In this document: piece after piece, positions 1 to 39,722 of the stretch
How the letters are laid out: each line of letters starts with the position of its first letter
Position numbering within the stretch: the first letter of the stretch is position 1
Assembly: GCA_903858635.1 (NCBI GenBank)
Contig: CAIOJO010000462.1
Coordinates: 1 to 39,722 of the forward strand
Length of the DNA: 39,722 bases
From: an uncultured Telmatospirillum sp.
Lineage (GTDB): Bacteria > Pseudomonadota > Alphaproteobacteria > Rhodospirillales > Magnetospirillaceae
Direction: 5' to 3'
Position numbers and translations under genes: made by a program
Notes under the pieces: generated by a model
Seen by the model: the letters and a program-made list of their open reading frames with translations, nothing else
What the model was told of the DNA's origin: nothing
The model's database searches: none

Positions 1-20
1 CACGGAGGCCGGCGCTACTG
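1..20. repeat. Edge fragment of the dispersed palindromic repeat family (copy R1)
   Basis: These bases match 17 of 20 positions of the end of the repeat inside hdrA at 3490-3509, sharing CACGGAGGCCGG and the ACT near the end. The element continues off the left edge and overlaps the 3' part of hdrC. Confidence 0.55.
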
Positions 21-517
21 CTCTGCCGGCGCACCACCTCGGGCAGGAGCTTGATCTTGCCCTTGCGGATCATCTCCAGGCCCATCCGCAGGTCCTTCAA
101 CGGGTGGCCGCTGCGCAGGTTCATCTCGGCCATCAGCCCCAGCTCGTAGGTGCGGCCCAGCCGATGGACGTTGCGCAGGAAGATCTCGGTGAACAAGGCC
201 ACTTCGGGAACCTTGGGCGCAATGCCGCGGGCCCGTGATTCGGCTGCCAGGCAATCCATCACCCGGGCCACGTCGATGCCGTTCGGGCAGCGCGTCGTAC
301 AGGTCGCGCAGCCGACGCAGAGCCACGGCGTCTTGGCCTCGAGGGCAAGCTGGTCGAGGCCGAGTTGGGCGGCCCGCAGCACCTGGTTCGGCGTGAGATC
401 GAAGTGACTGGCCAGCGGGCAGCCGGAGCTGCATTTGACGCATTGGTAACAGGAGAAGACGTTCTCGCCCGTATCGCTCTGGATCAGTTCGGCCAGGGTC
501 ACTCCGGCGGCGGGCAT
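1..517 (-). CDS. hdrC: HdrC-like iron-sulfur subunit of the methylene-H4folate reductase/Hdr complex (3' end off window)
   Basis: The first 172 residues are visible and the C-terminus lies beyond the left edge. Two ferredoxin-type clusters are plain: C23-x2-C26-x2-C29-x3-C33P and C67-x2-C70-x2-C73-x3-C77P, the HdrC pattern for two [4Fe-4S] clusters. In the known Moorella MetFV-HdrABC-MvhD complex HdrC passes electrons between HdrA and HdrB, and that role is inferred here. The ATG shares its A with the TGA of metF, so the two are translationally coupled. HdrB is not in the window and would be expected just to the left. The last visible residues (QSSSAGLR) lie in a piece of the dispersed palindromic repeat, so the natural C-terminus may have been altered. 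An HdrC/GlpC-like subunit of another oxidoreductase is possible, but the neighbours make this assignment firm. Confidence 0.87.
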   Translation of the reverse strand, partial: MPAAGVTLAELIQSDTGENVFSCYQCVKCSSGCPLASHFDLTPNQVLRAAQLGLDQLALEAKTPWLCVGCATCTTRCPNGIDVARVMDCLAAESRARGIAPKVPEVALFTEIFLRNVHRLGRTYELGLMAEMNLRSGHPLKDLRMGLEMIRKGKIKLLPEVVRRQSSSAGLR

Positions 518-1512
518 CAGGCGCTTTCCGATACGACGGCCGGCGTTTCGAAGGTCGGCCGGGGCAGGAGTCCCGCTCGCTCGGTGATGACGGAAACCGC
601 CTCTTCCCATTCGATGGCCATCAGATGGATGCCGGCCACGCCTTCGATCTCCCGCATCTGCGCGATGGTCTCGACACAGATGCGGATGCCCTCTTCCTTA
701 TAGGCGGCGGCGCGCGCCTTCTTGTCCGCGATGCCTTGTCCGGCCGCTTCCATGCGTTCGACGATGGCGTCGGGCACGTCCATGCCGGGAACCTGGTCGC
801 GCATGTAGCGGGCCGCCGCCGGCGACTTCAATGGCCCGACGCCGGCCAGGATGCGCAGTTGCCGATGCACGCCCAGTTCGACCACCTTGGTCATGAACTG
901 GCGGAACCGCGGCACATTGAACACCAGCTGGGTCTGAATGAAGTCGGCCCCGGCTTTCGCCTTCTTGGCCAGGCGGTAGGGCCGCCAATCGAAGGGATCG
1001 CCAAACGGATTCTCGGCCGCCCCGACGAAGAAGCGGGGGCTTTGTCCTTTGATTTCCTCGCCGCATTGGAAGCGGTTGTGGTCGCGCAGGCCCACCACCA
1101 TCTGCACCAGCTGCAGCGAATCCATGTCGTGGACATTCTTGGCCTGGGGGTGATTGCCGAAGGTCTGGTGGTCACCGGACAGGCACAGGATATTGCGCAT
1201 CCCCAGGGCATAGGCGCCCAGCAGGTCGGACTGCATGGCCAGCCGATTGCGGTCGCGACAGGTCATCTGGATCACCGGCTCCAGCCCTTCCTGCCAGGCC
1301 AGTACGCCAGCGGCGATCGACGACATGCGGACGATGGCGGTCTGGTTGTCGGTGATGTTCACCGCGTCGGCGCAGCCCCGCAGCAGCCTGGCTTTATGGC
1401 GCACCGCCTCGGCATCGGCGTTCTTCGGGGGGCCCAGTTCGGTCGTCACGGCGAAATGGCCGGCTTTCAGGACCTTTTGCAGATTGGACAGGGCGCCGTC
1501 GCTGTCGTTCAT
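517..1512 (-). CDS. metF: Methylenetetrahydrofolate reductase, MetF subunit
   Basis: This 331-residue protein is a TIM-barrel MetF. It interconverts 5,10-methylene-H4folate and 5-methyl-H4folate using FAD. Visible family motifs are TTELGPPK near the N-terminus (E25 is the likely catalytic acid), TCRDRNRLAMQSDLLGA in the middle, and GADFIQTQLVF. It lacks the C-terminal regulatory domain of eukaryotic MTHFR, as expected for bacterial MetF. It overlaps metV by 4 bases upstream (ATGA) and hdrC by 1 base downstream. The metV, mvhD and hdrA neighbours match the multi-subunit reductase of acetogens, where MetF takes electrons through MetV and Hdr proteins instead of directly from NADH. That electron route is inference. 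A second MetF-type enzyme is encoded at 7863-9176. Confidence 0.93.
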   Translation of the reverse strand: MNDSDGALSNLQKVLKAGHFAVTTELGPPKNADAEAVRHKARLLRGCADAVNITDNQTAIVRMSSIAAGVLAWQEGLEPVIQMTCRDRNRLAMQSDLLGAYALGMRNILCLSGDHQTFGNHPQAKNVHDMDSLQLVQMVVGLRDHNRFQCGEEIKGQSPRFFVGAAENPFGDPFDWRPYRLAKKAKAGADFIQTQLVFNVPRFRQFMTKVVELGVHRQLRILAGVGPLKSPAAARYMRDQVPGMDVPDAIVERMEAAGQGIADKKARAAAYKEEGIRICVETIAQMREIEGVAGIHLMAIEWEEAVSVITERAGLLPRPTFETPAVVSESA

Positions 1513-2207
1513 TCCTTGATGTCCGGTTGCGGCAGTTTCAGATCGGCCCGCACCACCTTGCGCGGACCGCCGTCACGGCTGCTGCGCCAATCCTTGGCCG
1601 GGGTGATCTCCATGATCAGATGCAGGCGGTCCTGGGCGGCGAGCTTCTGGTAGATCAGCTGCCAGGCGCAGTCCGGCGCCGAGTCGCCGCAGCCGACCTC
1701 GCATTTGCCCTGGGACGAGCCGCCGCAGGGGCCGTTCAGCAGTTGCTTCGAACAGCGCGCGATGGGGCAGATGCCGCCCGTCAGGCCGAGCAGACAATTG
1801 CCGCAGGCGGCGCAGCGTTCGACCCATTCGCCGTGTTCGGCCGGCATCCCCATGAACTTGGTGTTGAGGCCGGGCACCACCACCGCATCGGGGTAACGTT
1901 CGGCCAAGGCCTGCACACCGATGCCGCAGCCGATGGACAGCACCACATCGGCCTTCTCCACCGGGCCGCGGATGGCGTCCAGATATTCCCATTCGCACTG
2001 CCGCTGTACCGTCACCTCGGTCACCGCCGCCGGCTGGCCGTCCATTTGCGCGGCCATGCGCAGCAGCGAGCCGAGGACTCCGGCCTCCTTGGCGCCACCG
2101 GCGAAGCAGACGGTGACGCAGGTGCCGCAGCCGACCACCAGCACCTGCTTGGCATCGCCCACCAACTGCCGGATCTCGTCCAGGGCTTTCTGTTCGGCGA
2201 CGATCAT
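1509..2207 (-). CDS. metV: MetV, cysteine-rich partner subunit of methylenetetrahydrofolate reductase
   Basis: This 232-residue protein has the MetV layout. The N-terminal half begins with C27-x2-C30-x3-C34. The C-terminal half carries the MTHFR-associated cysteine array C132-x2-C135-x2-C138, then C147, C152, C161 (in NGPCGG), C169, C173 and C180. In Moorella and Acetobacterium MetV joins MetF and passes electrons to its flavin. The abundant cysteines fit an Fe-S and/or zinc role, but metal content cannot be read from sequence. The ATG has an AGGAG nine bases upstream, and the stop overlaps the metF start by 4 bases. A 139-base spacer separates it from mvhD, the only sizeable gap in this operon. 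The same cysteine module recurs fused to MetF at 7863-9176. Confidence 0.88.
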   Translation of the reverse strand: MIVAEQKALDEIRQLVGDAKQVLVVGCGTCVTVCFAGGAKEAGVLGSLLRMAAQMDGQPAAVTEVTVQRQCEWEYLDAIRGPVEKADVVLSIGCGIGVQALAERYPDAVVVPGLNTKFMGMPAEHGEWVERCAACGNCLLGLTGGICPIARCSKQLLNGPCGGSSQGKCEVGCGDSAPDCAWQLIYQKLAAQDRLHLIMEITPAKDWRSSRDGGPRKVVRADLKLPQPDIKE

Positions 2208-2346
2208 CGGGCGGATCTCCTGCCATCGGTCCCGGTTTCACTGTGGCGGGCCGTGTGCCTTGGTCCGTGTAATCCGTGTCTGAATGGCACAGCGTCGGCC
2301 ACAGAAAAATCCTGCCCAATGGCGTTCGAACGATGGAGTTCGGGCA
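2208..2346. other. 139-base spacer between mvhD and metV
   Basis: No credible gene is seen here. The stretch contains TCCGTGTAATCCGTGTCTGA (2264-2283), in which CCGTGT is repeated ten bases apart. I recall similar strings as recurrent intergenic sequence in unrelated bacteria. The SD for metV (AGGAG) lies at its left end. Every other junction in this operon is overlapping or under about 15 bases, so this gap is an outlier. It may hold an internal promoter, a processing site or an inserted relic. Confidence 0.5.
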
Positions 2347-2811
2347 TCACGGCGTTCCCTCGTTTGCTTTCGGCCGCCGCAACGGGCTCGGGCCCAGTTT
2401 CCGCACCGTTGCGTCCATCTCGCGGACCGCCTCGGCCCAGCGATTGCCCATCGCCGACGACATATTGAACATGCGCACCCGTTCCGGTTCGAGGCCGATG
2501 CTCGCCAGCAGAGTCTGGCCGTGAACGACGCGTCGCTTGGCGTTGAGATTGCCCTGCTGGTAATGGCAGTCGCCCTCCATGCAGCCGGCGACCATCACCC
2601 CGTCGGCGCCCTTCTCGAAGGCGTCGAGGATCAGCTGCAGGTCGAGCTTGCCGGTGCAGGGCAGCTTCACCACCTTGACGCTGTCGGGATACTGGAAGCG
2701 CAGCGAACCGGCCATGTCGGCGGCGGCGTAAGCACAGTAGTGGCAACAGAAGGCCACGATATTGATGTCGTCCGGCGCAGGCCCCTCGGTCTTCATCTCA
2801 TCGGCAAGCAT
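2347..2811 (-). CDS. mvhD: MvhD-like [2Fe-2S] electron-transfer subunit
   Basis: This 154-residue protein matches MvhD (FlpD), the small [2Fe-2S] subunit that links HdrA to an electron donor or acceptor. The family cysteines are present: FC22-C23-x2-C26, C52 in the LPCTGKLD segment, and C77/C82 in GCMEGDCHYQ followed by GN. In methanogens MvhD bridges hydrogenase and heterodisulfide reductase, and in the Moorella complex it is a subunit of the methylene-H4folate reductase. The start at 2811 is chosen because GAAGGA lies 7 bases upstream. A second in-frame ATG at 2796 lacks such a site. The gene overlaps the end of hdrA by 14 bases, indicating coupled translation. Confidence 0.9.
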   Translation of the reverse strand: MLADEMKTEGPAPDDINIVAFCCHYCAYAAADMAGSLRFQYPDSVKVVKLPCTGKLDLQLILDAFEKGADGVMVAGCMEGDCHYQQGNLNAKRRVVHGQTLLASIGLEPERVRMFNMSSAMGNRWAEAVREMDATVRKLGPSPLRRPKANEGTP

Positions 2812-5800
2812 GGGCGCTTCCTTCGAACAAGGCGTCGACCTTGGCCATGACCTGGGCGTCGCGGTAATGCATGACACTGATGGCCTTGGCCGGGCATTCC
2901 GCGGCGCAGGACCCGCAGCCCTGGCAAATCGCCGGCTCGATAAAGGCTGCTCCGCCCAGACCGCCGATCCCCGCGATCTCGAAGCTGATCTTCGGCACAT
3001 GGTAGGGACAGATGCGGACGCAGGTCAGGCAGCCGGTGCAATTCTCGGCCACCACCGTGGCCACCGCACCCCCCGCCATCAGCGATTCCTGGGCCAGGAT
3101 GTTGGCGGCGCGCGAGGCGGCCGCCCGCGCCTGGACGATGGTTTCGTCGAGGAATTTGGGGTAATGCGCCGCGCCGGCGACGAACAGGCCCTCCGAGGCG
3201 AAATCCACCGGACGCAGCTTGACATGCGCTTCCAGGAACCACCCGTCCGCGTCGAGCGGGACCTTCAATTTGGTGCCGAGTTCGCGCGCCCCGTCGGCCG
3301 GCACCATCGGCGTGCTGAGCACCAGCAGGTCGGCGGAAAGCTCGAGGTCGAGCCCGAGGATAGGGTCATGGACGCGGACGAGAACTTTCTCGTCATTCCC
3401 ACTTTGCTTTTCAGTGGGACCGGCGTCCCTGCCGGTCTGCGCCGCGGAGCGGCGGAAATGCTGGGCTTCCGGCTCCGCCGGATCACCGGCACGGAGGCCG
3501 GTGCCACTATTTCCTTGCAGCGCCATCACCGGCCGGTGCGCGTCGTCGAAGCGGATGAACCGCACTCCTTGCCGCCGCGCCTCGGCGTAGATGCGCTCCT
3601 TGAAGCCGTAGGTGCGGATGTCCTTGTACAGCACGGTGACCGTTGCCCGCGGGTTGGCGGCCTTGAGCTGCAGGGCGTTCTTCAGGGCGGTGGTGCAGCA
3701 CAGGCGGCCGCAATAGCGTTCGGCCGGCCCGACGCATTGCAGCATGACCACCGACTGCGGCGGCCGGTCGCCACTGGCCAAGGCGGCCTCGAATTGCTGC
3801 TGCGTCAGGATGCGCCGGTCGGTTCCCAACCCATGGTCGTCACCACGGTATTCCTTGCCGCCGGTGGCCACGATGGTCACCCCATGCTGGATCATGGCGC
3901 CGTCGGTCAGGCGGCTGGTGAAGTTGCCGAGAAAGCCGGTGGTCTCCACCAGCTCGGTCTGCAAATGGACGGCGATGCGGTGATTGGCGCCAACGCGGGC
4001 GACAATTTCTGCCAGGAAGACGCCCGGATCGCCGGGGCCCTCGAAGGTGAACAGGTGGCGCAGATTGCCGCCCAGCCGGTCGTCCCGCTCCACCAGATGA
4101 ACCGGGAATCCCTGGTCGGCCAGGGTCAGCGCCGCCGTCATTCCGGCCGGGCCGCCACCGAGCACCAGGGCCGAGTGCTCGATGGGAACCGGCACCGTGT
4201 CGAGGGCTTCCAGGCCATCGACCCGGGCCACCGACATCCGCACCAATTCCTTCGCCTTGCGCGTCGCCGCGGCCCGATCGCCGGAATGCACCCAGGAACA
4301 CTGGTTGCGGATATTGGCCATCTCGAACAGATAGGGATTGAGACCGGCCTGCCGGATGGCATCCTGGAACAACGGCTCGTGGGTGCGTGGGGTGCAGGCG
4401 GCGATCACCGCGCGATTGAGGCCGAGCTCGCCCACCCGCTGGCCGATCGCCGCGATGGAATCCTGCGAACAGGCATAGAGCACCGTCTCGGCATGGGTGA
4501 CGTTGGGCAGGCCGCGCGCCGCGGCCGCCACCGCGGCCACGTCGACGAAGCCGGCAATGTTGGTGCCGCAGTGACAGACGAACACGCCGACCTGGGGCAC
4601 TTCGCCGGCCACGTCGCGCTCGGCCGGGTAGATGCGTTCGCGGGCCAGCTCGCCGCGCGCGGCGGCCAGCATGGCGGCCGCCTGCCCGGCGGCGGCCGAA
4701 GCGTCGACCACCGTTTCGGGGATGTCCTTCGGCTGGCGGAACGGGCCGGCGGCGTAGATGCCGGGCCGCGAGGTCTGCAGCGGATCGGACGGGGCGGTCA
4801 GGCAGAAGCCGTTGGCGTCGAGATCGACCCCGAGCTGGCCCGCCAACTGCCGGATCTCCGGCGCGATTTCCATGCCGACCGAGAGGACGACAAGGTCGAA
4901 CCCCTCCTCGGTGACGGCACCCTGTTCCGACAGATGCCGCAGCACCAGGTCGTGGTTGTTGGCGGTTTCGGCGATGGCCGAGATGCGGCAGCGGTGATAC
5001 TGCACGCCGTATTTCTCGCGGGCGCGCCGGTAGTATTCCTCGTAATTCTTGCTGAAGGCGCGCATGTCCATCATGAACACGTGGACGTCGATGTCCGGTT
5101 CGTGTTCCTTGGCCATGATCGCTTCTTTGGCGGCGTACATGCAGCACACCGCCGAGCAGTAGTCATGGCTCTGATCGCGCGAGCCGATGCATTGCAGGAA
5201 GGCGATCTTCTTTGCCTTGATGCCATCGGATGGCCGTCTGACATGGCCGCCGGTGGGACCGGAGGCCGATAGCAGCCGCTCGAACTGCAGCGAGGTGACG
5301 ACATTGGGGAAGCGGCCGAAGCCGAATTCCTGCGACAGCCGGGCATTGTAGGGCTGGTAGCCGGGGGCCAGGATGACGGCGCCGACCTCGACCGTCTCGA
5401 TCCGTTCGACCTCGTCGTGGTTGATCGCCTTGGCTCCGCAGGCGCTGACGCAGGCCAGGCATTCGGAGCAAATGCCGCATTCCAGGCAACGGGTCGCTTC
5501 GGCCCGCGCTTCCGCCTCGGAATAGCCGAGCTCGACCTCGACGAAATCGCCGCTGCGCGATGCGACCGCCATCTCCGGCATGGGCACCCGCGCGGTCGGC
5601 CGGATCCGGCCATCCCGCAGCTTGGCGTCGAGTTCGGCCTGGCTCAGGGCGGCGACCGGCAAGGCCGGCTTGGCGTCCGCCGCGGCCACTCCGTCGCGCA
5701 GGTAGCGGTGGATGGCTTGGGCGCTCTTGCGCCCGCTGGCGATGGCCTCGATGGCGAAGGCGGTGCCGCTGGTGCAGTCGCCGGCGGCGAACACGCCGGC

Positions 5801-7429
5801 ATGGCCGGTGGCCATGCTGTCGCCATCGATCTCGACGGTCTTCTGTTTGCTGACGCGGACGGCAGAATCGGCCGGAACGATGCCGAGGCCGACCCGTTGA
5901 CCGATCGAAAAGATCAGGACGTCGCCGGGGATGACCAAGTTCCGGTCGGAGATGACGGTGGCGGTGTTGCCGTCGAAACGCACCCGCTCGCATTCCAGTC
6001 CGGCGACGCCCCCCGCGCCGTCGTCGAGGACGCGCAGGAAGTTGAGGCCGATCTCGATCTCGATGCCTTCGTCGCGGGCCGCCTGCTGCTCGTGCAGGCT
6101 GGCCGGCATGCGGCCGGAGCTGCCGCGTACCGCCATGCGGACCTGGCGCGCGCCCAACCTGACGGCGGTCCGCGCCACGTCCACCGCCACATCGCCGCCG
6201 CCGACCACGATGACATCCTTGCCGGCGATGCGGGCCTTGGGATCGACCTTCGCGGCGCCTTCCTGATCACCGTCGGCCCGTTTCATCTCGGCCAAGCGCA
6301 CGTCGCGCAGGAAGGCCGTGTTGATCAGCACGCCCTCCAGATCATTGCCCGGAATCGGCAGCCGGATACCTTCCTGGGCGCCGACGGCGATCAGCACCGC
6401 CTTGAAACCCTGGTCGAACAAGTCGTCCAGCCGTTCGATCCGGGTGTTGAGGCGAAGCTCGACCCCCTGATCGAGGATGTCCTGGATCTCGCGGTCGATC
6501 ACCGCGGCCGGCAGCCGGTGCGCCGGAACACCGAAGCGAAGCATGCCGCCGGGCGCCGGCAGTGCCTCGAATACCGTGACGGCGTAGCCGCCGCGCACCA
6601 GGTCTTGCGCCGCGGTCAGGCCGCAGGGGCCGGCGCCGATGATGGCGACGCGCTCGTCGTAACGGCGTTCCACAGGCTGCGGCTTGACCCGCGGTTTGGC
6701 GTGTTCCTGGTCGACGACGAAGCGCTTCAGGCCGCGGATATTGACCGGCTCGTCGACCTTGCCGCGGCTGCAGGCGGCCTCGCAGCGATGGTCGCAAATG
6801 CGGCCGCAGATCGCCGGGAACGGATTGTCGTCGAGAATGCTGCGCAGGGCATCCTCGGTGCGACCGTCCTTGATCAGGGTGATGTAACCTTGGGCCCGTT
6901 GGCCGGCCGGGCAGGCGTCCCGGCAGGGGGCGACCCCTTTCTTCTCGATCGCGTAGGCGGTGGGAATGGCCTGCGGGTAGAGCCGGAAGGCGGCGCGGCG
7001 CTGAGCCAGGCCTTCGTTGAAATCGTCGCTGCGGCTACTCGGGCAGACCTTGGCGCAATCGCCGCAGCCGACGCATTTGGCCGGGTCGATGTAACGCGGC
7101 TTCCGCTTCAGGCGCGCGGTGAAATTGCCGGCCTTGCCGTCGACCGCCAGGAGCTCGGTATTGGTCAGGATCTCGATGTTGAGGTGGCGTCCGGTCTCCA
7201 CCAGCTTCGGCGAGATGGCGCACATGGCGCAGTCATTGGTCGGAAAGGTCTTGTCGAGCTGCGCCATATGGCCGCCGATGGCCGACTTGGCCTCGACCAG
7301 ATAGACCTTGAAGCCCTGTTCGGCCAGATCGAGGCTGGCCTGCATCCCGGCGATGCCGCCGCCGACCACCATGACGGCGCCCGTTGGATGGCACCCGGTC
7401 CGGTTCTCGGCGGAAAGCTCCATGTCCAT
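2798..7429 (-). CDS. hdrA: Giant HdrA: duplicated HdrA flavoprotein with an inserted GltD/NfnB-like module
   Basis: This 1543-residue protein is far longer than ordinary HdrA (about 650). Module order is clear. Residues 17-130 are an HdrA N-terminal FAD Rossmann (VVGGGIAGMQASLDLAE), the NDCAMCAISPK loop and a ferredoxin motif (C119-C129). Residues about 165-580 are a GltD/NfnB-type unit with its own FAD (AIIGAGPCGLTAAQDL) and NAD(P)H (VVGGGDVAVDVART) folds. Then come a Cys-rich segment (C648-C664) and the rest of the first HdrA (about 680-940). Residues 945-1445 are a second HdrA (VCHCGTN, then LGGGPAGMTAA). Two [4Fe-4S] motifs end the protein (C1464-C1474 and C1502-C1512). The flavin and cluster content suggests pyridine-nucleotide-linked, perhaps bifurcating, electron transfer. 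That is inference from HdrA and Nfn enzymes. Residues about 1307-1344 are encoded by a palindromic repeat. Folb ends 12 bases upstream. Confidence 0.92.
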   Translation of the reverse strand: MDMELSAENRTGCHPTGAVMVVGGGIAGMQASLDLAEQGFKVYLVEAKSAIGGHMAQLDKTFPTNDCAMCAISPKLVETGRHLNIEILTNTELLAVDGKAGNFTARLKRKPRYIDPAKCVGCGDCAKVCPSSRSDDFNEGLAQRRAAFRLYPQAIPTAYAIEKKGVAPCRDACPAGQRAQGYITLIKDGRTEDALRSILDDNPFPAICGRICDHRCEAACSRGKVDEPVNIRGLKRFVVDQEHAKPRVKPQPVERRYDERVAIIGAGPCGLTAAQDLVRGGYAVTVFEALPAPGGMLRFGVPAHRLPAAVIDREIQDILDQGVELRLNTRIERLDDLFDQGFKAVLIAVGAQEGIRLPIPGNDLEGVLINTAFLRDVRLAEMKRADGDQEGAAKVDPKARIAGKDVIVVGGGDVAVDVARTAVRLGARQVRMAVRGSSGRMPASLHEQQAARDEGIEIEIGLNFLRVLDDGAGGVAGLECERVRFDGNTATVISDRNLVIPGDVLIFSIGQRVGLGIVPADSAVRVSKQKTVEIDGDSMATGHAGVFAAGDCTSGTAFAIEAIASGRKSAQAIHRYLRDGVAAADAKPALPVAALSQAELDAKLRDGRIRPTARVPMPEMAVASRSGDFVEVELGYSEAEARAEATRCLECGICSECLACVSACGAKAINHDEVERIETVEVGAVILAPGYQPYNARLSQEFGFGRFPNVVTSLQFERLLSASGPTGGHVRRPSDGIKAKKIAFLQCIGSRDQSHDYCSAVCCMYAAKEAIMAKEHEPDIDVHVFMMDMRAFSKNYEEYYRRAREKYGVQYHRCRISAIAETANNHDLVLRHLSEQGAVTEEGFDLVVLSVGMEIAPEIRQLAGQLGVDLDANGFCLTAPSDPLQTSRPGIYAAGPFRQPKDIPETVVDASAAAGQAAAMLAAARGELARERIYPAERDVAGEVPQVGVFVCHCGTNIAGFVDVAAVAAAARGLPNVTHAETVLYACSQDSIAAIGQRVGELGLNRAVIAACTPRTHEPLFQDAIRQAGLNPYLFEMANIRNQCSWVHSGDRAAATRKAKELVRMSVARVDGLEALDTVPVPIEHSALVLGGGPAGMTAALTLADQGFPVHLVERDDRLGGNLRHLFTFEGPGDPGVFLAEIVARVGANHRIAVHLQTELVETTGFLGNFTSRLTDGAMIQHGVTIVATGGKEYRGDDHGLGTDRRILTQQQFEAALASGDRPPQSVVMLQCVGPAERYCGRLCCTTALKNALQLKAANPRATVTVLYKDIRTYGFKERIYAEARRQGVRFIRFDDAHRPVMALQGNSGTGLRAGDPAEPEAQHFRRSAAQTGRDAGPTEKQSGNDEKVLVRVHDPILGLDLELSADLLVLSTPMVPADGARELGTKLKVPLDADGWFLEAHVKLRPVDFASEGLFVAGAAHYPKFLDETIVQARAAASRAANILAQESLMAGGAVATVVAENCTGCLTCVRICPYHVPKISFEIAGIGGLGGAAFIEPAICQGCGSCAAECPAKAISVMHYRDAQVMAKVDALFEGSAHACR
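3398..3510. repeat. In-frame palindromic repeat inside hdrA (copy R2)
   Basis: The segment begins with a small hairpin (CCCACT at 3398-3403, AGTGGG at 3413-3418). It continues with paired GC-rich arms (CCGGCGTCCCTGCCGG, then CCGCGGAGCGG) and ends GGAGGCCGGTGCCACT. The same modules in the same order form the intergenic copy at 31255-31322. Translated, it gives the low-complexity stretch around residues 1307-1344 of HdrA, between a Rossmann strand and a conserved HDPILGLDLEL segment, without breaking the frame. Confidence 0.72.
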
Positions 7430-7441
7430 CCGGGGATCCGC

Positions 7442-7873
7442 CTAGAACCCGTCCATGCCGCGATGGCGTTCGATCTCGACGCCCACCGATGCGGCACCGA
7501 CGATCGCGCCCGGCTTCTCGACCCGCACCGTCGCCCGATGCACCCGGCGGTCGGCCAGGCACAGCCCGGCAATCCGATCCGCCAAGGTCTCGACCAGCTC
7601 GATATGGCCGTCCTCGGCCAGTTCCTTGACCTGGTCGGTCAGCCGCTCGTAGCAGACCACCGAGCGGATACCGTCCTGCCCGACGCTTCGTTCGCAATCG
7701 ATGTCGATATTGATGATCACCGTCTGGCGGTGCAGCCGTTCATGGGCATGCACGCCGATGCTCATGCTGAGTTCGAGATTGCGCACGAAGACCCGATCCA
7801 GGGGCAGGGTCCGCCGCAACACACCGGTAGCGCCGGCGTTTTCATTCAGGGCCCGTGGCCAACTAACGTGCAT
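7442..7873 (-). CDS. folB: FolB-type dihydroneopterin aldolase
   Basis: This 143-residue protein has the FolB/tunnelling fold. It would cleave 7,8-dihydroneopterin to 6-hydroxymethyl-dihydropterin in folate synthesis, or act as the related dihydroneopterin-triphosphate epimerase. Expected active-site residues are visible: E45 in VHAHER, Y75 in VCYERL, E95 in IELVET and K120 in VRVEKPGA. The ATG at 7873 lies inside the end of the upstream MTHFR gene (11-base overlap). A longer in-frame reading from 7906 would lie deeper in that gene and is less likely. A 12-base gap leads into hdrA. Its place inside a one-carbon operon suggests a dedicated H4folate supply or a modified pterin carrier. Which reaction it catalyses cannot be decided from sequence. 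Confidence 0.83.
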   Translation of the reverse strand: MHVSWPRALNENAGATGVLRRTLPLDRVFVRNLELSMSIGVHAHERLHRQTVIINIDIDCERSVGQDGIRSVVCYERLTDQVKELAEDGHIELVETLADRIAGLCLADRRVHRATVRVEKPGAIVGAASVGVEIERHRGMDGF

Positions 7874-9176
7874 CGGTGCCTCCAATCGGATTGCCCAGCT
7901 CCCCAACGATGTCGGGCAGCACCGAATGATCGGCGCCGAACAGCATCAGATGGACGCCGCGCACCCCCGGCATGCGGGAGACTGCCGCGACCGTCTCCTT
8001 GGCCAGGCGGCAGCCCTCCTCGCGCAGATCCTTGGCGCTTTCCAGGCGTCGGCGCACTTCCGGCGGATAGTCGACCCCGGGAACGCGCGGAATCATCTCC
8101 ATCGCCCCCTTCGAGATGACCACCGGAACGCCGGCCAGCAGGAACAGTTCGCGATCCAGCCCCTCGTCGCAGAACCGCCGCATGAATTCTTCGAAGGCGG
8201 GCAGGTTGAACACCAGCTGCGTCTGGATGAAATCAGCCCCGGCCGCGGCCTTCTGCTTCAAGCGGCGGATCGGCACATCCATCGGCGTGGTGAACGGGTT
8301 GATGGCGACGCCGATGAACGGTCGCGGGGCCTCTTTCATCGCCTCGCCGGTAAAATGGATGACACCCTTCTCGCGCAGGTGCCGGGCCTCGTACACCATC
8401 AAGGACGAGTCCATGTCGAAGACCTGCTTGATGCGCGGATTTCCGGCGTAGGAATCGCCGGTCAGGCACAGCACGTTGTGGATGCCGTTGGCGTCGTTGG
8501 CGATCAGTTCGGAAATGAACGAGGTCTTGGTGACATCCCGACAGGTCAATTGGCAGACCGGCTCCATCCCGAAGCGCAGCAATTCGATGCAGGAGCGGGC
8601 GGCCGGCAGCGAGGGTTTGCCGTTCAGATAGGCGGTAGCGTTGACCGCATCGAAATGGCCCTGGATGGCGCGGATTTCCTTGTCCAGCCGGGCGAAGTCG
8701 GCGTTGCGCGGCGAGCGGATCTCGCAGGTCTTGACGAAACGCCCGGACTTCAACGCCGCTTCCAGCCGCGACTTGGTAGCCAGCGGTTGGGCCACCCGAT
8801 GCGGCGGCAGGTCAAGATAGGCCAGCGGCGTCGTCCCCGCCTTGTCCAAACCGGTGATCCAGTTAGCGTAGGACGAGGTGAAGAACAGCGCGGCGTCGGG
8901 CGACGGATTGAGCTTGGGGGTGTCGGTGCCGCCATGCGCCGTGTGCTCGTAGATGCGGACCCAGACGCATTGGCGATCGGGATAAACCTCGCACATGCCG
9001 CCGATGGTCCCGCCGCAGGGCCCGTTGCGCAGTCCCTTGGGGCAACTCATCGGGCAGATCAGGGCGGTCTGCGACAGCATGCACTGGCCGCAGGAGCGGC
9101 AGTCGAACGCCGTTCCCTTGACGAACGCCTCGGCGCGCGCCGCCATCCGCCGCAGAACGCCCTTTATGCTGCGCAT
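7863..9176 (-). CDS. MetV-MetF fusion: second methylenetetrahydrofolate reductase
   Basis: This 437-residue protein joins a cysteine-rich MetV-like head (C26, C29, C32, C41, C45, C54 in NGPCGG, C62, C70) to a MetF barrel from about residue 145. The barrel shows KTCEIRSPRN, TCRDVTKTSFISELIANDA, LCLTGDSYAG and GADFIQTQLVFNLPAF. It should interconvert methylene- and methyl-H4folate. The start at 9176 is supported by GGAG nine bases upstream. The long open frame upstream of it is an overlap with the amidohydrolase gene, whose stop lies 13 bases inside this gene. It is clearly diverged from the separate MetF at 517-1512, so the operon encodes two types of reductase. Electron partner unknown. It may share HdrA or use another donor. 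Confidence 0.88.
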   Translation of the reverse strand: MRSIKGVLRRMAARAEAFVKGTAFDCRSCGQCMLSQTALICPMSCPKGLRNGPCGGTIGGMCEVYPDRQCVWVRIYEHTAHGGTDTPKLNPSPDAALFFTSSYANWITGLDKAGTTPLAYLDLPPHRVAQPLATKSRLEAALKSGRFVKTCEIRSPRNADFARLDKEIRAIQGHFDAVNATAYLNGKPSLPAARSCIELLRFGMEPVCQLTCRDVTKTSFISELIANDANGIHNVLCLTGDSYAGNPRIKQVFDMDSSLMVYEARHLREKGVIHFTGEAMKEAPRPFIGVAINPFTTPMDVPIRRLKQKAAAGADFIQTQLVFNLPAFEEFMRRFCDEGLDRELFLLAGVPVVISKGAMEMIPRVPGVDYPPEVRRRLESAKDLREEGCRLAKETVAAVSRMPGVRGVHLMLFGADHSVLPDIVGELGNPIGGTDAR

Positions 9177-10372
9177 AACGGGGCACTCCAAACGCCGCGT
9201 GGTGTCCGCAGCGCAGCGGGTTCGACGAAGGGCGAGGCATCGAGAAGCACGGCGTCGAACGGCCCCCCCTTGGCAAGCACCGCCTGCGGCAAGCCGAAAT
9301 GCCGGCGGGCGGCCGAAGTGGCGGCGATCAGGGTGGCCTCGAGGGACAGGCCGGCCTCGACATAACGGTCGATCTCGTCGAACACGGCCGCCCCGTGGAC
9401 CACGCCCATGCTGCCGGCATCGGTTCCCAGCAGCAGCCGGACGCCCAGCTCCCTGGCAATCACCAGATGCTCGGCATGGTCGTCGAGGATGCGGCGCAAA
9501 TTGCCCACCGTTTGGGCCGACCAACCCACCGCCTCGGGGTGGGCCCATTGGAAATGCACCGGGCAGAAGGTCGGCGTCCAGGCGATGTCCTTGGCGGCCA
9601 TGACCTCAAGGATTTCGCGGCTCATAAAGAAGCCGTGCTCGATCGAGCCGACCCCCGCCTCGACCGCCACGGCCAGGCCCTTGGCCCCGCTGCAATGGGC
9701 GAAGGTGGAGCGGTCGCACTCCTTGGCCACTTCCACCACCAGCCGGGCCTCGGCCGCGGTGAACTGCGGCTCGTCGGTCACCGCGCCGGCCTCGAAATCG
9801 ATGATCCCGGTCAGGATCAGCTTGATCTCGTCATTGATCGTCGACATCTCGGGGATCGAACGGATGATGTCGTTTTCGTCCACCACGTCGGAGGCCATGA
9901 AGGCGCCGTAGCGCTTGGGCCGCTTGACGCCCAGGCCGGCCGAGCGAATCATCGGCAGGGATCCGGGCACCTGCTGGGCTTCCCGGCGGATCAGGTTATT
10001 GATGCCGTGGCGGTCGCCGGCGTCGCGCACCACGGTGACCCCGGCGGCCAAGGCCTGCCGGGCGCTGCGCCGGGCCGCCTCGGCCAGCTGCTCGACCGGT
10101 TGCTTCATATGCTCGGAGCGCAGCTTGGCGTCGGTGGGTGCGCCGTCGAGGAACAGATGCACATGGGCATCCACCAGCCCGGGAATCAGATAGCCGCCGC
10201 GCTCCACCGGCAGGCCGCGGGCGGCCAGCGCCGCAGCGTGGTCGCCCTGGGAGATGTCGGCGACGACCCCGTTTTGCACCAGGAACGTGGTCGGCCCGTC
10301 GGGCTGGCGGCTTTCGCCATCGAACCAGCCGTCCACGACCAAGGCGAATTGCACGGAATCGGCGCCGACCAT
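9164..10372 (-). CDS. Amidohydrolase-superfamily metal hydrolase, substrate unknown
   Basis: This 402-residue TIM-barrel amidohydrolase has a full binuclear metal-site set: DAH70VH72, K194 in EIKLILTG (a candidate carboxylated lysine), H226 in FAHCSGA, H246 in SIEHGF and D318 in LLGTDAGS. An N-terminal beta domain (residues about 8-62) and its C-terminal return are also present, as in imidazolonepropionase and prolidase-like members. No signal peptide is seen, so it is probably cytoplasmic. It sits between the corrinoid methyltransferase genes and the reductase genes, overlapping its downstream neighbour by 13 bases and starting 9 bases after the methyltransferase stop. This makes a role in handling the methylated substrate or a demethylated product (for example opening a cyclic amide or removing an acyl group) a reasonable guess. 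The reaction is not known. Confidence 0.8.
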   Translation of the reverse strand: MVGADSVQFALVVDGWFDGESRQPDGPTTFLVQNGVVADISQGDHAAALAARGLPVERGGYLIPGLVDAHVHLFLDGAPTDAKLRSEHMKQPVEQLAEAARRSARQALAAGVTVVRDAGDRHGINNLIRREAQQVPGSLPMIRSAGLGVKRPKRYGAFMASDVVDENDIIRSIPEMSTINDEIKLILTGIIDFEAGAVTDEPQFTAAEARLVVEVAKECDRSTFAHCSGAKGLAVAVEAGVGSIEHGFFMSREILEVMAAKDIAWTPTFCPVHFQWAHPEAVGWSAQTVGNLRRILDDHAEHLVIARELGVRLLLGTDAGSMGVVHGAAVFDEIDRYVEAGLSLEATLIAATSAARRHFGLPQAVLAKGGPFDAVLLDASPFVEPAALRTPRGVWSAPLCAA

Positions 10373-10381
10373 GGTTTGCTC

Positions 10382-11269
10382 CTAGGCTCGGTAGAACTTG
10401 CGGACCACGCGGATGGCGTTGGTGCCGGTCTGTTCGAGGAAGGCCCGATAGGTGCTCAGCACGTAATGATCGTCGGGCAGGGGATGGTAGCCGCGCCACG
10501 GCGTGCCCAGCAGGGTGTCGAAACCATGCGGCACGGTCAGGGTGAGGAAGGCGCATTCCAGCGCATGCTTGAGGTCGGATCCGTCGACCGCCTTGGGCGG
10601 CAGTTGCTGGCCGATGTTCGACAAGCCGCCCATCATATGCAGGCCCTTGAGGTCGGGGTCGCTGCCGATCCGTTTGATGGCGTCGATGGTGCCGCGGCTG
10701 AGGCCCTCGGAATCGGCGATGATGGCGCTGACCGACATGTCGATGAAAATGTCGTCGAGGGGCATGCCGTGCTCGTTCTTCAGCCGCAGCGCCGCCCGCT
10801 TGGCGGTCGAGGCCACTTCGTCGGCGGTCCGATTGCTCTTGGCGGTGCCGTCCTCGACCCGTTCCGAGGCCATCATGATGACCTTGAACTTGAACGACTT
10901 GTAGAGGTCCATCAGGTCCCAACGATGTTCGGTGATGGAATTGACGATCGGCAGCTTGCCGTCGGCGCGCGACGGATCATAGGCCTTCAGGCAGATTTCC
11001 TGGACTTCCAGGCTCGGGAAGTCGAAGGACAGCGGCACCGTGACCACCGCCTGGATGGCGCGGATGACTTCGGCCATGAATTGCGGCTCGGTGCGGGCCC
11101 GCGACCCGATATTGACGTTGAGATAGGCGGCGCCGGCTTCCGCCTGCCGGACCGCCAAGGCCTGGATGCCCGGAATATCCGAGTTGTCGAACAGCGCCTT
11201 GGTGCTCTTGAAACCGGGGTTGATCCGCTCGCCGATAATATTGACCTTGAAGCCGTTGGGTGTGGTCAC
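10382..11269 (-). CDS. Methyltetrahydrofolate:corrinoid methyltransferase (DHPS/pterin-binding family)
   Basis: This 295-residue protein is a pterin-binding TIM barrel of the AcsE/MtgA type. It moves a methyl group between a methylcobamide protein and H4folate. Motifs are NIIGERINPG at the N-terminus, YLNVNIGS, SFDFPS, PIVNSIT (the Asn involved in folate binding), DIFIDMSVSAI and MMGGLSNIGQQLP. The start is a GTG at 11269, whose GTGA overlaps the RACo stop, with GAGGA 7 bases upstream. A longer open frame upstream is only a shadow of RACo. It is distinguished from folate-synthesis FolP by the GERIN and GLSN motifs. In the predicted pathway it is the second methyl transfer, delivering methyl-H4folate to the MetF enzymes of the same operon. 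Confidence 0.9.
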   Translation of the reverse strand: MTTPNGFKVNIIGERINPGFKSTKALFDNSDIPGIQALAVRQAEAGAAYLNVNIGSRARTEPQFMAEVIRAIQAVVTVPLSFDFPSLEVQEICLKAYDPSRADGKLPIVNSITEHRWDLMDLYKSFKFKVIMMASERVEDGTAKSNRTADEVASTAKRAALRLKNEHGMPLDDIFIDMSVSAIIADSEGLSRGTIDAIKRIGSDPDLKGLHMMGGLSNIGQQLPPKAVDGSDLKHALECAFLTLTVPHGFDTLLGTPWRGYHPLPDDHYVLSTYRAFLEQTGTNAIRVVRKFYRA

Positions 11270-13068
11270 GACGCTATCCTCGAATGAGACTGAGTGGGGA
11301 AACCGATATTGTTCAGGAAGGCCTTCTGGAACTGGGGAATGGTGCTCAGCTCGACGTAGCGGGCTTCCGCCGCCAGTTCCCGGCCTCGTTGCAGATCGTG
11401 GCGCGAGGCCAGCATGCGGCAGACGCCGAGACCGGCGGCATTGCCCACCTGTTCGAAGCGCTCGCGCGGCAAATCGGGAAACAGGCCGATGGCGATGCCG
11501 CTGGCGACATCGATATAGCTGCCGAAGGCGCCGGCGATGATGAAGCGGTCGATATCCGCTTCCTGCACTCCGGCCTGGCGCAGCAGGAGTTCGGTGCCGG
11601 TGCGGATGGCCGCCTTGGCCAGCTGCACGGCGCGGATGTCCTCCTGGCTGAAATGAACCTCGGGCCCCAGCACGGCGACCCGCTTGCCGTCGACTTGGGC
11701 GACGTCGGGATGGCCGGCCGACAGGCGGCCGCGATCGTCGACGATGCCGGCGCGATGCAGGCTGGCCACCGCGTCCAGCACGCCGGAGCCGCACAGGCCG
11801 ACCGGCGGCAGGCCGCCGATGGTCTTGACGGCGATGCGCCCCTGGACCAGGGACACCCGCTCGATGGCGCCGTCGGCGGCACGCATGCCGCAGGAGATAT
11901 GTCCGCCTTCCAAAGCCGGACCGGATGGGCAGGAGGCCGACAGGATGCGGCCGTCATGGATCACCGAGATCTCGGTGTTGGTGCCGATGTCCATGACCAG
12001 GCTGGTGCCGCTCTGCCACCGGTCCTCGGTGGCCAACAGGGCGGTGACATGGTCGCCACCGACGAAGCCGCCGATATTGGCGGCCAGATGCACCCGGGCG
12101 CCGGGGCAGATATCCAGTCCCAGTTCGGCTGCGGTGATGTCGATGGCGCTCTGCAACGCGGCGACAAAGGGGGCGCGGCCCAGTTGATGGACCGGCAGGC
12201 CGGCCAGCAGGTGATGCATGGCGGTATTGCCGCAAATCACCGCGTCGACGATGTTCGCCTGGTCGGCGCCCACCGCATGGCACAGGTCGTGGGCCAGCCC
12301 ATTGAGGCCGTTCAGCACCGCGGTCCGCAGTTCCGCCGCGCCCTCGGCGCTGCGGCTGGCGTAGTTGATGCGGCTGATCAGATCGGCGCCCCAGCCGACC
12401 TGGGGATTTTCGACGCCGATGCCGGCCAGGCGTTTGCCATCGTCGAGGTCGACCAGGAAGGCCGCCAGATTGGTGGTGCCGAGATCGACGGCCAGGCCGA
12501 GATTGGGGCTTCCCGGCGGGGCGAAGCCGATTACCGTGTCGTCGAGGAAGCGCGCCCGCACCGCCCAGCCGTGCTGGCGCAGGAGGGCCGGAAGCTGGCG
12601 GGCGGCCGACAATTCCACCGCTCCGATCGGCCGTGCCAAGGCTTCGGTGACCCGTTCCAGATCGGCCTTGGGGTCGGCCAGGGTCGCGGCCGCAACCGCG
12701 ACTTCGACGGCGCTCACCCGGGGCGCCGCGGTCAGGCATTGGCCGCCGTCATGGCCAATCTCGGCGCGGGCGACGGGGGCCAGCGAGCGCGGCGCGATCT
12801 CGACCGTGCAGTCGCTCTTCGCCTGAATCCGGCAGGCCCGCTGCCACCTCTTGCGCCAGGACTGACCTTTTCCTTCGAGGTCTTCGACATGGCCTTCGGG
12901 GATGCGCACCATGCAGGAGCCGCAGGTGCCGCGGCCGCCGCAAGCGCCGACGATGCGAACTCCGCTGCGCCGCGCCGCCTGGAAGATGGTTTCGCCGTCG
13001 TGGGCGACCAGGTCGCGCCCCAGATCGGGGAAGTCCAGGCGATGGGTGCGTGGGGGAAGTTTCGACAT
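11266..13068 (-). CDS. RACo-type corrinoid-protein reactivation ATPase with [2Fe-2S] domain
   Basis: This 600-residue protein resembles RACo/RamA-class activators that reduce inactive cob(II)amide to cob(I)amide using ATP. An N-terminal plant-type [2Fe-2S] ferredoxin domain shows C43-x5-C49-x2-C52 and C79. The C-terminal half is the ASKHA-like fold of the DUF4445/RACo family, with LGLAVDLGTTNLAAF, AVICGNTAMHHLLAG, VMDIGTNTEI and FIIAGAFGSYIDV. The start at 13068 has AAGGAG 6 bases upstream. It precedes the methyltransferase with a GTGA overlap and follows the MetH-activation-like gene by 11 bases. Its presence supports the view that the adjacent corrinoid protein is used in catalysis and needs reductive repair. 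Confidence 0.92.
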   Translation of the reverse strand: MSKLPPRTHRLDFPDLGRDLVAHDGETIFQAARRSGVRIVGACGGRGTCGSCMVRIPEGHVEDLEGKGQSWRKRWQRACRIQAKSDCTVEIAPRSLAPVARAEIGHDGGQCLTAAPRVSAVEVAVAAATLADPKADLERVTEALARPIGAVELSAARQLPALLRQHGWAVRARFLDDTVIGFAPPGSPNLGLAVDLGTTNLAAFLVDLDDGKRLAGIGVENPQVGWGADLISRINYASRSAEGAAELRTAVLNGLNGLAHDLCHAVGADQANIVDAVICGNTAMHHLLAGLPVHQLGRAPFVAALQSAIDITAAELGLDICPGARVHLAANIGGFVGGDHVTALLATEDRWQSGTSLVMDIGTNTEISVIHDGRILSASCPSGPALEGGHISCGMRAADGAIERVSLVQGRIAVKTIGGLPPVGLCGSGVLDAVASLHRAGIVDDRGRLSAGHPDVAQVDGKRVAVLGPEVHFSQEDIRAVQLAKAAIRTGTELLLRQAGVQEADIDRFIIAGAFGSYIDVASGIAIGLFPDLPRERFEQVGNAAGLGVCRMLASRHDLQRGRELAAEARYVELSTIPQFQKAFLNNIGFPTQSHSRIAS

Positions 13069-13079
13069 CGCCGGCTCCT

Positions 13080-13757
13080 TCAGGCCCCGAGGGCCGGTTC
13101 GGCGACGAAGCCGCATTTGGCTGCCGATTTGCAGTTGTCGCAGCGTGACCAGTCGACTTCGGCAAGGCTGAGGCCGACCCCGAAGATGACCGAGGTGCTT
13201 TTCACCGGATGCATCATGGCGCCGTCGGTCAGGTGAACGCCGATCCGCCGGCTATCGGCCAGACGCAGAACGGCGCCCTGGGCCTCCAGCGCCAGGCCGG
13301 GATCGCCGGCCCGCAGTTCGCCGGCCATCGACAGGCCCTGCCGTCCGGCCTCGGCCGCCATGCGGTGGCGCATGCGCTGCGACACCGCGAACAGCAATTC
13401 GTTGCCCAGGCTGTCGAGGGCCAAGGCCAGGGAACGCCGGCCCAGGCCGAACAATTCGGCAGCCCGCTGCTCCAGACCCGTGCCGAGGGTGCCGACGCCG
13501 CAAGCCAGGGCGGTCAGGGTTCCGCTGGCAGGCAGAAGCTTTGCTGCGGCCAGCCGTTCCCCGGCGACGCACAGCACCTCGCCGTCCACGCCATCGAGCG
13601 GCAGGATGTGAAAACAGAATGCGCCTTGGCCAAGGCCTTCGGCGGCGGCCAGGTCCAATGCCTGCTGCCGGAGTCTCCGGGCCACCGGTGACAGGGACCG
13701 CCGCGGTTTGGCGGCGGCCACCGTCTCCAGTACGTCGAGGCCTTGGGCCGCAGGCAT
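13080..13757 (-). CDS. MetH activation-domain-like protein
   Basis: This 225-residue protein resembles the free-standing proteins with a vitamin B12-dependent methionine synthase activation-like fold that often accompany corrinoid methyltransferases in anaerobes. Features are an alpha-helical N-terminal half, the central TALACGVGTLG segment, and a C-terminal cysteine trio (CDNCKSAAKC) after a GVGLSLAEVDW strand. That trio is a possible metal or Fe-S site. It starts 5 bases after the UroD-family gene and ends 11 bases before RACo. A role in binding or reactivating the corrinoid protein is inferred from its place. The direct evidence is family resemblance only. Confidence 0.66.
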   Translation of the reverse strand: MPAAQGLDVLETVAAAKPRRSLSPVARRLRQQALDLAAAEGLGQGAFCFHILPLDGVDGEVLCVAGERLAAAKLLPASGTLTALACGVGTLGTGLEQRAAELFGLGRRSLALALDSLGNELLFAVSQRMRHRMAAEAGRQGLSMAGELRAGDPGLALEAQGAVLRLADSRRIGVHLTDGAMMHPVKSTSVIFGVGLSLAEVDWSRCDNCKSAAKCGFVAEPALGA

Positions 13758-13762
13758 GCCGC

Positions 13763-15031
13763 TCAGCCGGCGTATTTGCGGGCGGCGCCGAACATGGCCC
13801 GCACATTCTCGATCGGCGTCTCATCGGGAATGCCGAAGGCGCAGTCAAGGATCAGCTTGCCGCCCTTGTTCCAGACATTGTCGACCAGATGCTTGACCGC
13901 CGCATCGACCTCCTGCGGCGTGCCGGTGGTCATCATCGACGGCGACAGATTGCCGCGCAGGGCGACCACATCGCCCAGCACCTCGAAGGCCTTGACCATG
14001 TCGGTGCGTTCGAACCAGTAGATGCACTTGCCGGGCGGGATGTCCTTGATGATCTCGAGGCGCTTGGTGCAGTCGGCTTCCCATAACGGCATGGGAATGA
14101 CCCCGGCCTCGATCAGATCGACCAGCATCTGCCGGAAGGGCGGCCACCAGAACTCGCGGAACTGCTTGTCCGACATGAAGGCGTCGGGGGCCCAATGAAT
14201 GGGTATGAACACCACCGGATTGCCCGAGGCGCGGGACGCATTGATGGTCATCTTGGTCAGGAACTGCCGCGCCTTGTCGAGCAGCTGGAGCAGCTTGTCC
14301 TTGTTGCGGAACAAGTCGGTCATCATGCCGCGGGCGCCGCGAAAATAGTCGGCGATGTAGTCGTAGGGCGACACGGCGGTGCTGACATAGGAACCGGGAT
14401 GCCCAAGGGCCGCCATCTTGGCGGTGAAAGCGGCATGGTGGTTGGCCAGACGCTCGGCCTCTTCGCCGGCTTTGACCAGCTTTTCGAACGCTGCCTTGAC
14501 GCTCGGCTTGGCGAAGGCGCGCATGGCGCCGACCAGGCGGAAATAGTGCAAGCCGGGCCACATCGGCAGCTCGTCGATGCCTTCGAAGCAGCCGGCGACA
14601 CGCGGCAGGTATTTCTGCAGATAGAAGCCGGTGGGATCGAACAGGAATTCGTCGTATTCGTCCGCCTTCATGTATTCGCGGTCGAGATACTGATAGGGGT
14701 GGTCTTCGCCGACCCCGTGGCCGGGCCACTGCAGCTGCTTGAAGTCCATGGCCTCCAGCGCATTGCCGGTGGCAATGGCCAGGATGAAGGGCGCATGGAT
14801 ATCGGGCTCGAATTCGAGGACGGCGCGGGTGGCGATCTCGGCCGTCTTCTCGTAGTCGTACATCAACTGGCGGTGCGAGATATTGCCGTATTTGGCCAGC
14901 CAGAAGGTGGCCAGCATGGCCACCGGCATGCGGTCCGGCTGGCGCAATTCGACGCAGTCCATGACGCGCTTCCAGCGGGTGTCATAGGCCGCTTTGGCTT
15001 CGGCTGTCTGCACCGGCGCCTCGGCGGTCAT
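13763..15031 (-). CDS. Uroporphyrinogen-decarboxylase-family substrate:corrinoid methyltransferase
   Basis: This 422-residue protein belongs to the UroD-like methyltransferase group (MtaA, MtbA, MtvB/OdmB and CmuA domains). It transfers methyl groups to or from a cobamide. Visible features are RQPDRMPV near the N-terminus, IPIHWAPD, PMPLWEADC and the C-terminal GKLILDCAFGIPDETP. The His and Cys residues in these segments are candidates for the family's zinc ligands. It is longer than MtaA/MtbA (about 340). The start overlaps the corrinoid gene stop (ATGA). Since methyl-H4folate chemistry is handled by a separate enzyme, this is probably the substrate-specific first methyltransferase, for example an aryl methyl ether O-demethylase like MtvB. 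The substrate is unproven. Confidence 0.84.
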   Translation of the reverse strand: MTAEAPVQTAEAKAAYDTRWKRVMDCVELRQPDRMPVAMLATFWLAKYGNISHRQLMYDYEKTAEIATRAVLEFEPDIHAPFILAIATGNALEAMDFKQLQWPGHGVGEDHPYQYLDREYMKADEYDEFLFDPTGFYLQKYLPRVAGCFEGIDELPMWPGLHYFRLVGAMRAFAKPSVKAAFEKLVKAGEEAERLANHHAAFTAKMAALGHPGSYVSTAVSPYDYIADYFRGARGMMTDLFRNKDKLLQLLDKARQFLTKMTINASRASGNPVVFIPIHWAPDAFMSDKQFREFWWPPFRQMLVDLIEAGVIPMPLWEADCTKRLEIIKDIPPGKCIYWFERTDMVKAFEVLGDVVALRGNLSPSMMTTGTPQEVDAAVKHLVDNVWNKGGKLILDCAFGIPDETPIENVRAMFGAARKYAG

Positions 15032-15690
15032 GCCGCCACTCCCATCCAGGCCTTCGACAGGGCGACCGCTTCCACCGCATTGACGCCGAAAGCGTCTGCT
15101 CCGGTGTAGTTGCGCACTGTCTCATCGATCTGGCCGCCGCCGATCATGATCTTGACCTTGTCGCGCAGTCCGGCCGCGGCGATCGCGTCGATGGTCTCCT
15201 TCATCGAATCGAAGGCCAGGGTGAGGAATCCCGACAGCCCGACCACGTCCGGCTGGAACTTGGCGATTTCCTCGATGAAGGTCTGCACCGGCACGTCGAT
15301 GCCGATGTCCTTGACCTCGAAGCCATTGATGTCGAGCATGAAGGTGACGATGTTCTTGCCGATATCGTGCAGGTCGCCATGCACCGTGCCGATCAGCACC
15401 TTGCCCAGCTTCTTCGGCTCTTCCCCGGGCTTCGACTTGATCAGGGGCTTGGCAATGGCGCCGATGGTCTCCAGCATCTCGCCGGCCAGGACCAGTTCGG
15501 GCAGGAAATATTCCCCCTCCTCGAAGCGCTTGCCGACCAGGTCCATGGCGGTGCGGCACAATTCCAGCACGCGGATGGGATCCTTGTTGTCGACCAGCAG
15601 CATCTTGTTGGCCAGCGGCAAGGCCTCGTCCTCGCGCATCTCGGCCAAACTGTCGACCAACTGCCGTTCTTCGTCGTTCATATCCGTCAT
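15028..15690 (-). CDS. Corrinoid (B12-binding) methyl-carrier protein
   Basis: This 220-residue protein is a MtaC/MtvC-type methyl carrier. Residues about 1-90 form the helical cap domain. Residues about 95-220 form the B12-binding Rossmann fold with the lower ligand motif D106-L-H108-D-I-G111, then GLSGFLTL and IGGG. H108 should coordinate cobalt in the base-off form. The start at 15690 has GGAGG five bases upstream. The longer open frame from 15789 has no such signal. It is the first gene of the operon. The single carrier is presumably methylated by the UroD-family enzyme, demethylated to H4folate by the pterin-binding enzyme, and repaired by RACo. Confidence 0.94.
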   Translation of the reverse strand: MTDMNDEERQLVDSLAEMREDEALPLANKMLLVDNKDPIRVLELCRTAMDLVGKRFEEGEYFLPELVLAGEMLETIGAIAKPLIKSKPGEEPKKLGKVLIGTVHGDLHDIGKNIVTFMLDINGFEVKDIGIDVPVQTFIEEIAKFQPDVVGLSGFLTLAFDSMKETIDAIAAAGLRDKVKIMIGGGQIDETVRNYTGADAFGVNAVEAVALSKAWMGVAA

Positions 15691-15794
15691 TATCGCCTCC
15701 TTGGACGTCCTTGGCCCCGGCTGCGGGTCCGCCTGACACATCGGTGGATCGCCGCGATCGACGTCGCTTTCTGAACAAAAAACTGACATGCAAA

Positions 15795-15810
15795 CGTTGA
15801 CATGTCAACG
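15795..15810. promoter_or_regulatory. 16-bp perfect palindrome in the corrinoid operon leader
   Basis: CGTTGACATGTCAACG is a perfect inverted repeat located 105-120 bases upstream of the corrinoid gene. A related half, CTGACATG, lies 5 bases to its left. It differs from the MarR-like boxes and may bind another regulator or form an RNA hairpin in the leader. Confidence 0.45.
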
Positions 15811-15955
15811 AAGCAGGACTCTGGTGCGGCCTTGTGGGGGGGGCTGAGCGTCCGTCTTATCCGATGACGGGATATAGGGCGTTCACGTCCTCCCGTGGCT
15901 TGCCTCTGGCTGTCCGTTGGTTCGGAAATGCGATCGCAAGCCGGTTGTTGATCCT

Positions 15956-15984
15956 AGGCTAGACATCAGACAGTATACTGTCAA
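15956..15984 (-). promoter_or_regulatory. Predicted promoter of the corrinoid/MetFV-Hdr operon with MarR-like box A
   Basis: On the minus strand TTGACA (15984-15979) is followed by a 17-base spacer and TAGCCT (15961-15956). The perfect palindrome GACAGTATACTGTC (15969-15982) overlaps the -35 element and fills the start of the spacer, so a bound protein would block RNA polymerase. The same arrangement occurs at 17027-17055. Confidence 0.66.
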
Positions 15985-16100
15985 TCTGAATTTTGTGGGT
16001 ATTCGGCCCTGTTGAAAGGAAAGTGGCTGTAATCCGGCGTAATCGGCGTGCGCGCCCGGCTGTCACACCGACCAGGCCGGGCAAATCGCCCTGATAAATG

Positions 16101-16114
16101 GGCAGCATACTGTC
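16101..16114. promoter_or_regulatory. MarR-like box B
   Basis: GGCAGCATACTGTC differs from box A at two of 14 positions. It lies about 120 bases upstream of box A, relative to the operon, and is not next to a gene start. It could be an auxiliary operator for looping or cooperative binding. Confidence 0.5.
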
Positions 16115-16264
16115 GGTTTTTATGGAGCCCTTGCCCCCATGGCGCCTATCGAGACCATGCATGTGGCGCCTTGCGTCAGGCCGCGCAACGCCATTCTCGC
16201 CCGCGGTGAAATAGGCGCGAGCGCTGGAACGCGGGCCGCCCGTCGAATTCGCGGCCGCCTGACC

Positions 16265-16816
16265 TTAAGGGGACTCGTCGCCGGCCGGACCCTTGGCGCG
16301 GGCCGTTCCCTGCCGGCCCTCCGACGGGAATAGCGGCGCCCGGCTCATGTCGTTGTTGCGATGGACCAGCTTCTGTAGCAGGAACATGAAGATCGCCTGC
16401 TCGCCATCCGAGAGCGGTTTCAGCAAGTCCTTGTTGGTTCGGTCGACCGCCGGCTGCATGGCATCGATCGCGGCCGAACCCTCATCGGTGATGAACAGGC
16501 GGTTGGTCCGTCGATCGGCGGTACCGCGCTCGGCCGCCACCAGGCCTTTCTTGACCAGCCGTTGCACCACGTCGCCGATGGTCGACCGATCGAAGGCGAT
16601 CATCCGCGACAGGCGACGCTGATCGATGCCGGGGACATGCCGAATGGCGCTCAGGGCGGAATACTGGACCGGGGTGATGCCGAACTCGCGCGCCCCTTCC
16701 ATGAAGATGGAGACGGCGATCTGGTGCAGGCGTCGCGCCAAATGTCCCGGCAGATCGAAGATGGCCAGTTGATCCTCGGCCGCCTCCTCGACCATCTCCG
16801 TCTCAGTGTCCGTCAT
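16265..16816 (-). CDS. MarR-family transcriptional regulator
   Basis: This 183-residue protein has the MarR winged-helix fold. The recognition region is QRRLSRMIAFDRSTIGDVVQRL and the wing is AERGTADRRTNRLFIT. The acidic N-terminal tail and the basic C-terminal tail (about 30 residues) exceed the core family length. MarR proteins usually repress and are released by small, often aromatic, ligands. Four similar palindromes surround the gene: one lies upstream of its own start (16862-16875), and one each lies in the predicted promoters of the corrinoid operon and the solute-binding protein. It is therefore the obvious candidate regulator of both and of itself. Ligand unknown. Related MarR proteins control aromatic demethylation in sphingomonads, which fits but does not prove the substrate class. 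Confidence 0.88.
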   Translation of the reverse strand: MTDTETEMVEEAAEDQLAIFDLPGHLARRLHQIAVSIFMEGAREFGITPVQYSALSAIRHVPGIDQRRLSRMIAFDRSTIGDVVQRLVKKGLVAAERGTADRRTNRLFITDEGSAAIDAMQPAVDRTNKDLLKPLSDGEQAIFMFLLQKLVHRNNDMSRAPLFPSEGRQGTARAKGPAGDESP

Positions 16817-16861
16817 GCCTCACCGCGGCGGGGCCGCGCCATCTAATGGTCGTTATGGAAA

Positions 16862-16875
16862 GGCAGTATACTGTC
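16862..16875. promoter_or_regulatory. MarR-like box C upstream of marR
   Basis: GGCAGTATACTGTC matches box A at 13 of 14 positions and lies 46 bases upstream of the marR start. The embedded TATACT could serve as a -10 element for marR, consistent with autoregulation. No good -35 was found. Confidence 0.58.
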
Positions 16876-17026
16876 ATCTTTTTCACTTTGCATCTTCGTC
16901 GGAACCGTCCTTTTTGGTCCGACCCGCGGCAGCGCGGCCAGCCGGAGACCCACTGCTGCCGTTTGTATCAGCCGCGGCAATTTGTCCCAAAGGTTCAAGC
17001 CAAACATAATCCGAAGATCAAGCATA

Positions 17027-17055
17027 TTGACCGTGTACTGTCGGATTGCTAGCGT
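17027..17055 (+). promoter_or_regulatory. Predicted promoter of the solute-binding protein gene with MarR-like box D
   Basis: TTGACC (17027-17032), a 17-base spacer and TAGCGT (17050-17055) form the promoter. The box GACCGTGTACTGTC (17029-17042) overlaps the -35 exactly as box A does in the operon promoter. Its right half is identical to the other boxes, while the left half is diverged. Confidence 0.6.
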
Positions 17056-17323
17056 TAACCGACCCGGACGCTCGTAATGACGTCGGCCTTTTAGGCATTC
17101 CAGAATAGGCGGGCACAATGGGAGGTTTGATCGAGGCCGGTATCCAAGTCCTTGGAGGCGGCCCATCACGCCGTATTGGAAGATGGGAAGGCGGATCGGT
17201 GCAGCCTGGTCGGCAGCGCGACCCCATTGCCACGACCGCGGGTTGCGGTCAACATGACGGGCAAGGGTCCATGTCGCCGATAGCTCCGGTGCACGACAGA
17301 CAACAAGCGACGAGGAGGGAACG

Positions 17324-18517
17324 ATGAGATTTCGCGGATTCTTCCTGGCGGTGGCCGCAGTGGCCGCGCTGGGAATGACCCCAGCCGGTGCCGAAACCAT
17401 CAAGGTCGGCGCCATTCTGACAATGTCCGGACCGGACGCCTCGTTGGGCGAAATGGCCGATCGGGCAATGCATCTTTATATGAAGATGCATGACAAGGAC
17501 CTGGGCGCCAACAAGGTCGAGGTTACCATTCGCGACGACGGCGGCCCCAACCCGGATTCGGCCCGTCGGGCGGCCCAGGAACTGATCACCCGCGACCAGG
17601 TGAATTTCCTCACCGGCTTCCTATGGACGCCCAATGCCAACGCGGTGGCGCCGCTGATCACCGAGGCCAAGATCCCGACCGTGATCATGCATACCGGGAC
17701 CTCGGCCACCGTCCGTCTGTCGCCCTATTTCGTCCGTGTCGCCTTCACCCTTTGGCAGTCGAGCTATGTGCTGGGCCAATGGGCCGCCAAGAACGGCATC
17801 CACAAGGTTTATACGGCGGTGATGGACTTCGCCCCCGGCCATGACGCCGAGGCGGCCTTCACCAAAGGCTTCACCGAAGCCGGCGGCCAGATCATCGGTT
17901 CGGTTCGCGTGCCGCTGAAGAACGTCGACTTCGTGCCCTACTTCCAGCGAATCATGGAAGCCAAGCCCGACGCCATGTTCCTGATGACGCCGACCGGTAC
18001 TATCCCGGCCGCCGCCCTCAAGGCCTACAGCGAACTCGGCATGTCGGGGGCGGGAGTCCGCCTGATCGGCCCCGGCGACTTCACCATCGACGACCAGATC
18101 GCCAAGATGACCGATCTGCCGGCCGGGGTGGTCACCATGTTCCACTATTCGGCCGCCGCCACGCGTCCCGCCAACAAGGCCTTCGTCGCCATGTGGCAGA
18201 AGGAGTTCGGCGCCGACGCCGTTCCCACCGACCTGGCGGTCGAGGCTTGGGACGGGATGGATGCCATCTACACGGCGATCAAGGCGCAGAACGGCAAGAT
18301 CGACCCCGACAAGACCATGGCGCTGCTCAAGAACTGGAAGAACGACAACAGCCCGCGCGGTCCGGTCAAGATCAACCCGGTGACCCGTGACGTGGTGCAG
18401 AACGAATACCTGCGCAAGCTGGAGAAGGTCGACGGGCATTACGCCAATGTCGAGTTCGAGACCATTCCGATGGTCGAGGACCCCTGGCCAAAGTTCAATC
18501 CGGCCCCGGCCAATTAA
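17324..18517 (+). CDS. ABC transporter periplasmic solute-binding protein, Leu/Ile/Val-binding type
   Basis: This 397-residue protein starts with a signal peptide (MRFRGF, hydrophobic core, cleavage near AGAET). It continues as a type I periplasmic binding protein (Peripla_BP_6): KVGAILTMSGPDASLG, then DDGGPNPDSARRAAQELI, a conserved second lobe and VEAWDGMDAIY. Members bind branched amino acids, amides or aromatic acids before an ABC importer. AGGAGGG precedes the ATG by 4 bases. No LivFGHM permease or ATPase genes are present, so it is an orphan here. Its promoter carries the same box as the corrinoid operon, which suggests it captures the methylated substrate or a related inducer. A hairpin terminator follows. 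Confidence 0.9.
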   Translation: MRFRGFFLAVAAVAALGMTPAGAETIKVGAILTMSGPDASLGEMADRAMHLYMKMHDKDLGANKVEVTIRDDGGPNPDSARRAAQELITRDQVNFLTGFLWTPNANAVAPLITEAKIPTVIMHTGTSATVRLSPYFVRVAFTLWQSSYVLGQWAAKNGIHKVYTAVMDFAPGHDAEAAFTKGFTEAGGQIIGSVRVPLKNVDFVPYFQRIMEAKPDAMFLMTPTGTIPAAALKAYSELGMSGAGVRLIGPGDFTIDDQIAKMTDLPAGVVTMFHYSAAATRPANKAFVAMWQKEFGADAVPTDLAVEAWDGMDAIYTAIKAQNGKIDPDKTMALLKNWKNDNSPRGPVKINPVTRDVVQNEYLRKLEKVDGHYANVEFETIPMVEDPWPKFNPAPAN

Positions 18518-18529
18518 GCCGTGACGACG

Positions 18530-18554
18530 GCCGGGCCGAGAGGCCCGGCTTTTT
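18530..18554 (+). terminator. Rho-independent terminator after the solute-binding protein gene
   Basis: GCCGGGCC, loop GAGA, GGCCCGGC and then TTTTT form a perfect 8-bp stem with a U-tract, 12 bases after the stop codon. Confidence 0.88.
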
Positions 18555-18562
18555 CCGGTTCC

Positions 18563-18590
18563 GTAGCGCCGACCTTCGGGTCGGCGCTAC
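18563..18590. repeat. Perfect 12-bp hairpin of the dispersed repeat family (copy R3)
   Basis: GTAGCGCCGACC and GGTCGGCGCTAC pair perfectly around a TTCG loop. The end resembles the GGCCGGCGCTACT end of copy R1 at 1-20. It stands between the terminator and the MFS gene and has no U-tract of its own. Confidence 0.6.
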
Positions 18591-18608
18591 TGATTCAGAG
18601 CGACAGCA

Positions 18609-19802
18609 ATGAATTCGGCGGATATCCGCGGCCCGGCTCAGCTTCGACCGATCATGCTGCTGGGGGCGGCGGCCTTCGCTTCGTCGGCCACCACCCGTAT
18701 CGCCGATCCGCTGCTGCCGCTGATCGCCGAGGAGTTCTCGGCCCATGTGGCCGAGGCCTCGGTGGTCGTCACCGGCTTCACCTTGGCCTACGGGCTGTGC
18801 CAGGTCATCTACGGACCCGTCGGTGACCGCTACGGCAAATATGCCGTGGTCACCGTCATGACCTTGCTGTCGGCGATCGCCACCGGCCTGGCGGCGGTTT
18901 CCGACACGCTGCCGATGCTTGGTTTCCTGCGGCTGGCCAGCGGCGCCACGGCGGCGGCGCTGATTCCGCTGGCCATGGCCTATATTGGCGACACGGTGCC
19001 CTATGCCGGGCGCCAAGCGGTGCTGGCCCGCTTCCTGGCCGGGACCATGCTGGGCGCCATCGCCGGACAGGCCAGCGGCGGCATTCTTGGCCAATTGTTC
19101 GGTTGGCGCGGTGTCTTCGTGGTCCTGGCCGGGCTTTATCTGCTGGTCGGTTTGCTGCTGGTCAACGAGATCCGCTCCGGGCGGGCCAGCATGACCCATG
19201 GCAAGGTCAAGTTGTTCGATCTGGTGGCGTCGATTCCCGAGCTGACCCGGTCGTTCCGGGTGCGCGTCGTGACCGGCACGGTGTTTTGTGAAGGCAGCCT
19301 GTTCTTCGGCGCCTTCGCCTTTGTCGGGGCGTTCATTCGCAGCGCCTATGGGATCAGCTTTGCCGCCATCGGCGGCTTGCTCGCCTGCTTCGGGTTGGGG
19401 GCGCTGCTCTATTCGGCTTTGGCGCCGAAGATCGTCGCCGGGCTCGGCCAACGCAACATGGTGGTGGTGGGTGGTGCGCTGCTCGCCTTATGTTTCCTTG
19501 CCATTGCGCTGCAACCGCCGTTGCTCGCCTTGCCGCTCCCCATCACCCTGTGCGGCTTCGGCTTCTTCCTGTTCCACAACACCTTGCAAACCTTGGCCAC
19601 CCAAATGGCACCGACGGTGCGCGGGATGGCGGTGTCGTTGTTCGCCGCCGGCTTCTTCCTCGGGCAAGGGGGCGGCGTGTGGCTGGCCGGCCGCCTCCTG
19701 ACGGTGATCGACTACCCGCCCCTGTTCATCGGGGTGGGGGGCCTGTTGTTCGGGCTGAGCCTGGTCTTTCGCCGCCTCTTGCGAATCCTCGATCCGGCCT
19801 GA
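18609..19802 (+). CDS. Major facilitator superfamily transporter
   Basis: This 397-residue membrane protein has about 12 hydrophobic helices and the MFS motif A after helix 2 (YGPVGDRYGK). It resembles the short drug/H+ antiporter and sugar-efflux-like members (about 400 residues). No substrate-specific motif is recognised. The start is preceded by only a weak GAG-containing site. It follows the MarR-controlled solute-binding gene but is separated by a strong terminator and a repeat, so it is probably transcribed on its own. Possible jobs are export of a demethylated product or import of substrate, but proximity is the only evidence. Confidence 0.83.
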   Translation: MNSADIRGPAQLRPIMLLGAAAFASSATTRIADPLLPLIAEEFSAHVAEASVVVTGFTLAYGLCQVIYGPVGDRYGKYAVVTVMTLLSAIATGLAAVSDTLPMLGFLRLASGATAAALIPLAMAYIGDTVPYAGRQAVLARFLAGTMLGAIAGQASGGILGQLFGWRGVFVVLAGLYLLVGLLLVNEIRSGRASMTHGKVKLFDLVASIPELTRSFRVRVVTGTVFCEGSLFFGAFAFVGAFIRSAYGISFAAIGGLLACFGLGALLYSALAPKIVAGLGQRNMVVVGGALLALCFLAIALQPPLLALPLPITLCGFGFFLFHNTLQTLATQMAPTVRGMAVSLFAAGFFLGQGGGVWLAGRLLTVIDYPPLFIGVGGLLFGLSLVFRRLLRILDPA

Positions 19803-19866
19803 CGGCAGCAGCGCAGTCAACTGACGTTGACAGCGCTGTCGGTTCAAGGCTGTGGCGTCGCCGGTG

Positions 19867-21855
19867 TCAGGCGGCCAGGGAATGGCCGGCCAGGCTCGAC
19901 AGCTCGCGCGCCAGGCGTTCCTGGGTCGCCCCATCGAGGGCGAATTGGATCCGGCTCTGCCCGTTGACGACACCGAGCAAGCGGCCGCTGACCTGCGGCC
20001 AATGGGCGATGGTCATGACGAGCGGCGCCCCCTCGGCCCCACCGATATCGCGATCCAACCTGGCGCCACCGGTCGAGATGTCGACCAGCTTGGCTTCGAT
20101 CCGGCTGCCGTTCACCACGGCGCTGACCGCCAGCGAGACCTGGATCCGTTCGAAGCGCCGCCGGTCGCCGGCAGTTTTGATGGCATTCAGGAAGTCGGTG
20201 ACCTCTCCGGCCAGCTTGCTGGACTGGCTGAGCAGTTGATCGGCCGTGGCGAAAACCTGGCTTGCGGTCGCTCCGGTGCGCGTCGCCCCTTCCTTTACCT
20301 GATAAATGCTCGAAGTCACGTCCCGGGTGCCGCTCGAGGCCTCGACCACGTTGCGGGCGATTTCCCGGGTGGCGGCGGTTTGTTGTTCGACCGCCGCGGC
20401 GATGGCGGTGGCCGTCTGGTTGATCTCGATGATGGTGTTGCCGATACCCGAGATGGCGTTGACCGCATCGCCGGTGGCGGCCTGGACCGCGGTGATCTGC
20501 GAACTGATTTCGTCGGTGGCGCGCGCCGTCTGGTTGGCCAGGTTCTTCACTTCGGTGGCCACCACGGCGAATCCCTTGCCCGCCTCGCCGGCCCGCGCCG
20601 CTTCGATGGTGGCGTTGAGCGCCAGCAGATTGGTCTGGTTGGCGATGTTGCTGATCAGGCTGACGATATCGCCGATCTGCCGGGTCGCCTCGGTCAGGCC
20701 GCCGACGATGCCGGTGATCCGATTGGCGTCGTCCGAAGCGGCGGTGGCCACTTCGGTGGAGCGGTTTATCTGGCGGGAGATTTCACCCTCCGAGGCGGCC
20801 AGCTGTTCGGCCGCCGCGGCCACCGTCTGCACATTGGCCGAGGCCTGCTCGGCGGCGGCGGCGACGACGGTGGATTGGCAACTGGTCTGTTCGGCGACGC
20901 CCGCCATCGCCTCGGCGACGTCGCGCAGTTCCTGCGAGGACCGGGTCATGATGTCGAGCACGCCGCGGACGCTCTGGTTGAAGTCCTGGGTGAGCTGTTC
21001 CATGGCGGCGGTTCGGCGATCCTTCAGCTGCTGTTCCTTCTGCCGTTCGATCTGCAGCGCCTGGCGGGCCGCTTCGCTGTCGCGGAAGATGGCCAGGGCC
21101 CGCGCCATTTCGCCCACTTCGTCCCGCCGCTCGGTGCCGGTGACCGTGAAGTCGACGTCGCTTCTCGCCAGTTGGCCCATTTCCGCGGTGGTCAGGTGAA
21201 GCGGCCGGGTCAGACGGCGCGTCACCAACAGCGACAGCGCCATCACCAGGGCGGCAACGATCAGGCCAAGGGTACCGAACTCGAAGGCCTTCCGCCGGAA
21301 GGCCGCATCGATGTCATCGACATAGATACCGGTGCCGACGATCCAGCCCCACGGGGCGAAGCCCTTTACATAGGAGATCTTGCGGACTGGGTCCTGGAAG
21401 CCCGGCTTCGGCCAGTAATAGGAATAGAAGCCACCACCGTCCTTGCTCACCAGCTGAGTCATGTCGGTGAAGATGTGCGAGCCGTCCGGGCTGGTCATGT
21501 CGGCGACGGGCTTGCCGTCGAGCTCGGGCTTGATCGGATGCATGAGCATCCGCGGGGTCATGTCGTTGATCCAGAAATAGTCGTTGTTGCCGTAGCGCAT
21601 GGCCTTCAGTTCGTCCATGGCGCCGCTCTTGCCCGCCTCTTCGGAGAGGCGTCCGGCGCGCACTTCCGCTTCGTAGCGGGCGATGATGCTGTAGGCGCTC
21701 TCGGTCAGCTGCTGCACCTTGATCTGTCGTCCGGACACCAGTTCCGCCTTCATGCTGGAAAGCCCCAGCCAGGCGATCAGCGCCATTCCGACAAACGATC
21801 CGAAGACGATAAGCAGGATCTTCGAACGAATTCGCAGGTTGTCGATCAGCCGCAT
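19867..21855 (-). CDS. Methyl-accepting chemotaxis protein with Cache sensor and C-terminal PilZ domain
   Basis: This 662-residue receptor has TM1 (about 15-36), a periplasmic single-Cache domain (about 40-180, with [16 protein letters not shown]), TM2 (about 190-212), HAMP, a cytoplasmic signalling helix bundle with the conserved tip ([18 protein letters not shown]), and a C-terminal PilZ domain from about residue 565. PilZ shows RRRFER and DISTGGARL, matching the RxxxR and DxSxxG c-di-GMP-binding motifs. Cache domains of this class often bind small carboxylates. PilZ would couple chemotaxis output to c-di-GMP. The start at 21855 has AAGGA seven bases upstream. A longer open frame to 21882 lacks this. 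It is a single gene, convergent with the MFS gene. Confidence 0.93.
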
Positions 21856-22109
21856 CACAGATTCCTTGAGTCCCGGTGGCAAACAGTGCCGTGCGTCATA
21901 CCCCGCGGCGCCGTCGGTTCGGCGCCAATCGTCGTCTGAGCAGATAGCCCAGAAACGCGAGTATAAACCAAAAGGATTTATACCTTAGCGCTGGAATCCC
22001 CGTCAAATCTATTAGCGCCAAAAACAATGAGGTCAATTGTGACAATGTTTACAGTAAATCTGGGGAGATATTCCGTAGAAGATTGGGCTGGCTGTTTGGC
22101 GACGGGGCG
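21856..22109. other. 254-base region upstream of the chemoreceptor gene
   Basis: It is AT-richer than its surroundings and separates the end of ybhR from the chemoreceptor start. It holds the predicted promoter at 21977-22006 and no gene. Confidence 0.55.
21977..22006 (-). promoter_or_regulatory. Predicted sigma-70-type promoter of the chemoreceptor gene
   Basis: On the minus strand TTGACG (22006-22001), an 18-base spacer and TATAAA (21982-21977) lie about 120 bases upstream of the start codon. Confidence 0.55.
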
Positions 22110-23228
22110 CTATTGCAGTCGCCGTCGGAACAGCCACGAGGATGCCGACAGGGTGAACAGGGCGATCACCGCCATTGGCCAAATCTGCCCGAGCACCTCG
22201 CCGGCCGGCATGTCCTTGAGAAACACGCCCTTGATGATGACCAAAAAATAGCGGGCCGGATTGATCACGGTGATGGTCTGCAGCCAGTCGGGCATGTTGG
22301 CGATCGGCGTGGCAAAGCCGGACAACAGGATGGCGGGGGCGACGAAGGTGAAGGCGCCCAGCATGGCCTGCTGCTGTGTCGCCACCAGGGACGAGATGAA
22401 CAGCCCGACCCCGATGACCGCCGCCAGATAGACCGCCATACCGAGATACAACAGCGGGACCGAACCGGTGAGCGGCACGCCGAAGACGAAATGGGCAAAG
22501 CCGATGATCAGGCTGCCCTCGGCGATGCCGATGAGCAGCCCCGGCACCGTCTTGCCGAGGATGATCTCGCCCGGCCAGGCCGGCGACACCAGAAGCTGTT
22601 CGAAGGTCCCCAACTCGCGCTCGCGGGCCACCGACAGCCCGGTCACCACCAAGCCGACCAGCATGGTCAGGATGGCGGTCAGGCTGGGAACCGTGCTCCA
22701 AGAGCTCTCCAGGTTGGGATTGAAGAAGGCGCGCGGGGCCAGCAGCGGCTGCCCGCGGCCGGGGCGGCCGGGCAACTCGGCGGCGTACTGGCTGATGATG
22801 TCGGTGACGTAGCCTTCGAGGATCTGCGCCGCGTTGGAGCGTCGTCCATCCAGCATCAGCTCGATCTCGGTGGGCTTCCCGCCGTCGATGGCCCGCGAGA
22901 AGTCCGGCGGGAAGCGGACCACCATCAGCACATCCTGCGCCGCCAAGGCGTCGCCGGCCTCGCGGTCGCCATGCAGCAGATGGACCCCTTTGACCAGGTC
23001 CTTCGAACCGGCGATACGTTGTACCAGTTCGACCGAATGGCCCCCGATATCCCGATTGAGGACGGCGATCTGGACGTTCTTGACCTCGAGCGTGGCGGCG
23101 AAACTGAACAGTACCAACTGGATCATCGGCGGAACGATCAGCATGGTGCGGCTCTTGGGGTCGCGCCACACCGCCCACAGCTCCTTGACCACCAGCGTCT
23201 TTATCCGTTCCCAAAACATATCACCCAT
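22110..23228 (-). CDS. ybhR: ABC-2 type exporter permease (second permease)
   Basis: This 372-residue protein has the ABC-2 permease layout: an N-terminal membrane anchor after a basic start (ELWAVWRDPKSRTMLIVPP), a large extracytoplasmic domain of about 150 residues, and five C-terminal helices, with the family signature ERELGTFEQLLVSP. It overlaps the preceding permease gene by 8 bases. Gene order TetR-HlyD-double ATPase-permease-permease matches E. coli cecR-ybhG-ybhF-ybhS-ybhR, so this corresponds to ybhR. Such systems export drugs or small cations. Confidence 0.88.
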   Translation of the reverse strand: MGDMFWERIKTLVVKELWAVWRDPKSRTMLIVPPMIQLVLFSFAATLEVKNVQIAVLNRDIGGHSVELVQRIAGSKDLVKGVHLLHGDREAGDALAAQDVLMVVRFPPDFSRAIDGGKPTEIELMLDGRRSNAAQILEGYVTDIISQYAAELPGRPGRGQPLLAPRAFFNPNLESSWSTVPSLTAILTMLVGLVVTGLSVARERELGTFEQLLVSPAWPGEIILGKTVPGLLIGIAEGSLIIGFAHFVFGVPLTGSVPLLYLGMAVYLAAVIGVGLFISSLVATQQQAMLGAFTFVAPAILLSGFATPIANMPDWLQTITVINPARYFLVIIKGVFLKDMPAGEVLGQIWPMAVIALFTLSASSWLFRRRLQ

Positions 23229-24342
23229 CCAGTCGATGCGGAGTCTTCCTGACCACGGCGGTGAATAAAATCGCGGAGATAAGCAGCATGGCCAATGTGT
23301 TGGGCCATAGCACCCCGGGCTCGTCGCCGGCCAGGAACAGGGTCTGCAGGCTGGGCACGTAGTAGCGCGCCGGCACTAGATAGGTGAACAGGCGGATCGG
23401 CAAGGGCATGCTGGGAATCTCGTAGACCAGCCCGGACAGCAGGAAGCCGGGCAGGAAGGCGCTGAACAGGGCCGCCTGGGTGGCGACGAACTGGTTGCGC
23501 GCCAGGGTTGAGATCAGCAGGCCCTGCCCCAGGGTGTTGGTCAGGAAGACCGAGGTCACCCCCGCCAAGGCCCAGATCGAGCCGCGGAACGGCACCCCGA
23601 ACAGCAGCATGGCGATGGCCGAGGTGCCGGCCATCGCCGCCATGCCCAACAGGTAATAGGGGATCAGCTTGCCGAGCAGCAGTTCGGCCCGGGTCAAGGG
23701 CGTCGCCATCATCGCTTCCATGGTGCCGCGTTCCCATTCCCGCGACACCACCAGGGCGGTCAGCATGGTGCCGATCAGGGTCATGATGATGGCCACCAGG
23801 CCGGGCAGCAGGAAACGCCGGCTTTCCTTCTCCGGGTTGTACCAGACGCGCGACACCACCGAGATCGGGGTGAAGCTCGGTCGGCCTTCGGCCCCAGCTT
23901 CGATGGCCTGCCAGGTGCGGAAGGTCCCGGCCAGATAGTTCTCCATCAGGCCGGCGGTGTTGGGGTCGCTGCCGTCCACCAGGATCTGCACCGGGGCGGG
24001 GTCGCCGCCGGCCAGGCGATCGGCAAAGTCGGCGGGAATCACCACCACCGCATTGATGCGGCCGGCCACCAGCTCGGCGCTGCAGCGGCTGGTCACCGTG
24101 TCGGTCTCGACCTTGAAGAAGCGCGACGCCTGATACGAGGCGGCAAGGCTGGCCGCCGGACCGCTCGGTTGCTGGACGACCACGCAGATCGGCGAGTCCT
24201 TGAGGTCGAAGCTTACCCCGTAGCCGAACAGGAACAGCAGGATCCCAGGCAGGACCACGGCGATCAGGATGCTGCTGGGATCGCGCAAAATCTGCAGCGA
24301 TTCCTTGCGGACCAGGGCGAGCAGGCGGCACGGCCAGTTCAT
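23221..24342 (-). CDS. ybhS: ABC-2 type exporter permease (first permease)
   Basis: This 373-residue permease resembles its downstream neighbour. It has an N-terminal helix after LVRKESLQILRDP, a periplasmic domain, then about five helices with the signature SREWERGTMEAMMATPLT. The pair probably forms the heterodimeric channel driven by the tandem ATPase. It overlaps the ATPase gene by 4 bases (ATGA) and the following permease by 8 bases. Its place corresponds to ybhS. Confidence 0.88.
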   Translation of the reverse strand: MNWPCRLLALVRKESLQILRDPSSILIAVVLPGILLFLFGYGVSFDLKDSPICVVVQQPSGPAASLAASYQASRFFKVETDTVTSRCSAELVAGRINAVVVIPADFADRLAGGDPAPVQILVDGSDPNTAGLMENYLAGTFRTWQAIEAGAEGRPSFTPISVVSRVWYNPEKESRRFLLPGLVAIIMTLIGTMLTALVVSREWERGTMEAMMATPLTRAELLLGKLIPYYLLGMAAMAGTSAIAMLLFGVPFRGSIWALAGVTSVFLTNTLGQGLLISTLARNQFVATQAALFSAFLPGFLLSGLVYEIPSMPLPIRLFTYLVPARYYVPSLQTLFLAGDEPGVLWPNTLAMLLISAILFTAVVRKTPHRLDG

Positions 24343-26060
24343 TCTGCGGCCTCCTGGCCCTCGACCAGGGCGATGAAGGCGTCTTCGAGGGTCGGCTCCG
24401 GCCGCGACGGGGCGCGCGCCGAGGCCTTCAGAGCGTCGGGCGAGCCTTCGGCGATGATCCGCCCGTGGTAGACCAGGGCGATGCGGTCGCAGTATTCCGC
24501 CTCGTCCATGAAATGGGTGGTCACCACCACGGTCACGCCGCGGCCGACCAGAGCATTGATATGGCCCCAGAATTCGCGGCGGGTCAGGGGATCGACGCCC
24601 GAGGTGGGCTCGTCGAGGAACAGCACCGTCGGGTCGTGCATGGTGGCGCAGGCCAGGGCGAGGCGCTGCTTGAAACCGAGCGGCAGGCGGCCGGCGTCGC
24701 TATCCAGATAGGGGTCCAGGCCGAACGCCTCGACCATGCGGCCGACCACCGTTGCCCGCCGCTTGCCGAGCCCATAGATGCCGGCGAAGAAGTTGAGGTT
24801 CTGGCGCACCGACAGGTCGCCGTAGAGAGAGAATTTCTGGGCCATGTAGCCGATTCGCGCCCGTGCCTGGGCGGCCGCCCGCAGCAGGTCGTAGCCCGCC
24901 ACCGTGGCGTGGCCGGCGCTCGGCTTCAGCAAGCCGCACATCATCTTGAAGGTGGTTGATTTCCCGGCTCCGTTGGGACCGAGCAAGCCGAAGATCTCGC
25001 CGCCGGAAATGCTGAAGCTGATGTCGTCGGCCGCGGTAAATGCGCCGAAGCGCTTGGTCAGTTTCTCGGCGACCACGGTGGGGCCGCCGGCGGCACCGAC
25101 CGCTGGCCGCTCGGCATAGGGGGAATGCGGCCGGACGCGCTGGCCCAAGCGGGCGATGAAGGCGTCCTCGAAGCGCGCCTCGGTGGCGACCACGGTGGCG
25201 TCGGACGGTGCCTCCAACTCGACCGGAGAGGGCGGCATGGCGCCGTCGGCGACCACCAGTCGCAGGCTGGCCCCCTGGATCTGTCCGTCGATGACCGATG
25301 GCAGCGCCAGCGCCCGTTCCAGAACCGCGCGGCGGCTTCCACCCAGACCATGCACCAGGTAGCTGCGGCCGGCCAATTCGCCGGTCAGGCGACCGGGCGG
25401 GCCGGCGAACAGCACTTGACCGGCGTTCAGCAACAGCACCTCGTCGCAGCGCTCGGCCTCGTCGAGATAGGCGGTGCTCCACACCACGGCGATTCCTTGG
25501 CTGACCAGGTCGGCGGCCATCTTCCACAATTCGCGCCGTGAGATCGGATCGACGCCGACGCTTGGTTCGTCGAGCAGCAGAAGTTTCGGCACTTTCAATA
25601 GGGCGCAGGCCAGGCCGAGCTTCTGCTTCATCCCGCCCGACAGGCGTCCGGCCAAGCGTCCGGTGAAGCTGGTGAGGTCGGTGAAGGCCAGAAGCTCGTC
25701 GAAGCGGCTGCGCCGCTCGGCGCCGACCACACCGCGGATGTCGGCGTAAAGGTTGAGGTTCTCCAGCACCGTCAGGTCTTCGTAGAGACCGAAGCGCTGC
25801 GGCATGTAGGCGACGACGCGGCGCAGTTCCGAAGGCGCCGCCACCGGGTCCAGACCGGCGACACGGATCTTGCCGGCGGATGGCGCCAATAGGCCGGCCA
25901 TCAGGCGGATCAGGGTGGTCTTGCCGGCTCCGTCCGGTCCGACCAGCCCGTTGATGCGTCCCGCCTCCAATGCCACCGACAGCGCGCCGATGGCCGGCCG
26001 CTCCTGGCCGTCGAAATGCTTGCTCACCCCCTCGAGGCGGATGAGCGGGTCCATGGTCAT
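24339..26060 (-). CDS. ybhF: Tandem-ATPase subunit of an ABC-2 exporter
   Basis: This 573-residue protein has two nucleotide-binding domains. The first has Walker A GPDGAGKTT, signature LSGGMKQKL and Walker B LLLDEPSVGVD. The second (from about residue 320) has GPNGAGKSTT, a changed signature LPLGFKQRL and LFLDEPTSGVD. The altered second signature suggests unequal ATP sites and may be common in this family. It overlaps the permease gene downstream and the membrane-fusion gene upstream by 4 bases each. It corresponds to YbhF. Confidence 0.92.
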   Translation of the reverse strand: MTMDPLIRLEGVSKHFDGQERPAIGALSVALEAGRINGLVGPDGAGKTTLIRLMAGLLAPSAGKIRVAGLDPVAAPSELRRVVAYMPQRFGLYEDLTVLENLNLYADIRGVVGAERRSRFDELLAFTDLTSFTGRLAGRLSGGMKQKLGLACALLKVPKLLLLDEPSVGVDPISRRELWKMAADLVSQGIAVVWSTAYLDEAERCDEVLLLNAGQVLFAGPPGRLTGELAGRSYLVHGLGGSRRAVLERALALPSVIDGQIQGASLRLVVADGAMPPSPVELEAPSDATVVATEARFEDAFIARLGQRVRPHSPYAERPAVGAAGGPTVVAEKLTKRFGAFTAADDISFSISGGEIFGLLGPNGAGKSTTFKMMCGLLKPSAGHATVAGYDLLRAAAQARARIGYMAQKFSLYGDLSVRQNLNFFAGIYGLGKRRATVVGRMVEAFGLDPYLDSDAGRLPLGFKQRLALACATMHDPTVLFLDEPTSGVDPLTRREFWGHINALVGRGVTVVVTTHFMDEAEYCDRIALVYHGRIIAEGSPDALKASARAPSRPEPTLEDAFIALVEGQEAAE

Positions 26061-27034
26061 TCCACCGGCCGCACGGTCACCGGCATGCCCTGGCGCAGGG
26101 CGTCATCGGCCGAGGTCACCAGGATGCGCAGACGGTAGACCAGTTCGGCCCGTTGTTCGGGCGTTTGCACGGTCTTCGGGGTGAATTCGGCCAAGGGCGA
26201 GATATAGCCGATCTGGCCGCTATAGGTCCGTCCGCCGTCGGTGACGATGTCGGTCTTCATGCCCGGGCGGACGCGACCGAGGCTGGGTTCGGCGACATAG
26301 GCACGGATCCAGGTGGGATGGGTGAAAACGATGCTGTAGACCGGGTCACCGACCCCGACGATGGTGCCCGGTTCGCGGACCCGGGCCAGAATGGTGCCGT
26401 CGTCGGGAGCCACCAGCAGGGTGTCGGCCAGATGTTGCTCGGCCGAGACGGTGGCCGCCTTGGATTGTTCGAGTTGGCCGCGGGCGGCATCGATACGTTC
26501 CTGCCGGGGCCCTTTGAGCGCCAAGGTCAAGGCGGCCTTGACCGAGGCCAGATGGGCCTGGGCCTGCTGCAGCGCTGCCTGGGCCAGCTCGTAATTGGCG
26601 CGCGTGGTGATGTCGTTCTGGACCAATTGCTGTTGGCGCTTGAAGGTCAATTGGGCATTGACCTGGGTGGCCTCGCCGTCGGCGACTTGGGCCCGTGCCT
26701 GGTCGATCTCTTCGGGACGCGACCCATTGACCAATTCGGCCAAGGCCGCCGCCTGCGCCGCCATCTGACCCTGGGCCTGCATCAATTCGGCCTCGTAGTC
26801 GCGGCGTTCCAGCTCGGCCAGGGGCTGCCCCGCCTTCACCGCGTCACCTTCCTGGACCCGCATGATGGCCAACCGTCCTGCCACCTTGAAGGCCAGATCG
26901 GCTTGGCGGACGTCGACATTCCCCTGCAGCACCAGAGGCTGGATTCGCCCCGATTGATGGAACAGCAGCCAGGCACCGCCGCCCAGCAGCAGGGCAAGCA
27001 TCAAGGCCAGGATGAGGGAAAGCCGACGAGTCAT
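26057..27034 (-). CDS. ybhG: HlyD-family membrane fusion protein of the exporter
   Basis: This 325-residue protein has one N-terminal membrane anchor (LSLILALMLALLLGGGAWLLF), a lipoyl/barrel-sandwich segment beginning GNVDVRQADLAFKVAGRL, an alpha-helical hairpin with many Ala/Gln residues (about 85-200), and a beta-barrel ending in MPVTVRPVE. It links the inner-membrane exporter to the periplasm or outer membrane. It overlaps tetR/cecR by 4 bases (ATGA) and the ATPase gene by 4. It corresponds to YbhG. Confidence 0.92.
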   Translation of the reverse strand: MTRRLSLILALMLALLLGGGAWLLFHQSGRIQPLVLQGNVDVRQADLAFKVAGRLAIMRVQEGDAVKAGQPLAELERRDYEAELMQAQGQMAAQAAALAELVNGSRPEEIDQARAQVADGEATQVNAQLTFKRQQQLVQNDITTRANYELAQAALQQAQAHLASVKAALTLALKGPRQERIDAARGQLEQSKAATVSAEQHLADTLLVAPDDGTILARVREPGTIVGVGDPVYSIVFTHPTWIRAYVAEPSLGRVRPGMKTDIVTDGGRTYSGQIGYISPLAEFTPKTVQTPEQRAELVYRLRILVTSADDALRQGMPVTVRPVE

Positions 27035-27675
27035 GATGGGTCACCGTCCAAACGGCAAAGGCCGCCGATCACCAGGTCCGAGAGGGTGGCGCAGACGGTC
27101 GCCATGTCGAGGGAAACATCGTCGAACGGGGCGAAGGTGTGCTGCCACAACAGGGCGAGCGCGGCCGGGCCGAACAGGCACAGGATGGTCGACGGCACAT
27201 CGACCGGGCGGAACTCCCCTCGGGCGATGCCTCGCTCGATGATCGCGCCGAGCACCCGGCGTTCGCGCCGAATGACCTCGTCGAGGTAGAAGCGGGCGAT
27301 GTCCGGAAAGTTGCCGGCTTCGGCGATGATGATCTTGATGACCGCGCCGGCCGGCGTCGCCGAAAGCTGGGGAAACACCTGCACGACCGAACGCAGCAGC
27401 GTTGCCGCCGAGACATCTTCGGGGGCGGTGGCGACCCGTTGCTCGGTGGCGTGGATCACCGGAAACAGCGCATCGCGGACCACGGCCTTGAACAGGTCTT
27501 CCTTGGTCGGGAAGTAGAGGTAGACCGTGCCCTTGGTGACGCCGGCACGCGCCGCCACGTCGTCGACGCGGCTGGCGGCGAAGCCCTTCGCGGTGAATAG
27601 ATCGAGGGCGGCGGCCAGGATCTCCTTGGGTCTCGCCTCCTTGCGACGCTTCCAGCGGCCGGCGGTATTGGGCAT
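27031..27675 (-). CDS. cecR: TetR-family repressor of the exporter operon (CecR-like)
   Basis: This 214-residue regulator has a TetR N-terminal helix-turn-helix (ILAAALDLFTAKGF, then DDVAARAGVTKGTVYLYFPTKEDLF) and a ligand-binding C-terminal domain. It is the first gene of a five-gene operon with 4- to 8-base overlaps throughout, an arrangement typical of an autorepressed efflux system. Directly upstream are a good promoter and an inverted repeat that would lie at the transcription start. In E. coli CecR responds to some antibiotics. Ligand here unknown. Confidence 0.9.
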   Translation of the reverse strand: MPNTAGRWKRRKEARPKEILAAALDLFTAKGFAASRVDDVAARAGVTKGTVYLYFPTKEDLFKAVVRDALFPVIHATEQRVATAPEDVSAATLLRSVVQVFPQLSATPAGAVIKIIIAEAGNFPDIARFYLDEVIRRERRVLGAIIERGIARGEFRPVDVPSTILCLFGPAALALLWQHTFAPFDDVSLDMATVCATLSDLVIGGLCRLDGDPS

Positions 27676-27692
27676 CGGACCTGGCCTAAATT

Positions 27693-27702
27693 ACTGACCA
27701 GT
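27693..27702. promoter_or_regulatory. Candidate TetR/CecR operator
   Basis: ACTG-AC-CAGT is an inverted repeat placed just downstream of the predicted cecR -10 and flanked by AATT on the left and TAGTTA on the right. Binding there would block the exporter operon. Confidence 0.5.
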
Positions 27703-27704
27703 TA

Positions 27705-27733
27705 GTTATATAATAGCCAAAATGGCGCGTCAA
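27705..27733 (-). promoter_or_regulatory. Predicted promoter of the cecR-ybhGFSR operon
   Basis: On the minus strand TTGACG (27733-27728), a 17-base spacer and TATAAC (27710-27705) form a near-consensus promoter, with the predicted start of transcription falling at the operator. A perfect TATAAT also reads on the plus strand at 27709-27714, possibly serving the divergent kinase gene, but without a clear -35. Confidence 0.66.
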
Positions 27734-27773
27734 GTCGGAGAAGACAATTCTGGAATGTTTCAACGACCTTTAA

Positions 27774-30700
27774 TTGCATTATCATGGACCAGCACCCCGC
27801 CCGCAGTTTCGTGGCGACGGTGTTGCAACGAGGGGGGCTCGCCTGATCGACCCGCACCAAGGCCCGAACGCCGGTCGCGTTACCGACCTGCCTGGAACGG
27901 ACCGCGCATCGCAGGGCCGCGCGTTGTATCGCCGGGTTCTGGCCTGGCTGATCTGCGCCGGGATCGTCGCCAACCTTGCCTTCGACGCCGCTTTGGGCCT
28001 GGCCCTCCAGCGCAGCAAGACCCAGTACCGGCAAGCGGCCATCGTCGCCGTGACCAACCTGTCCAGCGTGCTGGAAGGCAATCTGCGCACCCTGGTCGAA
28101 AAGGTCGACCTGATCCTGCTCACGGTGGCGGACGAGGAAGCCCGCAACTCCACCATCAGCACACCGGGAGATGCGGTCTTCGCCGCCTTCCTCGACCGGC
28201 AGGCCGCCCGCCTGCCCAATATCCGCGGGTTGCGCATCGCCGATGCCAAGGGACAGTTCGTCTATTCCACCAGCGACATTGCGCCGGGGAGCGCCAGTGT
28301 CGGCGACCGCCCTCACTTCCTCAAGGCACGCGATGATCCGGCGGCCGGGCTGGTGATCTCCGAGCCGGTGTTCGGGCGGGTCACCCGCGACTGGATCCTG
28401 CTCATGGCGCGACGCCTCGAGCGGGCCGATGGATCCTTCGCCGGCGAAGTGCATGCGGTGGTGCCGCTCGCCACCTTCAGCCAGATGTTTTCCGCCCTGG
28501 ATCTCGGCCAACATGGGATCGTCGCCCTGTGGGACACCAACAGCGTTCTGGCCCGCCATCCCGACAACCAATCCCTGATCGGGGCGGCGCCAACCGTGCC
28601 GCAGCTCAAGGCCCTGATCGAATCCGGCGCCGAGGCCGGGACCTATTTTTCCCTCTCCAGCATCGACGGCGCCAGCCGCATGTTCGCCATGCGCAAGGTG
28701 ACCGGCTATCCGTTGTGGGTCGTCGCCGGCATGGCCGAGGAAGACTATCTGGCCCGCTGGCGGAGCGAGCTTCGGGATACGGTCCTGCTGGCGCTCCTGT
28801 TCGCTGCCGTCACCTTCGGTTCGGGTTGGCAGGTCAATCGGCATTGGCGGGCCGGAGTGGAGGCTCGCCTGGCCGCCCTCCGGGGCGAGATTCAGCTGAA
28901 GGAAGCGCAAGCCATCGCCCATCTGGGAAGCTCGCAACAAACCCTGGCCACCGGCAAGCTTGAATGGTCCGATGAGTTCTTCCGCATCCTGGGGCACGAG
29001 CCGGGTTCGCTGGCGCCATCGCGCGAGCGCATGCTGGCGGCGGTGCACCCGGATGACCGGCCGATGGTGGCGGCGTCGTTCGATCGGGTCGTCCAGGGCG
29101 GGGGTGCAGTAACGGAGGACTTCCGGATTCTGCGCCGCGATGGTTCGCTGCGGTGGGTGCAACGGCAGCTGCGCGCCGTCCTTGACGCAGCGGGCCGGCC
29201 CTCCATGATCCAGGGAACCTTGCAGGACATCACCGAACGCAAATTCGCCGAAGCGGAAGCGCGGGAGAAGGACCGGCAGTTGACGGCGGCACTGGCGTCG
29301 ATGGCGGGCGGCTTGCTGATGGTCGATAGCGACCTGCGCCTTCGGGTGTTCAATCGCCAGATCGAAGAGATCCACCAGTTCCCGTCCGGCATCATGTATC
29401 CGGGGATGCCGTTTCTCACCCTATTGCGTCTGCGGGCCGAGCGGGGCGACTACGGGCCGGGTGATGCGGAGGAACTGGCCGCCGCGCGGCTTGCCGGCTA
29501 TCGGCATATCGAGGTGCCGATGTCATACGAAGACATTATGCCGGACGGCCGCATCTTCGAGGTGATCCGGAGTCCGATCGCCGGCGGTGGGGTGGTCAAT
29601 ACCTATACCGACATCACCATCCGCAAACGGACCGAGCGGCAATTGGAAGAGGCACGCCATCAAGCCGAGACGGCGAACCGCGCCAAATCCGAATTCCTGT
29701 CCAATATGAGCCACGAGCTGCGCACCCCGCTCAATGCCATCCTCGGCCTGTCCCAGATCATGGAGACGGACGGCGATCTCGATGACGGGCACAAGAAGAA
29801 TATCCAAAGCATCTTCAAGGCGGGCAGCCATCTGCTCGAGCTGATCAACGAAGTGCTCGACCTGGCGCGGGTTGAATCGGGGCAACTTGCGCTTTCCATC
29901 GAGCCGGTCACCCTTGACCAGTTGCAGGAAGAGTGTCGCATCCTGATGTCGCCGATGGCCGAGAAACGCGGCATCGAACTGGTCCTGCGCATTCCGGGCG
30001 AAGTTGCCGTCCAGGCCGACCGTACCCGGCTCAAGCAGGTTCTGATCAACCTGGTCAGCAACGCGGTGAAGTACAATCGGCAACAGGGCACGGTGTTCGT
30101 CGACGCCGCGGTTGCGGCTCCCGGACGGGTGCGTATCCTGGTCGCCGACACCGGCCTGGGAATCCCGGCCGGGCGCGCCGGCGAACTGTTCCAGCCGTTT
30201 CATCGCCTGGTCGAGTTGAGTGCTGCTGTCGAAGGCACCGGCATCGGCCTGGCTTTGAGCAAGCGCATCATCGAGGCCATGGACGGCGCCATCGGCATGA
30301 CCAGCACCGAAGGCCAAGGCAGCACATTCTGGATCGAGCTGCCCCAGGCCCTGGCTACGGTGACGCCCGAGCCGGTCGAAGCAACTCTTGTGGCCCTGCC
30401 GCGGTCAAAGGCCGGGCAGCGCGGATTGCGCGTCCTGGTGGTCGAAGACAACGAGATCAACCAATACGTCGCCAAGGGCCTGCTCGAGAACCTCGGCTAT
30501 CCGACCGACGTCGTCGGCGACGGCTTCCAAGCCATTGCAGCCCTGGGCGAGCAATCCTACGACTTGATCTTCATGGATCTGCAAATGCCCGGTCTCGACG
30601 GCATCGCCGCCACCGCGATGATCCGGCAACTGCCGGACGGCCGTGCCGGCCTGCCGATCATCGCGATGACGGCGAACGCCATGAGTGGGGCTCGTGAAGC

Positions 30701-31244
30701 CTGCCTGGCCGCCGGAATGAACGACTACATCGCCAAACCGATCAAACGGCGCGAGCTGCGCGACATGATGGACCGGTGGGTTGATCGGCTCGAATCGGCG
30801 CCGCCTTCCGCCGACGGCGCCGCGGGGGTGTCGGAGCCGCAAGCGACGGCCAGCGGGAACGCCTCGGCGCGGCTGATCGACGAGGCGTTCCAGCTCCAGC
30901 TGGCGGAGATCACCGGAGCCAAGGAATTCATATTTTTGCTGCGACAACTCGACCGCCAGATGGCGACCGCGCTTCCCGAAATGCGCCAGGCGTTATCGGC
31001 GGGCGAGCGCGAGAAGGCCCAACGGGTGTCGCATTCCTTGAAGGGGGCGGCGAAGAATCTCGGCTTCGTCGCCTTGCCCGATGCCCTCTCGCGGCTCGAG
31101 CTGGCCTGCCGTCAAGACGGCGACGCCGACTGGGCGGGGCTCATCGCCGGCGTGGAAACGGCAATCCGCGCCACTGCGACCTGGATCGCTCGGGGCGCCC
31201 CAGAGGTAGTTGCCATGGACACGCGCGGATTGGGTCCAGACTGA
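27774..31244 (+). CDS. Hybrid sensor histidine kinase: Cache-PAS-PAS-HisKA-HATPase-REC-Hpt
   Basis: Numbering is from the TTG at 27774 (1156 residues). TM1 lies near 55-78, an extracytoplasmic double-Cache region near 80-325, and TM2 near 340-357. Two PAS domains follow, the second of the type ending in VVNTYTDITIRK. The kinase has H647 in SHELRTPLN and an ATP-binding domain (NLVSNAVKYN, DTGLGI, GTGIGLAL). The receiver has phospho-acceptor D935 in FMDLQMPG, and a C-terminal Hpt domain has H1087 in SHSLKGAAKNLG. The phosphorelay is internally complete as far as Hpt, so a separate output regulator is expected elsewhere. The start is uncertain: no in-frame ATG occurs until well inside the sensor. 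Candidates are TTG 27774, TTG 27924, or a CTG at 27843 behind a GAGGGGGG run. Signal unknown. Confidence 0.9.
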   Translation: MHYHGPAPRPQFRGDGVATRGARLIDPHQGPNAGRVTDLPGTDRASQGRALYRRVLAWLICAGIVANLAFDAALGLALQRSKTQYRQAAIVAVTNLSSVLEGNLRTLVEKVDLILLTVADEEARNSTISTPGDAVFAAFLDRQAARLPNIRGLRIADAKGQFVYSTSDIAPGSASVGDRPHFLKARDDPAAGLVISEPVFGRVTRDWILLMARRLERADGSFAGEVHAVVPLATFSQMFSALDLGQHGIVALWDTNSVLARHPDNQSLIGAAPTVPQLKALIESGAEAGTYFSLSSIDGASRMFAMRKVTGYPLWVVAGMAEEDYLARWRSELRDTVLLALLFAAVTFGSGWQVNRHWRAGVEARLAALRGEIQLKEAQAIAHLGSSQQTLATGKLEWSDEFFRILGHEPGSLAPSRERMLAAVHPDDRPMVAASFDRVVQGGGAVTEDFRILRRDGSLRWVQRQLRAVLDAAGRPSMIQGTLQDITERKFAEAEAREKDRQLTAALASMAGGLLMVDSDLRLRVFNRQIEEIHQFPSGIMYPGMPFLTLLRLRAERGDYGPGDAEELAAARLAGYRHIEVPMSYEDIMPDGRIFEVIRSPIAGGGVVNTYTDITIRKRTERQLEEARHQAETANRAKSEFLSNMSHELRTPLNAILGLSQIMETDGDLDDGHKKNIQSIFKAGSHLLELINEVLDLARVESGQLALSIEPVTLDQLQEECRILMSPMAEKRGIELVLRIPGEVAVQADRTRLKQVLINLVSNAVKYNRQQGTVFVDAAVAAPGRVRILVADTGLGIPAGRAGELFQPFHRLVELSAAVEGTGIGLALSKRIIEAMDGAIGMTSTEGQGSTFWIELPQALATVTPEPVEATLVALPRSKAGQRGLRVLVVEDNEINQYVAKGLLENLGYPTDVVGDGFQAIAALGEQSYDLIFMDLQMPGLDGIAATAMIRQLPDGRAGLPIIAMTANAMSGAREACLAAGMNDYIAKPIKRRELRDMMDRWVDRLESAPPSADGAAGVSEPQATASGNASARLIDEAFQLQLAEITGAKEFIFLLRQLDRQMATALPEMRQALSAGEREKAQRVSHSLKGAAKNLGFVALPDALSRLELACRQDGDADWAGLIAGVETAIRATATWIARGAPEVVAMDTRGLGPD

Positions 31245-31254
31245 GCCAAGAACG

Positions 31255-31322
31255 AGTGGCGCCGGCCTCCAAGCTTTTCCGCCGCTGCGCGGCGGTGGCG
31301 GGCGGGGACGCCCACCCCACTG
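31255..31322. repeat. Full-length palindromic repeat between convergent genes (copy R4)
   Basis: On the minus strand it reads CAGTGGGGTGGGCGTCCC, GCCCGCCACC, then the hairpin CCGCCGCGCAGCGGCGG, then AAAAGCTTGGAGG and GCCGGCGCCACT. The first half matches copy R6 at 36583-36614 almost exactly, and the whole matches R2 inside hdrA in layout. It lies between the ends of the kinase and formate dehydrogenase genes and may act as a bidirectional transcription stop. Confidence 0.72.
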
Positions 31323-31334
31323 GAAATCAAGGCC

Positions 31335-34085
31335 CTAAACCGGCTCCGGCGTGTTGGCCAGTTCGATCCGCACCGCGCAGAACTTGAATTCGGGGATCTT
31401 GCCGAAGGGATCGAGGGCCGGGTTGGTCAACATATTGGCCGGCGCCTCCCAGAAGCAGAAAGGGACGAACAACGTGCCCGGCTGCATCTGCGGATCGATC
31501 CGGGCGGCACATTCGATGCGGCCGCGCCGGGTACTCACGGCGATCCGCTTGCCGGGTTCGATGCCCATGGCGGCGGCGTCGACGGGGGAGACCACGGCGA
31601 TGGCCGTCGGCTCGATCCGGTCAAGCGCATCGGCCCGCCGGGTCATGGCGCCGGTATGCCAGTGTTCCAGCAGCCGTCCGGTCATCAGGACCATCGGGTA
31701 CTGCTCATCCGGCAGTTCGTCCGGCGGCACCAGCGAGGCCGGAACGAACCGGCCGCGCCCGCTCCGGGTCGGGAAGCCGTCGCCGAAGATTACCTCGTCG
31801 CCCGGAACGTCCTCGGCCGCGCAGGGGTAGGTAACCGCATCCTCGCGCTCGAGGCGGTCCCAGGAAATGCCGGCCAAGGCCGGCACCAGCCCGCGCATCT
31901 CTTCGTAGACCTCGGCCGGGCCGCCGTAATCCCACGCCAGACCGAGGCGCTGGGCCATGTCCTGGATGATGGCGAGATCCTGGCGGGCCTCGCCCGGCGG
32001 CGGCAGGGCGGGGCGCGCCACCTGCACGCGGCGGTCGGTGTTGGTGAAGGTGCCGCTCTTTTCGGCCAAGGCCGAGGAGGGCAGCACCACATCGGCGAAC
32101 GCCGCCGTTTCGGTCAGGAACAGGTCCTGTACCACCAGGTGGTCGAGGCAAGCCAAGGCGGCACGGGCATGGTTCAGGTCGGGATCGGACATCGCCGGGT
32201 TCTCGCCCATGATGTACATGCCCTTGATGCGGCCCGCCAAGGCCTCGTTCATGATCTCGACCACGGTGAGGCCGCGCTTGCCGTCCAGGGAAGCGTTCCA
32301 GGCCTTCTCATAGCGGTGGTGGATTGCCGCGTTGTCGACCGCTTCGTAGCCTGGATAGAACATCGGAACGAGGCCGGCGTCGGACGCTCCCTGTACGTTG
32401 TTCTGACCGCGCAACGGGTGCAGCCCGGCGCCCGGCTTGCCGACATGGCCACACATCAGGGCCAGGGCAATCAGGCAACGGGCGTTGTCGGTGCCATGCA
32501 CATGCTGCGAGATGCCCATGCCCCAGAAGATCATCGCCCCCTGGGCGCGGGCGATGGTTCGGGCGACCTGGCGCAAGACCTCGGCATCGATGCCGCAGAC
32601 CGAGGCCATGCGCTCGGGGGTGAAGGGCAGCAAATGCTTGCGGTAGGTGTCGAACCCTTCGGTGAAGCGTTCGATGTAGTCCCGGTCTTCCAGGCCCTCG
32701 GTGACGATCACGTTCATCAGGGCGTTGAGCAGGGCGACGTCGCTGCCGGGACGGAAGCGCAGGCTATAGGTCGCGTGCCGGTCCAAGGCTTGGCCGCGCG
32801 GATCGGCGACGATCAGGGTGGCGCCCCGTTCCGCCGCGTTCTTCATGAAGGTGGCGCCGACCGGGTGATTGACCGTCGGGTTGGCCCCGATGACGAAGAT
32901 GACGTCGGAGTTCAGGCATTCCGCCACCGGCGCCGTCACCGCGCCGGAACCGATGGTTTCGATCAGCGCCGCTACCGAAGAGGCATGGCAAAGCCGCGTG
33001 CAATGGTCGACGTTGTTGGTGCCAAAGCCGGCCCGCACCAGCTTCTGGAACAGATAGGCCTCCTCATTCGAGCCCTTGGCCGATCCGAAGCCGGCCAGCG
33101 CGGCGCCGCCATGTCGCTGGCGAATACGGCTCAAGCCCTCGGCCGCCACGGCCATCGCCTCCTCCCAGCTCGCCTCGCGGAAATGGGCCATGGGGTTGGC
33201 CGGATCGAAGTCGAGGCTCCGCTCCTTGGGGATGTCGGCGCGGCGGATCAGTGGCTTGGTCAGACGTTGCGGACTGTGGATATAGTCGCCTCCGAAGCGT
33301 CCCTTGACGCAGAGGCGGTTATGGTTGGCCGGCCCGTCGCGGCCATCGACCCCGACGATGTGGTCGTCGCGCACCCGATAGGTGACTTGGCAGCCCACCC
33401 CGCAATAGGGGCACAGGGAATCGGTCTGGGTTTCGCTGACGCCCTGGGTGGCGGCAATGCGCTTTTCGATCAGGGCGCCGGTCGGGCAGGCCTGGACGCA
33501 TTCGCCGCAGCCGACGCAGGTGCTGAGCCCCATCGGATCCGCCAGGTCGAACACCGGTTGGCTGTGCGCCCCGCGCCATGCCATGCCGATCACCCCGTTG
33601 ACCTGCACTTCGCGGCAGGCCCGTTCACACAGGCCGCAGCTGATGCAGGCCTGCGGCTGGAAGGCGATGGCAGCGTGGCTGAGATCGGCCGCCGGCTTCT
33701 TTTCACCCGGATAGCGACCGGTGGGGACGTCGAGGGCGCGCGCCCAACGAGCCAGGGCCGTTCCCTCCTGCGGCGCCGCCTCCGGCTGATCGGCGACCAG
33801 CAGCTCGAGCACGGCGCGACGGGCGTTGTGGGCCCGGTCGCTGTCGGTGCGGACCACCATTCCGGGCTGCGGCTGGCGGGCGCAGGAGGCGGTCAGCCGC
33901 CGCTCGCCCTCCACCTCGACCATGCAGGCCCGGCAATTGCCATCGTGCCGGTAGCCCGGCGCATCGCGATAACACAGGTGGGGCAGGGTCAAGCCGTGGC
34001 GTTTGGCCACCTGCCAGATGGTTTCGCCGGGGGCGGCCTCGACGGCGCGGCCATCCAAGGTGAAATGAACGGTCTGGATGCCCAT
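31335..34085 (-). CDS. fdsA: NAD-dependent formate dehydrogenase, molybdenum/tungsten catalytic subunit (FdsA type)
   Basis: This 916-residue protein oxidises formate to CO2 at a bis-MGD Mo or W site. An N-terminal [2Fe-2S] domain has C38, C51, C54 and C68. Two ferredoxin clusters follow (C147/C150/C153/C157 and C190/C193/C196/C200), then a cubane at C225/C228/C232/C259. The catalytic site is C376-H377 in HCTRLCHASS, cysteine and not selenocysteine. No Tat signal is seen, so it is cytoplasmic. The start at 34085 lies 2 bases after the stop of the NuoE-NuoF fusion. A longer open frame is a shadow of that gene. No fdhD is in the window. It would oxidise formate released from formyl-H4folate if the methyl-oxidation pathway operates, or reduce CO2 in reverse. 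Confidence 0.93.
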   Translation of the reverse strand: MGIQTVHFTLDGRAVEAAPGETIWQVAKRHGLTLPHLCYRDAPGYRHDGNCRACMVEVEGERRLTASCARQPQPGMVVRTDSDRAHNARRAVLELLVADQPEAAPQEGTALARWARALDVPTGRYPGEKKPAADLSHAAIAFQPQACISCGLCERACREVQVNGVIGMAWRGAHSQPVFDLADPMGLSTCVGCGECVQACPTGALIEKRIAATQGVSETQTDSLCPYCGVGCQVTYRVRDDHIVGVDGRDGPANHNRLCVKGRFGGDYIHSPQRLTKPLIRRADIPKERSLDFDPANPMAHFREASWEEAMAVAAEGLSRIRQRHGGAALAGFGSAKGSNEEAYLFQKLVRAGFGTNNVDHCTRLCHASSVAALIETIGSGAVTAPVAECLNSDVIFVIGANPTVNHPVGATFMKNAAERGATLIVADPRGQALDRHATYSLRFRPGSDVALLNALMNVIVTEGLEDRDYIERFTEGFDTYRKHLLPFTPERMASVCGIDAEVLRQVARTIARAQGAMIFWGMGISQHVHGTDNARCLIALALMCGHVGKPGAGLHPLRGQNNVQGASDAGLVPMFYPGYEAVDNAAIHHRYEKAWNASLDGKRGLTVVEIMNEALAGRIKGMYIMGENPAMSDPDLNHARAALACLDHLVVQDLFLTETAAFADVVLPSSALAEKSGTFTNTDRRVQVARPALPPPGEARQDLAIIQDMAQRLGLAWDYGGPAEVYEEMRGLVPALAGISWDRLEREDAVTYPCAAEDVPGDEVIFGDGFPTRSGRGRFVPASLVPPDELPDEQYPMVLMTGRLLEHWHTGAMTRRADALDRIEPTAIAVVSPVDAAAMGIEPGKRIAVSTRRGRIECAARIDPQMQPGTLFVPFCFWEAPANMLTNPALDPFGKIPEFKFCAVRIELANTPEPV

Positions 34086-34087
34086 GG

Positions 34088-35773
34088 TCAGGCCTCGCTG
34101 GCGAAATTGCGCAACACGGTTTCCCAGGCATTGGGGGCGGCCTGGCCGAGCCCGCAGATGGAGGCGTCTTGCATGACCCGCGACAATTCGCCCAGCAGCG
34201 CGGCGTCCCAATGGTCGCGGCGCAGCAATTCGGCGGCCTTCTTGGTGCCGAGTCGGCAAGGCGTGCACTGACCGCAGGATTCATGGGCGAAAAAGTCCAT
34301 GAGTTGCCGGGCGAAGTCCTTCACGTCGTCGTGGTCGGAAAGGACCATGACGGCAGCCGAGCCGAGGAACCCGCCCAGGGGTTCGAAGGTGCCGAAGTCG
34401 AGCGGCAGGTCGGCCTGTTCGGCCGAGAAGATGCCGCCCGAGGCACCGCCGGGCAGGTAGGCCTGCAGCCGATGGCCGGGCGCCATGCCGCCGCAGAACT
34501 CGTCGATCAGTTCCCTCACCGAGATCCCTGCCGGCGCCAGCTTGACTCCGGGCGAGCGGATCCGCCCCGACACCGAGAAGCTGCGCAGCCCCTTGCGGCC
34601 GCGACGGCCGATGCCCTGGAAATGGGCCGGCCCCAGTTCCACCATGTCGCGGATCCAGTAAAGGGTTTCGACATTGTTGACCAGGGTCGGCCGGCCGAAC
34701 AGACCACGCTCGGCGACGAAGGGCGGACGCAGGCGGGGCAGGCCTCGCTTGCCCTCGATGCTCTCGATCATGCCGGATTCCTCGCCGCAGATATAGGCGC
34801 CGGCGCCGCGCCGCAGATGGATTGGCCGCAGCAGGGGCAGGCCTGCGCCCTCGAGGGCGGCGATCTCGGCCAGCAGGCGCAGGCGCAGGTCGGGATATTC
34901 GTCGCGCAGATAGATGTAGATCGCTTCGGCGTCGACCGCCCAGGCGGCGATCAGCATGCCTTCCAGCATGCGATGCGGATCGCTGCCCAAATAATGGCGG
35001 TCCTTGAAGGTGCCGGGTTCACCCTCGTCGGCATTGACCACCATCAACCGCGGCCCCTCATAGCGACTGACCGCCCGCCATTTCTGGGCCGTGGGGAAGC
35101 CGGCGCCGCCGCAGCCCCGCAGGTTGGCCTGATCGAGGATTTCGATGATGCCCTCGGGGCTGTGCTTCCCCGCCGCGCAGGCCTCCAGCAGGGCGTAGCC
35201 GCCGTCCTGGCGATACGCCGCGAAGACCGAAGCCGGAAGCGGCATCGGTTTGTCGGGCACCTGGGTGGCGGCCGCCACCAAGCCGTCGATGGTGGTCCGA
35301 TCGACCAGCAGATGGCCACCAGCCGCCTTGGTCACGGTGGCCGCCGGAGCTTGGTCGCAGCGGCCGATGCACGGCACCAGCTGCAAGCGGACCTGCTTCG
35401 GCAGGACCTCGGCGGCGGCTTCGGCCAACCCGGCGGCACCGGCCATGCAGCAGCTGGGGCCGCCGCACAGGCGCAGCGTGGTCGGCGGTGGCGGCGTTTC
35501 TCCGTCCGCGACGATGTCGAAATGGGCGTAGAACGATGCCACCTCGAACAGCTCGGCCATCGGCAGGTTCATCACCTGGGCCAAGGAGGCGAGGACGGAC
35601 ATCGACAGATGGCCAAAGCGGTCTTGCAACCGGTGCAGGTGCTCGATCAGCAGGTCTCGCCGCAACGGCGCCTGGCCCAATACCTCAAGCACTGCTTGTG
35701 TTGTCGAAGGGTTGGTGACGCGGCCCTTGGGCAGCCCCGGGTTCTTACGGTCTTTTTGGCCGATCTCGCCCAT
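34088..35773 (-). CDS. Fused NuoE-NuoF diaphorase subunit of formate dehydrogenase
   Basis: This 561-residue protein joins a NuoE/FdsG-like thioredoxin-fold [2Fe-2S] domain (C103-x4-C108, C145-x3-C149) to a NuoF/FdsB domain from about residue 180. The latter shows RGCGGAGFPTAQKW for FMN, NADEGEPGTFKDR, the NADH loop GAGAYICGEESGMIES, and a [4Fe-4S] motif (ESCGQCTPCRLG). It passes electrons from the FdsA subunit to NAD+. In Rhodobacter and Cupriavidus FdsG and FdsB are separate, so the fusion is the unusual point. The start at 35773 has GAGG six bases upstream. It is the first gene of a two-gene operon. Confidence 0.92.
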   Translation of the reverse strand: MGEIGQKDRKNPGLPKGRVTNPSTTQAVLEVLGQAPLRRDLLIEHLHRLQDRFGHLSMSVLASLAQVMNLPMAELFEVASFYAHFDIVADGETPPPPTTLRLCGGPSCCMAGAAGLAEAAAEVLPKQVRLQLVPCIGRCDQAPAATVTKAAGGHLLVDRTTIDGLVAAATQVPDKPMPLPASVFAAYRQDGGYALLEACAAGKHSPEGIIEILDQANLRGCGGAGFPTAQKWRAVSRYEGPRLMVVNADEGEPGTFKDRHYLGSDPHRMLEGMLIAAWAVDAEAIYIYLRDEYPDLRLRLLAEIAALEGAGLPLLRPIHLRRGAGAYICGEESGMIESIEGKRGLPRLRPPFVAERGLFGRPTLVNNVETLYWIRDMVELGPAHFQGIGRRGRKGLRSFSVSGRIRSPGVKLAPAGISVRELIDEFCGGMAPGHRLQAYLPGGASGGIFSAEQADLPLDFGTFEPLGGFLGSAAVMVLSDHDDVKDFARQLMDFFAHESCGQCTPCRLGTKKAAELLRRDHWDAALLGELSRVMQDASICGLGQAAPNAWETVLRNFASEA

Positions 35774-35805
35774 GAATCCTCTTCTTTCTTTGGCCTTTGG
35801 CTCCG

Positions 35806-35811
35806 ATTATA
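35806..35811 (-). promoter_or_regulatory. Candidate -10 element of the formate dehydrogenase operon
   Basis: A perfect TATAAT reads on the minus strand about 33 bases before the start codon, inside a small AT island that includes the palindrome ATATGCATAT (35809-35818). No good -35 was found, so an activator may be needed. Confidence 0.35.
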
Positions 35812-35977
35812 TGCATATCGTCGTTCGCCTCTGCCAGGGGCCCCGTTTCTTTCTTCATGCGGTCTGGGCCAGGATTCGGAAACAACAGCGATCGGCGGCA
35901 GCGACGAAGGGTCTTGTTGGCGGGTTCGCCAGCGTGTCATCAGGCGCGAAATGCGCGCATATCCTTGAGAGGCAAAT

Positions 35978-36571
35978 GTGAGCGGCGGCATCTATTCTTT
36001 CGAAGGGATGGTTCCGGTAATCCATCCTACGACTTTCGTTCATCCCGCGGCCGTCGTGATCGGCGATGTGTGCCTCGGCCCGCATTGCTATATCGGTCCC
36101 GGGGCCAGCCTCCGGGGCGATTTCGCCTCGCTGGTGGTCGGTGAAGGCTGCAATATCCAGGACAATTGCGTGGTGCACGGCACGCCAGGCCGGGTGACGA
36201 TGATCGAGGATGGCGGCCATATCGGCCACGGCGCGGTGATCCACGCCTGCCATATTGGCAGGAGTGCCTTGATCGGCATCGGCGCGGTGATCTTCGACGA
36301 TGCGGTGATCGGCGAAGAGGCGATCGTCGCCGCCCTGTCCTTCGTGAAGGCCGGCTTCGAGGTGCCGCCCCGCCATCTGGCGGCGGGCGTGCCCGCGGTG
36401 GTGGTGCGACCGCTGACGGCCGAGCAGATCGCCTGGAAGAACCGGGGCACCTTGGCTTATCAGCGGCTGGCCGCGCGCTGCCTGGAGACCTTGCGGCCGT
36501 GCGAGCCGCTGACCGAAGCGGAACCGGGTCGCCACCACGTCGACGTCAGCCGGTTCTGGCCGGAGGCGTGA
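35978..36571 (+). CDS. paaY: PaaY/CaiE-type hexapeptide protein with gamma-carbonic-anhydrase fold
   Basis: This 197-residue left-handed beta-helix protein matches the PaaY/CaiE group closely in length and motifs: FVHPAAVVIGDV, YIGPGASLRGDF, NIQDNCVVHGTPG, GGHIGHGAVIHAC, and the C-terminal AWKNRGTLAYQ and PLTEAEPGRH. The histidines in VVHG and GHIGHGAVIH are the expected metal ligands. Family members are reported as carbonic-anhydrase relatives and, for PaaY, as a CoA thioesterase. The GTG start has GAGAGG five bases upstream. It is divergent from formate dehydrogenase, so CO2/bicarbonate handling is tempting. PaaY-like thioesterase activity is equally possible. Confidence 0.85.
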   Translation: MSGGIYSFEGMVPVIHPTTFVHPAAVVIGDVCLGPHCYIGPGASLRGDFASLVVGEGCNIQDNCVVHGTPGRVTMIEDGGHIGHGAVIHACHIGRSALIGIGAVIFDDAVIGEEAIVAALSFVKAGFEVPPRHLAAGVPAVVVRPLTAEQIAWKNRGTLAYQRLAARCLETLRPCEPLTEAEPGRHHVDVSRFWPEA

Positions 36572-36582
36572 ATAACCTTTCG

Positions 36583-36614
36583 CAGTGGGGTGGGCGTCCC
36601 GCCCGCCACCGCCG
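36583..36614. repeat. Half copy of the palindromic repeat between convergent genes (copy R6)
   Basis: CAGTGGGGTGGGCGTCCC then GCCCGCCACCGCCG matches the first half of copy R4 with one base missing. It again sits between the 3' ends of two convergent genes. Confidence 0.68.
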
Positions 36615-36632
36615 TGACCGACGGCGACCGGC

Positions 36633-36896
36633 TCAGCCGAATTTATCGAGGTCGATGATGGGGCCACCCAACAGGGTGGCCACCATCTTCATGGTCGCCA
36701 CGCCGACCACCGCCAGGAACGACACCAGCGTCACCAGCCGCCATACGCGGCCCCAATCATTGAAATTCTCGCTGGCGAGGAAGAAAGAAAACAGGTTCTC
36801 CCCAACCTCGGGGCGACGGATCTTGTTGGCATAGGCCCCATAACCGGCGGCGAGCATCAACAAAATGCCCAACAGGAGCCGCAGCGATAATCCCAT
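36633..36896 (-). CDS. Small two-helix membrane protein at the end of the decarboxylase operon
   Basis: This 87-residue protein is not recognised. It has a hydrophobic N-terminal helix (about 5-23), a polar middle with KIRRPEVGENLFSFFLASENFNDWGR, and a second helix (about 53-76). It begins 14 bases after the stop of the beta-subunit gene on the same strand, so it is probably co-transcribed and may be an accessory of the Na+-pump decarboxylase. Confidence 0.62.
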   Translation of the reverse strand: MGLSLRLLLGILLMLAAGYGAYANKIRRPEVGENLFSFFLASENFNDWGRVWRLVTLVSFLAVVGVATMKMVATLLGGPIIDLDKFG

Positions 36897-36910
36897 GAAG
36901 TGGCGCCTTC

Positions 36911-38041
36911 CTACTTGACGCCCAGCAGAGCCAGCATGATGCCGCCGGAAATGGCCGTTCCGAACACGCCCGCCAGATTGGGCCCCATGGCGTGGTAGAT
37001 CAGCAGATTTTCACGGTCTTCCTTGGCGGCGACGATATGGGCGACGCGCGCGGCGATCGGCACCGAAGCGATGCCAGCCGAACCGAGGCAGGGATTGATC
37101 TTTTCCGTCAGGAACAGGTTCATGAATTTGGCGCCGAGGACACCCGAGGCGGTCCCGCCGAGGAAGGCGATCAGCCCGAGAACAATGATCTCGATGGTCT
37201 GGAAGGTGAGGAACTTCTCGGCGTTCATGGTCGAGCCGATGCCGACGGTCAAGATGATGATGATGACATTCATCAGGTCGTTGGCGGCTGTCTTATAAAG
37301 GCGGTCGGTGACCAGGCACTCCTTGAACAGGTTGCCGAGCATCAACATGGTGATTAGCGGCGCCACCGGCGGGAAAAACAGGTTGACGACGATGCCCATG
37401 ACGATCGGAAAGGCGATCTTCTCAAGGCGGCTGACCGGGCGCATCTGCTTCATCCGGATCAGACGCTCTTCCCTGCTGGTCAGCAGCTTGATCACCGGCG
37501 GTTGAATCAGCGGCATCAGGGCCATGTAGGAATAGGCGGCCACGGCGACTTGCGGCAGCAGATGCGGCGCCAGTTTCACGCAGACGAACACGGCCATGGG
37601 GCCGTCGGCTCCGCCGATGATGCCGATCGCGCCCGATTCATTGATGCTGAATCCGAGCATCTTGGCCCCGATCAGCGAGATGAAGATGCCGAGATGGGCC
37701 AGCGCCCCCAAGATGACAAGCTTCGGATGGGCGATCATCGGACCGAAGTCGGTCATGGCGCCCACGCCAAAGAAGATCAACGGCGGAATGATCAGGAGTT
37801 CGATGCCATGGTAGGCGTAATTGAACAGGCCGCCCGGCAGGATCAGATCCGATCCCGGCACATTGGAAATGACGCAGGCGAAGCCGATGCCGACGAGAAG
37901 GAGTGGCTCGTATTTCTTGACGATGGCCAGGCCGATCATGGCGCAGCCGATGGCGATCATCACCACGTTGCCCCACCAGAAATGGGCAACGCCCGTTTGG
38001 TCGGCCATCGCCTGCAGGAAGCCCAGTACTTGTTCGAACAT
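36911..38041 (-). CDS. Na+-translocating decarboxylase beta subunit (OadB/GcdB/MmdB family)
   Basis: This 376-residue integral membrane protein matches the beta subunit that decarboxylates carboxybiotin and pumps Na+ out. Motifs include GVGAMTDFGPMIAHPK, GIIGGADGPMAVF and the C-terminal GPNLAGVFGTAISGGIMLA, with about 10-11 hydrophobic helices. The start at 38041 follows GAGGAGAGG. The longer frame to 38056 is less likely. Biotin-carrier and delta-like genes lie upstream on the same strand. The alpha (carboxyltransferase) gene that would name the substrate is not in the window. Length fits GcdB/MmdB better than the longer OadB forms. Confidence 0.93.
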   Translation of the reverse strand: MFEQVLGFLQAMADQTGVAHFWWGNVVMIAIGCAMIGLAIVKKYEPLLLVGIGFACVISNVPGSDLILPGGLFNYAYHGIELLIIPPLIFFGVGAMTDFGPMIAHPKLVILGALAHLGIFISLIGAKMLGFSINESGAIGIIGGADGPMAVFVCVKLAPHLLPQVAVAAYSYMALMPLIQPPVIKLLTSREERLIRMKQMRPVSRLEKIAFPIVMGIVVNLFFPPVAPLITMLMLGNLFKECLVTDRLYKTAANDLMNVIIIILTVGIGSTMNAEKFLTFQTIEIIVLGLIAFLGGTASGVLGAKFMNLFLTEKINPCLGSAGIASVPIAARVAHIVAAKEDRENLLIYHAMGPNLAGVFGTAISGGIMLALLGVK

Positions 38042-38090
38042 CAGCCCTCTCCTCACGCCATCTTGCTAGTGCGGTGATCGAATCGCGGCA

Positions 38091-38255
38091 CTAGTGGCTG
38101 GCCTTCCGGATCTTCTCGTCATCAAGCTTTCCCAGGCGATTAAGCAGTGGGAACAGCGCCAAGACCACACCGATTCCAGTAATCATGATAATGCTGAGAG
38201 TGAAGTCGATAATGCTAAGCAGAACGGCGCCATATACTGAATCTGGGACTATCAT
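38091..38255 (-). CDS. 54-residue single-helix membrane protein of the decarboxylase cluster
   Basis: The open frame runs ATG (38255) to TAG (38091). A strong GGGAGG site lies 4 bases before the start. The protein has a short polar start (MIVPDSVYG), one long hydrophobic helix (about 10-38) and a charged tail (LGKLDDEKIRKASH). It lies between the biotin-carrier and beta-subunit genes with short spacers, as small OadG/MmdE-type subunits do in other clusters, but its sequence is not clearly either of them. A structural role in holding the pump together is inference. Confidence 0.7.
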   Translation of the reverse strand: MIVPDSVYGAVLLSIIDFTLSIIMITGIGVVLALFPLLNRLGKLDDEKIRKASH

Positions 38256-38277
38256 GTTGCCTCCCGCGAACTGGTTC

Positions 38278-38703
38278 TCAGGCGATCGTTAGCAGAACCT
38301 GGCCGGTGTCGACACTCTGCTTTACCTTGACGGCGATGCTTTCCACGGTCCCGCTGGTCTTGGCGAGAATCTCGGTTTGCATCTTCATTGCCTCAACGAC
38401 GGCAACCAGGTCGCCGACATTGACGGTCTGGCCGACCCGCACGTCGATCGAATCGACCACACCCGCCAGGGGCGCCACCACTTGATGTTCCGAGCCGGCC
38501 GGGGCCGGGCTTGCCGCCGCTGCCTTTGCCGGTGCCGCCGTCGGTTTCAGCGCAGCCGCCTTCACCGGTTTCGCCGCTGCGGGTGGTGCCGCGGCAGCCG
38601 CGACCGGTGCGGCCACAGCCGGAGCGGCGACGGCATCGCCTGACAATTCCTCGACCAGGACGGTATAGCTTCGACCGTCAACAGTGATTCTGAACTTTCT
38701 CAT
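38278..38703 (-). CDS. Biotin carrier subunit of the Na+-translocating decarboxylase
   Basis: This 141-residue protein is a MmdC/GcdC-type gamma subunit. It has a short N-terminal beta region (MRKFRITVDGRSY), an Ala/Pro/Lys-rich flexible linker (about 24-70), and a biotinyl domain with the biotin site K107 in VEAMKMQTE. It shuttles CO2 as carboxybiotin from the missing carboxyltransferase to the beta subunit. AAGGAAG precedes the start at 38703. Confidence 0.93.
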   Translation of the reverse strand: MRKFRITVDGRSYTVLVEELSGDAVAAPAVAAPVAAAAAPPAAAKPVKAAALKPTAAPAKAAAASPAPAGSEHQVVAPLAGVVDSIDVRVGQTVNVGDLVAVVEAMKMQTEILAKTSGTVESIAVKVKQSVDTGQVLLTIA

Positions 38704-38717
38704 GGCTTCTTCCTTGA

Positions 38718-39050
38718 CTAATGAAGCAAGGCCTCGTCGGCATTTCCGATGTGAACGATGCGGTGCGGGGTGTCCATTACGGCGCAAATAGCGGCCGCGA
38801 TGGCGGCGGTATGGTGGTCGCGCGGTTCCGCTCGCTTCACGTCGACGATGCGGTGCGGACCTAGGATGGCGTAAACGGCGGCGGCGATCGCGGCGATATC
38901 TTCGTCGGCGGGGCTCTCTGGGATGCTATCGGCCGTCGAGTCGGGTGCCGTCCCGCCTCTGGCTGTCCAATCCCTGACGAACTTGAACATCCAGTTCAGG
39001 CAAGACACCGCTCCGATGACGGCCAAGCCATTTATCACAATGTCTTTCAT
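38718..39050 (-). CDS. Delta-like subunit of the Na+-pump decarboxylase with a tandem-duplicated C-terminal motif
   Basis: This 110-residue protein has one N-terminal membrane helix (IVINGLAVIGAVSCLNWMF), a polar Ser/Asp/Glu linker, then two copies of the unit AAIAAA-x-(about 8)-PHRIV about 30 residues apart. Single units of this kind occur in the delta chains of methylmalonyl-CoA and glutaconyl-CoA decarboxylases. The duplication is also visible in DNA: ACGATGCGGTGCGG occurs at 38755-38768 and 38845-38858, exactly 90 bases apart. It is the first gene of the operon and ends 14 bases before the biotin-carrier gene. Confidence 0.75.
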   Translation of the reverse strand: MKDIVINGLAVIGAVSCLNWMFKFVRDWTARGGTAPDSTADSIPESPADEDIAAIAAAVYAILGPHRIVDVKRAEPRDHHTAAIAAAICAVMDTPHRIVHIGNADEALLH

Positions 39051-39060
39051 ATCCCACGTG

Positions 39061-39085
39061 CCCACTTTGCTTTCGCAGTAGCGCC
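39061..39085. repeat. Fragment of the dispersed repeat (copy R5)
   Basis: CCCACTTTGCTTT followed by CGCAGTAGCGCC matches the start of copy R2 inside hdrA (3398-3421), suggesting that the CCCACTTTGCTTT lead belongs to the mobile or repeated unit. Confidence 0.45.
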
Positions 39086-39557
39086 TTACGTGAACGATCC
39101 GTCGCTGCAAGCCCGGCCGATATGCCGCTGACAGTTCCCGATTGCTCGCTCAAAAATCATCGCCGAGCGTGGATTGCCGAGGCCCAGGAAACCAACTTGT
39201 ATTCTCATGTAAATTCTTGTGACCATCGGCAGGAACACCGCGATCCCCACGTCGCCGACGCCCCCAATTGGGCCCCCTGGAGGTCCCCGTGGGTGTATTC
39301 CGGCGCTGGAACATGCCGCAAGTGCGACCGTTCCGTAAATGATAATTTTCCTCTTTAATGATCTCTTGCTGACAACGGATCGGTCCGGCTCCCTGGACCG
39401 CCGCGTCGCCCGGGGGATGAAAACGCTATTTGCAGGAAATTACGCACCGCAATATAAGGACCGGGCCGGAGCCAGGTCGCCGCCGCAAAGAGGTCGGCCG
39501 ATTCCGGCCCGAGGCATAGGCTTGGCGCGGTCGCACGGTCGACGTTCGATTCCGCCG

Positions 39558-39586
39558 TTGAACAGGACTGAACGATCGTTCAATAT
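39558..39586 (+). promoter_or_regulatory. Possible promoter and TetR-type operator of the acyl-CoA dehydrogenase gene
   Basis: TTGAAC, a 17-base spacer and CAATAT bracket the perfect 14-bp palindrome TGAACGATCGTTCA (39569-39582), which lies 64 bases before the start codon. The palindrome has the look of TetR-family operators common before acyl-CoA genes. No such regulator gene is in the window besides cecR. Confidence 0.5.
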
Positions 39587-39645
39587 CGCCCAAAAAATGC
39601 ACCTCGACGCACCGCAAACGGATTTGTGACCCCTAGGAGCGCCCC

Positions 39646-39722
39646 ATGGACTTCGGATTGACGGACGAGCAACGGCTGATGCAGGACATGGCGAAGGATT
39701 TCGCCGAAAAGGAGATCCTGCC
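39646..39722 (+). CDS. Acyl-CoA dehydrogenase, N-terminal fragment (runs off the right edge)
   Basis: Only the first 25 codons are visible. MDFGLTDEQRLMQDMAKDFA and the following EKEIL are typical of the N-terminal helix of acyl-CoA dehydrogenases. TAGGAG lies 6 bases before the ATG. It is divergent from the Na+-pump decarboxylase genes, a pairing that fits a non-decarboxylating glutaryl-CoA dehydrogenase with glutaconyl-CoA decarboxylase, but 25 residues cannot decide substrate. Confidence 0.8.
   Translation, partial: MDFGLTDEQRLMQDMAKDFAEKEIL

Follow-up and report, generated by a model that had tools for sequence, protein, structure and literature searches.

A corrinoid demethylase and a Moorella-type MetFV-Hdr gene set in one alphaproteobacterial operon

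A stretch of 39,722 nucleotides from an uncultured Telmatospirillum sp. (hereafter the window) contains 13 tightly packed minus-strand genes, from position 15690 down to 1, that combine a corrinoid demethylase set with genes for MetF, MetV, HdrA, MvhD and HdrC. We think it probable that this operon provides oxygen-independent demethylation of methoxylated aromatic acids, together with oxidation of the methyl group, in a non-acetogenic alphaproteobacterium. To our knowledge the MetFV-Hdr complex is otherwise known from acetogens; the association of genes of Moorella-type methyl oxidation with those of an O-demethylase in a non-acetogen is itself real.

Organization and conservation of the operon

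Profile searches of the window place the families named in the original prediction where it had put them, and the gene coordinates and spacings bear out its single-strand, 13-gene operon with overlaps. From right to left the genes are:

15028–15690, minus strand: corrinoid (methyl carrier) protein, 220 aa (Pfam B12-binding and B12-binding_2; TIGR02370 at 152.8 bits, below the 215.3 cut-off)
13763–15031, minus strand: UroD-family methyltransferase I, 422 aa, a probable aryl-O-CH3 demethylase (URO-D, 86.7 bits)
13080–13757, minus strand: stand-alone MetH reactivation domain-like protein, 225 aa (by fold comparison)
11266–13068, minus strand: RACo-type ATP-dependent corrinoid reductive activator with an N-terminal 2Fe-2S domain (Fer2, RACo_linker, Raco_middle, RACo_C_ter)
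10382–about 11269 (start codon uncertain), minus strand: pterin-binding methyltransferase II, methyl-corrinoid to H4folate (Pterin_bind)
9164–10372, minus strand: amidohydrolase, 402 aa, of the prolidase/ochratoxinase type (Amidohydro_1; profile and fold neighbours)
7863–9176, minus strand: MetV-MetF fusion, a Cys-rich DUF5981 domain followed by methylene-H4folate reductase (PF12225 and PF02219)
7442–7873, minus strand: FolB, dihydroneopterin aldolase family (FolB family match; TIGR00525 at 80.6 bits, above the cut-off)
2798–7429, minus strand: HdrA, 1543 aa (HdrA2 model at 868 bits, below the 1100 cut-off; GltD-type families; Fer4_20 and Pyr_redox_2)
2347–2811, minus strand: MvhD/FlpD electron-transfer subunit (PF02662, E 1.8e-49)
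1509–2207, minus strand: MetV (PF12225, E 3.8e-33)
517–1512, minus strand: MetF (PF02219, E 2.8e-39)
1–517, running off the left end, minus strand: HdrC portion of what is probably an HdrC-HdrB fusion protein (CYQCVKCSSGCP and CVGCATCTTRCP lie in this frame)

Adjacent genes overlap by up to 14 bp or are separated by up to 12 bp, the sole exception being a 139-bp gap between MvhD and MetV. There are two methylene-H4folate reductases in the operon, MetF (517–1512) and the MetV-MetF fusion (7863–9176); the second of these, FolB, the amidohydrolase and the MetH-like protein had no place in the title or the reasoning of the original prediction.

Homologues of the UroD protein were identified in 62 assemblies, at 77 loci in all, of which 64 are alpha- or betaproteobacterial by title. 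Within 8 kb of UroD the corrinoid protein is found at 63 of the 77 loci, the MetH-like protein at 57, the RACo protein at 55, the pterin enzyme at 52 and the amidohydrolase at 45 (contig ends truncate many of the loci); all five are present at 44, and relatives keep the gene order of the four-part corrinoid demethylase core. Because this neighbourhood is conserved across the 77 loci, a chance grouping of the operon genes is excluded. A MetF or MetV-MetF-like gene is present in 35 of the 44 full-core loci, and the commoner companion of the demethylase is a MetF-like gene without Hdr, often of the MetV-MetF type. No match to FolB was listed in the 77 loci at E 1e-8.

The demethylase and its likely substrate

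The operon encodes together an MTI (UroD), a corrinoid protein, a pterin-type MTII and a RACo-type activator, which is the gene set of a UroD-type aryl O-demethylase. The best solved relatives of the pterin enzyme are methyl-H4folate:corrinoid methyltransferases. The MetH-reactivation-like protein (13080–13757) has no Pfam or NCBIfam match; its AlphaFold model (pLDDT 91.3) matches MetH structures in Foldseek (E 1.3e-10), and there is a profile match to 1j6r (E 0.011). In the amidohydrolase, residues H70, H72, K184, H226, H246 and D318 are invariant among 36 sequences.

CmuA, the chloromethane methyltransferase, is a UroD-corrinoid fusion that combines this chemistry with methyl-H4folate oxidation, as we propose here; the operon does not encode a CmuA, as UroD (13763–15031) and the corrinoid protein (15028–15690) are separate genes. 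The Mtv system of Moorella, Odm/Vdm of Acetobacterium and Mto of Methermicoccus likewise have a UroD-family MTI, a separate corrinoid protein, a pterin-type MTII and a 2Fe-2S RACo-type activator (PMC8630106). The group described here differs from them in being mostly proteobacterial and in adding the MetH-reactivation-like protein, the amidohydrolase and a MetF or MetV-MetF gene, a comparison made from descriptions, with CdmB the only sequence aligned.

The genomic neighbourhood narrows the substrate. VanA is an oxygen-dependent O-demethylase, and among 34 carrier genomes 12 of the 40 VanA_C genes fall in UroD loci, which make up 0.57% of the bases (0.23 expected); all 12 positions were matched one by one, and the enrichment test treats genomes as independent. 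VanA-like genes are present in 17 and VanB-like genes in 10 of the 77 loci, and Pfam confirms the VanA_C and Rieske domains in two. The contig C461, which overlaps the window (see below), carries a second UroD copy, 76% identical to that of the window, and a P450 nearest to 2fr7 and CYP199A4, of a family that O-demethylates p-methoxybenzoates (PMC11530827). Methoxylated aromatic acids are therefore the likely substrate. A class II benzoyl-CoA reductase, BamB (E 9.2e-229), on contig C454 of the same genome indicates ring degradation. Next to the operon lie:

16265–16816, minus strand: MarR-family regulator, possibly of the operon (MarR_2)
17324–18517, plus strand: periplasmic binding protein, encoded divergently to the operon, a possible aromatic-acid binder (Peripla_BP_6)
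18609–19802, plus strand: MFS transporter (MFS_1)

The best solved relative of the binding protein (17324–18517) is 4ey3/4eyg/4eyk (E 1.2e-103), which we take to be aromatic-acid binders.

The UroD protein could instead be a haloalkane (chloromethane) dehalogenase, in which case the pathway would oxidise the methyl groups of halomethanes. Its best solved relative, aligned over nearly the whole length (E 4.6e-41), is CdmB of the Cdm chloromethane dehalogenase of Acetobacterium dehalogenans; among the four matches with E no higher than 0.1, CdmB is the sole solved UroD-type methyltransferase. However, the VanA enrichment, the nearby CYP199A-type P450 and the presumed ligands of the binding protein's relatives point to aromatic acids. 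CdmB acts on haloalkanes and leaves methoxylated aromatics untouched (PMC13222342), which we count against our proposal. The close relatives of CdmB nevertheless include MtvB, OdmB and VdmB, all of which demethylate such aromatics, with MtoB named as the closest, and Cdm homologues are found mainly in Bacillota and Asgardarchaeota (PMC13222342); nearness to CdmB therefore does not decide the substrate. We consider a dehalogenase distinctly improbable and retain methoxylated aromatic acids.

The Hdr module

The genes metF, metV, mvhD, hdrA, hdrB and hdrC are encoded together, as for a Moorella-type reductase. The hdrB gene had been expected to the left of the window, and there it is: C461 (19,102 bp, locus L009) overlaps window bases 1–72 (72 bp, one mismatch) and ends in a gene (L009:18096–19100) that encodes two CCG domains in frame with the window's hdrC. 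HdrC-HdrB is a single frame in four other genomes, and the two are probably one fused protein. All six subunits of the Moorella thermoacetica MetFV-HdrABC-MvhD complex (type IV / 6S methylene-H4folate reductase) are thus encoded, and the order MetF, MetV, MvhD, HdrA is that of the Moorella accessions YP_430048 to 430051 (PMC6085437). Unlike in Moorella, HdrC and HdrB appear fused, and the genes for the predicted complex sit in the same operon as those of a demethylase, in a genome lacking an acetyl-CoA synthase match.

HdrA carries a 495-residue GltD-like NAD(P)H/flavin insert (residues about 162–656), defined against the Bam-type HdrA rather than that of Moorella. We propose its GltD-like Pyr_redox_2 module as a predicted NAD(P)H site; in the Moorella complex an NADH site has been reported on HdrA (PMC8515935). 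The Bam class II benzoyl-CoA reductase module on C454 contains relatives of HdrA and FlpD; this HdrA (44% identity) has 1023 residues without the GltD-like insert, and the cluster has BamB and NuoEFG-like genes in place of MetFV.

The demethylase and MetFV-Hdr share one operon here, as originally proposed, although the complex is not a constant feature of the family. Searching 35 carrier genomes, many of them MAGs of unknown completeness, turned up long HdrA in four, beside the demethylase in two of these and stand-alone in the other two, and the Hdr complex is therefore an optional partner, which we propose to be an extra energetic device beside MetF/MetV-MetF. A different reading is that the two have no joint job, the MetV-MetF fusion serving the demethylase and Hdr a separate pathway, such as one that balances redox state or provides methyl-H4folate; this would suit the 31 of 35 carriers in which long HdrA was not found, the two stand-alone clusters, and the MetF or MetV-MetF type of the common companion. 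Yet the FolB-HdrA junction is 12 bp, with no break in the tight spacing, and in the betaproteobacterium L055/L120 the demethylase genes adjoin HdrA, with FolD between the amidohydrolase and HdrA. One further alphaproteobacterium (of 384 others searched) has the module; some 11 kb from its HdrA lies a gene for a UroD-corrinoid fusion, although this fusion protein has no real similarity to the window UroD. Separate roles seem to us unlikely, and we favor a joint one.

Proposed oxidation of the methyl group

The comparison of RpoB agrees with an alphaproteobacterial host: identity is 85% to a Rhodospirillaceae MAG, 80% to Azospirillum TSO22-1, 74–77% to two more alphaproteobacteria, and 58–62% to the other ten compared. 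The host genome, 96% complete, has no match to the acetyl-CoA synthase family CdhC/AcsB (PF03598; found in 2 of 14 control genomes, both archaea) and none to formyl-H4folate synthetase (FTHFS, PF01268; found in 4 of 14), both of which speak against Wood-Ljungdahl acetogenesis. A genome-wide search for FolD found one copy, and the formate dehydrogenase of the original prediction is in place, its alpha subunit scoring above a curated cut-off:

31335–34268, minus strand: formate dehydrogenase alpha subunit, NAD-linked type (TIGR01591 at 738 bits, cut-off 666)
34088–35773, minus strand: formate dehydrogenase diaphorase subunit, NuoE and NuoF-like (2Fe-2S_thioredx, Complex1_51K, NADH_4Fe-4S)

Oxidation is therefore favoured over acetogenesis, as had been thought. 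The route to formate and CO2 stands at FolD and formate dehydrogenase, but the step from formyl-H4folate to formate has no recognised enzyme here: the formyl-H4folate enzymes that had been expected did not appear in the host genome, where FTHFS is missing and the best PurU match, a 220-aa frame, reaches 108 bits against a cut-off of 286. PurU or FTHFS exceeds the cut-off in 32 of 35 carrier genomes searched. FolD is present in 6 of the 77 UroD loci, and in the relative L012 FdsB- and FdsA-like genes come next in line; by tblastn, only 2 of the 77 contain a gene resembling the one for the formate dehydrogenase alpha subunit in the window, which we count against our proposal.

The complex might also run reductively, making methyl-H4folate for acetogenesis or methionine, since its subunit set is that of the Moorella enzyme ascribed to the Wood-Ljungdahl pathway (PMC5861303). 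Neither acetyl-CoA synthase nor FTHFS was found in the 96% complete genome, however, and the operon itself would supply methyl-H4folate, so that there is little need to make more; we regard this direction as very improbable. It has been proposed that the Moorella complex runs in reverse when methanol is oxidised, passing electrons to menaquinone and NAD+ (PMC13391211).

In the oxidative pathway that we propose, the UroD enzyme would methylate the cob(I)amide of the corrinoid protein with Ar-O-CH3 as methyl donor, and the pterin enzyme would pass the methyl group to H4folate, with RACo rescuing oxidised corrinoid, possibly aided by the MetH-reactivation-like protein. MetF would then oxidise methyl-H4folate to methylene-H4folate. 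NAD+ is too low in potential (about -320 mV vs -200 mV) to take the electrons of methyl-H4folate alone, and we therefore propose that an HdrA-MvhD-MetV-MetF-HdrCB complex splits them, part going to NAD(P)+ at the GltD-like module of HdrA and the rest to a higher-potential acceptor such as a quinone; confurcation with reduced ferredoxin would be an alternative. The remaining oxidation to CO2 would fall to FolD and the NAD-linked formate dehydrogenase encoded nearby. The model leaves the presence of two methylene-H4folate reductases, FolB and the amidohydrolase in the operon unaccounted for, which we count against it.

Implications

Methoxyl groups are a large share of lignin carbon, and acetogens, along with some archaea, are generally regarded as the organisms that remove them without oxygen. 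The operon points to a respiratory rather than an acetogenic life on methoxy groups. A broader proposal, which we offer as speculative, is that anaerobic or facultative Alpha- and Betaproteobacteria respire methoxy groups by means of one HdrA polypeptide that has a GltD/NfnB-like flavin module built into it. Working with fused HdrCB, MvhD and MetFV, this HdrA would direct some of the electrons from methyl-H4folate to NAD(P)+ and the others to an acceptor of higher potential, so that growth on methoxy groups could proceed without acetyl-CoA synthase. In the same proposal the conserved amidohydrolase may perform a new folate or formyl-hydrolysing step. Because the 62 assemblies with UroD include Azospirillum TSO22-1, Aromatoleum anaerobium and Thauera phenylacetica, cultured strains are already available in which the question can be put to the test. 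As a naturally occurring example of MetFV-Hdr outside the acetogens, the operon would also let the proposed reverse, methyl-oxidising direction be studied in isolation.

Host and layout of the operon

The operon lies in a draft genome of 6.13 Mb (G000; 568 contigs, 96.3% complete, 3.6% contamination), of which the window is contig C462. The original prediction of a probable alphaproteobacterial host is borne out by RpoB, whose reading frame was picked by the GRHGNKG motif: the G000 protein is 85% identical to that of a Rhodospirillaceae MAG, 80% to that of Azospirillum TSO22-1 and 74–77% to those of two other alphaproteobacteria, as against 58–62% for the remaining ten genomes compared (24 genomes were searched, 16 had a match, and 15 including G000 were used, G031 being dropped because its match is in pieces).

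The 13 genes run on the minus strand from position 15690 to the left window edge, in the order corrinoid protein, UroD-type methyltransferase, 225-residue protein, RACo, pterin-binding methyltransferase, amidohydrolase, MetV-MetF fusion, FolB, HdrA, MvhD, MetV, MetF and HdrC. Their spacings range from a 14-bp overlap to a 12-bp gap, with the single exception of the 139 bp that separate mvhD from metV (2208–2346), the sole long gap in the operon. A second contig, C461 (19,102 bp), overlaps window bases 1–72 and differs from them only at base 6; the gene at this end of C461 encodes two CCG domains in frame with the window HdrC. Because of this overlap and the continued frame, the hdrB that had been predicted just left of the window is now located; in four other genomes an HdrC-HdrB fusion is one reading frame.

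The folB gene inside the operon (7442–7873) was considered as a conserved part of the pathway and rejected as such, since no match to FolB is listed in 77 relative loci at E 1e-8, and it is probably local to the G000 lineage. Elsewhere in the window, a chemotaxis receptor with an sCache_2 domain and PilZ (19867–21882) adjoins transporter genes and may sense the pathway substrate.

The 225-residue protein is without a Pfam match, and its predicted structure (pLDDT 91.3) resembles the MetH reactivation domain on fold comparison (best E 1.3e-10), with a profile match to 1j6r (E 0.011). We predict with high confidence that it has this fold, in which case the operon would encode two activators, one of the ATP type (RACo) and one of the MetH type.

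Conservation of the demethylase core

The two G000 UroD copies served as queries against 84,980 species genomes, in a scan that sees only homologues containing both search peptides. It gave 138 pattern matches, of which 78 code for a relative; these represent 77 distinct loci in 62 assemblies. By record title and genus, the loci divide into 14 alpha-, 50 beta- and three gammaproteobacterial ones, nine from unplaced Proteobacteria and one from a Terriglobia MAG. Of the 77 loci, 63 have the corrinoid protein within 8 kb of UroD; the counts for four further neighbors are 57 (225-residue protein), 55 (RACo), 52 (pterin enzyme) and 45 (amidohydrolase). All five neighbors are present in 44 loci, 35 of which also have a MetF-like gene; in seven of the other nine the corrinoid gene is no more than 700 bp from a contig end, so that their upstream side is unseen. 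When plasmids were searched with UroD, the sole match was a distant one (22% identity) from Sporomusa. The Terriglobia-labelled MAG (L032, JAIQES010000015) has the full core and a MetF-like gene, which may reflect gene transfer or mis-binning.

HdrA and the MetFV-Hdr module

The window HdrA (1543 residues) and a Bam-type HdrA encoded elsewhere in G000 (1023 residues) are 44% identical; relative to the latter, the window protein carries an insert at about residues 162–656 with matches to NAD(P)H flavoproteins of the GltD type. This long HdrA occurs in four of 35 genomes encoding a UroD homologue (G000, together with 34 belonging to the 62 assemblies), namely G000, G008, G015 and G026, and in two of 385 alphaproteobacterial genomes, G000 counted. 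The order HdrA-MvhD-MetV-MetF-HdrC-HdrB is kept in the five clusters seen. The predicted co-occurrence of demethylase and MetFV-Hdr module stands in part: the two adjoin in G000 and G026 (where FolD lies between amidohydrolase and HdrA), but the module stands alone in G008 and G015, and in G159 its HdrA lies about 11 kb from a UroD-corrinoid fusion gene, whose URO-D score is just over the cut-off and which has no real similarity to the window UroD on sequence comparison. The module therefore accompanies corrinoid methyl transfer optionally and is no fixed part of the demethylase, whose more usual companion is a gene of the MetF or MetV-MetF type. The G159 module, in an alphaproteobacterium (G159:C1:76298-80809; L156:11822-13819), is also near a PQQ alcohol dehydrogenase and a 2-oxoacid:ferredoxin oxidoreductase; the fusion has 665 amino acids.

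Substrate of the demethylase

Twelve of the 40 VanA_C genes in 34 carrier genomes lie inside UroD loci. These loci cover 0.57% of bases, and 0.23 such genes would be expected there if genome relatedness is ignored; all 12 tblastn VanA matches in these loci paired individually with VanA_C positions. The 77 loci include 17 with VanA-like and 10 with VanB-like genes, and Rieske and VanA_C domains were confirmed by Pfam in two. The closest structures to the divergent binding protein at 17324–18517 are 4ey3, 4eyg and 4eyk, which we take to be Rhodopseudomonas palustris binding proteins for hydroxybenzoate and vanillate. On a further G000 contig, C454 (L123:3496-16968), a BamB protein (4z3w, E 9.2e-229) is accompanied by the Bam-type HdrA, FlpD and NuoEFG-like genes. 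Class II benzoyl-CoA reductases are credited to obligate anaerobes; this tungsten, Bam-type cluster is in an alphaproteobacterial genome.

The nearest structure to a P450 encoded on C461 is 2fr7 (E 3.3e-156), followed by CYP199A4 (4dnz, E 1.5e-151); a ferredoxin reductase accompanies it. O-demethylation by CYP199A enzymes is reported for p-methoxybenzoate and, with some of them, for veratrate as well (PMC11530827). Such a P450 is an irregular neighbor, with a match, at 31%, in only one of the 77 UroD loci. The second UroD (76% identical) is on the same contig, together with MarR and branched-chain-type ABC transporter genes (L009:8691-15322), and the contig has no match to the corrinoid protein, which suggests that several substrate-specific methyltransferases share one corrinoid carrier. 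The C461 binding protein (L009:14135-15322) has only weak solved relatives and so gives no substrate hint.

Counting against an aromatic acid, the nearest solved relative of UroD is CdmB, described as acting on haloalkanes and not on methoxylated aromatics; the same source calls MtvB, OdmB and VdmB close relatives of CdmB, with MtoB the closest (PMC13222342). Elsewhere, anoxic veratrate use in one aquifer is attributed to Acetobacterium (PMC10602745), the Denitratisoma estrogen methyltransferase EmtABCD is described as MtmB-related (PMC7448270), and type I mlp clusters are reported to contain UroD relatives of coenzyme M methyltransferases (PMC10418091).

Direction of the folate steps

Methyl oxidation to formate, preferred over acetogenesis in the original prediction, agrees with a single-copy FolD, a window Fdh-alpha scoring over its curated cut-off and a G000 search that found no acetyl-CoA synthase; what does not follow is the step from formyl-H4folate to formate, which is the pathway gap in G000. 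That search found no FTHFS and no PurU over cut-off, and the best PurU match, a 220-aa frame scoring 108 bits, is probably PurN. Of the 35 genomes, 29 have PurU over cut-off, nine have FTHFS and 32 have at least one of the two; G000 and G031 alone have neither, and G006 has PurU split over two frames (G006:C33:122685-123480), which may be an assembly error or a pseudogene. At L012 a MetV-MetF fusion is followed by FdsB- and FdsA-like genes. FolD (6/77 loci) and an FdsA-like gene (2/77) are both occasional neighbors.

The absence of both enzymes over cut-off in G000 raised the idea of the amidohydrolase as a stand-in. Because 32 of 35 genomes have PurU or FTHFS, co-absence lends this no support, although in G000 itself the protein may act so. 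Its predicted structure (pLDDT 94.6) comes nearest to those of prolidase, ochratoxinase and arginine-carboxypeptidase; its solved relatives are amide hydrolases of the prolidase/ochratoxinase type, and His70, His72, Lys184, His226, His246 and Asp318 are kept in all 36 aligned sequences.

The methylene/methyl-H4folate couple is given as about −200 mV (PMC5861303), so that NAD+ alone would be an uphill acceptor. For Moorella it has been proposed that menaquinone-coupled methyl-H4folate oxidation drives NAD+ reduction (PMC13391211), and by analogy the G000 operon might work in the same way. Separately, C461 encodes a DmsE-family decaheme cytochrome adjoining an MtrB/PioB outer-membrane protein (L009:4399-7879), and extracellular electron transfer is possible.

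Relation to known systems

UroD-type O-demethylases have been described (PMC8630106), and a 2018 survey lists 25 homologues, all reported from obligate anaerobes, where the genome encodes MetFV, MvhD and HdrABC; these include 12 Firmicutes and eight Proteobacteria genomes (PMC6085437). Among titles and abstract openings of open-licence papers we found no description of a combined demethylase/MetFV-Hdr operon, of a GltD-containing HdrA, or of this demethylase group in Alpha- or Betaproteobacteria. Both halves, the UroD-type O-demethylase and the MetFV-HdrABC-MvhD reductase, are thus known separately, and as far as these sources go it is their combination that is new.
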